This document shows, piece after piece, positions 1-64,000 of a stretch of DNA of 64,000 nucleotides (position 1 is the stretch's first letter; each line of letters starts with the position of its first letter). The notes beneath the pieces were generated by a model, which was given only the letters and a program-made list of their open reading frames with translations, did not search any database and was not told the origin of the DNA. The stretch is from Scenedesmus sp. ARA3 (Eukaryota > Chlorophyta > Chlorophyceae > Sphaeropleales > Scenedesmaceae): contig RWJK01001206.1 in NCBI GenBank assembly GCA_004335835.1, positions 163,344-227,343 on the forward strand. The letters run 5' to 3'. Both the position numbers and the translations under genes were made by a program.

Positions 1-80
1 NNNNNNNNNNNNNNNNNNNNNNNNNNNNNNNNNNNNNNNNNNNNNNNNNNNNNNNNNNNNNNNNNNNNNNNNNNNNNNNN
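1..80. other. Assembly gap (N run) at left edge
   Basis: Eighty unknown bases at the window edge. The dynein gene to its right continues leftward past this gap. Confidence 0.99.
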
Positions 81-898
81 GCACTGCTACTCTCAGCTCT
101 TCCTGCGAACTTGCAGCAAAAAGTGTGAGATGTGGTGGCCGGCACAGATTGAGAGACACCGCACACAACTCGCGGACTCAACCTGATTTTCGCGATCCAA
201 CAACTTGGTCTGTATGCATGTCGCTGACTGCTGGTGCTTGAAGATGCGGTATATACTACTCGAACACCAGGTTTGCCAGAAGGCTACACGTTGATTGCTC
301 AATTCAACAGTTGTATGTTGTGTGTCTGGCCTTGTGTCGTGTTTGTGATGTGTCAAAAGCATCCAGCGCGGCGAGGATTGCAGTCCGCGTGTCGGACTTG
401 ATGAGCACAGCCAGGTCGCGTCATACTGCGTTCGCTGACGCACAAGCGCAGCATTTGCAGCTCAAATCGTTAATTACATTGCGTATGCATGCAGAGACAG
501 CGTGCTTCACCAATGGGCCTAGCAGCAGCAGCAGCAGCAGCACCAGCAGCAGCAGCAGCAGCAGGGGGTGGGGATGGTGACCCTCCCAGCGTACCCCCAT
601 ACAACTTTGCTCTATTGCATCTAGCATTTTGTGTAAAAAATATTGGCGCAGGCTGCTCGCGCAACAAATACTGGGAACTGTGTCCAAACAACTTTTTGAT
701 TTTTCTTTTTTGTCCGTCAATAAGCACCTTTATAAAAATAAGCACCTTTAACAGGCATCATGCTGTCACAAAGCCAGCATGGGCAACTGTAGAGCATGGA
801 GGGAAGAGAGGACAGGCGAGCAGGCAATGAGCCGGAGCAGTACAGTCAGCCGGATCCAGAGAAAGATGAATGCTGCAAGGACTGCAGCAGGATTTTAC
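81..898. other. Probable long dynein intron, no exon recognised
   Basis: No segment here continues the dynein protein on the minus strand after the exon ending at 899. It contains a CAG run at about 521-562 and AT-rich sequence around 700-760. The simplest reading is an intron of more than 800 bases that runs into the N gap. Open frames here are short and low in complexity. Confidence 0.5.
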
Positions 899-3800
899 CT
901 GCTCCACTGCTCCAAGGTATCGCTCCAGTGCGTCCATCTCTTCTGTAGTGGTTGGCTCCTGGTTGAGTGCTGCAGTGATCTCTTCAAACCTGCGCAGGGT
1001 GAAGCAACAGCACAGACCACAGGCAAGGCAGACAACTGGCTGGTTGGCAGCAGTGTTACTCCAAGCACAAGGTGCCACATAGTGTGGTAGCGTGTTGCAG
1101 TCTAGCTGACAACGCGTTACTTGTACAGGTGTACACCAAACAGCATGCAAACCCCATCGCCCTCACCTGGCAACAATGGCCTGGTTGCTGCTGTGCCACT
1201 GCTCCTGCACCCAGTTCTGCAATGCCTGCCGTGCTGCCAGCGCCTGCGCCACCAGCGCTGCCTTGGCCTGTGCCACGTCGATAGCCACCAGCCTGAACCA
1301 CACTGCGTCGTCTGACTTGGCATAAACAGACTTGGCCAGCTGCAGGAAACAGCAAGACAAAGATCGTCATGAGGGTGGGAGGAGCAATGCAGAGCTGTGT
1401 GGTCCTGCAGACTTGTTGCACTACAGCCACCGTCTGGCACAACCCGAGCATGCAAAAGCAACGGCCTACACCATCCGCACCTGCAGCAGCCGTTCAATCT
1501 CTGCTGCTGTCTCCTGCAGGCTGTGTTCTCCTGCAAGCCAGCCAACCAGGTGGCCGCCAGGCCCGCCTGTTGCATCCAGCTCCTGCTGCACCTCAGCAAA
1601 GCTGCTCAGCAGCGCTGCCGGCCCTGCCAGATTTGCAACCAAGATGGCACAGATGTTGCCACGCAGCTGCTCGGCCAGCGGGTCGTCCAGCTCCATTGCA
1701 CGCAGCGTTGCGTCAGAGGATGGGTTCTTGGCCTGCAACAACATGCCAGGCATCAAGCTTCAAACACCCTAAGGAAGCGCCTTCTGATGTTGAATTTTCA
1801 AACACGTCCCGGATACATCAGCCATGCGGAACCAGCACAGACGCCATAAGCCTGCCACCACAGCAAGAGTGAGCTGCAATACAGCAGGGTGTTGCCGCAC
1901 TAGACTGCTACCCAGCTGTAGGTAACACAGCACCCACCTTCTCTCCCAAGTCCTCCACTGACTGCCCCGCCTCAATCATGCCATCAAACACGCGCAGGAC
2001 CGCACCACGCACATCATCCAGGCTCGGCATCAGCTGCACTGCACCCTTCCTGACCAGCAGCTGCAGCTGGAACAGGGGCGGCGGGCTGGGGCAGAACAGG
2101 TCAGAGCCCCAGGCATCTAAGCCTGTGTGTGTGGCCCTCCACGCTAGGTTTGCATCGCCTAGTGCTGCTGTGAGGGGCTTGTCTGGGTCATCAGGCGTCA
2201 GGTGGTCAGGGAAGCCTGCAAGCCAGCAGCGCACAGTATGCAGTAGTCATGTCTCTGCTGCCTGAAACCAACACCTGCTGGTAATAGCCTTAGCTGCTGG
2301 GGCATGTCGTGCCATAGCCGAGCCACTCACACCCTGTGAGCTGTGCATGTGGGTACACGTGCATGACAAGGGCTTGCCCTGCGCTCCAGGCCGATGGCTG
2401 CTTGCAGGAATCGCACCTGCATACGCTACCCTGCTGCCCTGTGGTATTGCATACGCCTGCCAGAACTCCTGGTAGTGCAGCAAGCTCGCTTCCACCTTGC
2501 CGCGCAGGTACTGGCGCATCAGCAGCGACACGACCTGCACACAGTGCAGCGCCTGCACAAACAACAACAGCACATAGCACAGCAGTATGCAGCCGGTCAG
2601 CATGCGCGTTGCGTGCATCCTGGAGTAGAACTAGAATGCTAGTTTCAACAAACAGCCATGCCAGACGCGCAGGCCTTACGTGCACCCAACCAGTCAGCAT
2701 GCAGTGCACCACATCTTGTACCTGCACAGGTGTCACTGCTGGTCCAGGCAGCTCCACCACCCTTGATGCTGCTTGGCTGCCGTCAAAGTCCTCATCTTGG
2801 AAGGCCAGCTCGGGTTGAGGTGCGTTGGGGTCACGTGGGTGCAACAACGCATCAGCGATGTTGGCAGCCTGCAAGCCAGGCACATACCCGCAGATTATGC
2901 CCAAGCGGGAAGCAAACAGCAGTTTGCATATTGTTCCATGTGATGACAGGCTGTGTTGACGCTGCACCGCTGCTGCTGTCGCCATGTGCCAAGGCAGCTG
3001 CTGCCGCCGCTGCTGCTGCTGCTGCTGTAGGTGCTGCTGCTGCCAGCATGAAAGTTGAAGACATCTCTGCCACCAGCAAGCGGTTTGCATACAGCCCTCA
3101 CCTTGATTGCCCAGCCACAGTGCAGCAGCTCCATGATGTTCTCAAGGTGCAGCCGCTGCAGCGCCAGAAAGGCTCCCAGCTGCGCAGGCCTGCTCAGCTC
3201 GCCCATCTGTGTATCCACAAGCTGCAGCTGCGCTACATCCCTGCAGCAACCCTGGTACAGCGCAAAGGCCGCCAGCAAGCGCGGCTGTGCCAGCAGTGAA
3301 GCCCGCTGCAGCTGCTGCAGCGCAATGCCAAACTGCTGCCGCTGCAACTGCTCGACTACTGGCCCCGGGCCCTCCTGCTGCCATTCGGCAAGCTCAGCTA
3401 CTGCTGCACGTGCCTCCTCGGTCTGCGCTGCGCCACTCCAGCTGCTACGTGTTGTGCCCCGCGAGCAGCCGCCGTCACACGAGCCGGTAGCTGCTACAGC
3501 AGCCGCATCAGGCTGTGTGCGAGTGGTGATAACGCAGCCCGGCGGCAGCAGCTGCAGCGGCAAGCATCCCTGCTGCGGGACCAGAGGCTGCTGCTGTACT
3601 GGCTGGATGCCTGCTGCTGTTAGGTGCACCTGACCTTCAGGTGTGGTGAACTGGTAGTTGACAATTGCTGCATTCACTGCAAACTTGTAGTGATCCTCGA
3701 TGGCAGCAAAGAAATCTGCATAACACACAGCAGCATGGCACGGGCAAGCGCTTGCAGGACAGCTTTGGTTGTAGGCAAACACACCTTAAACTGCAGGGAT

Positions 3801-5660
3801 ATGCACTCTCTGCAGACTGCAGCTGCTATGTGTTGGATATGCTTGCTTGCAGGAACAATGACTGCATCGTAGCTCCTGTTGCACCTGAACCTTGCTCACC
3901 TGCTGCTACATCTGGCTGCTGCTGTGCCAGCTGTGCACCAGCCATGCGGGCCACGCGCTGCCTGAAGCTGCTGTCCAGCTTGCTGCGGTTGTACCACAGC
4001 AGCTTGCTGACGTAGTGACTGTAGCGCGCCTCCCGCTCAATCTGCAGAACAGAACCAGGCATGCTTGCGTCATCTCTCTGTTTTCACTTGGCTGGCGGCA
4101 AGCCAGCGTCAGCATTGGTGATTGACGCAGCAGCAGCACAGTGTCGTGAAAACAAAATCCATGAGGTCAGCAGCAGCAGCTGCCTGCTCACCTCATCTCT
4201 GCGCCGCTGCGCCTGCTTCAGCCTGAACCTGAATGCTCCTCTGTCCTCATCCAACAGTATCATGTTCAGCCGCTTGACCCACTTGGTCTTGCTGTTGGAC
4301 TGCCACTGGATCAGAAACTGCTCCTTTGCCCTGTAAGCACATGTGCAGAGCAAAACAGGAAGCGGACATTGGAACACTGGCAGGTGGCAGACACATATCA
4401 CTGACCAGCACTAGATTATTGCCTCCAGCAGCAACCCGCGCTGCTGGGCACTCAATACAACAGAGACGATGGTATGCAACGTTGCTGGGGAAGAACTTAA
4501 TTACTGCTGGCTGCACCAACAGACACTGCTGTCCAAGATATGCAACTGTAGACCACTTTGACATAAGCATCAGCGACGTGTACAAGCTCATGCTGCCGCT
4601 GCCATGTGCATGGCAGCTGCTGCATGCTTTGGTGATACTGCTGCTGCATCTCACCTATCATACTGCAATACAACACAAGCCGCCCATGTGAACGCCCCTT
4701 GAGGGTCATAGAACCGCGACAGCGCCTGCAAGCCAGCTGATCCTGCAGCCTGCGCCTCAAACAGTCGCTGCTGCAGGTCACTTTGCTGCATATCTGGGCT
4801 GTCAAAGTACTCCAGTGGCATGCTGGTTGCTGTCCGTGAGCGTATCTGTGCTGTCCTGGGGCGCACGCGTTGCACTGCTGCACCTGCTGCACCTGCTGCC
4901 GTGCTTTCACCACTGCTGTGCTGCTCATCCGGCACCCAGCCAAAGGGTGCAGCCTGTGCAGCATCTGCTGCATCGGCTGCCGCATCAGGCTGCTGCATGT
5001 TGCTTGCAGGATCAGTTCCAGGGCTGTGGCTGGCTGCCATGTCCTGCCATAGCGATGCATGCAAGTGCTGCCTACTTGGATAGCTCCCATTGTCTGCAGG
5101 ATCGAAGTGGTGTACATGAACAAACATGCGCTGCCGCTGCTGCTGCTGTCCTGGTTGCTGCTGCCATGGTTGCTGCTGCTGCTCCTGCAAGGCGTCCTCA
5201 CTGCCTTCTGCTGCTGCTGTAATTACACTGCTCAGAGCATGGCCTGCTGCTTGTGAGCCGCCAGATGCTTTTGGCATGCCTGCAAGGAGCAGCAGACGCC
5301 AATTTCAATGTTCACCTTTCAACAGAGTTCCCCAGGCAGTGACACTACAGTACCAAAAGGGTGACTGCAATGGGAAACATGGCAAAGCGACACCTACCTG
5401 GCTGCTGAGCCAACAGCCTGCCATTTCCTGAGGCCACAGCCACATCATAGAGCTCTCCTGGAAGCTTGATCTGCAAGTATAAGGGACAGAAGCCTTAGCA
5501 ACTGCATGCGTGCTGGTGCGTGGTGTTGATGTTGCTGGTGCGGCAGGTCTCAAGCAGCAGCTGCCCTGCTGTGCTGAACTGCAGCTTGTAACCAACTAAG
5601 ACAGCAATCACCTTCACCGGTGCAGCGACCCTGCCCCTAACTTCACCAAGCTGTGGCTTC
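899..5660 (-). CDS. DHC: Axonemal dynein heavy chain, N-terminal (tail) part, partial
   Basis: N-terminal tail of a flagellar dynein heavy chain, the ATP-driven motor of axonemal arms; the AAA motor lies beyond the left edge. Exons (minus): 5612-5660, 5398-5470, 4655-5279, 4192-4330, 3900-4041, 3102-3715, 2680-2868, 2417-2552, 1938-2215, 1481-1732, 1167-1339, 899-989; phases are consistent throughout. Diagnostic pieces are LGEVRGRVAAP, IKLPGELYDV, MPLEYFDS, SRFYDPQGAFTW, then KWVKRLN followed by a DED, typical of the extreme N-terminus of inner-arm type heavy chains, and later TPDDPDKPL and TEEMDALERYL of the tail. The exon 3102-3715 carries an unusually Gln/Ala-rich insert after NAAIVNYQF. 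The true start lies upstream of 5660 and is unresolved; an ATG at 5701 is in frame but speculative. The dynein class (DNAH1-like or other inner arm) is uncertain; no motor domain is present to decide it. Confidence 0.85.
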
Positions 5661-7074
5661 CTGTAGCAGTAATCACAGGCAGCAGTGTTACAGCTGCTCA
5701 ACCAGTAGGGTTGTCCTCTCTAGTGCATCTGCCTCTGCACTGCAGTGTAGCACGTCATGTTACCTCCTGCCACGTTCGAATTCAGACATCGTATTATCGC
5801 TGCTGCTACATCATGATGGTGGGTGACCGTGGGCCGAAAGCGCCACAGCTCTACGTAGCGGTGTTGAGAAACATCAAAGAATTTCAAACCTATGCCATTA
5901 CACAAATTTACTGGCTCCCTGGTGACTTCGTAAACATTGGCTCAGCAGGTTCGTAGGGCACTCCACGCGGTCAACATCATGATGGTCAAACCGAGTGGTG
6001 TTCTGCCCAGTCAGCATGTTGTTCCGCATACGGACCCTTCTGCCATTTCATAACTTCCATTCCAAACCAGTTTAAGATATTTAAAGCCAACCATTAGCCC
6101 TCGCGGTGCACAGCTGCTTCAGCACTAGCTAAGGCCTGACGGCTGCTGCGGGACCATGCGTGGCCTGGCTTAGTGGGTGCAAAACTGCTAGATCTGACCG
6201 CGCACATCGCTGCAAATTCCACCTGTACACTATTCGCGGCTGCTGCACGCCGCCTGCTGGACTATCGTCATGGCATAGTGCTTGCAGTCGCAGCACTCCA
6301 CGTATCCAGGGTTCCGCAGGGCAGGCACCCTCAACTGCAAACTGTCAACCCTAGTGATAATCACACTAGTCATGTCCGTCGCTGAACAAGCCACAGGTTG
6401 TCTGGTGGCGTGGTCTCATCACTGCATGGTGTGTCAATGGTTGCAGAAGGTGCGCAGAGCATGCTGCTGCCAGATGGCCATCGGCTGTGCGAGTGCCACA
6501 GACCACTGGCAGGCACTGGCAAGCACTTCTGCAGGCACAGGCAGCGCGCTTATGCACATCTGAGCAGGCACACAGTCAAATGAAAGCCAACAACACCGAA
6601 GCAGTAGGTCGACTCGCCCGCAACATTCAACTGTAATGGTAATTGCGGAAGCAGTAAGTGAAACTGAATCGCCCCCCGTGGTATCTTTAGATTGGGGGGT
6701 ATGCTGCGAAGCTGCACAACACTATGCGCTGGGGTCAGCCTGGCATTGTGCTTGGCTTGGCTGCGCCAAGCTTTGGCCACAACAAACAGCTGCTATCAAC
6801 ATTGCTGCCACATGACACGGGTGAAGCATGGCTGACACAGAGGGCGCACGCACAGCGCACAACCTTGTGAAATCTCATGTACAAAGGACACAATGAACTG
6901 CTCACATGCAGGCGAGACAGACTGCCTGCATCCGGTGGGCTAGCTAATGAGTCTGTGCATCAACAGTTTGTTCAAACACTACACCCTCATCGAACCAACC
7001 TGCGCGACCCAAAGGAATTGTGCAACCAGCAGCGCTTGCCAACCAAGGCATGTTTTCTGCTCACCAAAGGCACC

Positions 7075-7112
<38 letters not shown>

Positions 7113-7176
7113 CAGCCCCTGTGCATCGACGCGACCAAGTGCCCACTGGAAACACAGCTGCAGGAGACAACTTATA
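5661..7176. other. Intergenic, holds dynein 5' end and PAP2 3' end
   Basis: Between the first recognised dynein exon and the stop codon of the PAP2 gene. The dynein promoter and first exon should lie in the left part and the PAP2 3' UTR in the right part. No ORF here has recognisable family sequence. A perfect CTG run at about 7076-7111 lies just beyond the PAP2 stop. Confidence 0.5.
7076..7111. repeat. (CTG)n microsatellite
   Basis: An uninterrupted run of about twelve CTG/GCT triplets on the plus strand, in the 3' flank of the PAP2 gene. It creates spurious Leu-, Ala- and Ser-rich open frames on both strands. Confidence 0.95.
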
Positions 7177-8591
7177 TCAGCTGCCCAGCAGTGGATCCTG
7201 CACATCCTGCTCTCCCTCGAGTGCCTCCTGCGCCGCACTTGCGCTGCTGACAGCTTCCGCATCAGCGCCCAGCAGCTGCTTCAGCCAGGCTGGTGCAGAC
7301 GGCACTGGGCGGGTGCGGGGCCGTGCAGCTGTCTCATGGCACAGCGGGCTGCATCATATAGCCGGGCAGCGGCAGCAGGGGCAGCAGGAATGGTTGCAGC
7401 GTGTCAGCAGCCGCAGCAGTGGTCGATTGCAGCAGCAGCATCAGGCTGGCTGATGGTAGTGGTTGCAAGCCGTCATCACTGTGTGCACCTTTTTGGCTGC
7501 CATAGTCTGACAGCACCTGTTGACACAGAGAAGTACGCTGGTCCGGATTACACAAACCATGACATAGCCAGAACATTCACAAGAACCACTGCCGCATGCG
7601 GTGCTTGTAGTAAACTTCACTTGCACTCACTTCTGGTAGTTTATGAGGTAGGCCAGGAAGCCGGAGCACAGCCCGATGAGCATGCCGGCATTCACATCCG
7701 CAAAGTCGTGCTTGTAAGCTGCCACGCGGCTCATGGTGATGAAGGCAGCAAAGCCCAGTGGAGCCAGGCACAGCATGACCTTGGCAAAGTGGCCCTACAG
7801 CAGCAGCAGCAGCAGCAGCAGAAGCAGCAGCAGCAGCACACATATCGTACATAGGAGTGGGCATAACATCCTCAGGGCTTATTGTGATGAAGGCGGCAAA
7901 GCCCAGCGGGGCCAGGCACAGCATAACCTTGGCAAAGTGGCACTGCACCAGCAGCAGCAGCAGCAGCTGCAGCAGCACACAATGAAATGTTCAAGTCTGG
8001 GCACAACATCAACCACGCTGTTGTATCAATACTGTGTACACTTCCAATATTAAAGTGTCGCGGAAACTGCTTCAGGTTGGTCACACAGAGAAGCAGACAA
8101 TGCAATGGCACCTACTTGAGACTGCCGTGTGAACAGCTTGAGCTTGGCCATCAGGTAGACAGACAGCAGCCCAAAGGCCATGAACGTCTCTGCGGCGTGC
8201 CCACTGGGGTAGGATGTGCGGCCGTCATTGATCACTGCAGGATCGCCAGTTGCCACACGCGCATACCTGCAGCCATGTGAAGTATGTGTTGTGTAGTTGA
8301 AGTTGCCGCGCAGAGCAGCACGGCACGTCGCAGGCTGATCTTGTGCCAGAGTTGTACAGTCTTACATGCACAAGACAAGGCGCATAGGTAAAGAGGTCCT
8401 GCGGACGAGGATGTGGGAGCGCATTTGGCTGAGCAAGCTGTGTGCCGCTGACCATTTGGGTGTGCGTGTTTGCATGCACTACCAGCTGCAAACTGCTGCT
8501 GTGGCTACTGCTGTTGCAGAATTGGCTGTGTTGCTGTGGCTGCTGCTGCTGCTGCTGCTTTTGCATGACGAGCTGTTGGTGTTAGTGCTGC

Positions 8592-8624
<33 letters not shown>

Positions 8625-10945
8625 ATGATCAGCTGTGGTGCTGCTGCTGCTGCTGCTGCATGATCAGCTGTGGTGCTGCTGCTGCTGCTGCTGCATGATC
8701 AGCTGTGGTGCTGCTGCTGCTGCTGCTGCATGATCAGCTGTGGTGCTGCTGCTGCTGCTGCTGCATGATCAGCTGTGGTGCTGCTGCTGCTGCTGCGCAC
8801 CAGTCAGGCCTTGGCTTGCCCACCAGGTTCATCCACCTGCAGCGCGGGACGACACAGGGCAATTGATGAAGAGAAAAAGCAAGGCAGTGCTGACTGCAGC
8901 CACTGCTGTTGGTAGAGGACCAGTGCATGCGTGTTGCGGCGCACACAATACACTGCGGCAAGCAAACATAGTGGCATCAGCCTGCTGAGCTACTCAAATT
9001 TAGCGGGTTGTCAAGCCAGCCGCGTAATGCGGATATTTATGTGCCGCTGTAAATTGCACTGTTACAGTTGCTGCACCTGCTGTGCACTGCTAGAACCGCA
9101 GGCAGCCAACTGTGTGCCCTCAATCTGTCTGCCTTGAATATGCGCACTGCTGCTAATGCTGCCTCACTTTTTGAATGAGGTCTCAATAGCAAAGGCCTCT
9201 ATCAGGGCAAGCGCAAAGTGGTGCCTGCAGTAAACGCAGCATGATGGCATTGTTCTCTGTGGTCAATGGTCAGGTGCACAGCGGTGACTCGGAGACCAGG
9301 CAACTGTGCGGCATAGCTGTAATATTTGTTGCTCAAGCTCGACTTGTGTGCTGGTCGCTTGCCAGCAAACACTATGCTGCCTTCACTGACACTCATAATC
9401 TCCGGCACACCAAACCTGCCAGCCACCCACACAGGCGATCTTCACACATGCTGCTGCGCTACACCCGGCTGGCGCAATACCAGCTGCTATGGCCTCAGCA
9501 GCAGAACATAAGCAGCACTCACCAGTCAACCATGCTGCGGCTTTCAAGCTGTGCCAGTGCAGCCACCAGCAGTGGGATGCCAAATTCCACTGGGAACTTG
9601 CCCTTCTCGCTGACCTGGTTGCTCAGTTATTTCTTGCAGGCTGCTTGCTTGCGCGATAGCACGACTGTTGCTGCTGCTCACGTTACCACCTGAGCACTGG
9701 CATAACAAAGCTGCAAGCCACCCATACGGGTGATTGCACACGTGCTGCTGCGCTACACCAGCTGCTATGCCCTCACAGCAGCAGAACAAAAGCAGCACTC
9801 ACCAGTCAATCAGACTGCGGCTTTTGAACTGTGCCAGTGCCGCCACCAGCAGAGGGATGCCAAATTCCACTGGGAACTTGCCCTTCTCGCTGAGCCAGCT
9901 CTTGGTAGGTGGGTAGCTCAGCGAGGGGTCATTCGGGACATGCTGCTACCTAAATTGCTTTTTTCTATATCCCTACCTGAGCCACTGGCGCACTAAAGCT
10001 GCAAGCCGCCCAGAGGCCGGCGCACACATATGTAGCTGTGCTAACACTTGCTTAACCTATGGCAGTGTGGCTGTACTCACCAGTCCACCAGGCTGCGGCT
10101 TTCAAACTGTGCCAGTGCTGCCACCAGCAGTGGGATGCCAAACTCCACTGGGAACTTCCCTTCTCACTGAGCCAGCTCTTGGTGGGCGGGTAGCTCAGCG
10201 AGGGGTCATTCAAGAGTTGCTGCTACCTAGATTGCTGCTACCTATATCCCCACCTGAGCCACTGGCGCACTAAAGCTGCAAGCCGCCTGTGCCCACAGGC
10301 GGTCGCACACACATGTAGCTGCGATACCCCTTGCTTGCTCCGTGGCAGTGGGCTGTACTCACCAGTCAATCAGACTGCGGCTCTCAAACTGTGCCAGTGC
10401 AGCCACTAGAAGAGGGATGCCGAACTCCACTGGGAACTTGCCCTTCTCACTGAGCCAGCTCTTGGTGGGTGGGTAGCTCAGCGAGGGGTCATTTGGGAAC
10501 CACATGCGCTCCAGTGGCGGAATCACCTGCATTTTGATGGGTATCAGATGCCTTTGTAGATAGATAAGAAAGCGGATTAACCATTGCATGCAGCGCGCAT
10601 GCTTTGTGCCAAACGATCGTGATATGTGTGTGTGGGGTGTGGCGGAGCATGGCGTGCTGCTGCTGTTGTGCTGCTGCTGCTGCAGCCCTTGCCGTAGCAC
10701 TGGTTGCCACTACCAGCGCTTCAAGTCCAGATTATCAGCAGTTGGTTCGAAATGCACCTAGCTGGCATGCAATGCACAAGGGGTGCTGTGGTGCTTGCCT
10801 CTCCTGGAATGGTGAAGTTGATGATGATCAGCGTCAGTGCAAGCAGCCAGTCCCAAATGTAGCCAGCCAGCAACAGCCACTTTACGGCTGTTATTGCTGC
10901 CGCTCGGCATCTTAGGCCTATTGGAAGCGCCTTGGCACGGAGCAT
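7177..10945 (-). CDS. LPP: PAP2-family lipid phosphate phosphatase
   Basis: Integral-membrane phosphatase of the PAP2 superfamily, expected to dephosphorylate phosphatidate or diacylglycerol pyrophosphate. Exons (minus): 10799-10945, 10363-10526, 9168-9224, 8801-8836, 8116-8266, 7631-7794, 7177-7348, total 891 nt, 296 aa. An N-terminal hydrophobic segment (about residues 20-46) is followed by a PVEFGIPLLVAALAQF segment, then the three PAP2 catalytic motifs: KPRP at 130-133, SYPSGH at 153-158, and SR(5x)H(3x)D at 207-218. The first ATG in frame is at 10945. Oddities: the Lys of the canonical K-X6-RP motif is replaced by Met125 (Lys122/123 are nearby); the first intron uses a GC donor (GAGAG|GCAAGC); exon 2 is followed by three tandem partial copies. 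Divergent with the gene starting at 11301. Family call is strong; substrate is not known. Confidence 0.88.
7799..7840. repeat. CAG/CTG run abutting a 3' splice site
   Basis: CAG triplets on plus, which is CTG in the sense of the PAP2 gene, directly upstream of the acceptor of exon 7631-7794. The CTG run stands where a pyrimidine tract would be expected. A second partial copy of the same exon start with its own CAG run lies at about 7884-7975. Confidence 0.85.
7884..7975 (-). repeat. Echo of PAP2 exon 6 acceptor side
   Basis: Sequence nearly identical to 7737-7840: the first part of exon 7631-7794 (codons for FAKVMLCLAP and following residues) with its CTG tract, one unit upstream in the sense of the gene. 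The copy gives another potential acceptor but lacks the rest of the exon. Confidence 0.8.
8523..8797. repeat. 35-bp CTG minisatellite with TGATCA core
   Basis: After an interrupted CTG run (8533-8622), a 35-bp unit made of GCATGATCAGCTGTGGT plus CTG triplets is repeated from 8623, 8658, 8693, 8728 and 8763 with no visible divergence. It lies inside a PAP2 intron, just after the donor of exon 8801-8836 in the sense of the gene. Each unit carries the palindrome TGATCA. Confidence 0.95.
9523..10510 (-). repeat. Four tandem copies of PAP2 exon 2 (~280-bp unit)
   Basis: The donor ends of the copies are at 9523, 9803, 10081 and 10363, spacing 280, 278 and 282. Each contains most of exon 2 (PSLSYPPTKSW to ESRSLIDW) and a good donor. 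Only the copy at 10363-10526 has the 5' part of the exon (VIPPLERMW). The 10081 copy lacks one base in the GGCAAG codons and is frameshifted; the 9523 copy is shorter. These are downstream echoes or possible alternative exon ends. Confidence 0.92.
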
Positions 10946-11300
10946 GATGGCCTTGTGGACAGCACAGACCTCAACAGCAGCAGTAACAGCAGGGGACACT
11001 CTGTGCACTGCCAATTAAATCACAGCAAGGGGCACTTCAGGGATTTGGCTGTGATGACGATCCTGTGTGTGAGGCATTGACTCTCATGCTGAGGAGCATG
11101 GCTTTTTGAAGTCGCGGAAATTCGTAGCGCGGTTGTTATGTGACAGCATCTCGCACGCTTAGTCATCGTCACTCCGGTTTGAATGCCGACACCGCCTTGA
11201 TCGGCGCTTGCACGTATTGATCTATGGTTTGCGCGTAATGCTAACGTTGGAGTCTCGTTGTGTTCGTTGTCACCTCAGAAGCGTAGAGCCAGACACAGTC
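10946..11300. promoter_or_regulatory. Shared divergent promoter region
   Basis: About 355 bp between the ATG of the PAP2 gene (minus) and the ATG of the secreted-protein gene (plus). Both 5' UTRs and both promoters must lie here unless further non-coding exons exist. I see no clear TATA box. The inference rests on gene orientation only. Confidence 0.45.
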
Positions 11301-14300
11301 ATGAGAACGCTGTTCTTGCTGTGCCTCCTGCTCGGCTGCGTAGCAGCCAAGCACAAAGATAAGGACGCTCCAGAATGCATGTGGCACGACTACCTCCGGC
11401 ACGATAGAATCAGCGCATGGGAGTTCCAAGCACAACCTCACAGGCACATGGTGAGTCTGCACTGTGTACATCTGCTACTCTTGCCCTCTTCAACTCATGA
11501 AACAACGTCGCACTGACCACTCGATACGTTGTATTATGATCTTTACAGATACGCCACAGAGACAAGGCCATCTCGCACGTGGAGAAAATCCTGCAAGAGC
11601 TGTCTGAAGACCCAAGCAGTGGAGTGCAGTTTGTGCCTCACTCCCGCACCATGGCAATCTTCAAAGAAACCTCTTACATGGTATCCAGCAGGCATGGACA
11701 CCCGATCCACAGAGACCCTGAGCATCCTAAGGAGAAGCCCTTTCCATGGAAGGGACTGGGTTACCTGCGGTGCGCACACCTGGCGTTGCTGCAGCTGCTG
11801 GTGCTACTAGTGCTGGTACTCGTACTGCAAAGCAGCTTCTTGCTAGCGAGACATGGTTGTGTGTGGCTCTTGTATCGCACTTTCTGTCGCTGCTGACATC
11901 CGCTGTGCAAGCTGCAGCCGCACAGATGCAATCATGCCCGCTTCATGCCTCTGCCTGCTGCTGCTGCTGCTGCCGCTGCAGGAAAAGGCAGTACAAGATC
12001 CTGACACCTGCCGGTGCCTACGTGCCATCTTCCATGCCTGGCATGGCTGACGTCACCTTCAAAATGAAGCTGGTTGACCCTGACACTGCGCCCGGGGAGC
12101 TGCAGCTGCAGCAGCAGGTGAGGATAGGTTTAACCGTGTGGCTCATACGAGATAACTGTAGATGGTTCCAGGGCCCCCACACACAGCTGCACTCTTGTCC
12201 ATAAGCGATGCTGGCCGAACGAGCAGGTTGCGATGCTTAAACTTGGCGCTTTACATCCCTGCTGCGCAGTGGCAGATCGGCTGCTTGCAGGAGGCTTTCT
12301 GTGGGTGCAGGAGTGTTGTGAATGCAATGCAGGGAGCCGGCAAGCACTCCAGAGATACGTGTAGAACAGGCCGCCGCCTCTCATGCCGCTGCTTTCGCAT
12401 TCGCCAACTTGTTGCAGTGGAATCTGCGGCGTGCCTGACACTCCTCGTCAACTGCTGTTGCTGCTGCTGCTGCTGCCTTCGCTGGTGTGCTGCAGGTTGG
12501 TGCCGCCAAGCTGACCGCCAAGGTTGAGTTTGACATCCACTGCGACCACGGCAGGCCCACCATGTCACCACGTGCGCAAACTTCTGGTGTGGGGTGCTTT
12601 TTGGTTGGGTTTTTTTGTGTCTGTTAGTGCCACGCTCCATTGCTTCAAGACACCTCGTGCCTGCCATGTCTGGAATCGCGGCAGGCCCCCTATGTCGCCA
12701 CATTAGTGACGTACCATGGTGCTGGTTGTTTTTGGAGTCGATGTTTTTGACTGTAAACCAATGGCCGCTCGCATTGCTTCAAGCCACCTTACGCCTGCCG
12801 TCCTTGTGACCACGGCAGGCCCACCATGTCACCACGTGAGCCAACTACTGGTGTGGNNNNNNNNNNNNNNNNNNNNNNNNNNNNNNNNNNNNNNNNNNNN
12901 NNNNNNNNNNNNNNNNNNNNNNNNNNNNNNNNNNNNNNNNNNNNNNNNNNNNNNNNNNNNNNNNNNNNNNNNNNNNNNNNNNNNNNNNNNNNNNNNNNNN
13001 NNNNNNNNNNNNNNNNNNNNNNNNNNNNNNNNNNNNNNNNNNNNCACGGCAGGCCCACCATGTCACCACGTGAGCCAACTACTGGTGTGGGGTGCTTTTC
13101 GGTTGGGTTTTTTTTGTGTCTATCATGATAAACTGATCAGTGCCGCGCTCCATTGCCTCAAGACACCTCGTGCCTGCCGTTCTTGTGACCACGGCAGGCC
13201 CACCATGTCACCACGTGATTGACATCATTGGTGGCGGGTGCTGTTGTTTCAGTGTTCTGTGTACACAGCTACCACCCTTTTCGCTTTGAGACACCTCATG
13301 CCTGATGTGTCTGCAACCTTAGCATGTCACCATGTGAGTGGCACAGCTGGTGCCCATGTTACGTGTTCTTTCCTTGCGCCTGTTCAGTGTTTCAAATGGC
13401 TTCTGTTGTTTTAACGCATCATGGCTGGGCTTACAGTAGCTGTTGAGGCACATCAATAATAGCTGCGCCGTTGCTGAGATGTAATCGGTATTTTCAGTCT
13501 CTTCACTGTGCTCCACGTCACCACTTCATGCCTGCCTGCATCCACTGCAAAGGTGGTCTGCAGAACGAAAGCCAATCGTGGTGACATTGTCAGCTTACAA
13601 TATCCACAGCTACCGTATCAGCGGCTGTTGCAAGCCCACTATGACACCACGTAGGCAGCGCCATCATGTAACGGTGTTCCTTTGTTTATCAGAGTGTTGG
13701 GAACCGCCTTTCCATTGTTGCAGCCCACCTCCTGCCTGGCATCCAGGCATCACAGTAGCTGTGTATGCACGTCTGATGTAGCCGTTCTGTTGCATGCACG
13801 TGCTCTGGCCTGCCACTGTGCAATGTGCATGTTTACCATTGCATTGTGCCCTGTAGTGTAGTTCATGTTCAGCCAAGACAGGACGTCAGCAGGATTGCCA
13901 ACGTACGAGAGATTTACAGCAACTGCATACAACCATTTCATGCTGAAATATGCGGCATTGTGCTGCACTGCAGTGTACCATCCAGTGAGCCAAGATATCA
14001 ACTTCAGCAGGATAACAAAGTGTGCCAGCCTTAACTGTGTTGAACAACATTGTACTGCATTGTACTGCTGTGCAGTGTACCGCCCAGTCAGCCAGGACAT
14101 CGATGTCAGCAAGATCGCCAATGTGCGAGATTACTACCCAAACCTTGCGCAAGTTGCGCGCCTGGATGAGAACGAAGCGCTGCCCTTTATGCACGAAGTG
14201 CACAGGGCCAAGATTGTGTGGACGGTGGTGTTCAAGGGCGTGGTGGGAGAGGTGGGTGTGGCAACAGTTCAGCTGCAGGAGAGTGCTGAATGGCATTGCA

Positions 14301-15702
14301 AAATACGGTGGTGTGGGTTCTCACCCCTGCCACAAACCTCTGCTGTCCTGTATGTGTTGCCTGTGCTTCGGGATTTGACATAAATATGCTGGACCTTTTA
14401 CCAGCCAAGTGCGTCAGCTGCGGGCCATGCTGCGGCAACCGCCCTTGCAACCGCCGCCACATGCGCAGGCCAACCTTGTGATCAAGTACAACACCAATTT
14501 TGAAGATGCCGTGGCAGGCCGGGCACTTGAGAACAGCTGCATGTGAACTGCAGGCGCGTGTCTGTCTACTGATGTGTGCTGCGCTGCTGCCCCTGTCTCT
14601 TGCTGCAGGCGAACTTGGTGATCAAGTACAACACCACCTTTGAGGATGCAGTGGCAGGCCGGCTGCCCAAGAATGGAGAGCTCAGCCTGCGCATTCGGCG
14701 CGAGGTTGCGGAAGCAACAGGCACCAAGGGGGAGGATGCTACCAAGCGGCTGTATGCTGCACTTGATGCAATTGGAGATGCAATGCAGGTTCGTATGTGA
14801 GGGGGTGCAGTGTAGCACTTGGCAGTGATTGGGTGACGAGCTGGGCACTGTGCACCTTGCAAAGGTCTGTTGCCGACTTTGATCTGCTCTGTCTGGATGC
14901 GCCACCGCAACTGCATGGAGCCGCCAGGTGCAGCGCTGCTTGCCCGTTGCTCTGTTGAATCTTCTGAAACGAACCGCCTGTACATCATGTTTGAGTCAGG
15001 CAACCAGGGTCGTCCTGACGCTGCTGCTGCTGCTGCTGCTGCACGTTGCCGGGCTGCTGCTGCCTGCAGGTCTCGTGATGCTGGTTGGGATGCAGCGCTT
15101 TGTTTGATCTTTCACATGGATCACTTGCATTCCATACGCAGGTCACGCAACAAAGCTGGCACTAAGCATGCTCCTGCTGCTGCTGCTGCACATTGTCGGG
15201 CTGCTGCTGTGTGCAGGTGTTCCGTGATGCTGGCTGGGACGGCAAGACGCCTCCACTGCCGCAGCCAGAGCAGAAGAAGAAGCACCACAAGCACCACGGC
15301 AAGCACAGCAATGCAGCAGATGCTGCTGCTGCTGCTGCTGCTGGGCTGGATGAGGTGCTGGAGGCCTCGTTTGAGGAGGAGTTCATGGTGCAAGGGGACC
15401 GTGAACTTGACCATGAAGACGATCGTGAGGATGAGGACAATGAAGTTTATAAAGCAAAGGATCGTGGTTCAGCTGCAGCAGCAGCAGCAGCAGGCAATGC
15501 AGGCGGCTCTGCTGGCCCCAGCGTGGAGGCAGTGAAGCTTGCAAGGGCAGCAGCGCTGCGGCAGCAGCAGCAGCAGCAGCAGCAGCAGGTGGCAGGGCCC
15601 CAAGTGGGATGGATGCGTCCCTGGTGGCAGCAGCAGCGCAGCGTGCAGCTGCAGCGGCTGCGGGGTGGCGGCAGGGAGGAGAAGGGTCCTGTGGCGTCCT
15701 GA
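11301..15702 (+). CDS. Secreted or ER-lumen protein of unknown function
   Basis: Not recognised. Exons: 11301-11450, 11549-11769, 11982-12117, 12496-12571, 14076-14251, 14609-14788, 15217-15702, total 1425 nt, 474 aa, frame intact. The N-terminus MRTLFLLCLLLGCVAA is a clear signal peptide with a cleavage-like site near residue 16. The middle (about 50-290) is soluble and well mixed in composition with no cysteine pattern or hydrophobic span that I can see. Near residue 330 there is a basic/His stretch (KKKHHKHHGKH), then an acidic stretch, and a Gln run coded by CAG triplets near the C-terminus. Exons 4, 5, 6 and 7 each have junction echoes in the neighbouring intron, and intron 4 contains a long array with an N gap, so a missing exon there cannot be excluded, although exons 4 and 5 join in frame. 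Confidence 0.75.
12536..13655 (+). repeat. Tandem array of exon 4 end plus donor (~135 bp)
   Basis: The end of exon 4 (codons for DHGRPTMSP with its CACGTG donor context) recurs at about 12680-12705, 12810-12836, 13045-13078, 13190-13218, 13310-13335 and 13625-13652, first nearly perfect and then increasingly decayed. Spacing is about 120-140 where adjacent copies can be measured. The N gap lies inside it, so the true copy number is unknown. Confidence 0.88.
12857..13044. other. Assembly gap inside exon-4 array
   Basis: 188 N within a tandem array; flanking sequence on both sides is the same repeat unit, so the gap probably reflects repeat collapse rather than unique missing sequence. Confidence 0.95.
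13868..14125 (+). repeat. Acceptor-side echoes of exon 5
   Basis: The start of exon 5 (VSQDIDVSKIANVRDYY) is preceded by two diverged copies at about 13868-13930 and 13984-14030, spacing roughly 106-114 bp. Both lie upstream of the real exon, as expected for duplications that span an acceptor site. Confidence 0.8.
14463..14545 (+). repeat. Acceptor-side echo of exon 6
   Basis: Codons for ANLVIKYNT-FEDAVAGR occur here 146 bp upstream of the same sequence in exon 14609-14788, preceded by a CAG that could act as acceptor. The reading frame then stops (TGA at about 14546), so it is a truncated copy. Confidence 0.85.
15063..15105 (+). repeat. Acceptor-side echo of exon 7
   Basis: A decayed copy of the last exon's start (FRDAGWD-like codons after a CTGCAG acceptor) lies 148 bp upstream of the real acceptor at 15216. 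The intervening CTG runs are also duplicated (about 15020-15060 and 15172-15210). Confidence 0.75.
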
Positions 15703-16880
15703 ACCTCACGCATCACCTGCTGGCTGTGTACACCGCATGTGAGTGGCATTGTGTGTATTGTGCCGAATTTGTATATTGCGCCGAAGTGTTGTTGCCGAGC
15801 ATGGGCAGTGCAGCTTCTTGTTTGCTGATGGATGATCGGTCTTGTACTCATTTGCAAGTCTCTTCAAGCAAGGGTATCACATTTTACTTGCCCTAGCATG
15901 CATGCATTATGTACATGACCTGTTGTATGGTTGGCGCACCTGCTGTGTTATCTGCAATTGACACCAAAGGGCATGAATTGGCAGCGCTTGGCTGCTGTTT
16001 GTTCAGCTACTGCTAGTGTGCCATGTGTATCTGGTATCTTTGCTACGCTGCATCTGCGTTTGCTGTTTTGCCCGCGCAGCACGCTCTACACACCGCACAC
16101 CTGTGATGTTTTGCTACAGCATGCTGTCCTCATCATACCCTTGACGAGCATGCAGTGTTTGCTTTTTCAGTGGATGCAAGCTTGCGTTGTTTAAGCGGTG
16201 TTAGTCGTACAGAATGCTGATGTTGCTGCGGATGCAGCTTGCTATTATGTGGCTGACATGAGCCATGCGTCATGCAATGCATTGGTGTAAAGAGTTGCAG
16301 GATACCATGGTGTTAAGCAGCCATGAGTGGGGATCAAATTCCAACCTGTGCCGCAGTATCTGGCAAAGTGCAAGCAGCCCTGCTCAATGTGACGATTGTC
16401 ATTTGGGTTGTACTGCCAGTATACTATACGTACTGGTGCCCGCTGCAGCTGACATGACGCACTCGTTTGTCTGGTATGCTCTCACGCTGCGGTGCCGGTG
16501 ACTTTGACGCACACGTGGTTTGGTGTAACTTCACGCTGTACAATGGCCTCGTCTGCAACCTGCCATCAGGGGCAGCATTATGGCACACCAAAAGCGCCAA
16601 CCCTGGACCCAACAGGTGACATGTTACTGACACATGTCACAGTGGGCACACTGTGTGTTGCGTGCGCGTGATCAGTGCATCCGGAAATCTGGTTAGTGTC
16701 AAGATGGCATGGCTCTGGCAGTAAGGCACGCTACAGCCATCTGGTGAACTGTACAGCCTTGGGTGCTGCTTCTGCTGGACATTTACAACCTGCCTGTCAT
16801 CACCTGCTTGCTGCTTCCAGCTCTTTCGCTTGACTGACAAACATATGACTTGAACAAGGGGTTTTGCACAGCATTTGCGA
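15703..16880. other. Intergenic, 3' UTR and PRP28 promoter
   Basis: No supportable coding sequence. A TGTAA motif at 16286-16290 could be a green-algal polyadenylation signal for the upstream gene, but it is 585 bases beyond the stop, so this is weak. The PRP28 promoter should lie at the right end. Confidence 0.45.
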
Positions 16881-17224
16881 ATGGGGCGCTCCCCATCACC
16901 TGGCAGGGACCGAAAGCGGTCCTATGCAGACGAGGATCGCAGCGAACGCGGTAGCAAAAGGGCCAGGGAGGATGACATACGCGAAGATAAACGAGATCGT
17001 TATGCAGAGGACGGCAGGCGTGACAGGGAGCGCGGGCGCTCGGACCACGACAGCAGGAACAAAGACAGCAGAGACAGGGCAAGGGACTTGGACCGAGGCA
17101 GGGAGCGTGATGAACGGCGCAGGGAACGCAGCAGGTCACGTTCTAGGGACAGGAGGCGCAGGTGGGCCTTCATGTGCAGCACTGTACTGGCATTGTGCTG
17201 TAGGTTTGTGCAACAGCAACAGCG

Positions 17225-17257
<33 letters not shown>

Positions 17258-20200
17258 GCTGCATGGCAGCTCTAGGCTAAGCACTCAAGCAGCAATGCGT
17301 GCATGTGTTGCTGGTCACTCGTTGCAGCGACAAATGCGTGAGCGCATGGAGCGCAAGCAGGTTGCATGCGTAGTGACAGGAGGCGCAGGTGGGAGCGGAT
17401 AAGCAACAGAGCGTTGGCATGGATCTTTAGACAGCCTTCTGAGCAGCAGCAGCAGCGGCAGCAACAGCAGCAGGTGCCTGCTTCAGTCCAAGCTCAGGCA
17501 GCACATCATGCATCGGGTGGTTTTCGTTACAATGATCCAGCACATGCGCGGGCACATGGGGCGCAGGCAGGTCGTGTGCTGCAGAGCATGCGCCGCGTGC
17601 TTGCTTGTGTGTAGTCAAGCCTGCATGTTCCACACCCTATCAGCCACCATATGGTGAGCGGCTGTCTGTGATGCAACACAGTGATGTGAATTTTATATGC
17701 TGCAGCATTGTGCCTTGAAGACCAGCCATAGCATCACTTTGTGGTTGCCCTGTGTGTATTTCCTGCAGGTCCCGCAGCATAGATCGCAGCAGGGAGCGCG
17801 AGCCAGCCCGAGAAAGGGAAAGAGACCGCGGCTTGGGCTACGCAGATCGCCAGAGAGACAGGGAGAGGCGGCGCGACAGCAGCAGCGACCGGCCGCCGCG
17901 GGCATCAGGCGGCAGCAGGCAGCAGCAGCAGCAGCAGGAACAGGATGAGGAGGGCGAGCAGCAGCAGCGGCCGAGCTCCGGTGATGCTGGTGCAGCGAAT
18001 GGCAAGGCAGCTAAGGCAGAGGTGAGGTGCCTTGGATGGAGTGGGTGCAGCAGCAGCGGCAGCAGCAGCGGCAGCAGCAGCAGCGACAGCAAGCGTGGAG
18101 GTGTGCTACCGCAGTGTTTTCAGCATGCAGTGGTTAGCCTGTCTTGTCATAGTGACGGTAGCAGCAGCAGCATTGCATGCAATACTGAGCATCAGCAGCA
18201 GCAGCAGTAGAGGGCTGCAACACCATCATGTGAAATAGGATCAAAGTTTTTTTATTAGCTCTGTGCTGTTGGGGGTGACTTATTCGCTCACCAGGATATC
18301 ACAGCAATCACAGGGAGTGCTGGTGTTTTGAGAGGCGGAGAGATTGCATGCCGCGCATGCAGGCATGCTGGCAATACAAGCTCGTTTGCATGTGTTACAT
18401 GCACCCCTGTGCATGTCATGTGTGCTGTGTCGCATTACTGGCATTCTGTGCTGCGCTGCCTGCCTCGCTTGTCTGCTGCATGCTGCAGCCGCTGTCATTG
18501 GAGGAGCTGCTAAAGAAGAAGAAGGAAGAGCAGGAGCTGGCAGCAAAGGTGAGATGCTGCAGCACAGTACAGCTACAGCAACACACAAATCAAACATGCA
18601 ACACACCGGAAGCGTGGAGAGGCAAACACAGCTAGGTGCAAGCATACATGTAGCTGCATGTACTGATTGACTGATAGACGCCTCTGCTGCGGCAGCTGGT
18701 ACAAGGAAGGTCAGAAAGGCAGCTGCAAGGAAGCACGTTAGTGATTTGAACTGTGTTGCAAGCAGTGATAGCCAGTCGGCTCAAATCTTTAAACCAAGCA
18801 ACACACGGAAGGTCAGAGAGGCAGCTGCAGCAAGGCCCCGGCAGCTGTCTGATACTACCTTCCAACATCACATAGCTGCTGCTGTGAAACAGCAGCAGTG
18901 GGGCGGGGAGTTTTCGGGCGCGCGGCGGAGTCATGCTGCGAGCCATCAGCCACCCGCTCGACACGCCACCACCCTCATCAAATTTCCAGCAGCACAGTGC
19001 TTGATTGCTTGCAGGAACAGTCATAGTATGCTCCCCTGCTCTACACATCACAGGGCATGCCCAAGGTTACTCTCTGCTCCTGCTGCCATTCTGTCCCCTG
19101 GCAACCTGTCCCACGTTGCAACCACCGCACACATCCTGCACAAACTACACACATCCGCAGCCCAAGTTCCTGTCCAAGGCTGAGCGGCAGGCGCTGGCAC
19201 TGCAGCGGAGGCAAGAAAAGGCTGCGGAGCTGCGCACAGCACAGGATGAGATGCGGCGCCTGCAGGCTGCGCAGCAGCAGGTGAGCGATAGTGTTTGCAG
19301 CGTGCTGACTCAACACTACGCAGCAGCAGTTGCAGGAGCAGAATGAAGGGCGCGTTGAAATATTTTTCGGTTGCTGTAGCTGCGCCAGATGGTCCCCGCC
19401 TGCTCCCCTTCATTTTTGCTTGCAGGACGAGATGCGCGCAGAGGCGATGCGGCGCGAGGCAGACACAGGGAACTCATGGCTGGGGTAGCTGGACAGCCGC
19501 AGCCTAACCTCTGGGTTTGTGTATTGTTTGGCTGTGCTTGCAGGACGAGATGCGCCGTGCAGAGGCGATGCGGCGCGAGGCAGAGCGCAACAGGCATAGG
19601 GATGAGCGGGAAAAAGAAAAAGAGCTGGAGCTGATTCGAAAGCAGTACCTGGTGCGTGCGCCATGCGCCCAGGTTTCGTGGTTTGGATTTGGCTGATGGC
19701 ATGTGCAGTGGTGCGCATGATGATAAGAACGCATGCTTACAGCTCACTGAGCACCTGTGCACACATGCCGGTGTTAGGCTTGCGCTGCAATAAGATGCTG
19801 TGTGTTGTTTGCTGTCGTAAAACCCAGGGCGACAATACGAACACACTGTGCTTGTGTGCTGCACGGGTAGTGGGTGTGGAGCCCAGGGGCGCCGCCCCTG
19901 GCCACACACACCCTCTTAGCCTTAACTTACCCAGGAGCTGCAGAGCTGCCTGGGTAGTCACTCACTCACTCACTTGTGTGCTGCAAACCACTGTCTGAGT
20001 TCATCAAATGAAGTGTTTCTCTTTCCCTTTTATGCTGCAGGGTGGCGACATGTTGAAGACGAAGCAGGTGGTGGTCAAGGCCAGCGAGAAGTTCCGCTGA
20101 CGCTGTGCTGTGGTGTCTTGCCTCTGCCCACATGCACGCAGGGTGACGACAAGTTCAAGAAGAAGAAGGTGGTCAAGGCCAGTGAGAAGTTCCGCTTCAA

Positions 20201-23200
20201 CTTTGACTGGGACGGCAAGGAGGACACCAGCAAGGACCTCAACCCGCTGTACAACCACCTGCACCGTGAGCGCCTTGTTGTTGTTTTTCTTTAGGGAGTC
20301 TGTTTTGGTTTGAGACGTGTTTCTGTCATGGTTTGAGATGTGTTTTGGAATCAGATGTCAGGGCAGCTCGTGTTATCGCATGGCACTGACTGCTATGTTA
20401 TGATTTGTCTATCCTTGCATGCCCTTAGTCCACTTGTCTGTGAGCAGCAGCAGGATTGCTTGACGGCCTAACGCCGTCGCGACATTGCTGCCGGTGTGCA
20501 TTTGCGCTGCAGAGGCCAACCTGCTGTTTGGGCGCGGCATGCTGGCAGGCATCGACCGGCGCGAGCAGAAGAAGGTGGCCGCCACAGTGGAGGTGCGCTT
20601 GTTGCGGGTTAAGGGGTGGACGGCAGTGCTTCTTGTGTATGAATTGCATGAGCAGAAGAAGGTGGCGGCGGCAGTGGAGGTGCGCAGCCTTGCATGGCAA
20701 TGCTAAGATGGTTTTGGTTGTTCCATGTCACCTGGTGGACGGCTGCAAACATGGTGCGATTAATCAACAGGTGTGGCTGTTGGTCCAAGGCACACAGAAC
20801 CTGCTGCTTGGCATGGCTGCCATCGCACAAGTGATCTGTGGTCAGACAAAGCCCTACACATCTTAGAATGCTCAACACACCCAAGAACACCTTGCACTCA
20901 AGGCTGTCAAGGCCTGCTTTCCTTGGTGGCTTACAAGTATGTATCATAAGTTGATGTGCTTTGCAATGGCAGGCCGACATGCTGAAGAAGCTGCGCGGCG
21001 CTGCCGGCATCGTGGAGACCAGCGACATGCGCGCGGCAGCGCGGGAGCGCGAGGCGCGCGCAAACAAGTATGACGGCTTCGACATGACGGTGAGTGGTGT
21101 TATTTGTACACCACAGCCTGTCTGTAATACGGCTTTCAACAGCATCCTTCCTACATATAGGCGTTTGCAGACAAGTACGACGGCTTCGACATGACGGTGA
21201 GCAGCAGTGTTTGAAACAACAGAGCGTTCTTGCTCATGCCTGCTGCAACACATGCCGTGCCGCAGGCGGACGTGCACTGGAGCGGAAGCCCCTCAACAAG
21301 ATGAGCGAGCACGACAGGCTCAGCCGCATACAGCTTCAGCAACATACAAGCATGCACACCTCACTCCTGCTCTGTCGCACTGCTTGTGGTTCTCTTGTGC
21401 CGCAGACTGACGTGCACTGGAGCGAGAAGCCCCTCAACAAGATGAGCGAGCGCGACTGGCGCATCTTCAGGGAGGACTTCAACATCAGCTACAAGGGCAA
21501 CGCCAACACGCTGCCGCTGCGCAACTGGGACGAAGCAGGCCTGCCGGAGCCCATCCGCATGGTATGCTGGGTTGCTTGGTTGTTTTTGCCTTTTTTGCTT
21601 AATTGGGGCATTGTGTATGCTGCATTGCTGCTGCTGGGACGATGCGGGGCTGCCAGAGCCCATCCGCATGGTGATTGCTGCGCTGCTCTGCATTTTTGCG
21701 TTGCAGCTTTATGCGGTGTGCTGTGGGCTCAAGGGGGCTGCTTGTTGAGGTGATGCGCAATGCTAATGGCTCAAGTAGTTGTCTGGCGCCACTGTGGTTT
21801 GGCGCAAAATGGCTGCTGCATGGCGACTGGCGCAACAGTGATGTTGCAGATGGTGCTGATTGGTGACTCAGGTGGTGGCAGCGCACCTTTTGAGTGGAAT
21901 TAATACGCATTGCCTTTGTTTGTGTGGAAGACGGTGATGATGACCAAATGACTTGATCTTATCTATGAACGGCGTTGCCCCGCAGCAGCAGCCTGCCACG
22001 CAGCACCATGCTAGCATGCGTGTGTGCTACCAGGCTGCTGCTGCGTCGCAGGCGGCGCTGACTGTTGAGACAAAGGTCCTGAACCGTTACACATCAATTG
22101 AACTTATTGCTGCTGTGTTTTGATGAGACTTGTTCAAGATTTGACATCTCCGCTGCAGTGCTGTGCCTAGAGCGCGCACTTCAGTCATGTATGTGTCAAG
22201 CACAATCTCATCTGCATTGCCACATGCACCCGAGTGTCTCTCTTCTGTTTTGTTTCAGCACACCACGTTTGTACGCAATTGAATATGTGCGTACTACAAG
22301 CCCTCACCCAATAATTTCATCGACTTTCTTATCTCCACACATCTGCATCATTCAAACATGCTTGTGCATGCGATGCCTTCTTGTGCGCAGGCTGTCGATT
22401 CTTTTGCAAGCCTTCCCATCCAGATGGCCTCATCGTCTGTTTCATGTCAACACATCTGCTATGCAACATGTGTGTTTGCATGCCATGCCCTCTGCTTTGT
22501 GCTCAGGCCGTCGACTTTGTGCAGTATGACAAGCCCTCTCCCATCCAGATGGCCTCCATCCCTCTGGGCCTGAAGCAGCTGGACGTCATCGGAGTGGCAG
22601 AGACAGGCAGCGGCAAGACAGCGGCCTTTGTCATCCCCATGCTGTGCTACATCATGCGGCAGCCAGTCATGGACGAGAGCAACTACGCAGGTGCGCTGGC
22701 ACATCTTGCATTGTTGCGTACTGCAGGCTCTTGTCATGATGCCGATTATTTGCTGTGGCTGTTACATGTGTGAAGAGGGTGTTGGCGGCACCAAATCGGT
22801 GTGCGCCTGGCTTTGGCTCACAAGCATAGCTTGTCACAACCACGTCTGGTGCATAGCTTGTGGTAGACAGCCGCCTTTGTCATCCCCATGCTGTGCTACA
22901 TCATGCGGCAGCCAGTCATGGACGAGAGCAACTACGCAGGTACGATGGCGCGCTGCTACAGCCAATGAACAGCTGCATTGAGCCATGAGAGGCGCAGCAC
23001 GACTGCATGTGTGCTGTGCGGACCTGTACCAAGCAGGGCTGGATCGGCCCGCATGCCAGTGCGTCTGGTGCTGAGGGTTGGCAGAACGTATGTAGAGATG
23101 GCGCAGAGCTAGCATCCTCGTCTCCGTGATGCCACCCATCTGTCCTGCTCGCAACTCACCAGCTTTTGCTGCCGCGCTGCTGCTGCGCCTGCAGACGGCC

Positions 23201-24423
23201 CGTACGCTGTGGTGCTTGCGCCCACGCGTGAGCTGGCGCAGCAGATTGAGGAGGAGACAGTGAAGCTGGCCAAGTACACAGACTTCAAGTAAGTGCGCCG
23301 CGCCTGCTGTTGCATTATAATTATGATATCCCGAGCTATGTGCATGCATGGTATAGCTGTGCAGCAGATTGAGGAGGAGACAGTGAAGCTGGCCAAGTAC
23401 ACAGACTTCAAGTGAGTGTGTTGCTTGTGCTGCTGCCTCAAGAGCAGTAGAAGATTTGTACATGCGTTTGTTTTGTGCATCAAGTTGAGGAGGAGACGGT
23501 CAAGCTGGCCAAGTACAAAGAACTTTAAGCAAGTCGCTGCTGCTGCCTCGCATCAGTCGAAGCCATGTGTGCTTGGCTGTGGCCTTCATTTACATGCTCA
23601 GTGTCATCCGAGCCCGCCGAGTGGCGAACATAGCAGTAACCATCTTAATCACCATTGTAAGCCTCCCATCTGCAGTCCGTTGCATTGCATGCTGCAACTG
23701 GCTCCGACTTGAATGCACACACTGCTACTGCTCATCCGCACTGCGCTCCTCTGCTGCAGGGTGACATCGGTGGTGGGCGGGCAGTCGATTGAAGAGCAGG
23801 GCAGCAAGCTGCGTCGCGGCTGCGAGATTGTCATTGCAACACCCGGCCGCCTGCTGGACTGCATCGAGCGCCACTACTGCGTGCTGAATCAGTGCAACTA
23901 CGTGGTGCTTGATGAGGCAGATCGCATGATCGACCTGGGCTTCGAGCCGCAGGTGGGCTGCTGGAGATGTGCCAGTATGTTGGCTGTATGTATGACTGCG
24001 TGTTTGACTGCGCTATTGACCAGTATAACCTGTGTGGTGCTGGATGAGGCGAATGGCATGATCCACCTGGGCTTCGAGCCGCAGGTGAGCTGCTGGAAGT
24101 TTGACCGCATGTTTTACTGTATGTTTAGACCGCGTGTTTGACTTCGTAATTGACCAGTATAACCTGTGTGGTGCTGGATGAGGCAGATCGCATGATCGAT
24201 CTGGGCTTTGAGCCGCAGGTGGGCTGCTGGAGGTTTGACCACGTGTTTGACTGTATGTTTTGACCGCTTGTTTGACTGCGTGATTGACCAGTGCTACTAC
24301 GTGGTGCTTGATGAGGCGGATCGCATGATTGATCTGGGCTTTGAGCCACAGGTGGGCTGCTGGAAGTTTGACCGCGAGTTGACCGCGCATGTGACTGCAT
24401 GTTCTGTGTATGTTTTGCTGCTG

Positions 24424-24460
<37 letters not shown>

Positions 24461-24948
24461 TGCTGAACTTTGACCACAGGTGCAAGCAGTGCTTGACGCG
24501 ATGCCTCATGCTACACTTAAGCCCGAGGACGAAAACACGGAGCTGGACCAGAAGCGCACCTACCGCACCACCTACATGTTCAGTGCAACCATGCCGCCAG
24601 CAGTCGAGCGGCTGGCGCGCAAATACCTGCGCAGGTGGGGCAGGTTTAGGTTGATAAGTCTATCGGTCGAGTTTGTTCGTGCTCATCTGTAAGCCCTGTT
24701 GCTATAGCAGCACTACATGCTCAGCGCCACCACGCCGCCAGCAGTGGAGCGGCTGGCGCGCAAGTACCTGCGCAGGTAAAGGCATAATCAGGATTCAGGG
24801 TCAAACCTTATGCTCCTACTAGGAGTTGCATTTGATGCCATGTGCTGTGTCTTGTGTGAGCACTGTGCCCCAAGCTATGCTGTTGTAGCCAGGTTCAGTT
24901 CTGCGTCTTCCTGTGTCTGTACTGGCACGCCTGTGCAACAGCTTCCTC

Positions 24949-24979
<31 letters not shown>

Positions 24980-27906
24980 CGCTGCGCCAGGCCCATTGTG
25001 GTCAACATCGGCCGTGCGGGTATGGCTGGCGAGAACGTGACGCAGCGCGTGATCATGATCAAGGAGAACGAGAAGGCGCACAGGTGCGCGAGTGTGCATG
25101 CATGTGTATGTGATTGTATAATTGAGGGCTGCATGTCAAAGCGATGTGTTGATGTGCGCCTGACAGCAGCAGCTACATTGATGTGTGCGTGCGATGAGGA
25201 TGTGAAGCAAACGTGCAGCTGCAGAGTGGCGGCGCTGTGAGATGGTGCAAGAAGATGCTGCTGCCGTTTGTTGTGCATGCTGTGCTCTGAGCTGGACTTG
25301 ATCCACGGGAAGAAGGTCACCATCACTGAATCACTTTTCACGTGTCCAAGACAGCAACACACATGTTTTTGTACACCTATCCACCCCACAGGCTGTCGTC
25401 TGAGCTGGACATGATCCACGAGAAGAAGGTCATCGTGTTTGTCAACACCAAGCACGATTGCCTGCGCTAACCGTATGTGTCTGTGCTGCTTTCCATGCAG
25501 GCTATCGTCTGAGCTGGACATGATTCATTAAAAGCAAACCCACCACTTCCGTATCACCCTTGATGCATCCAACGGTCTGTGTTTGCACCCATCCACCCCA
25601 CAGGCTGTCATCGGAGCTGGACATGATCCACGAGAAGAAAATCATCGTGTTTGTCAACTCCAAGCACCATTGCTCGCGCTGATTCCATTTGTCTGTGCTG
25701 CTTACCTGCAGGCTGTCATCCTGCTGGACATGATCCATGAGAAGAAGGTCATCGTGTTTGTCAACACCAAGCGCCACTGTTTGCACTAATCCCATGTGTC
25801 TGTGCTGCTTGCCTGCAGGCTGTCGTCTGAGCTGGACATGATCCACGAGAAGAAGGTCATCGTGTTCGTCAACACCAAGCGCCAGTGCGACAACGTGTAC
25901 GCGCACCTGGAGGACGCGGGCTACCAGTGCACCGTGCTGCACGGAGGGCGCACACAGGACCAGCGCGAGGTGGGGAAATGCAGTGCGGCACGGTGTTTGT
26001 GTGTTTGTGTGTTTGAGTGTTTGTTTGTTTGCTGGCGCAGTGTGATGCGGGCTACAACTGCGCTGGCTGCATGCAAAACCAGCTTGCGCAAGGTGTGTGA
26101 CATCTGCAGCGTGGTGTTGTTGATGGTGAGATTGCATGTTGCAGATTGTGTGTATATGTTCGCGGGGCGGCGGTGTGCGGCTGCCACTGCATCGTGCTGC
26201 GCGGACGACGCACACAGGACCAGCGCGAGGTGAGTGATGTTTTCAGTGATGTGCTGTGTGTTTAATTGTTTGCTGGCGGTGTATGATGCAGGCAACCACT
26301 GCACCGTGCTGCACGGAGGAGGCACACAGGACTAGCGCGAGGTGGGAAAAAACAAAGTGCGGCGCTGTGTTTGCGAGTTTGTTTGTTTGTTTGCCGGCGG
26401 AGTGTGATGGGGGCTACCACTGCACCGTGCTGCACGGCGGCCGCACACAGGACCAGCGCGAGGTGAGCAGCATGGCATCACATTCTTGGTTTACTTGGTT
26501 ACTTGATTGCCAGCATTGGGTGCCTGCAGCTGCTAATGTCGAGCTTTGAACATTGATGTGTGCTGCATGGCACAGTGGCATGCGGCGTGTCTTGCTGCCT
26601 GCAGCTTCATCGGGCTCTGGTGGCTGTCCCTGACAGCTGGTTTAAATTATGTATGACCGCGTTTGACTAGTTTTGATTGTGTTTGACTAGTTTTGGCGAT
26701 GTGTGTCGTGGTGTGATTGGGTGCAGACCTCCATGAAGGCCTTCACTGGGGACACTTTATAACATGCTCATTGCCTGGGCTCTGGTGTTGCTTCCACAGC
26801 TGGACTAGAAACCGTCATTTGACTGTGTTTGACCATGTTTGACCATGTTTGACCGTGTTTGACCGGCTGCAGATCTCCATCAAGGGCTTCAAGGAGGACA
26901 CCTACAACGTGCTCATCGCCACAGACGTGGCAGGGCGTGGTATCGACGTGCCTGATGTGGCTCTGGTCATCAACTACGACATGCCCAACAACATTGAGGC
27001 ATACACACACAGGTGAGGCATGCAGCTAGTTAGATGGGGCTGATTCAGTGACAGCCTGCCTCTGCTGAGTTGCTCGAAGCGCGTCATCAACTATGCCATG
27101 CCCAACAACGTTGAAGCATACACACACAGGTAGACATGCAGCTAGTCAGCATGGGGGTGGTTGGTTGAACTCTGCAGTGCAGACATGCGCAATGCAGCAC
27201 ATGCTTGCATAACATGCGGCAGCACATCGTGTGTATGTTGTGCTGTGCACCATTCACATAGTCTCGGTTAACCATGGTGCCGTGTCGATGACCAAGGCGA
27301 TGCTTCTGCCTTGCTTGCTTGCAGGATTGGCCGCACGGGTCGTGCTGGCCGTAAGGGAACAGCCATCACATTCCTTACAGGTAGGTTGAGCGCTGCCGAC
27401 TTTGCATGTGCCAGCATCATGCATGCCTGATTTACTGCTGCTATCGCTGTACTACAGCAAGGTCTCATGCTTTCGGCGCCGCTATGCGTGATTTATGTGC
27501 TGTCACCTTTTAACGCATGAAGGGCATCTGCTGCAAGCTGGTGCATTCTGCAGTGCGGTCCTGCTGATGCAGCATGCCCTCCTGCTCTGTGCAGTTTATA
27601 CCCCTGCCTGCCAACACCACAGCTGTCCCTTGATGCTGCTGTTGTTGCTGGTTTGTGTTGCTGTGCTGCTGCTGCGAGGGCGGCAACAGTGAGGTCTTCT
27701 AAGTCATCTGTTGTTATTGTGATCGTTGTATGTTGTTGTTTTGCTGTCCTGCAGGCGGCGACAGCGAGGTCTTCTACGACCTCAAGCGCCTGCTGGAGGA
27801 GAGCAAGGCGGTGGTGCCCCCTGAGCTGGCGCGCAGCGAGGCAGCCAAGCAGAAGCCAGGTGGCGTCAGCCAGAAGCGAGACAGCATCCAGTACGCCAAG
27901 AAGTGA
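16881..27906 (+). CDS. PRP28: PRP28/DDX23 DEAD-box pre-mRNA splicing helicase
   Basis: U5 snRNP-associated ATPase that in known systems displaces U1 from the 5' splice site. Exons: 16881-17161, 17769-18021, 18489-18548, 19161-19280, 19544-19651, 20142-20265, 20513-20592, 20973-21089, 21406-21561, 22507-22690, 23195-23288, 23760-23952, 24480-24634, 24991-25083, 25819-25969, 26873-27012, 27325-27380, 27755-27906; 2517 nt, 838 aa, frame intact. Residues 1-178 are RS/RD/RE-rich. The family linker [18 protein letters not shown] follows. Helicase motifs: Q motif (YDKPSPIQ), AETGSGKT (464-471), [16 protein letters not shown] (577-580), SAT (625-627), [30 protein letters not shown]-terminus YAKK. Start is the first ATG, at 16881. 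Besides the arrays listed separately, short echoes occur at about 17374, 19424, 20043, 20640, 21163, 21265, 21640, 22391, 26730, 27080 and 27681. Confidence 0.97.
22869..22943 (+). repeat. Echo of PRP28 exon 10 donor end
   Basis: A near-perfect copy of the exon 10 end (codons for [20 protein letters not shown] and NYA with donor) lies downstream of the real end at 22690, spacing about 250 bp. It starts right after the GKT codons of motif I, so it lacks the P-loop. Confidence 0.9.
23350..23530 (+). repeat. Two echoes of PRP28 exon 11 donor end
   Basis: The exon 11 end ([17 protein letters not shown]) is repeated at 23361-23412 almost perfectly with a GTGAGT donor, and again at about 23485-23530 with decay and no good donor. 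The spacing is near 125 bp. Confidence 0.88.
23896..24351 (+). repeat. Four tandem copies of the DEAD-motif exon end (~133 bp)
   Basis: Exon 12 ends at 23952 with [17 protein letters not shown]. Copies with donors end at 24084, 24218 and 24351, spacing 132, 134 and 133. The second unit encodes DEAN rather than DEAD and carries R-to-G and D-to-H changes; the third and fourth keep DEAD. The fourth is preceded by TTGACCAG and would form a 60-nt exon (24292-24351) in phase 0. Confidence 0.95.
24417..24465. repeat. (CTG)n tract before PRP28 exon 13
   Basis: About fourteen CTG-like triplets end 15 bases before the acceptor of exon 13 at 24479. A similar run at 24951-24980 precedes the acceptor of exon 14 at 24990. 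Both occupy the position of the pyrimidine tract. Confidence 0.9.
24709..24778 (+). repeat. Echo of PRP28 exon 13 donor end
   Basis: Copy of the SAT-motif exon end ([21 protein letters not shown]) with a GTAAAG donor, 143 bp downstream of the real donor at 24634. Two codons differ from the real exon (F to L, M to T). Confidence 0.88.
25289..25878 (+). repeat. Acceptor-side array of PRP28 motif IV exon (~107 bp)
   Basis: Copies of [20 protein letters not shown] start after CAG acceptors at 25392, 25501, 25604, 25712 and finally the real exon at 25819 (spacing 109, 103, 108, 107), with a more decayed one at about 25289. The 25501 copy is truncated by a TAA after MIH, the 25604 and 25712 copies run into stops after NSKHH/NTKRH-like codons. 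All upstream copies lack the rest of the exon and a donor. Confidence 0.95.
25926..26462 (+). repeat. Donor-side array of PRP28 exon 15 (~115-130 bp)
   Basis: The exon end ([14 protein letters not shown]) closes at 25969 in the real exon and again, with donors, at 26229, 26341 and 26462; a very decayed unit sits near 26045-26080. The 26341 copy has a TAG inside. So this single exon has an array on both sides. Confidence 0.93.
26812..26870 (+). repeat. TGTTTGACC 10-mer repeats before exon 16
   Basis: Five to six copies of a TGTTTGACCA/G 10-mer run up to the acceptor of PRP28 exon 16 at 26872. The same TTTGAC words recur in intron 12 (24100-24280) and near 26650-26690. Confidence 0.8.
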
Positions 27907-29038
27907 TGAGTTGCATGCGCAAATGATTCTGGAAGGGTGGCAATGGCTGCTTGTTGGGTGTGCCGCTGTGTGAGCTGCAGGATGGGTGACAAGGACAGTC
28001 GGCAGCGTCTGATGGGGGCAATGTGTTGACCATGTTTGACTGCCGCTGCAGCAGCATCAGCTGGGCCCTAGCTGGGCACGCAACACAGAGGCATATGCTT
28101 TGGCAGCGTTCCTGCATGGTTGGCGCTCACTACTGCGCGATGGACCCTGCGCAGCAGTAAGTTGTTTTTGGATGGGTGTGGCAGCTGTTGCTGCAGCCGT
28201 GTTTGCAAGCTGCATGCTGAGTGGGCCTGGCTGGACTTGCAGGATGTGATCCTGCAGCCATACGGCTGCAGCCGCAGTAACAGGCAATTGTATGTTTAGG
28301 AGCCGTGTTGTGACGTCCGTTTTGCAACCCATCTGCAGCAGCAGCAGCAGCAGTTCTAGCACAGCAACAAGTGCCGCAATGCTGCAGCCAGTTGGGCGCA
28401 GACTGCAGCTTGTTGTGCACGTGCATTGTTGTCACATGCGTCAAATGGGCTCCAGGTGAACTTGACAGGCTGTGCTCTAGCAGTGTCTGTGGGATCTTGA
28501 TGTGGGTGGAGGGGGAGACGTAACTGGGCTGAGATGTGATACTCCGCATCATGGTCTGGGAGATGTGTCACATACGTTTCCTGTGTTACTGTGCAACCCT
28601 CACACCGGACGAGTAGCTTCAGCAAGTAGTCGTAACTGCTCTGCTGTTGGGTGGCCGGAGTGCTCTACTCCTGGGTGAGACTTCGCACAGGAACCAGCAG
28701 AGCACGTGAACTTACAAGAAATATTTCTTAGCCGCAAAAACGAGCATCCGTGCGGCTACTCGTGGCAAAGCTCGGAGTGCGGTCACCACGGATAGACCCC
28801 ACGGGTAGCACCGTAGTAGTGTCACATCAACTTGAACTCAGCATGTAACAGTTGCGCGCCACTTGCAGGAAATGTATTTAACCCCCGTAATGACCCGTCG
28901 TGTTTGTGTATGTCAACAACGGCTCACCGGAGCTTCGTCAACCTGCTCGGGTAACCTGATCTCTGCTTGAACGGGCGCGCCATACTGCCCAACAGCAAAG
29001 CAGCCTTGGTTCAGTTCGTGCGTTCCAACATAATTAAA
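27907..29038. other. Intergenic between PRP28 and LRR gene A
   Basis: No protein-like ORF with family sequence. A TGTAA at about 28845 is too distant to assign with confidence. The segment 28650-28900 is richer in A/T than its surroundings and probably contains the LRR-A promoter. Confidence 0.45.
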
Positions 29039-32004
29039 ATGATGTGGTGGGAGATAGTAGATGCTAACCGGGGCATGCGCAGCCCGCTGGGGCACGACTG
29101 CCTGCCCTTGGTGCTGCAGCACGGAGTGGAGGACCTGCAGACAGCCTGCACCCTGCTGCAAACCTCCAAAGCCATGCGGGATGCTGCTGTGGCACACTGC
29201 TCAGTGCAGCTTGAGTTCAAAGCAGGTGAGCTGACTGCTCTGGTAGCGTGCTATGCTGCTGGACAATCCTTGATCCCGGCACTACCTCTTGTGCTGTGCG
29301 TGCTGCTGCTCGATGTGATGCAGTGCAATGTGTGCATCAATGTGCTGTGTCTGTGTTGAGCTTTCGTTCTGGTCACCAGCCTGAAATCTGCATCAGCATG
29401 GTAGCAAGTCACCGCTTGGTGCTGTCCTGCTGTTATGCTGCAACTGTTTCGTCTGCCATTAATGGCAATATTGACCCGGCCGCTACTGCCGCTGCTGTTG
29501 CTGCTCTGCTGTTTTGCTGCTCGCAGGCAAGATAGATCACGTGGATCGCGTTGCTGCATGGATCAACAAGTTTGGCTCCCTGCTGGGATCCTTGCAATGC
29601 ACATGAGCCATCCAACCAGCAAGCTCCCAGGGCTGAACGAAGCGGAGCGAGCAGCAGCATTTGCAGCACTCGGCAAGGCCCTGAACCAAGCAGCAGCAAC
29701 GCCTCACAGCCTGCGCCTGCGTTCCTGCAAGCTGGAAGTTGCCGACTGGGACTGTGCACACATCCTACAGCAGCTGCCGGTCAACATATTGACCAGTCTG
29801 GACTTACAGCTGGACCTCACAGGGCCCTGCGATGAGGCTGAATGTGTGCAGCGGCTTGCAGGAGTGAGGGCTGCACTGCCGCACCTGCAGCAGCTGCGCG
29901 AGCTGTCACTCGCAGTTGACTGTATCACCTCTCGTGGGTTTGGAGATGCCCACTTGAAGCACGTGGACCCGCTGCTGCTGCAGCCGGGACAGCAGCCACT
30001 GCTGGGCCTCACATACCTAACCAGCCTCAAGCTCAACGCACTCTAGTCCTTTGAGTGAGTTCCATTTGTACTTGCCGCTGTCTTTGCTGCAGCGCTTGCC
30101 ACAGGTCAATCCAGCCGCAGATGATGTTTACCATATTGTGGCAGTCTAGCAGCTGCAGGCGTTGCTGTCCAGCACATAATAGCTGCTGCTTGCTTGCAGG
30201 ATGCCGCAGCACCTGCCGTCCTGCACTCCTGTGGTCTGCCTGCGCTGCAGCACATGTGTTACAACACACGCACTGACGTGACACCAGATGTAACAACCAT
30301 TCATATGCTTACTCCCTAGCACTGCTGCACCATGCAATGATTAGTATCCATGACGGTGCCTGGACCCACGTGTAACGATCGCCTCTCAATTGCCTGCAGG
30401 ACGCTGCGGCACCTGCCGGCCAGCCTGCTAGAGCTGGACTATGATTGGGATTATGATGCAGCGAGCCACCCGCTGAACCTGGCACACCTCACAGCACTCA
30501 CCAAGCTGACAACAGGTGTGTGCGGCAGAGCACTGCAGCAGTTGCTTCGACAGTCGGCAGCTTGTGTTGGTGTCTGTTTGCTGGGCATCACCAAGATTCA
30601 GGTAGATTATAGCCGCAGGCATGTTCATGGTATGCAGTGGAGTATGTTGGCATTGTAGCCAAGCTGTTGGTGTTCAAGGCACATGCTGCTTGCTGCTCAA
30701 AGAACCGCCAAACATGCTGGGGCTATCTGGCTAATGGGGGTTTGGTATCTTCATACGGTCAGTAGTACAGCATTTAACATGCCACAGGCAACAGTACAGT
30801 GACTCACTATGCTGCTTGTGAGGGCTGTAGTTGTGCCTAGTTTCTCCTTCATTGGTTGGGCAGTGGTTTGGGCAGTGCAAATCACCCTCGCCAAAGCGTG
30901 AACTCCAGTCTCCCAGCCTTGGGCGGTGTTCATATGCAACAGTGTGTGCATGTTCTGTCACAGCAATGACAACCACAGCATAGACTCCACTTGCCCCTGC
31001 CACTCGGCTACAAGTATGCTGCTGCTGCTGCTCCTGCTGCTGCTCCTGCTGCTGCTGCAGGCGAGCACGTCCCCGTCTTCAGCGATGCCCAGCTGCCACG
31101 CAGCCTGCGGCACCTGGTGTGCGGCCGCTTGCAAGACATACAGCCGCTGCTGCCGCTGCGCTACCTGCGGCGCCTGGACATCCAGAGCAGCCGCAGCACA
31201 GCAGCAGAGCTAGATCGCCTGAGCAGCCTCACCGCGCTCACACAGATCAGCCTGGGCTACCGCCAAATTGACTGCCTCAACACAGCCCACTGTGTAGGTG
31301 TGGATGAGCGTAGCGTGGCGCCGAGTGCCGCATGTGCAGCCTGGCCTGCGCTGTCCTGCAAGCTGCGGCAGCTGCACATCGAGGTCATATATGAATTCCG
31401 CACAGAAGACCCGGCCCTGCGGGGCCTCAGTGCAGCAGCAGTGGCGGCGATCGGCAGCTTGTCCGCGCTCACAAGCGTGAAGTTGACCTTCGTAGACAGC
31501 CTGGAGGCCACCCCCACGCAGCTGGCAGAGGCGTTGCGGCGCTGCACAGCGCTGCAGCAGCTGAGCCTGGGCTGTGTGGAGCTGCAGTGGCTGCCGGCGG
31601 GCCAAGCAGCAGAAGATGATGATGATGAGGATCAAGCCAAGGCAGCTGGCATGGAGGCAGTGGCTGCAGCGGTTGCCAGCCTTCCAAGCCTGCAGAGCTT
31701 GAGTATTTTCGAGCTGCCGCTCAGCGTGCAGGCGACAGCCACGCTGGCATCAGCAGCAGCAGGCACGCAGCTGACGATGCTGCAGCTAGATGGCTGCGGC
31801 GTGACACCTGCAGGGCTGGCTGCGATAGCGCCGGGGTTGCCGAACCTGCGTCACCTGGATGCTGACGTGCATGGTGATGTCACTGCTGCGATTCCAGTGC
31901 TGGCCAGGCTGCCGCTGCAGCGGCTGCAGCTGGGGCATTTTTGCACGTTCAGTACAGAGTCGCTGGCCGTGTTTCTGCCAAGTTGGAGGTCACTGCTGCG
32001 TTAG
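29039..32004 (+). pseudogene. LRR protein gene A, broken (frameshift and nonsense)
   Basis: Leucine-rich-repeat (RNI-like) protein with an F-box-like N-terminal helix segment (HDCLPLVLQHGVEDLQ). Exons: 29039-29225, 29527-30054, 30400-30515, 31061-32004; the exon layout matches genes B and C. The last exon is a long series of LRRs (LRHLVCGRL, LRRLDIQSS, LTQISLG, LTSVKLTF and others). Exon 2 is one base short: after GSLLGS at about 29590 the frame shifts, reaching a TGA, while the downstream part reads in the frame needed for exon 3. A second lesion is TAG at 30044-30046 where B and C have a Trp codon. The start is the first ATG of the F-box-like exon (two adjacent ATGs, 29039 and 29042). Function of the family is unknown; LRRs suggest protein binding, possibly as an E3 adaptor. 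Confidence 0.8.
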
Positions 32005-32169
32005 ACAGGCATTGTGTGGCGGGGTTGGCGTGGCATAGCCCTGGTGGTGTGCTTTGATGAGAATAGGACGATTCCATGCGTAGTGGAAGCATAACTGCGC
32101 ACCTTCAAGCAATGCTTGATGGGTGTGCTTTTGGGCATGTGACGTGTGTGATGACTTGATGGGTGGTGA

Positions 32170-32439
32170 GTGCAGCAGGCGGCAGCAGGCACGCAGCTGT
32201 CGCGGCTGCATGTGGAGGGCTGCGGAGTGACTGCTGCTGGGCTGAGTGTGATTGCACTTGGATTGCCTAAACCTTACTTAGATGTGCGCATTTCTGATCA
32301 CGCTGGTGTTGATGCTGTGATGCCGCTGCTGGGTAGGCTGCCGCTGCAGCGGCTGCATCTGGGTCCTGTGTGGTCCAGCAGCCAGGCGGAGTTGTTGGCA
32401 GTGTTCCTGCCAAACTGGCGCGTGCTGCTGCGGGGTTGA
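32170..32439 (+). pseudogene. Duplicated C-terminal LRR segment of gene A
   Basis: Repeats the last ~90 codons of gene A (AAAGTQLSRLHVEGCGVTAA to AVFLPNWRVLLR) 430 bp downstream and ends in TGA. It is preceded by GCAGCAG that could serve as an acceptor for an alternative last exon. It has no start of its own. Divergence from the parent segment is visible but the frame is open. Confidence 0.8.
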
Positions 32440-32981
32440 CGCTGTCAGGCGGTTGCGTGGACCTGGCATAGGACAGCTGGATTTGTCTAGAATTCGTCAA
32501 TTTACAGCTGGACTTGCAGAATGCAAGCAGTTGGGCCTTCGCTGTACTCTGGGTGTAAGTCAAGCGAGACGTGCGCTACAGCTGACTCGCAGATTGGATC
32601 TGCTGCAGCCGCTGCACAACCGCAACAACTGCAGCAATGCTGGAGCCAGTTGGGGTGCAGGCTGGTGCTTGTTGCGCACGTGTGTAAATCGGACGCGGGG
32701 TATGTGAAGAGATCTGCTTCAGCAGCGACAATGACCGTGTGTGTTTTTCCTCCCGCATGTAACGTGTGTCACGTCAGTTTACATCCTGTGCCCACGACTT
32801 GTAACACCTGGGCAACTCCCACCGTCCATCAAACAAGCACAACAACATGCTGATTCTTTACTTTGCCCAATAAGCCTGTCATTGGTTCCCCAAACCGGCA
32901 AGGTTAAAACCTCAATTACCCGTGTGTAACTTTCACCGGCTAGTGCAAATTGTAATCCCATCAGCAGCAAGACCAAACGTG
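32440..32981. other. Intergenic between convergent LRR genes A and B
   Basis: No coding sequence recognised. A TGTAA motif near 32548 and another near 32757 on plus could end gene A transcripts; the region is the shared 3' side of two convergent paralogs. Confidence 0.4.
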
Positions 32982-35770
32982 CTATGCCAGGCTACGCCGG
33001 CCACCTGGAAGGTAGCTTTGCATCAAGCTGCGCCAATTTGGCAGGAACACTTCAAACGACTCCAATTTGCAGCTGTTCCAGCCATGCCCCAGCTTCAGCC
33101 GCTGCAGCGGTAGCCTGCCTAACACTGGAATCGCAGCATCAACGTCACCATCCACATGCACCTCAAGGTCCCTCAGGTTGCTCAACCTCAGAGCAACCGC
33201 ACTCAGCCCAGCGGCTGTGACACCACAATGCGCCAGCTGCAGCCGCGTCAGCTGCGTGCCTGCTGCTGCTGCTGCCAGCGTGGCTGCCGCTCGCACACTC
33301 AACGGCAGGGCCAAAAGTCGAATGCTCTGTAAGTTAGGAAGGCGTGCAATTGCTGCAGCTACTGCCTCCATTCCAGCCGCCTTGGCCTGGTCCAGCCTCT
33401 GCTCAACTGTCTGATTACCATCATTGTCATCTGCTCTGCCGTCTGGCAGCCAATCTAGTTTTAAGTGACCAAGCTGCAGGTGCTGCAGCGCGGTGCAGCG
33501 CGCAGCGTCGCTGCCAGCTGCGCAGGCGGCGTATCCAGGCAGTCCACGCCCATCAACTTGAAACTCGTCAGGGCAGACAAGCTGCCGAGAGCTGCCACTG
33601 CTGCTGCGCTGAGCCCGTCAACCTCTCCATCCGGGAGACTCCCAAGACAGCACGGGCAGTTGATATGCAGCTCGCGCAGCTTGCTGGCCAGCGCAGGCCA
33701 AGCTGCTGCTGAGGCACTTGGTGTCAACTGCCGTTCATCCACACCTACATAGTAGTCTGCATTGAAGCTGTCAATGTCGTAATAGCCCAGGCTGATCTGT
33801 GTGAGGCCTGTCAGGCTGCTGAGGCGTGCCAGCTGCTCTGATGTGCTGCGGCTGCTCTGGATCTCTAAGCGCCGCAGGTAGCGCAGCGGCAGCAGCGGCT
33901 GTATGTCCTGCAAGCGGCCGCACACCAGGTGCCGCAGGCTGCAAGGCAGCTTGGCATCGCTGAATATGGGGACCCAGTGGCCTGCAGCAGCAGCAAACAG
34001 GCAGGCACAGGGTCAGTGGGCAGCAGCAGAGGCGAACTTGTGGCACCAGCGGCGCCGACATCTAAGTTTTTGAACTCTGCTTCTCACTGCTGTGGTGCAG
34101 CCCAGATGTTCTTTCTGTATACATCTGCTTCATGTGGTACAATGGCAAGCTGCATGCACCATGCACGCCAGAAGCCTCCCCGCATGACCACTGCAGCAGC
34201 TCTGCTACTTCCTGCCACACACACCTGTTGTGAGCTTGGTGAGTGCTGTGAGGTGTGTCAGGTCCAGTGTTGCAGGCGCAGACTCCCACAGGTTCTCCCA
34301 GCAGTACTCTAGCTCCAGCAGGCTGGGCGGCAGGTGCTGCAGCGTCCTGCAGGCAGTGTGCAGCGATATGTGAGTCCCTGTGCTGGCAGAACATAGATGA
34401 AAAGTATCATGGAGTGCACGTGACAATTGCTGCAGCATCACGCCGCCACAGTGCAGGGATGATGATTGTGCTGAGCAGCGCGCCTTGAGCCGCCCGGGCT
34501 GTAGTTAAAGGCCTCTGCAACAGCACATACTGCAGCATGGTTTTGTGGGAAAGGATGCAAGGCAGCATGTGCTTGACCACCCTTGATTTCATGCATATGC
34601 TGTACCTACCTCACTACCTGCAGCTGCTGGGCATGTTCATACATGCTAAGCAGTGCTGCTGCTGTGCTGCTACAATAGAGGCGTACCAAAAGGGCTATAG
34701 CGTCATCTGGTAGCCACTACTGATATGCACTCACCCCACAGACCACACCGAATTGAGGTTGAGGCTGGTCAGGTTTGTGAGCCCCAGCAGCGGCCGTGCA
34801 TCCGGTTGCAGCAGCAGCGGGTCCACATACTTCAGATGCTCACATCTGCCACGGGCGTTGAGGCAGTCAACTACGAGCGACAGCTTGCGCAGCTGCTGAA
34901 GCTGCGGCAGTGCCGCCCTCACTCCTGCAAGCCGCTGCACGCACTCCGCCTCATTGTAGGGTCCTGTGAGGTCCAGATGCAGGTCCAGGCTGGTCAAAGT
35001 GTTGACCGGCAGCTGCTGCAGGATACATGCGCAGTCCCAGTCAGCTGTTTGCAGCTTGCAGGAACGCAGGCGCAGCGTACTTCGGCGCAGGTCGTGAGGT
35101 GACTCTTCTGCCCACATCAGAGCAGTGCCGAGCGCTGTGAATGCTGCTGCTCGCTCCAGTTCAATTAGCCGGTCAGTGCGCCCATCAACCGGGTGGTCCA
35201 GCTCCATTTCAAATGACCCCAGCAGCGAGCCATACTTGCCGATCCAAGCAGCGATGCGCTCTACCTCCTCCATGGTGGCTGGCAGCAGCAAACGGCCGAG
35301 CAGCAACAGCAGCAGCAGTCACTGTGTCACATCACAGCAGAGGGAGCTGAAGCATCACAGCAGGCCAACACGCCATGACTTGGTGTATGGCTGATACAGC
35401 TTGCAGGATTATGAAAGGAGCATACTTTTGACAGTAGATTACCATAAGTGACGAAGTCCACATGCAGCTGCAGCAAGCAGTGGTGTTGAAGAATAGAAAT
35501 CACGCCACAGCCTGGCAAGTGACCGAGGCCTGTACAGCAGCATGCCATGCTCCATGAACGGCTCGCTGCCAGGGCGGTCAACTCACTTGGGCTGCAACTG
35601 AGGGGCACTGAGCAGTGTGCCAGAGCAGCATCCCGCATAGCCTTGGATGTTTGCAGCAGGGTGCAGGCTGTCTGCAGGTCCTCCACTCCTTGCTGCAGCA
35701 CCAGGGGCAGGCAATGGTGCCCCAGCGGACTGCGACTGCTCTTGCGGTCAATATCCATATCCAACAACAT
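32982..35770 (-). pseudogene. LRR protein gene B, one-base frameshift in last exon
   Basis: Paralog of gene A in inverted orientation. Exons (minus): 35587-35770, 34735-35278, 34225-34346, 32982-33981. Start at 35770 (MLLDMDIDRKSSRSPLGHHC), then the F-box-like segment LPLVLQQGVEDLQTACTLLQ, a helical region, and LRRs to the stop at 32982. The last exon is 1000 nt, one short of frame; the break is at about 33500 where the gene A sequence reads LRRCTALQ and here a G is missing from CTGCGCGCTGC. Downstream the protein continues cleanly in the other frame (MEAVAAAIARLPNLQS). Everything else is intact, so this is either a recent pseudogene or a sequencing error. Confidence 0.8.
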
Positions 35771-36703
35771 CGAACGCTGTTTGATTGAAGCGAATGGGCT
35801 CAACAGACTTTGCCTTGCTGCTCGGCTGTATGGCCCTCCCTGTTTAAGCAGAGATCTAGTTGCCGCAGCGAATAAGCGAAGTACCACTATGTTTCATTGC
35901 GAGCCGCAATTCGTCACGGGGTTGCCGTGTTCCCGCAAAGTGTGCTGACGGAGTGACAGTCACGTGCTGTGGTTTGAATTGGTGTCAGCGTGCTGAAGCA
36001 TGTTTAAGCGGGGCCCCTAAGCTCTCCTGCCCTCCCTTGCAGCATGAGAACACCCTAGGTCTGCCTTTGACCTCAAATATGCTTCAAAGCACACCTGCTG
36101 ATGACATGCTGGCAAGCTATGTGGCTGTAGCCAGATGCACTGCTCATGACACTGCTGCCATCCTGCCGCAGATGTCGCGGCTTGCTGTGTGCTGCAACAG
36201 CAGTGACTGTAATGTGTTTCAAGCATCAGCAGTACATACATATCAAATGCTGGAAAGCGCACTGCATCATGCATATGGTGTGGGGGGCATCTGCATAGTG
36301 TGCTTCGTTCACAACGTACAAAGCAGTCTAAAGCCTCTTGTGACGTTTGAAGATGTTTGTTACTTCTAAAATAGCATTCTAAATGTGGGGCATGCGTTCC
36401 TGATCACCGCGATCCCTGTGTCACCCTTGTCAGACATGCATGGCACCTGAATAAGCCCCCCTGACTCAGATCCCCTGCCAAAGCCGTTCATTTGAGAAGT
36501 AACAAACCTCTGATGATTGTTTTGAGGATTTCGACACAAATGAAAGCTCCAAGCTGCAGTCGCTTGCCTGGTTCCTCGCCACCATCTCGCTCTTCTCTGA
36601 TCGTGAGCTGTACCAATTCCTTCAAGCCGAGCCGACACTCGCAACAACACTGTTCTCTCCGGATCTCTGCCGGTCGCACAAGCGCTTATACCTTCTGTTC
36701 ACA
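35771..36703. other. Intergenic between divergent LRR genes B and C
   Basis: Upstream region of both gene B (minus) and gene C (plus), about 930 bp. Short open frames have no recognisable features. Confidence 0.4.
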
Positions 36704-39493
36704 ATGTCTTCGATGCTGTGGGACAAGGGTTCTTTGAGCAGGCCGAGCTGCTGCCCGCTGGGGCACGATGGCCTGCCCCTGCTGCTGCAGCAGGAAGTCG
36801 ACGACCTGCGGACGTTGTGCCGCCTGCTGCAGACCTCAAAAGCCGCTCGAGATGCCGCCCTTACACACTGCTCCGTGCCACTGCTGTGCAGCCCAGGTAA
36901 GTGACTGGCTGCTGCTGAATTAGTCAGCAGGCTGACAGCATGTGCTCAACAACGGTTGCCAGTGCATGTGGCAGTTGCACCCAAATCCTCTGCAGCTTCT
37001 TGTAGCCAAAGTAAAGCTGCACCAGGCATATACAGCCAATTTTTTTTGTGATGCGAAAATGCACCAGATCGCTACGAAACGGCTGGCTCTGTGAACAGAC
37101 TCCAACCCACCTACGTCATGCCGCCATTGCCCCCGCTGCAACTGCCTGCTGCCACCGCCAGACACCCTGGAGCAGGCGGAGCGCACCGCTGCTTGGATCG
37201 CCAAATACGGCTCATCACTGAGCTCATTTGAGTGGCAGCCAAAGCTGGACAGGTCCCGCCACCCAAGCCTAGACCAAGATTCCAGGGCAGCAGCATTTGT
37301 AGCACTTGCTGCTGCCCTGCGAATGGCTGAAGCTACCCCTCGCGGCCTCAGCCTGTGTTCCTGCAAGCTGGCAAGTGTCAACTGGGACTGCGCCATCATC
37401 CTGCAGCAGCTGCCGGTCAACACTCTGACCAGCCTGGAGCTGTCGTTCGACTTCAACAGCACCACCAACAGCGTCACCAGCGTGCAGCAGGAGAAAGAGA
37501 AGCTTGCAGGAGTGGTGGCAGCACTGCCGCAGCTGCAGCAGCTGCGCAAGCTGGTGCTGGAAGTGGATGGCCGTGATTACCTGCAGCATGTTGACCCGCT
37601 GCTTGAGCCGTTGTCTAGCCTGACAAACCTGACACGCTTGGAGGTTGGGCCGCTGTGGTCACTCAGGTGAGAGCCTGTGCAAGCTCACGTCATACATTGT
37701 TTTTCAGGTATGCAGTTCGCATGGCCCTGCAGCAGAGCAGTGCATGGACAGAGCATTGACAGGGGCAGCGCTCAGCATGCAGTGCAGCACTCATCGGTGC
37801 TTGCAAACGCTCCTGCACATGCATGTGGATGTACTGCTTTGGGCACACCAACCCGCCGCCTAACTGCCGTTGCCCCTCCGCACATTTGCCACACACACAT
37901 GCTGGCAGCCCTGCCTGCACATCCTTGTAGCCAGTGTGCGTTTGTTCAAAGCCAATGCGGCTGCAACTTGGTGCCTGCCTGCAGGGAGCTGCAGCACGCG
38001 CCGCCTGGCCTGCTAGAGCTGTACTATGACTGGGAGGTGTTTGAGGCAGCCAACCCCTGCTATCACCCGCTGAAGCTGACACACCTCACAGCACTCACCA
38101 AGCTGACAACAGGTGCGTGCGTATGTCGCAGGACCCATAGTTGCCTGCTCTGCCTGCCTTTTGGTGCATGCTGGCAGTGCGCTCGCTGCTGCGGCCAGTA
38201 TTACATGCGTGCATGCCAGCGCTTGCATGTACAGGCCTAACAAGGATTGAGGTCTTCTGGGCTGCATTGCCTCGGCTGCCCTCCATGTCGGCTGCGCCGA
38301 TACCACTGCAAAACAAGCTTGAGGCATACCAGCGGCTGGCAGACAGGCCCATGCACAGGCAGCATAATGCTGGCACTGCCAGTCACAGCGAAGACGCCTC
38401 CTCTTAGTGCTGCTTGTCCTGCATTGTGATGTAAGGTGCTGAGATTCCAGCATGCGCTGTTCTGCCATAACATAGTATGCGCGGGCGCCTCAACGTGCCG
38501 TACATTCACCAGGCACTGCCTGAGGCATACCACTGACACTCTCATATCTGCTGCTTTGTCCACTGCTGGCGCAGGCCACACAGCAGAGATTTTCTACGGC
38601 ACAGAGCTGCCCCTCTCCCTGAAGGAGCTGCAGTGTGGGAGGCTCCCAGATGCTGACCCGCTGCTGCCGCTGCGCTACCTGCAGCGGCTGGAAATCCAGA
38701 GCTGCATGAGCAAGGCAGCAGAGCTGCAGCGCCTGAGCAGCCTCACAAGCCTCACACATATCAGCATCTGCTACGTAGACACGCAGTATTCAAACCCAGA
38801 CTACTACGACAGCACACCAGACGATGAGATAACACCAGATGCTGCGTCAGCAGCCTGGCCTGCGCTGACCAACAAACTGCGCGAGCTGCACATCGTCGAC
38901 CATCGCGCAGGGTTGCCGGACTACCACCAGCCATACCAGCTCAGCGCAGACGCGGTCGAGGAGCTGGGCAGACTCACTGCACTGACCAGCCTCAGCTTGA
39001 TGTACCTGCAGTGCCCAGAAGTGACGCCTCAGCAGCTAGCTGCAGCGCTGAAGCGCTGCACTGCCCTGCAGGAGCTAGAGCTTGGCGGCAGCTGCAGTGG
39101 GGTGCTATTGAGGGTCTGACAGGAGATGGGGGGCTTGCTGCAGCCAAGGCGCGTGGCATGCAGGCAGTAGCAGCAGGCATTGCCAGCTTGCCGAGCCTGC
39201 AGAAGCTGAGCCTCAGCCGGCTGCCTGTAGACATGCATGCAGCGGCGGCGCTGGCAGCAGCAGCAGGGGCAGGCACGCAGCTGACGCACCTAAGCTTGAA
39301 GGACTGCAAGCTGTCAGACTGCAGCATGAACGTGCTGGCACTTGGGCTGACAAGCCTGAAGAGCTTGGAGATTAGGTACTGCGATGTAGGCGATGCATCA
39401 CTGCCGGCACTGGTGAGGCTGCAGCTGCAGCTGCTGCAGTGGAGCGGCTGCAAGTTCACTGATGCTGCACTGGACCTGTTCATGCCGAGGTGA
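36704..39493 (+). pseudogene. LRR protein gene C, one-base frameshift in last exon
   Basis: Third paralog. Exons: 36704-36896, 37162-37666, 37985-38112, 38575-39493. Start MSSMLWDKGSLSRPSCCPLG, then LPLLLQQEVDDLRTLCRLLQ (F-box-like), then LRRs such as LKELQCGRL, LQRLEIQS, LTHISIC, LTSLSLMY. The last exon is one base short: after the TALQELELGG codons at about 39090 the frame moves and the remaining LRRs (SLQKLSLSRL, LTHLSLKDCKL, LKSLEIRYCDVG) read in another frame to TGA at 39491-39493. The lesion is within about 30 nt, in homologous position, of the gene B lesion. Confidence 0.8.
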
Positions 39494-39510
39494 TGTACGA
39501 TCACGCATGC

Positions 39511-39642
39511 AGTTTGGAAGTTGGCTACTGTGATGTGGGAACTGCTGCGCTGCCGGCGCTGGCGAGGCTGCAGCTGCAGCTGCTGCAGTGGAGCGGCTGC
39601 CGCTTCACTGATGCTGCGTTGGACCTGTTCATGCCAAACTGA
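39511..39642 (+). pseudogene. Duplicated LRR tail of gene C
   Basis: 132 nt repeating the last LRR of gene C (SLEVGYCDVG to TDAALDLFMPN) and ending in TGA, directly after the gene C stop. It is in frame with itself, very similar to 39370-39493, and looks like a tandem duplication of the 3' end. Confidence 0.85.
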
Positions 39643-41812
39643 TGTACGCTGACACGTCATGCTTGTTACGCTTGAGTTGTTGGGCTTGTGGACAGGCTTT
39701 GTGATAGCAGGCCACACTTTGTTAGTGAGAACTACAGCAGATACCCAAACCTTGGTGGTTGATAGATCATATCTCAAGTTGTTTAAGTGAGCTAGGATGT
39801 GCGGTTGTGATGATACCCCCGATTGCACTGTCAGCAGTCAATAGTATATCACAGTTCCAGGCTTGCCGGCAGCGATAGCATGTTCATCATCATCATCATC
39901 ATCAGCGATAGCATGTTGTCATGCTGCTGTCTTGCAGCTGCAGCTAGCTGCCTTGATGGTGCGCAGCGGTTGTGTTGGTCCTGCGTCAGCACTGGCTGTT
40001 GAGTGTAGTGCTTCAAGCAGTTGAAGTGCATGAGTTTGCGCAGGCCGTGATATCAGCAGGCACAGTAAAGAGTTACAACGTGCATGCAAGGCAGCGCAGA
40101 ACGGCAGCTGGCTGGCATAGTGCTTGGGATAGTGAGGACGCTTTGGTCGTTGATAGAGGGAGTGCATTTGATCATGTACAGAGAGAATTGTTACACAGGT
40201 AACATTATGTATGTTAGCTCTGCGTTTGCCAGCCGCTCATGACCCAACTGCTGGCACGACAATGCTATATCTAAACAGCAGTGCCAACACAATGCATGCG
40301 CACTTACGAAAGCCTCCACCACTTGGAGGGATGACGAATGGTCAAAGCGCGACCTGCAGGGCCCATAATGCTGCACAGCTGCCACACCACAACCAAAACC
40401 TTAAGGTTGAAGCTTCATCACCATCATCAGCGTCACCACCTACTGTGTACATCATCAATTCAGCCGTCAACTGAACCATGCACATGTTGCAAAGCAGCAG
40501 CCCCTACCACCCAGCAGTGGAACTCAGCCACCAGTATCAAAAGTTGCAGGCAATACAAATTGCAACAGCACAACGCAACAGCCAGCAGCACACTGTTGCT
40601 GTGGATGGGCAGCAGCAGGCGCAGATACGACTGCCTGCGTCATCCAGCTCCTCACGCCATGACCGCACTAGCAGTATTTGCCGTGTAGTGTACAACAAAA
40701 ATCGTCCGCAAGCTTTGCTTTTGCTGCTGAGCAAAACCCTTGCCGCAAATGGCGTTGCTGTTTGCAACCACAACGATAAAGATGAAGGTCAGATGCCGTG
40801 CATGCGCATACATCATGAGCCCCGCCAGATACATACGATGATAGATTCCAAAACAAGTGCACCCGTGCCGCAGACACAGTGTCAAAACCCACCAACTGTC
40901 AGCGCTGACAACACAATCAGCAACACCTGTTACTGTGCAACCACATGCATTCCTGCAGGCAAGGCTTGCATGTGCCTGTTGTGGCAGGCTGATAAACCTG
41001 GTTGCAGTTGGCAAGCTGCCGCCAAGACATGATGCTGCACTTCATTTTGAAGTTAGCATCGCTTGCATGCAGTGGCCATATATATGCAGCAACTTCTCAC
41101 ACGGCAATGCTAGACATGCCTGTCCCGCCAAAGCATCCCTACAGCTGCCAAATGCACAGCCCTGCAAAAACAGCAACAGCTCACCCAGTATTGCTTCTGC
41201 TGAGCATCCAGACAGCACCACACAGCGCAGCAGTACAGCAAGCTGCAACTTGCTGATCAGATGATGCTGCGGTTGTGAGTTCTGCAGCTGCTTGCATGCT
41301 GTCTGATACATATGCAACCACTTTTCACACGGCAATGCTTGACATGCCTGTCTTGCCAACGCAGCCCCTGCAGCTGCCATATGCACAGCCCTTTGCAAAC
41401 AACCACAACTGAACCAGCACTGCGTCTGCTGAGCATCCAGACAGCACCACACTGCGCAGCACCCTGAACCACGCACCATGCACAACTAACCAATGCACAA
41501 GGCAAGCATCCATAACCAGTGTTGTGACACCAAAGAGTAAGCGGTGTTTGCGCTTGACTGACGCGGTTTGGACACAATTGCTAGCAGCCGAAAACCCAAG
41601 AGCCCATCACACCAGCTGCAGCCCACGCACCGACAGAATGCAACACCCAGAAAGCACAGGGCTCACACATTGCTGAACTGTGCTGCCAACCCATCTCAAT
41701 GCCTGTGGCTGGCATGCGCACAGCACCCGCAGACGGCAGAATCCAGCTGCTGCGCACATGAACAGTTCATGCAACTCACACGCCCACAGCAGCCCATGCA
41801 CCAGTCGATGCT
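39643..41812. other. Gene-poor stretch, no supported gene
   Basis: About 2.2 kb with several open frames, none with recognisable domains or balanced composition. It contains a CAT run at 39884-39903 and a 229-bp tandem duplication at 41061-41475. The PPR gene's 3' UTR must lie at the right end. Confidence 0.5.
41061..41475. repeat. 229-bp tandem duplication
   Basis: The segment starting GCTTGCATGC at 41061 recurs from 41290; both then share CACACGGCAATGCT, an imperfect ATGCACAGCCCT stretch and the sequence GAGCATCCAGACAGCACCAC near their ends. Divergence is moderate, with small indels. No coding function seen. Confidence 0.85.
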
Positions 41813-43726
41813 TCAGTCCCGCATCCTGCCATGCCCACTGGACGGGCTGTAGTGGCTAGCTGCAGGGCCCTCCCCTGTGCTTTCATCGCCGCTGCTACTG
41901 CTGCCGCCGCTGCTGCGCTGCGACTGTGCCGCAGTGCGTCGCACAGTACGAGCACCACCGCCAGCAGCAGCAGCAGCGGCGGCGGCAGCAGCAGCAGCAG
42001 CAGCGGCAGATGCATCTAGGCCTGAGCCTGCACTGCTCAGTGGCACCCACACACCCTTCGGGATAGCACTGCTGCTGCTGCTGCTGCTGCTGTTGCTGCC
42101 AGCGCTGCCATGCGCTGACGGCGCTGATGGCGCTGCACCCTGACTGCTGCTGCTGCTGCTGCTGCTGGGTGCTGCGGAGTGGCTGTGCATGCTGCTGCTG
42201 CTTGCTGTGCGAGCAGCTTCAGGGAAAGGCCGTGGGAAGTATTGGAACAGGTCCTGCATGCGCGTGAAGGTGTGTTCATCCAGGTGCATGCTGACTGCCA
42301 TGGCCATCTGAGTCAGCTGGGTTCAAAAGATGAAGAAGAAACAGAGCAAGGGCAGAAAAGACGGCAAAGCAGCAGCGGCGGCAGGTGCAGAAATTTGTGA
42401 GAAGGGTGTATGAAGGCAAGGGCGGGAGCACAAGGGCGGGAACGCATAGGCAGCGCATGTTTAGGCAGGCTGACTTGGTGCAGACCACCCCTGGCTTTGG
42501 GATTAGATGGCATAGTGATGGTAATAGGCAAGATTGCAACAGTTCCTCTGCTTGGTACTAAGGCAGTGCAGCTGAGGCACAGAGGTTTTTCATGGGGTTG
42601 AACCTCATTTGAGTGACAGCCCGAGCTGAGCTGTTTGCAGCTTCAAATCCTTTCAGGTGTTAGTGGTGGCGTATGCCGCGTGAGTACACCAGCGTAACCC
42701 CTCTCTCTCGCTGAGGCAGTGCATTGACGGTTGATCGACAGGCAGGCAGGCTGTCACAATTTGTATGCTTGCACATGCTGCTGCCACTGGTAGCACTCCT
42801 CAGCATGTGTGACTGCTCATGCCAGCCGCTGCTCCTGCTGCTGCTATACGTGCAGCTACCGGCTGCTGCCACAGCGCAAAAACAATCATTCACCTTGTGT
42901 GCTGAGGCCACATCCCCATGGGCGTCACACAGCCTCAGCAGCTCATTGTACGAGTCCAGCGGGGGAGCGGTCTGGGTCTGCATTAAACAGAATGATAAGG
43001 CGGCAGCATGCAACAGTGCGCAGCGTGCAGTGTTTGAGTGGATGCCAGCTTCAACCAAGATCGTGCACTGTCTGCAACCACGTTGTGAGTGATGCAGTGT
43101 GTGCCTCTGCTGTTTAGAGAAGTGTGCCGCACTCCTGAGGCCCACTCCCACTGCTGCTGCTGCTGCTGCTGCAACCACCAGCGTTCCCTGAACATTGTCA
43201 AGATGAAGTGACTGCTGAAATCATTATATGCTTATGAAAATGTTGCAGGCAGCTCTGCTACTACCTCTGGTATCAGACATATGTTGTGGGCCATTACTGA
43301 CACTGGCTGTCAAGCCAGGACCTCATCCCCTGCACTGCTGCTGCAGCAGCTCACCGTGACGCAGTGCTTGGACAGCACGTCCACAATGTCATGCAGCTTT
43401 TCAGGGCTTGCCCTTGCAGATAACAACACCTGCAAAGCACGTAAGTCAAGGAGCACGAGGTTAGGCACCTGCTGCTGCTGTTGCTGCTGCTGATACGCAG
43501 TGCTAGTACCGCAGGCTGTCTCGCTCGATGCACGTACCTTCTCCCATACAAAGTTGAGCCGCCCAGCGCTCCTGTGGCTATCAGATGAATGGGTCCGAAT
43601 GGCTCCGAGCCATGTGAGTGCGACAGCGGCACCAGCCGGTCCTTGACCAGCTAGGCTACGGTATGTATTTAAAAGCATTGTATTGGAGTCGAATCGGGCA
43701 GAACACGGATCAATGAGCCACGAAAC
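41813..43726 (-). CDS. PPR-repeat protein, C-terminal part
   Basis: Exons (minus): 43538-43726, 43355-43429, 42894-42977, 41813-42307, all phase 0. When exons 3 and 4 are joined they give DSYNELLRLCDAHGDVASAH followed by KMAMAVSMHLDEHTFTRM, a good match to the 35-residue pentatricopeptide pattern across the splice. NTMLLNTYRSLAGQGPAGAA in the first exon shown looks like another repeat. PPR proteins bind organellar RNA and act in chloroplasts or mitochondria. After the last repeat (QDLFQYFPRPFPEAA) comes a long Ser/Ala tail coded by CAG/GCA triplets, ending GRMRD. Upstream exons, and so the transit peptide and start, were not found between 43727 and 44600; at least one must exist. Divergent with the TTM-like gene. 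Confidence 0.65.
41960..42165. repeat. CAG-triplet runs coding Ser/Ala tracts
   Basis: Several CAG/GCA and CTG runs (about 41970-42006, 42068-42095, 42142-42167) lie inside the last exon of the PPR gene, where they encode alternating Ala and Ser homopolymers. Here the triplet repeats are translated, unlike most others in the window. Confidence 0.85.
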
Positions 43727-44600
43727 CTGCAAGCCAGGCAACACTCTCTCCGTGACGACGAGGAAGAGAGGGACGGTTCACTGAAACCTGCACACATGCA
43801 AGCATCAACGGTTTACACAGAAAGATCATGATACAAGCATGGGGCTCTGGGCGATGGGCAGTTCGTCCAGGGTTCTCAACGAATATGACACAGGCAAAGG
43901 CGTGCCTGATGCGGGGGTGGCTACTTCTCGTTAGTATGTCAAGAAATATATCAGTTTTGGCCGCACACGCCATGAAACAAACACCATACAATACGCGGGG
44001 TATGCGACCGTACTGCTGAGCCGTTGAATGTAGATTACTTATGTTCAGTTTATAAATAAGCGTAATAAAGATGACTGGTGGCGATCGGGCTGGTGCACCA
44101 GCAAAGAGCAGGGTGCGTTTGCAACTTTGCAGGCGCTGCTGCCGGCGAGCTGGTTGCATGTGTAGGCTTGAGACAGTGATTACAACAACAGTTCACTGTA
44201 GATGAGGACAGGGTGGATGGGCAGCGGATCAGCACTGCTTTTGATGGTGCAGGGCCACTGCAGCAGTAGCACAGTCACCCATGCCTCAGCTCATGCCATC
44301 CTGCTGCACTCACCTGCTTCAGCACCTGCTATCATAACCGCCCACATAACTAGTCGATTCGCACTCAATGTTCTCTGAAGCAGTGATCAGGCATTACCAG
44401 AGCCACCCTCAACTGCCGCAGCACTACACATGCTTCCAGCCAGCAACGAAGGCTCTGCGCATGCACACTGGCTAGCAAGAGCACCTGCCACTGCAGCACT
44501 GCACCCAACACGCATCCTCACACCAACCCCCAGCCCCTGAATCAGATCAACACCCCCTAAACCCCTCAATACACTCAAAAAAATAACAAACTTCCTGCAG
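43727..44600. other. Region between PPR and TTM genes, first exons unresolved
   Basis: Both divergent genes should start here. No ATG could be tied to either. For TTM the known plant proteins have a short leader before the GLLK segment that begins exon 44601, so one short first exon is expected. The stretch contains AT-rich sequence at 43960-44070. Confidence 0.4.
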
Positions 44601-47600
44601 GGCCTGCTCAAGGAGAAGCTCGAATTGGAGAAGGTGAAGACCAAGGATGGCAGGACACGCGTCACGCTCAAGCCTATTCCCGATGACCTCACCTTTGACA
44701 AGGTGCGGGCACTGGGGTTTTAGTGGGTAGTGTGGGTTAATGGGTTTTAGTGGTGCTGGGGTTTGTTGAGCATGTGCATTTCAAGCCCATCCCCGATGAC
44801 CTCACCTTCGACAAGGTACGGGCACTGGGGGTTTTGGCAAGTCATTTGCATGGTGCTGGGGTTGACAGCATGTGCATGTGAAGCCTATCCTTGACGACCT
44901 CACCTTTGACAAGGTACGGGCTGGGGTCTTAGTGGCTAGTGCAATTGCATGGTGCTGGGGTTGAGAGTGCGCATTGCATTCCAAGCCCATCCCNNNNNNN
45001 NNNNNNNNNNNNNNNNNNNNNNNNNNNNNNNNNNNNNNNNNNNNNNNNNNNNNNNNNNNNNNNNNNNNNNNNNNNNNNNNNNNNNNNNNNNNNNNNNNNN
45101 NNNNNNNNNNNNNNNNNNNNNNNNNNNNNNNNNNNNNNNNNNNNNNNNNNNNNNNNNNNNNNNNNNNNNNNNNNNNNNNNNNNNNNNNNNNNNNNNNNNN
45201 NNNNNNNNNNNNNNNNNGACAAGGTACGGGCGCTGGGGTGTTAGTGGCTAGTGCAATTGCATGGTGCTGGGGTTGAGAGTGCGCATTGCATTCCAAGCCC
45301 ATCCCTGATGACCTCACCTTTGACAAGGTACGGGCGCTGGGGTTTTAGTGGCAAGTGTGGTTTAATGGTGCCGGGGTTTGCGTGGCTAGTGTGGTTTAAT
45401 GGTGCTTGGGTGCTGGGGTTTGTTGAGCACGTGCATTCCAAGCCCAGCCTTGATGACCTCACCTTTGACAAGGTACGGGCTGGGGTTTTAGTGGCTAGTG
45501 TGGTTTCATGGGTTTTAGTGGTGCTGGGTTTATTTGAGCATGTGCATTCCAAGCCTAGCCCCAATGACCTCACCTTTGACAAGGTGCGGGCGCTGGGGTT
45601 TTAGTGGCTAGCGTGGTTTAATGGTGCTGGGGTTTGTCTTAATGGTGCTGGGGTTTGTTGAGCATGTGCATTTCAAGCCTAGCCTTGCTGACCTCACCTC
45701 TGACAAGGTGCGGGCACTGGGGTTTTTTTTTGTCAGCAAGTGCTTTCAACTGTGCTGGGGTGGAGAGCATGTGCAATCAGAGCCTAGCACTGGCGTTCAT
45801 TGCAGCCGTGGCAGCCTCTCACAGGCGCTTCTGCTGTCCATCCTTCAGCATGTGCCTACTAAACAGCATGTAGGTGCTATTTGAAGTGCTTGAACCACGC
45901 AATGCATGCAATGCACGCTGCTGCTGCTGCTGCTGCTGCAGGGCTTCTACGTGTTCATCCGAGCGCTGCAGCTGCTGCGCAGCCACAACGAGGGAGTGGT
46001 GCTGGTGGGGCTGGGAGGCGCCAGCGGCAGCGGCAAGACCGCATTCAGTGAAAAGGTGCGTGGGCGTCAAGGGAAACAGTTGTGGTGCAGCCACACCAGC
46101 AGCAGCAGCAGCAGCAGAGGGCCTTTAGGGCTTGGTGCTGGTCGTGCTGGGGGCCGCTAGTGGCAGCGGCAAGACGGCATTCAGTGAAAAGGTGCGCAGC
46201 AGCAGCAGCGGTGGCAGTTGATGGGGTGCACTGCTGGTGGGGCTGGGAGGGGTCAGCAGCAGCGGCAAGACCGCATTCAGCGAGAAGGTGCGGAGCAGCA
46301 GCAGCAGCAGCAGTGTGTTGGTTGGGGCAGGGTGCTGGTGGGGCTGGGAGGCGCCAGCGGCAGCGGCAAGACCGCATTCAGTGAGAAGGTGCGCATCAGC
46401 AGCATCAGCAGCAGCGGCAGCAGCAGCAGTGGTGTGTTGATTAAGGCAGGGTCCTCGTGGAGCTGGCAAGAAGCAGTGGCAGTGGCAGCAGCCGCAGAGT
46501 AGCAAGAGGCGCAGGAAGCAGCAGTGCAGTTTGAGCTGCGGTAGTCAACTGAGGGTGTCGGCTGCCAGCCGACCGCTGGCGCAGCAGTAGCGGCGGCGGC
46601 AGTGGTCATGGCAGCGGCAGCAGCACGGCGGCGGCGGCAATGTCGGCCAGCAGCAGCATGGCGCTGTGCGCACTAGAGTATTTTTTCATGAGCAACTGCA
46701 TACAAGACAGTCGCTGATACTGTTGATATCTGTGCTGCTGTGTCCTCAGGTGAAGGACTTCATGCCGGGCATCATGGTCATCAGCATGGACAACTACAAC
46801 GACGGCTCCAAGGTGGTGGACGGCAACTTCGACGGTGAGCGCAGCTGCTGCTGCCGCTGCTGCTGCTAGCTGCTAGCTAGGCTAGGGTGATGCATGATGC
46901 AGCTGATGGCTCCAAGGTGGTGGACGGCAACTTCGACGGTGAGCTGATGCTCCGTTGCTGCTGCTGGTGGTGCTGCTGTTGCCGGCTGAGCTGGCAGCTG
47001 CTGCTGGCGTAGCTTGACTTGTTGTAGAGTGCAGAATCGCTTGTTATGTGACCGGCTGACGCAAGCTGTGCACCTTACCTGAGCGCTTGTCTGCACTGCC
47101 GCTGCCCTGCTCGTGTTGCGCACAATGGCGGCCCGCGTCTGTTACATTTTTGTCACATAAAAACCACCAGACCCGCGCCTGACGGACTACGACCTGCTGC
47201 TGTCCAACCTGTCAGACCTCAAGGCGGGCAAGTCGGCAGATGTAAGTGGCAGGCTGCCGTTGCCTTTGTTTTTTTGAATTTGAATGAATGCATTGGTGTG
47301 CACATGCATCGTGTGCGTCGCCTTGCAACTGGGGGCAAGTGATTCTGCCGCAAGGTGTCTTGTGCGCCGCATGCTCGGTGGCCTGGCGAGCAGTGCTCTT
47401 GTGCTCTCTGCTCACTTGCATTACTTCTGCAAATCCCAGAACTTTCAAGTAGTCCAAGCGCATTGGCTTCACCAACGCAGATCATACTCTCTCCATTTCT
47501 CTCTTCATTTCATCTTCGTTTCTGCTGCTTGCTGCCCAGCAGATCCCCATCTATGACTTCAAGCAGTCAAAGCGTGTTGGCTTCACCACCACGCCAGTGC

Positions 47601-49472
47601 CCTCCAGCCGTGTGGTGGTGCTGGAGGGCATCTATGCGCTGAATGAGAGGCTGAAGCACCTGCTGGACCTGCGTGTCAGCATTGCAGGTGAGGCTTGCAG
47701 GAAACACGTGCCGCTGGAGGAGCTTGGGCGGCTTGCAGGAGACGTCTGCAGCTTGCAGGAAACACATGAGCCTTGCAGGAAACATGCATGGCCCAAAGAC
47801 ATGCGCTTGAGCGCCGCGGTGAACGGGTGACATGCACATCTGTTGCTGGATGCGGTTCGTACGACTTGCAGGCAACACGTGCGGCTTGCAGGAAAACACA
47901 CGCGGCTTGCAGGAACCTTGCGGGCTTGCAGCGCATTAAGGCACCTGCTGGACCTGTGCGTAAGCAGTGCAGGACGCCGCGCAGATAGTGTGCAGTTGGT
48001 TGCTGTGTTCCTTTGTCCTGTCATTGCAACTCCTCCATCTTTGCTGCTGCTAACACTGTTGTGGCTGCTGCTGCTGCTGGATGGCAGGTGGCGTGCACTT
48101 TGACTTGGTCAAACGCGTGCTGCGCGACATCAGCAGGAGCGGGCAAGGCCCTGAGGAGATCATCCAGCAGGTGGGAGCTGCTGCTGCTGCTGCTTGAGGG
48201 GTTCAGCCTCCTCATGTCATGTTGTTGGTTCAAGCTCCTGCTCTGCCAATTGTGGGTGCGCTGTGTTACTCAGACAACTGTTGTCGTGTTGACCCTGAAC
48301 ATGCCCCTTGTCTACAACCTCAGCCTCACTAGTTGAACACCCTGTCACCAGCACTTGTTGCAACACACGCAGACTTGTTGCAACACACGCAGATCACGGA
48401 CACGGTGTACCCAATGTACAAGGCCTTCAATGAGCTTGGCCTCAATACTGCTCAGCCTCACCACCGTTCTTTCACAGCCTCAGTCTTACCTGTCACAATG
48501 ACTGTTACTAACACATGTCATGTAACACACGCAGATCACGGACACGGTGTACCCCATGTACAAGGCCTTCATCGAGCCGGACCTCAACGCTGCTCAGCTG
48601 AAGATCCACAACAGCTTCAACCCCTTCACCGGCTTCATGAACGCCACATATATTTTGAAGGCCAAGAGGCAGCAGGAGCTGTCGCAGCAAGCCGTGGTGG
48701 CGGTGCTCGGGGTAAGGGTTTGCGGTTTAACATGCGGTTTGTTTGATCATCAGGGTTTTAAGTTTGGTGTAAGGGTTTGGTTTTATGAACGCGTACTTTC
48801 TCAAGGCCAAGAGGCAGCAGGAGCTCAGTCAGCAGGCGGTGGTGGGGGAGCTCGGGGTGAGGGTTCTGCAGTTATCAGAGATGCACGACATCCACCTGCT
48901 GCCGCCAAACGAGGAGCCCGAGACCTGCGCCAGCTGGCTGCAGATCACTTGGCTTCACTTGCAAAATTGGCTGTGGCGCTGACCGAGTATGGTGCTTTCT
49001 TCTTGTCATTTTCTGTCGTTTTATGTTGGCAGGCTGACGCAGTGACAAAGACCGAGTCGGAGATGTACGACATCCACCTGCTCCCGCCAAACGAGGACCC
49101 GGAGACCTGCGCCAGCTGGCTGCACACCATCCTGTCATAACCTCCGCCCATTCTGCTTTCTGGATTCCTGACTAACGTGTCAAAGGTGTTGCCAAAACCT
49201 CTATCTGACCACATTTCTGTCTTGTTTCTAACTGCGTGCTGGTCTTTACAACTTCAACTTCTGCATGCGCGCAGGCTGACGCGGTGACCAAGACGGAATC
49301 CGAGATGTACGACATCCACCTGCTGCCGCCAAACGAGGACCCCGAGACATGCGCCAGCTGGCTGCGCATGCGCAACAGGGACGGCCGCTACACGCTGCTC
49401 TTCGAGGAGTGGGTGACTGAGGGGCCTTTCATCATCAGCCCGCGGTGAGTGTATTGCTGCTGCTGCTGCTGC

Positions 49473-49513
<41 letters not shown>

Positions 49514-49722
49514 CGGCTGTGTCCAATCTGAGGTCAGCGTGCTTGTTCTGTGTGGCATGATGTCTTTTGACTACCACATCGGCACCATCATGCGCCGCAC
49601 CTCACGCCCCTCCTCCTGCTGCTGCTGCTGCAGGATCCAGTTTGAGGTCAGTGTGCGCGTGCTGGGTGGGCTGATGTCCCTGGGCTACCAGATCGGCACC
49701 ATCATGCACCACACCTCAAGTC

Positions 49723-49770
<48 letters not shown>

Positions 49771-51568
49771 GCAGGATCCAGTTTGAGGTCAGTGTGCGTG
49801 TGCTGGGTGGGCTGATGTCCCTGGGCTACCAGATCGGCACCATCATGCGCCGCACGAGCACCATCGTCAGCGGCGCTGATGGTGTCACCAGCGTCAAGTT
49901 TGATGATGTGGAGGGGCTGGGCAAATACGTGCAGGTGGGTGTGGGTGTGTGGTGGTGGGGGTGGTGAGGGGAGGGGGGCAGGGGTGGCTGGGAGGGATGT
50001 TGCTGGCTTTCCCGGTCTGGCTGCTGGCACTGTGTGGACCTGAGCTTGTTGTGACTCACATGCATGAATAAACACAGCATGTCGACACACCAGTTGGCAG
50101 CATCCTGCTCGCTACGCAACTGGCGCGTCCGTCCAAGTTGCTGTCCCTTTGCTGCTTTTTGATGTTACAGGTGCAAGGCAAGGACCGCGACAAGGTGGCG
50201 TCCACAGCCGAGGCACTCGGCCTCACCGACTTCATCCCGCGCTCATACATCGAGCAGGTGCAGCTTTCAAAGCTCGTCGACAACTTCCAGACTTTTACAG
50301 ATGACGTCAAGCGCCGCTTCAGCATGAGCAGCAACCCCTCTGCAGCACCAGATGATGTGTATGGCCAAAGCCCTCCACTGTTTGGTGGGCTGTTAGGCCG
50401 CAGCCCGCTTGGCGGCAGCAGGGGAGCAGCAGGGTTGCGCGGCGGGCGCTTCGGCCGCCACGCGCGCGGCTCAGCGGCGGCCGCAGCAGCGGCAGCAGCG
50501 TTTGGTGATGACGATGACGATGACGGAGCAGCGGAGTATGGGGGTTCAGGGCTAGGGGATGAGGCGCTGCTGTCATGTTCGGCGCCGGTCCGAGGTTCTA
50601 GGCCGATCGCGATCCAGCCGCCGGCACGTAAGGCAGCAGCAGCAGGCGGCAGCAGCAGCCTCACGTCTGCTGCTGCCGGCGGCGGCGACATAGTGAGTCC
50701 CAGCAGCAGCGCAGCAGCAGCGGCAGGCAGCACGGTGGGTTGCGGCAGCATTGTGAGTGCTGCAAGCAGCATCGACGGAAATGGCAGCCCAGCAGGCAGC
50801 ATAGAAAACGGCTCAGCTGCCGCTGCTGCTGCTGCTGCCGGCTTCCCTAGCAGCGCAGGTGGTGCAGCAGCAAGGGTAGCAGGTGTGCCACCTAGCGGCC
50901 ACATTGCCGCTGGTGGCAGTGGCGGCAGCGAGAGCAAGCGCACTAGTTTGCTGGGTCAGCAGCTGCGGCGCGGCAGCAACCACGGCAGCAGCAGCAGCCT
51001 GGGCGGCGGCGACGCCGCACCCGCAGCAGCAGCAGCAGCGCCGGTCGGCACTCCTGAGGGGCAGTCAGGAGGGTTTGCGGAGCGTTCAGAGCGCTCGCAG
51101 CGGGTGTCTGCGATTGGCACGGGGGACTTTGGGGCAGAGGTTGGGGTTCAGGCTTTGCGGCGGCTGCAGGAACAGATGGAGGTTGTGGCAGAGGGGTTTA
51201 AGCGCCACTCGGGAATGCAGCTGCATCTGGATGCGCTTACGCATCAGTACAAGCACCTGAACGAGAGCATGGCAGCATTGACTGCGGCTACGCAGGCGCT
51301 CGGGGGGTGCGTGCAGCAGCTGCAGCAGCAGCAGCAAACTCAGCAGCCAGGACAGCAGCAAGCTAGCGGCAGCAGTAGCGGTAGCAGCAGCATCGCGGGA
51401 AGCACAACAGCAGCAGCAGCAGGCCTGGGAGCATGGCTGCCGAGGAGCCTGCTGCAGGGCGGCAGCAGTAGCAGCAGCAGTGTAGGTCTAGGGGTATTGG
51501 GTGCAGGGGTGTTGCTGGGTGCTGCAGCCGGCGCTGCGCTGTCACGTGCTGCTGCTGCTGGCCGGTAG
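44601..51568 (+). CDS. TTM: TTM1/2-like uridine kinase-CYTH membrane protein
   Basis: Homolog of plant TTM1/TTM2: a uridine-kinase-like P-loop domain fused to a CYTH (triphosphate tunnel) domain with a C-terminal anchor; the Arabidopsis proteins are pyrophosphatases at the mitochondrial outer membrane. Exons: 44601-44702, 45942-46055, 46750-46834, 47171-47241, 47543-47687, 48088-48170, 48535-48711, 49275-49444, 49775-49934, 50171-51568; 2505 nt in frame, 834 aa recovered. Walker A GGASGSGKT at 59-67, then ISMDNYND, DDPRLTDYD, VVLEGIYAL, GGVHFDLVKRVLRD, VYPMYKAFIEPDL. The CYTH region starts near 260 (YDIHLLPPNEDPETC) and runs to RSYIEQVQ. Residues about 410-800 are a low-complexity Ser/Ala/Gln linker, longer than in plants. 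A Gly/Ala/Leu hydrophobic segment near 807-828 is the likely tail anchor. The first exon with the start codon is not found. Confidence 0.92.
44672..45707 (+). repeat. Array of TTM exon end plus donor (at least 8 copies)
   Basis: Codons for KPIPDDLTFDK followed by a GTACGG/GTGCGG donor end at 44702, 44815, 44913, 45223, 45327, 45472, 45583 and 45707, with the N gap in the middle. Spacing is about 98-145. The linking sequence (GCTGGGGTTTTAGTGG, GTTGAGCATGTGCATT) is also repeated. Only the first copy has the complete exon. Confidence 0.95.
44994..45217. other. Assembly gap inside TTM exon array
   Basis: 224 N flanked on both sides by the same repeat unit. The copy number of the array is therefore a minimum. 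Confidence 0.97.
45919..45941. repeat. (CTG)n directly at TTM exon 2 acceptor
   Basis: Seven CTG triplets run straight into the CAG of the 3' splice site at 45941. Confidence 0.9.
46010..46388 (+). repeat. Four copies of the P-loop exon end (~96-136 bp)
   Basis: The Walker A segment GASGSGKTAFSEK with a GTGCG donor ends at 46055 (real), 46191, 46287 and 46388. The 46191 copy is preceded by a TAG in place of a residue before GSGKTAFSEK, the 46287 copy reads GVSSSGKTAFSEK, and the last is nearly identical to the original. Confidence 0.94.
46908..46944 (+). repeat. Echo of TTM exon 3 donor end
   Basis: Codons for DGSKVVDGNFDG with a GTGAGC donor, about 107 bp downstream of the real donor at 46834. 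Confidence 0.9.
48386..48445 (+). repeat. Echo of TTM exon 7 acceptor side
   Basis: An upstream copy of ITDTVYPMYKAF after ACGCAG, about 143 bp before the real acceptor at 48534; it diverges after the first fifteen codons. On the other side of the exon, copies of its end (AKRQQELSQQAVV with donor) occur at about 48783-48857. Confidence 0.85.
48876..49140 (+). repeat. Two acceptor-side echoes of the first CYTH exon
   Basis: Copies of the start of exon 49275-49444 occur at 48876-48945 (HDIHLLPPNEEPETCASWLQ) and 49031-49140 (ADAVTKTESEMYDIHLLPP, then TCASWLH and a TAA). The second follows a proper CAG acceptor and would give an alternative truncated protein if used as last exon. Confidence 0.9.
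49449..49771 (+). repeat. CTG tracts and echoes before the second CYTH exon
   Basis: Three blocks of the form (CTG)n-CAG followed by IQFEVSVRVLGGLMSLGYQI codons: 49455-49600 (diverged), about 49608-49720 and the real exon at 49775. The CTG runs are about 55, 20 and 48 bases. The earlier copies stop resembling the exon after the TIMRRTS/TIMHHTS codons. Confidence 0.92.
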
Positions 51569-52029
51569 CCGGCTATTGCCAAGGCGCCGCAAGGTTCATG
51601 CCATGCCGCACCTTTCGGTTGCCAAACAGGCCGTTTTCAGCTGTTGGCGAAGTCCGGCACCTTCAGTTGGCATCTGTGTCGTCTTGGATGGAGTACTGTA
51701 AGACGGGGCCGTGCAATGCTTGACGGCCGTTGTGCATAGCAGTACGAAGCCGGGCTCACAAGGAGGGAATTTTTGGGGGGGGGGGACTGATCAGGGAGAG
51801 GGTATGAAATTTTTTTGAGGAGCGCGCAGCGCCCCTGCTATCACACTGCTAGCAGTTCCCGACCCACATAATGTGTTCCCCCTATGAGCCTCTCGTTGGC
51901 TCCTGACTGGGGTTCCCACTCCTCGTTGAGTGGAGCATGTAATGTAATGTAATGTATGTGTTGGCATATTCTGGCAAACAACATGAAACTTTCCGTGCTC
52001 TCCAGCAACTGCACAGTGAGTGCCAACCC
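51569..52029. other. TTM 3' flank
   Basis: No coding sequence. It holds the likely polyadenylation signal at 51697, a G run at 51775-51785, and an ATGTA-rich stretch at 51928-51960. Confidence 0.5.
51697..51701 (+). promoter_or_regulatory. Candidate polyadenylation signal TGTAA for TTM
   Basis: TGTAA is the usual green-algal polyadenylation signal. This copy lies 129 bases after the TTM stop codon, a typical 3' UTR distance, but a pentamer can occur by chance. Confidence 0.5.
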
Positions 52030-52790
52030 TGGTGACATGCACACACATCACAGCAGCACCAGCCAAGGTCAACTGTAACTGCACCATATACATGTGTACA
52101 AGATGTGCCGTGCTGCTGTGAACTGGGTGCAGCCAGATGCATACAGTAGGCAGGCAGCTTGCAGCAGCACTGGCACTAGCAAGCACCGGACATCTAGCCT
52201 GAAAATTGCAACCCCCGGTGACATGCACACGCAGCGCAGCAGCACCAGCCAATGCCAGCAGTAGATGCACCATATAAATGAGTATAAGATGTGCTGTGCT
52301 GCTGTGAACTAGGGCCAGCTGAAAGCACACAGCAGGCAGGCAGGGCAGCAGCACTGGCACTAGCGAACACCGGACATCTGGCCTGAAACTTGCAACCCCT
52401 GGTGACACGCACACACAGCGCCACAGCACCAGCCAAGGCCAGCTATAAATGCACTATGTAGATGTGTATAAAAATATGCTGGTCTGCTCTGCATTGGGTG
52501 CAGCCAGATGCACACAGTAGGCAGGCAGCTTGCAGCAGCACTGGCACTGGTAAACACCGGACAGCTGGCCTCATCATCATCATGTTACTCATCAAGCCAT
52601 AGCATCAACGCCATCAAGTGACAGCTGGCCTGAGACATGTCAACCCCTGTGACATGCACACGCAGCGCAACAGCACCAGCCAAGGCCAGCAGTAGATGCA
52701 CCACATACATGTGTATAAGCTGTGCTGTGCTGCTCTGAACTGGGTGCAACCAGATGCACACAGTCGGTAGGCAGCTTGCCGCGCTGAAAC
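52030..52790. repeat. ~186-bp tandem repeat, four units
   Basis: Units marked by the GGTGACATGCACAC word begin near 52031, 52217, 52401 and 52648 (spacing about 186, 184, 247; the last interval holds an insertion with ATCATCATCATG and a second ACAGCTGGCCT). Each unit also holds AGCACCAGCCAA, TGCACCATATA, GTGCTGTGCTGC and CAGGCAGCTTGCAGC. Identity between units is high. It encodes no convincing protein. Confidence 0.92.
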
Positions 52791-55502
52791 TGAATTACAA
52801 AGCAGTACAGCATGTCAGTCAGACGTTGTGTAGGTCGATGTGCACCACATGTCATAAGAGTATAGCACACAAAAGCTATATATGTGCCTTTGTGATGGCT
52901 TTGCAGTCCGCAACTCTACAGATATGACGGTGTATGACGGTGTATGCGTGACAATGCTTGTTGAAGGGTGACTCAAGGCATCAGAAAGAAACCTAACTCT
53001 GACAGCAGGCTGCATTGGTCAGAGCAATTTCATGATGAAATAAGCTACTTAAACATGCATTTCTGACGAGATTTCGGCGGCTGCGCCGCCCCTACTGCAC
53101 ATACAACCAGCAAAAGGAGCCCCTAACCTGATCAAACCCAAGGTTGCATCTGCAGTCGTTATAGTCCTCAGCTGGTGCACGCCGCACATCACAAAATTGT
53201 TTACATATATATAGCCTTCGGAGCATGCGGTGATGCTTGCGGAGATCCCTCCTTGCCTTCATACTTCTCTACTGTACTACTGTCTCACACCCGCCCTGCT
53301 GTCTGGCACCAAGAAGCGCCTATACAGAATCATCCCCCTTTGTTTCCAACTTTGAAAGTAAAAGACGCATACGTGAGGTGCCTGGCACCGTATCAGCCGT
53401 GCAATCGAGCGTAACTTGGGCAACAACACGGAGCTGGGGGTGCTGACGCTGTGTGCTACGATGAGCCAAATGCAGCGAGGATAGTCTTAATAATGATATT
53501 ATTAAACGTTCAACGGGCCGCAGTAGTCGCTGCGCTGCAAAAATCCATCCAAAACATTGGGTCAGTATGGGAGTATTAAGTCCCGGTCCCGGTCAGTAGG
53601 GGAGGTGTGAAGGCGCAGCAAAACAGCAAGCAAGGAACTCGTGATGTGGCTGTGCCATATGGATGCATCTTCCCCTTTAAAGGCTGATAGCTACAGTCAT
53701 GTACTGTTGCAAGCAGATCCTGCAAGGCAACCTGCAACACACATGGCCCAGCTCATGCACTCCAATCTGCCTAAGGCGGAGCTCACCTGCAGGTCGCTCC
53801 TGCAGCCGTCAGCTGCCTTGTTGCAGTGCTGTGGCGGTTGCTGCGCGCGGGGTGTGCAGGACTCATCAGGCATTCGCCTAGCCTGCACACCCACTGAAAA
53901 AACGCGCAGCTCCATACCACGCGGGGCGAACCCAGCCTTCACAACTGCTTGCAGGACAAGTCCCGCACAGCAGCTGTGCCGGCCTGCAAGAGGCCCCGGC
54001 TGGCACACGCTGCTGTAGCAACAGCATGGCGGTGCAGAGGTGCAAGAGTAGGCGGACCCCTCTTGACAAGGCTGTGTTGAAAAAAACAGCAAACACCTCT
54101 GCTGCAGTGCGCCCTTGTGTCGAATGGTGTGTCATAAGGCAGCAACCAGATGCTGCACACCTGCGCCAGCAGCCTGCAACTAGCACACACGCAGAGCATG
54201 CAAGCACCCAAGCAACCATGCAAGCGGCAGGTGGTGCTTGCAGCAGCCAACTGTAGCTAGCTACCACTGTTTGTGACCACTGCAGCTGCTGCTGCGGCTG
54301 TCAAAGCTGCCATGCAAAGGCTTTGTATCACAAAGATAAGTATACTGCTGCTAAGGTGCAGTCGCTGAGAAAGTTGGAGCGTAGTTGGAACGTAGACTGC
54401 ACCAGTATGTGCCCACTGAAGGAAGCGGACCATTAGGACACCCAAGAGGCGAAACAACGAAGCAGACTCAGGCATGTTGCATCAGGCCGTGTTAAGGACC
54501 TGTTGGATGCAAGACACCTGCTAACAATAGCGTGTTGCAGGGGCCGTGTGAAGGACCCATAGTGTGCAACAGACTGTCTGAGATGCAGCATGGTTGCCGC
54601 TTATGTTGCAACTTGCATGGAAGCCCAGCAGGCATAGCATGGCTACAGTAGTGACAGTCGCCACATCAGCGTTCGAGATGAATTCGAGGTGCGTCAGCAG
54701 CGCCGCGGCTTTCACAAGAAGCTCAACTTGTGACTGGAGGCATGCTGCAGCTGTGATGCACTTGCCAGCTTCCCCAATGCAGAGCAATCTTTGGGACAAG
54801 CTTGCTGCTGACAGCAGGACTGTTCAGCAAATTTGAGAGTGCCAATGCTGTCGCTATTGCTGAAGCTTCTTTTACATGTGTATCACAGGCGGTTAAATAT
54901 GCTCTCGCAGCGTCACCTGAATTTTGGCGGGAGGAGCTTCTTTGATGAACAGCATGTGCTGACAAAGTCAACGAAGTTCTCGAACATATGACACACTAGT
55001 TGAATTTCGGTTCAATAGGCAAAGGGTGCGTCAGCAGCTTGCGCTCCTGTTCAAGGTCGAATGTGCAATAAGGCTCGCCGAGTCGGGTTGGGTTCAGCTC
55101 GCAGTTTACTTTGCCAGCTCAAGATGTGGTATGTAAGCCTAATCAAATCGATTGTGTTGCAACAGTTTCGTATGTGCAGTAGTAGTGACATGAAGTGGTT
55201 CTGCAACGGTCGGGCACCACTGCAGTGCTCTGTACAGCTGTGTGCAAGTCCGTGCCACTTCTGGTGACCCATTGCACGTGATAGAATCATATTCGATCTC
55301 CTTCCGTACAGATGCCTACACCCAGCTGGACCAGTAGCTCAGCCTGACATGACGCTATGGCAGCACTTGGGTCACCACATGGGCAGCAGCAACATTGCAT
55401 CCCACCGTGCATGCCACCGCGTGTGGCATGTAACCATTTGTGAGCGGACAAACCATCTTGACCGGCAGCACTGCAGCAGCTGCATCACTCCCGCAATCCG
55501 AA
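52791..55502. other. Gene-poor stretch between satellite and EndoG
   Basis: About 2.7 kb without a recognisable gene. On minus, 53787-53884 could be a small exon between consensus-like splice sites (ARRMPDESCTPRAQQ), but no family match or partner exon is evident. The EndoG 3' UTR must be at the right end. The stretch 53480-53520 is AT-rich. Confidence 0.4.
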
Positions 55503-56147
55503 TCACTCGCCGTACTCCTGGTCTGCATATGCTGCTTCTGCAATCATTGCTGACTCCTGCCGGAATCCCTTGCCCCCCCTGCTGCCTGACCGTGGCAGGC
55601 CCTTGCTGCTGCTGCCGCCCTTGCCGCTGCCATTGTTCTCCCACCAGCGCTCTGCTGGCAGCTTGCAAGCCAGCACGTCACACAGGTGCACGGCACCCTC
55701 GCCATTCACTGCAGCAGCAGCAGCAGCAGCAGCAGCAGCACGAGGTAGGAAGCACAACCTGGAAAGGATAGTAACGATGACGACACTGGCAGCGTGGCAG
55801 ATCCAGCTTCTGCTAGACAGCAGCCAATGCCCACATGCATCACCAGGTGCCGGCTTCTGTTTCAGCCTGCTCAGGGCGCCTTTAGAGGCTAAGAAAGCGA
55901 GGGCGCTGCAGTCCCGCCACACGTGGCTGGCATGCAAGATGCCAGGCGAGCATGTACAGCGCCGCACAACCAAGCTGCATTGAGTGCTGGCACTGTCAAA
56001 CCCAACCCACCTGTTTTCTGTTGCCGCTGCACGGAGTCCTGCGCTGCTGGAGCCGGTGGTGCCACTGCTGCTTTGCTGCTGTTATTGCCACGTGAGGTGG
56101 CTGCAGGAGCTGCAGAATGCAAAGGAGTCAGCAGCAGCAGCAGTAGA

Positions 56148-56196
<49 letters not shown>

Positions 56197-59100
56197 TAAG
56201 GGATGACGCAAGCACCTGATAAGACCCGCAAGCTGGCTGCAAGCATGTGCAATCACACAGAAGCACAGACAAGAAGCCGCAGCAGCAGTAACAGCATTGG
56301 TCGTTCAGCTGCTATGTACACCACGCATGCTGCCTGCCGGTCAACAGACAATACAGACAACACATGCGGCAGGAGCTGCGGATACTTCCACACAACGAAG
56401 CTTCCAACGCCTGTTGCAGCAACTGCAGCAGCAACCCACCTGCTGCTTGTGCCGGCAGCAGCGCCGCATGGTGCTCTGCCACGCTCATGCGGTCCAGCAC
56501 TTTGAGGCGCGACCTGCCATCGGCCTGCCAGCTGAGTGCTGCTGCATCCAGCGCTGCTCGCCGCTTGTCGTTGACGAAGCCAGGGAAAAACTTGGCACCT
56601 GCGGCAGTGACGGTGGCCAGAAAACAGGGAAAAAACGGGTTTAGCAGCAGTTCAGGACTGCCAGCTATGCGGCAGCGCTGCTCGCCGCTTGTTGTTGACA
56701 AAGCCGGGGAAGAACTTGGCACCTGCGGCAGTGATGACAGTAAGTTATATACAGGCACAGGCTTGGGGGCAGTTCAGGCCTGCCAGCAGTGCAGCAGCAG
56801 AACTTGGCGCCCTGCTGCCACATCATATCAAGGTCGGCACAGGTTCAGCAGCAGTTTGGATCGGCCAGCTCAGCGCTCAAACCTTTGTACCGCCTTGTAC
56901 AGCTGCCTGTATAACCACCATTTTTGCAGATACTGTCTGGTTCAAATGCCTGTACCGCTCGCCTGCCACGCTCCAGTGCATGTAGCAGCACACTATCAGG
57001 AGAGGTACTGCATGCACTGCCTGTGCAGCTCTGGCCGAACACAAGTTTAATGTGTACTGCTTGTACTGCCTGGCTCAAATGCATGTACTGCCTGTACTGC
57101 CTGTACTGCCTGGCTCTAATGCATGTACTGCCTGTACTGCCTGTACTGCCTGGCTCAAATGCCTGTACTGCTCACCAGCCACGCTCTCCAGAGCACAAAC
57201 TGCATGTAGAGTAATGCTTGTTTTGCATCTGCTGCCTTGCACAACTGCCATATCAACTAGCACGTACTCCTTGGCTCAAATGCCTGTACCGCTCACCAGC
57301 CACGCTCTCAAGCGCTTCAAGCGGCACCGCGAATGCAGTCACCGGGGTTTGGGGGTCGATCGGAGCGTTGGGCATCACAAACGCGCCTACTGCTGCGCTG
57401 TGCTGGCCGTGCTTGCCGCTGCTGTTCTCTGCTAGCACCACCTTGTAGTAGTGCGTGGGCACTGACACCAGCTGCGGCGGCTTGCCTGCAAGGTGCGGCA
57501 ACAGGTGCGGCATTTAGTAAGCCTACTGCTGAAGCAGCAGGTTCAGCACCGCCTTGTAATGTAATGTGTGGCTGCAGCAGCCACAGCACACATATGGTGT
57601 TGCACTGAGAAGTGCATTGCACATGCGGACTGCTTTCTGCATGCTGCTGTGTGTCTCGATCAGCTGGCGCCTCATGGCGGCAAGCAAGGCCGTACTGTGT
57701 TTGCTGCATGACTGACCCTGCAGTTAAAGCAGCCAGAGCAGCAGCAGCTTGCTGTGCCGCACTCACCAATCATGGGGTGCCGCATCTCCCACTTGCCGGA
57801 GCCGCGTGCGTCCTGCTGCGGCAGCCACAGCGGCCCTGTCACGATGTACACGCCATCAGACACCTGCACCAGTCAAAGCATCAGCAGCATCAGTAGCAGA
57901 ATGTTAGTGATGCTAACTTCATAACTGCATCCACCTTCTGTAGCACATGCAGCAGCGCCAACCTGATCTACGCTGAAACGCATCTGCATGCATCACTGCA
58001 GCACCCTGTCAACACAGCCGTCTGCTGTCCTCTTGGTCTGCGAGGTGGCGGCAGCTCGCTGACATGCCTAGAAAATGTGATTTATACAAGGGGGGCACAG
58101 AAGAAATTCCAGGACATCATCACAAAAAACCCCAACGGGGTCCACCCCCCCCTTGCACTCACCTCAAAAATTTGCGCCTGCAGGCCCCTGACTTACTGAT
58201 ATGTTGATTGGGAGTAACAATAATGTATATTGACGACTGCAGCTGTGTTAACGTGTGGTTGCAGCAACCTGTCCGCCAGTTTGTTGACCAAAAAAATTGT
58301 TGCTGCTGAGATTCGACATGCGCCACACCAGTGGTCAGTCGATGGTAAGCTGCTGCTCATGTAAATAAGTGCTCACTAGCCTTGAAAAGGTGTGCATTGG
58401 TTATTTTATGAGCCAAGCTTTCAAACAAGCTTATGCGTGTCTCAATCAGGCACCTGGCAAAAAAGTTATGAAATCCAAGACAAAAAGTTGACCAGGCCCC
58501 TGCCCCACCCCCCCCACCCCCCCACCCAAAAAGCACGCTGGATGGCCTTAAAAACTTTGCAGTAGGTGTTTTTTTTATGTTGAATTACATGTCCTAACGT
58601 TTTCAGGCCGAAAGGAATGATGATGCTGTCAGCGGATGGAGTGCCCCCCCCCCTGTTATATATGTAAAAATGTCAAACATGCCAAAGCAAGTGCCCACCT
58701 TGACTGCGTCCTTGACAAACTTCTCGAAGCGCGCCCAGTAGTCGCGGTTGAAGCCAGGGCCCACCTGCAGGAGGGTAAACCCCACAGGGTCAAAGTTTGT
58801 GATGTGTGTCGATGCCAGCAAGTTTGGCTTGCAAGGAGTGACCATACAACCTTTCCATTTCAACCATGAGCAAACAATCGGCTGAGTCAGTAGCAACACG
58901 GCATGCCGGACACCATGCTGCATGGACATCAACAAGCGTGCAAAGCTCGCCTGCCTACGCTCCGGCACAGCTAGGGTTTGAAATTTGACGCACCTGCGGA
59001 CTGATGTTGCTCAGGCTAAATGTGTCATTCATCGCCTTCTGGCTGGCTCGGTGGTTGGCAGCAGGAGCCTGCAACACCATATAGCAGCAGCAGCAAACGG

Positions 59101-61959
59101 CACACCCGCAGGCAGCTGCTGATCAGTGGTTCACGTCTGTGAAAGCCCTGCTGCTTGCAAGCCCTGCCTGCCCAGAAACAGCCAAGGCACACCACTCGCA
59201 TAACAGTGACAGCACCTTCCCCGAATCTTGCGGAATGCAAGGAGGCATACAGCTATATGCCCTATAGGGTTGACGTGCAAGCAACAGGCAGGCATTTCTG
59301 ATGTTTGGCAAGCAGCAGGCAGGCATTTCAGATGTTCGGCTAAGGTGGTCTATCTGAAGGTTGCACCCAGCAGCAAGCTGGCGCACCATGTGCCCCCTGT
59401 CATATCCTGAGTCCTTGAAATCGTCCAGCCTGTTCCTCAGCCGCGGCTCCAGCCCCTGGTCCTCATAAAAGGAGGAAGACTCACTGCAGCAGCAGCAGCA
59501 GCAGCAGCAGCACCGGCAGCAGCAGCAGCAGCACTTGTTTGGTTATTTGGGGCTATGTAGTTGCGCGGCTCCAGCCCCTGGTCCTCATAGAAAGAGGACG
59601 GCTCCCTGCGGCAGCAGCAGCAGCAGCAATAACAATGGTTGGGTAGTTGGGTCTGAGCAGTCAAGGCTCCAGGCCCTGGTCCTCATAGAAGGAGGACGAC
59701 TCCCTGCGAGGGCGGCAGCAGCAGCAGCAGCAGCAGCAGGTTTAGGGACAAAGGTCTGTTTGACACCACCATAACGCTCATCCCACAAGTAATTGTCAGG
59801 CCTGCAACCAGCAGCTTGCGTATAGTACCACATGCAACAGACGGTGACTATGTGTGCTGTCTGTCCTCAGACTGCGTACCAAGTGTCACGATGCATGCGC
59901 AGCAGCTGCCACAGTAAGCCGTCAACACCTTCCTCCCATTGAAACTGGTGCTGTTTTCACATCTCACCAAGTCACAGACAGATGAGGTATTGACCTACTT
60001 GTCAGCTTTGGAACGTCACGCGAACGTTGAGGTTTATCTTTTCTACTACAAAAGTTGGCTTCCTTGCATCGATCGCGTGCCCTCCCACTGCAAGCTCTCT
60101 TTGGTGATGTGCTCCAGCACCCACATAAAACTGGTGATGTGGCCTAACATTTACTATTGCTTATCTTCACTTTGCGTAACTGAAGGGTCACACTGCAGGT
60201 GCAGCAGCCGCACTCGTCTGTCAAACATCCGTCAGGGCCACCAGGGCGGTTTGAGGCGCTGTGATACACCCTATTGAAACCTATGCTTACCGCGTGCCCT
60301 CTCCCTGCAGGCTCTCCTTGGTGATGTGCTCCAGCACCCACTTAGGGTTGCAACATAAAATTGGTGATGTGGCCTAACATTTACTATTGGTTATCTTCAC
60401 TCTGCATAACTGAAGGGTTACACTGCAGGTGCAGCAGCCGCACTAGTCTGTCAAAACATCAGTCAGAGCCACCAGGTCGGTTTGAGGCGCTGTGATACAC
60501 CCTATTGAACCCTATGCTTACCGTGTGCCCTCCCCCTGCAGGCTCTCCTTGGTGATGTGCTCCAGCACCCATTTGGGATTGCGCGTGCGGCCGTCAAAGC
60601 TGGCCACAAAGCCCTCGTAAAACCGCAACGTGTCTGTCTGGGGGATGCCTGCAGACAAGGCAAAGTAACAGTGATCTGTCAAAGCTGGCCACAAAGCCCT
60701 CGTAGAACCGCAACGTGTCTGTCTGGGGGATGCCTGCATCAACGCAAATCAACAGCAACCAGTCAAAGCTGGCCACAAAGCCCTCGTAGAAGCGCAGCGT
60801 GTCTGTCTGGGGGATGCCTGCAGCAAGGCAAAATTACACCAACTTTTTGATGGAGGCCAAAAAGCCCTGGTAAACGGCAGCGTGTCAATCTGGAGGATGC
60901 CTGCAGCATGGCACAGTGACTTGCCAAAGCTGGCCACAGAGCCCTCGTAACACTGCAGTGTCCATCTGGGGAATGCCTGCAGGCCAGAATACCAGCAGCG
61001 CATCACAAGGCGCACGAATGGGTAATCTTTGCCACACTGCTTTATGCTGTGGGTAAGATGACAGGAATGAGATCAGCGGATGCAGGGCCTGGTGTTTGCA
61101 GCTGTCCGTGCCAGGAGGCGGTCCCTGCCAGGAACTCGGCACATGCCTGGTATTAATGGCTGCAATCAAAGCATTCAACAGTGCTCAGCTCTGCTGCTGC
61201 TGCTGCTGCTGCTGCTGCTCACCAAACTTGAAGGCCGAGTGCACCCTGAACACAGATGCCTCATCAGAGGCTTTGGGCCCTGCACAAGTCACACAAATCA
61301 GCAGCACGGCGGATACGGCAGAAATTAAGCAGCCAATTGTCAGCAGTGGCTCCCACTGGACGCATAAACTACCAGACTATGATCCCCAGCTAAGTGTCTG
61401 CATTAAGCCTCAGCGGGGTAGATAGTGCATGCATGCAGAGCATGGCAGCGCAGCAGTCCAGGACCATCTGCAAGTTGCTGCTCCTGCTCCTGCTCCTGCT
61501 GCTGCGTAATACACTGCAGTGTGTTTTTGCTCACCGCCAGGGATGAGGTCTGCTGCTGGGGCTTTTTGAACAACACTTGCAGGGGAGCGGTTGAGGTAGG
61601 CATAGGCGCCCCCTGCACCTATGCCTGCCCCAACAGCAATGCCTAGTGCGACACTCCTAAACCTGTGCCCATCGTATTTACAGCGTTCGCAGGAAAGTAA
61701 GATCAAAATCAGTTTGTGGTTAAGGGCAACATGAGCAGCAGGTGTTGCTACAAGGACCAAGCACATGACAAGCAGCAGTAGCAGTAGCAGCACCAGCAGC
61801 AGTAGCAGTGCTGCCCACAGGTATACAGCAGACGCATCTGCGAAGGGACTGGTGCTGGCTAGCAACTTTTTTGTTATACTGTGTGCTACTTAATGGTTTG
61901 GAAGAAGCAGGTGATTGCAGCAATTCGAAGAGAAATATCGCCAACCTGAGATCGAGCAT
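55503..61959 (-). CDS. ENDOG: Endonuclease G (NUC1/CPS-6 type), mitochondrial
   Basis: DNA/RNA non-specific nuclease of the mitochondrial intermembrane space. Exons (minus): 61946-61959, 61535-61662, 61223-61279, 60522-60648, 59750-59801, 59387-59479, 58994-59068, 58699-58764, 57767-57863, 57297-57485, 56440-56598, 55503-55708; 1263 nt, 420 aa, frame intact. After a 14-nt first exon (inferred), RFRSVALGIAVGAGIGAGG is an N-terminal membrane/targeting segment. Then FKFGIPQTDTLRFYEGFV, RNPKWVLEHIT, the catalytic DRGHM (His156), NHRASQKAMNDTFSLSN with the metal-binding Asn near 178, FNRDYWARFEKFVK, VYIVTGPLWLP, VSVPTHYYKVVL, FVMPN and VPLEALE. The C-terminal ~65 residues after CDVLACKLPAERWW are Gly/Ser-rich. 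The donor after exon 5 (TTT|GTCCCT) is weak and the first exon rests on phase and start only. Confidence 0.93.
55709..55740. repeat. (CAG)n at EndoG last-exon acceptor
   Basis: CAG on plus, CTG in the gene's sense, abutting the acceptor of exon 55503-55708. A longer pure run lies in the same intron at 56151-56195. Confidence 0.9.
56665..56722 (-). repeat. Echo of EndoG exon 11 acceptor side
   Basis: Copy of GAKFFPGFVNDKRRAAL codons with its CAG acceptor, about 125 bp upstream in the sense of the gene; it reads FVNNKRRAALP and then a stop. Confidence 0.88.
56945..57200 (-). repeat. EndoG exon 10 donor echoes and CTGTACTGC repeats
   Basis: The donor end of exon 57297-57485 (AGCGTGGCTG|GTGAGC in sense) recurs at 57164-57195 and, diverged, at 56950-56985. 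Between them a 9-bp unit (CTGTACTGC on plus) is repeated in groups of three, separated by TGGCTCAAATGC, making a ~48-bp higher-order unit in at least three copies. Confidence 0.85.
57901..58698. other. Long EndoG intron with homopolymer tracts
   Basis: Intron between exons 57767-57863 and 58699-58764. It has no coding echoes, but C runs at 58141-58152, 58507-58530 and 58647-58655, and T/A runs near 58290 and 58570. It is visibly richer in A/T than its neighbours. Confidence 0.6.
59432..59720 (-). repeat. Three copies of EndoG exon 6 start (~120 bp)
   Basis: Codons for SSFYEDQGLEPR with CAG/CTG tracts occur in the real exon (to 59479) and again at about 59560-59605 and 59662-59705. The (CAG)n tract on plus after each copy is the sense CTG tract before each acceptor. 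Confidence 0.92.
60089..60560 (-). repeat. Donor-side echoes of EndoG exon 4 (~225 bp)
   Basis: The end of exon 4 (WVLEHITKESLQ) recurs at about 60090-60128 and 60308-60345, downstream in the sense of the gene, with the intervening intron sequence (AGGTGCAGCAGCCGCACT, ATTTACTATTG) also duplicated. Spacing is about 225 bp. Confidence 0.92.
60590..60976 (-). repeat. Five acceptor-side copies of EndoG exon 4 (~84 bp)
   Basis: Copies of the exon start (IPQTDTLRFYEGFVASFD) have acceptor edges at 60648 (real), 60733, 60817, 60900 and 60976, spacing 85, 84, 83 and 76, decaying with distance. None but the real one has the downstream half or a donor. Each unit is about 63 nt of exon plus 20 nt of intron, so the copied introns would be far too short to splice alone. 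Confidence 0.95.
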
Positions 61960-63093
61960 TCTGCTATACTGCGGCCCTCGCCGCCTCAACACGGCAACAA
62001 AAGCTTTTAGATTATTCAGTTTTGGCCAGTCCAGAACTACAGGGGCGACGTATTTCCGTGATGTGGCCGATAGGTTTTGCTGGCAGTACAGCAGGCTGGC
62101 ACTTTCAACGGCCGTGGGCGTGTCGCTTGCACGTGCTGTCAAAATTGCAAGCAATGGCTGTAGCCTGCGTCTGGTAACAGGTACGTAGAATGTGCACGTC
62201 CTGACACGTGCTAGCCGCATCATGTGCAGTAAAACCTGTACCGCTGCAACTGACAAACCAACTCAGGCTGTCAGCCTGAGGCAGATCGTACGCACACACT
62301 GTGACAGATGACACCATACTTGCCTCAGAACAGCCTGCCGGATGTTACACGTGCATTTGCACGCAATTCAAAATGCAAAAAAAGGGCACCCTAAAAAGCC
62401 AATGGCTTGCCTGCAGCACCCATACCAACATACCCAGCCGAACATGCCCAGCTGGCATCTGCATGCTCGGCCTCAAGTTGTTCCCTACCAGTGCACAATG
62501 ACCGACCACCAGAACACAATGACCTATCGATACACAAACACAGTTTCTGTCAGGCTGTACCATATCAATCAATCCGTTTAAGCCGCTGTGCGGGCATGCT
62601 GTGCTGGTTGCCCGGCTCATGTGCACCAGCTGTAGATGGAAGGGCGCATGCGCAGCATCATCGCCCTCAGTAGGCTTTGAGAGGCCTCAGATCCAGCCGC
62701 ACCCATCCTCGATGCCGTGCTATGAGGCTACGGCATGCAGAGCACAAACAACCCATCAGTGACCTGCCTGCACAGATGAATGGCTGCCATCTATCTTGCA
62801 CTGTACCTCTGACAGACACTGTCATTACAGCGCAAGTGACAAAGCCAGCTGCACAGCCATGCCTCCAGCCCAGCTAACACCTTGCACCTCATACATGGAC
62901 ACAAAGGACAACACCAGTGCAGCAGCGCGATACATGTAAGTCTGTGGGTATCTGTGTGGATCCGCATAAAATGTTACTGCCCTGCTTGCATGTCTACACA
63001 TGTAGCCTCGCTGTCAACATAATCGAGCCGCAACCCAAAAGCCTTCACCTTGGGTGGCTGAAGATTGAAGTGATGGTTGTACTGTACACCTTT
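61960..63093. other. Intergenic between EndoG and Maf
   Basis: EndoG promoter at left, Maf 3' UTR at right. TTACA (TGTAA on minus) at 62343 and 62823 are possible Maf polyadenylation signals. No other gene is supported. Confidence 0.45.
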
Positions 63094-63744
63094 CTACTGC
63101 TTGCTGGCCTGCGCTGCTACTGCTGCCTCTGCTGCTGGCAGCGTCAGCAGGCCCTCCTGCAGCAGCTGCTGCACCTGCTGGCTGAACGAGTGCAGCGGGA
63201 AGCCCACCACGTTGAAATAACAACCTGTTATGCCTGTTACAAATGACGAGGCAGCGCCCTGGATGCCATAGCTGCCTGCCTTGCCAAACGGCTCGCCTGC
63301 AAGGCAAGTCAAGAGGGAGTGCAGCAGCAGCGCAGAGCAACATGATGTGCTAGCAGCAAGACAGATGAATGCGCAGGTGGTGGGCAAGATGCAATCTGGC
63401 CATGCTGCACACAGCAATGCAAAGTTACGTGAACTATTTGTCTACAGCGCGAGGTGTCACTGGCTGACGCCCGTTTCTAATGTTTGATCTTGCTGCACGG
63501 GGGGCAAGCAGGTGAGCAGCCTGGAACGTATGGCAGCACGCACGATAGCTCACTGGCAGATGCAACTGCAGTCGCACCTGTGTGAATGTACGCGTCTATC
63601 AGTTCAGTAGGCAGCTCATGGAAGAGCACGTTGGTGGTCTCAGAGAAGGTGCGGCAGAAGGGGCCCTCCTGGCCCTCTGGCACAGGCGCCTGCGGCAGCA
63701 CCAGCGCCACGCCGGTGTGCACGTGGTGGCTGCTGCCGCTCAAG
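63094..63744 (-). CDS. Maf-like nucleotide pyrophosphatase, C-terminal part
   Basis: Maf/ASMTL-type house-cleaning pyrophosphatase acting on non-canonical or pyrimidine nucleoside triphosphates. Two exons on minus: 63578-63744 and 63094-63296, joined at [16 protein letters not shown]. Family landmarks are [15 protein letters not shown], a Phe-Thr/Ser-E-T-T-NV segment (FSETTNVLF), [18 protein letters not shown] with the conserved D-K-A-G position read as [16 protein letters not shown], and a short Ala-rich C-terminus ending ASKQ. The Lys-Ala-Gly-Ser-Tyr-Gly core is intact, the preceding Asp is Gly. N-terminal exons with the SxxR nucleotide-binding motif lie beyond the right edge. Confidence 0.88.
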
Positions 63745-63985
63745 CTGCATGGAGGAAGCAGACAATTGTGTGAGCAGCGGCAGGTCAGTGTCAGCAGCAG
63801 TATGGCAGCGGCGACACCAGCGCCACGCCTGTGAGCACGTGGTGGCTGCTGCCACTCAAGCTGCAGCCCCAAAATAGGGAGTTTGTTGAAAACAGCGGCG
63901 GCAGGTTAGGAGTCAGTAGTATGGCAGCGGAAGCACCAATGCCACAAATGTGTGCACGTGGTGGCTGCTGCCGCTCAAGCTGCAA
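63705..63985 (-). repeat. Three acceptor-side copies of a Maf exon (~120 bp)
   Basis: The exon start ([15 protein letters not shown]) recurs with acceptor edges at about 63744 (real), 63864 and 63983. The outer copies read HHVLTGVALVSP and a more diverged HHVHICGIG and lack the remainder of the exon. The right edge of the window cuts the intron, so there may be more. Confidence 0.88.
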
Positions 63986-64000
63986 GCAGGGGCAGTTACA

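Follow-up and report, generated by a model that had tools for sequence, protein, structure and literature searches.

The window, by which we mean the whole stretch of 64,000 nucleotides analysed here (positions 163344-227343 of contig C867, in an assembly of 87.27 Mb and 1567 contigs), carries on its forward strand a gene for a PRP28/DDX23-type DEAD-box splicing helicase (17110..27903), assigned by identity and a splice-aware gene model. The helicase shares 97% identity with a protein of Scenedesmus sp. NREL 46B-D3 (exon-joined, 473 aa), and the PRP8 of the same genome is 96% identical to that of Tetradesmus obliquus over 1250 residues; the two comparisons point to a Scenedesmaceae-like green alga as the source. 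Both genes were modelled from the relatives' proteins, which a splice-aware dynamic program aligned to the genome sequence; this gave 37 exons for PRP8 and 20 for PRP28, those of PRP28 upstream of 19580 being unreliable. Other loci were modelled with our own ab initio predictor, partly trained on these two genes. Tested on them with a looser intron penalty than in later runs, it called 32/37 PRP8 exons exactly, with none missed and 24 extra, and 11/20 PRP28 exons exactly, with one missed and 19 extra; the extra exons were mostly very small, and several were echoes in the sense used below. All counts come from this one genome, and splicing is read from sequence models, not RNA.

Thirteen exon boundaries of the PRP28 gene are accompanied by echoes, same-strand copies of an exon's end that lie within the adjoining intron. 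Donor-side echoes, which copy an exon's 3' end into the downstream intron, were found by self-BLAST at 20650..20685 (exon 20513-20592, offset 87), 21159..21201 (exon 20973-21089, offset 107), 21634..21687 (exon 21406-21561, offset 109), 24713..24777 (exon 24480-24634, offset 141) and 27083..27162 (exon 26873-27012, offset 117), and by self-comparison at 22865..22949 (exon 22507-22690, 96.5% over 85 bp, offset 249). Three exons have a series of them: exon 23195-23288 is followed by two echoes (23361..23549), exon 23760-23952 by three with a unit of ~133 (24034..24380) and exon 25819-25969 by three (26179..26467). Acceptor-side echoes, which copy an exon's 5' end into the upstream intron, lie at 21257..21322 (exon 21406-21561, offset 140), 22317..22431 (exon 22507-22690) and 26672..26775 (exon 26873-27012), all from self-BLAST, and as a series of five at 25274..25779, upstream of exon 25819-25969.

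Further echoes in the window adjoin exons of ab initio models. On the forward strand, there is a donor-side array at 12541..13245 (exon 12496-12571), an acceptor-side echo at 14465..14522 (exon 14609-14788), six donor-side echoes at 44668..45775 (exon 44601-44702), a donor-side array at 45991..46487 (exon 45942-46055) and one echo on either side of exon 48535-48711 (acceptor-side 48379..48456, donor-side 48779..48873). The reverse strand holds three donor-side echoes of exon 10363-10532 with a unit of ~280 (9404..10498), an acceptor-side array of four echoes of exon 60522-60648 with a unit of ~84 (60593..60982) and an acceptor-side array of exon 63578-63732 (63692..63990). Runs of N at 12857-13044 and 44994-45217, either assembly gaps or withheld stretches, fall within two of these arrays (those of exons 12496-12571 and 44601-44702), so that copy numbers there are uncertain. 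Altogether, the models give 35 echo-bearing boundaries for the window. PRP28 accounts for 13 and the rest are on ab initio models, so that the count of at least fifteen boundaries in six genes offered by an earlier sequence-only reading is a conservative one.

The window contains other repeats as well. An array with a unit of ~184 bp at 52021-52782 is anchored to no called exon. Related leucine-rich-repeat-like genes, a label that is our own reading of the translations, are clustered at 28950-39510 and include an inverted pair (28950-30036 versus 35864-34753, 70%). A 35-bp minisatellite of 5.5 copies with 100% matches sits in CTG-rich surroundings at 8604-8796, and many GCA/CTG-type trinucleotide runs are spread across the whole window.

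Several comparisons establish the echoes and their geometry. When the window was compared with itself, 94 of the 105 non-self HSPs were direct repeats. In a tblastn search, the relative's PRP28 protein matched the live exons and, in addition, partial copies inside introns, such as an 18-residue peptide at three places and a 12-residue peptide at four. We then took 50 introns, 36 from PRP8 and 14 from PRP28 (one of the latter with an unreliable 7-bp upstream exon; PRP28 introns whose acceptor precedes 19580 were excluded), and compared each with its flanking exons. A match to the intron above the 99% level of the null was obtained for the last 80 bp of the upstream exon in 21/50 introns and for the first 80 bp of the downstream exon in 14/50. 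Reverse-strand echoes were found in 0/50 on the donor side and 0/50 on the acceptor side (0/100 together), and the wrong-exon-end controls exceeded the null in 0/26 and 1/27 (1/53). Self-BLAST of the two genes returned 55 exon-intron pairs, 11 intron-intron pairs within echo families, one exon-exon pair and two intron-intron pairs outside such families, of which one measures 24 bp and the other has its members 1.1 kb apart; none of the pairs was inverted.

The same arrangement recurs elsewhere in the genome. Across 16 chaperonin and aminoacyl-tRNA-synthetase loci on 16 contigs, chosen as a conserved-gene sample with ab initio models, 222 HSP pairs had the predicted geometry (47 with the echo itself called an exon), 0 were reversed and 11 were mid-exon; in 15 of the remaining pairs both copies were called as exon, 17 pairs were whole-exon and 45 belonged to echo families, three lay purely within one intron, one lay between introns and four were without assignment. 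The rest of the window yielded 41 right, one wrong, three mid-exon, six purely intronic (from two places) and 23 other pairs. Five 10-kb stretches picked without regard to genes, where models are weak, gave six right, two wrong, seven with both copies in called exons and nine others. At four kinesin loci, exon-anchored pairs were right in 4/4, and one further pair without assignment has a second copy that extends to the exon start defined by the profile, which makes an acceptor echo probable. Profile matches alone, on contig C1492, show three chaperonin matches that all begin at profile position 45 and three that end at position 376. Thus, the phenomenon is confirmed as real and as reaching well beyond the window; the geometry, which the sequence-only reading had held to be regular without exception, is overwhelmingly but not literally always so. 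In another DEAD-box gene (L005:2484-3068), matches of the 'APTREL' exon to the PRP28 protein occur at four places side by side, and three of these matches are partial.

The repeated unit has a characteristic size. Successive junction copies are spaced at a median of 127 bp (IQR 114-147, 5th percentile 98, n=308), and among 149 nearest echoes, with those beyond 180 bp excluded, 94 have 30-60 bp of exon in their unit, while in 91 the remainder of the unit measures 60-90 bp. Exon-part length varies widely. The exon share is peaked, though shares under ~20 bp are undetectable. A single echo accompanies 104 of the 185 echo-bearing exon ends; 49 ends have two echoes, 18 have three, and 14 have between four and six. 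A sharp drop in similarity past the splice motif had suggested that only exon sequence was copied; this idea was dropped, as gap-tolerant extension recovered significant intron homology past the junction in 61.8% of donor (n=68) and 61.0% of acceptor (n=77) nearest pairs. Whole units were therefore duplicated at least in these ~61%, with intron homology undetectable by the same extension in the other ~39%. The copies are local, same-strand and head-to-tail, with the intron flank co-duplicated, as in tandem genomic duplication; the unit is not wholly exonic, as it would be in intron gain by AGGT duplication, but spans an existing junction, and the echoes sit inside existing introns.

In some young arrays, the outermost exon copy is flanked by sequence that is hard to align with the spacer. 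Arrays that end in an exon copy with an outer flank seemingly unrelated to the spacer are what a mobile element or introner might leave if it inserted near junctions and duplicated its target. Against such an origin, the 31 weak cross-locus matches among 482 called introns form no family, most of the nearest spacers (~61% in gapped alignment) are homologous to the flanking intron, and the length of the exon part is far from constant. We rejected this origin, which we find scarcely credible, as related copies at many loci were not found among those 482 introns.

We consider it probable instead that tandem duplications recur across exon edges, are absorbed by introns and then decay. Duplications of ~95-150 bp would straddle the edge of a coding exon, mostly at a splice junction, again and again, with each unit taking in mostly 30-60 bp of exon and 60-90 bp of flanking intron. 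The exon-adjoining copy would stay in use while the intron takes up the duplicate and grows by one unit, leaving the mRNA unchanged. New copies would tend to arise beside the live exon, so that older ones lie farther out, and absorbed copies would then decay, showing no clear trace of being selected for either splicing or coding. The fit of the relatives' protein models to the exon-adjoining copies suggests that these are the ones spliced, and we infer that nearer copies are younger and that fixation is neutral.

The order of copies within arrays is consistent with outward displacement. The sequence-only reading proposed that similarity falls with distance, and 75 arrays with two or more echoes were compared for this: in the exon part, the nearest copy resembles the live exon more closely than the farthest does in 42, less closely in 26 and equally in seven (p=0.019), and in the intron part the nearest is the more similar in 52 arrays and the less similar in 22 (p=1.7e-5). 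When echoes of all arrays are grouped by rank, the mean identity of the exon part shows no trend, being 0.87 at ranks 1-3. Introns with echoes are also longer. After exclusion of introns beside a called exon of <45 bp, 289 introns were kept, of which 98, about a third, bear echoes; their median length is 410 bp, compared with 286 bp for the 191 without. Intron length rises broadly with the number of echoes, and the stretches from junction to farthest echo make up 21.6% of 108.7 kb of intron sequence. Recurrent duplication of junctions is thus associated with greater intron length, of which it is a plausible cause. The picture of tandem, same-strand units that span the junction, hug their own exon and accompany longer introns is borne out, and duplication as the normal way in which introns expand fits about a third of the introns tested in this one genome.

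What becomes of the copies can be read from how they differ from the live exon (pairs called mid-exon or anchored at both copies were excluded from the divergence tables). Differences at codon positions 1, 2 and 3 amount to 0.061, 0.059 and 0.172, and the equality of the first two is not what coding constraint would produce. Sites where both echoes agree against the live exon number 22, 21 and 219 at the three positions, an excess at position 3 that fits synonymous change in the live exon. Only 12 of 76 gaps in the exon part are multiples of three, so that 64 break the frame, and echo spacing modulo 3 is near even (57/70/58). A coding function of the echoes is rejected by the codon-position and gap tests.

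Splice sites tell a similar story. The sequence-only reading had seen in the echoes a reservoir of spare splice sites, and they might indeed be functional as backup or decoy sites or as alternative exon ends under selection. Echoes that keep their GT or AG have motif scores like those of real sites (MWU p=0.57 for donors, 0.77 for acceptors), although a good splice-like motif in most echoes is expected of young copies anyway. Further in favour of function, exon parts diverge slowly, and exon-part divergence is slightly higher in echoes without the dinucleotide than in those that keep it (identity 0.819 versus 0.859 for GT, p=0.07; 0.822 versus 0.865 for AG, p=0.06), which could reflect age or relaxed constraint. 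However, 141/162 donor echoes still have their GT and 131/146 acceptor echoes their AG, close to the retention of 0.88 predicted as (1-0.06)^2 from echo divergence at codon positions 1 and 2; the dinucleotides are therefore lost about as fast as other bases of the exon part. Selection preserving the splice consensus was set aside on this ground: the dinucleotides show no clear advantage in retention over the other bases of the echo, as would be expected of functional backup sites. Where intron homology is gone, the acceptor motif is eroded (G at -4 in 0.72 of echoes versus 0.96 of their real sites), and real sites are equally strong with and without echoes (p=0.21, 0.87).

The end of the echo away from the junction likewise gives no signal of an inner splice site clearly above controls: acceptor scores exceed 2 in 38% against 31% of controls, and donor scores in 10% against 14%. 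In recursive splicing or at dual-specific sites, an echo junction would serve as acceptor as well as donor; the last bases of donor echoes (C 0.56, A 0.76, G 0.89) are those of ordinary exons and lack the near-fixed C of real acceptors (0.97). Mini-exons are rejected on the inner-end scores, and the splice sites at both ends together with an open frame that would mark cassette or mutually exclusive exons were not found. Taken with the frame-breaking gaps and even spacing described above, these results make selected function very unlikely; we see no clear sign in the sequence that echoes are used, and the idea of a maintained reservoir is not supported.

Decay is nevertheless uneven along the unit. 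In the 95 of 217 echo-echo pairs with intron homology, to which this comparison is confined, differences are fewer in the exon-derived than in the intron-derived part (mismatch 0.123 versus 0.189; gaps 0.008 versus 0.039 per bp). Plain neutral decay does not predict this slower divergence, which could stem from gene conversion from the live exon, from repeat-rich or low-complexity introns, or from weak constraint. Under concerted evolution, conversion from the live exon would refresh the exon halves, and echoes would be older than they look, a process compatible with recurrent edge duplication. Median identity of the exon part is 0.889 whether or not intron homology is detectable, 12 exon-echo pairs with identical exon 40-mers still mismatch at 0.194 in their intron parts, and, once past its first 5 bp, the exon part keeps an even identity of 0.87-0.91 throughout, all of which speak for conversion. 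Conversion alone leaves the centring on junctions unexplained and is here inseparable from weak constraint or context-dependent mutation, and we hold it to be rather unlikely.

A more demanding question is whether duplication is centred on junctions at all. The regular geometry is no independent evidence, since copies that landed in other positions would change the mRNA and be eliminated. Random duplications of ~125 bp, without junction bias, would leave exactly the observed geometry if exonic ones were purged and junction-spanning ones stayed recognisable through their conserved exon half, the exon-derived parts remaining alignable for longer. Such survivorship makes a prediction for intron interiors, where duplications should also persist. 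Of 286 introns without long N, we searched the 156 that were echo-free and 200-1500 bp long. Purely intronic duplication exceeded the 99% level of a cross-intron null in five of the 156, with 1.6 expected by chance, and one of the five, in L022, coincides in part with an exon matched by profile and could be a junction echo whose gene model is wrong.

Even at the blind sensitivity measured in single-echo introns (12/45), this is too few. Uniform placement on the observed structures gives an interior-to-spanning opportunity of 1.35 to 2.08; with ratios of 0.6-2.08 and sensitivities of 0.27-0.5, where 0.6 (deliberately low) and 0.5 are assumed, interior duplications are predicted in 18-118 of 289 introns, or roughly 10-64 in the 156. 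Purely intronic duplications thus look too rare, with a shortfall of about three-fold or more above the chance level whose size depends on the assumed values. The peaked exon share of the unit also speaks against unbiased placement, with the reservation about short shares given above.

A case outside splicing bears on the same point. In L017, the terminal chaperonin exon (6854-6918) is echoed in the 3' flank at 7009-7073, 155 bp on and 90.6% identical, and the echo carries the last 60 bp of the chaperonin gene, including its stop codon. A splice site is therefore not required, which favours survivorship; equally, since the echo spans the stop codon, the target may be coding edges and not splice sites. 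Echoes occur at 2/9 start ends, 2/19 stop ends and 175/665 splice ends (p=0.19, with gene ends few), and among the four start and stop cases the 'start' in L009 resembles a mis-called acceptor, the L017 stop alone having been read in the sequence. This stop-codon case, the scarcity of interior duplications, the peaked placement of the unit and the decay of the copies all go beyond the sequence-only reading. On balance, we judge survivorship without junction bias to be unlikely, less so than function or insertion. In our view, a mutational bias at exon edges, linked to chromatin, replication, or transcription and splicing, is more likely than selection for extra sites. The stronger proposal, that a mutational process aimed at exon edges (splicing-, transcription- or chromatin-linked) repeatedly stamps ~125-bp tandem junction copies outward into introns and is a main cause of their lengthening in this algal lineage, is one we can put forward only tentatively and with some doubt.

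Intron lengthening is usually ascribed to transposons and random insertions. Here, the added intron DNA is legible, being derived from the intron's own borders, and the results suggest that introns of this alga go on growing through short duplications with exon edges at their centre. If the duplications are junction-centred, a mutational cause of intron growth becomes testable by counting, arrays that confuse gene prediction are explained, and near-identical adjacent sites offer a natural experiment on spliceosome choice.

The underlying process, tandem genomic duplication, is already known from intron gain; its recurrence at existing junctions sets the present case apart. In the review PMC3443670, on intron gain by AGGT duplication, a local direct duplication likewise supplies splice sites and the extra sequence is spliced out. 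The duplicated AGGT segment in that case is exonic and gives rise to an intron that was not there before, whereas our copies stem from a junction already present, in many cases duplicated several times, and lengthen the intron beside it. The scale also differs, with 185 echo-bearing exon ends in ~280 kb here, mostly on ab initio models, against the 188 events in seven taxa of a table in PMC3443670. A duplication across an intron-exon boundary in potato RdRp (PMC4974935) takes in the 3' side of an intron and the 5' side of an exon, like our acceptor-side echoes; it is described as a single case, a new intron with a recruited donor, and neither arrays nor a donor-side counterpart appear in the passages concerned. 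Novel intron positions in Drosophila, according to PMC2891723, arose when coding sequence containing proto-splice sites was duplicated in tandem within a region and one of the copies became intronized; the process is similar but yielded a handful of new positions instead of growth of existing introns. Dual-specific splice sites and the UBC tandem array, as presented in PMC10809524, also involve tandem arrays of splice-like AGGT sites, but those copies are whole coding monomers bounded by sites that serve as donor and acceptor, whereas the copies here look noncoding and one-sided. Introners share the large-scale effect on introns; in the portion of PMC9860276 that treats them they are dispersed related elements, unlike copies homologous to their own locus only.

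Junction-centred, recurrent, array-forming growth of existing introns at such density was not found described in the open-licence PMC literature searched, at the level of titles, the starts of abstracts and selected passages; the word 'intron' is absent from PMC7955037 and PMC12571836. Mean intron length in Tetradesmus obliquus is given in PMC5966456 as 462 bp, against 230-302 bp in the four other green algae tabulated there, and by our own reasoning junction duplication may bear on these long introns.
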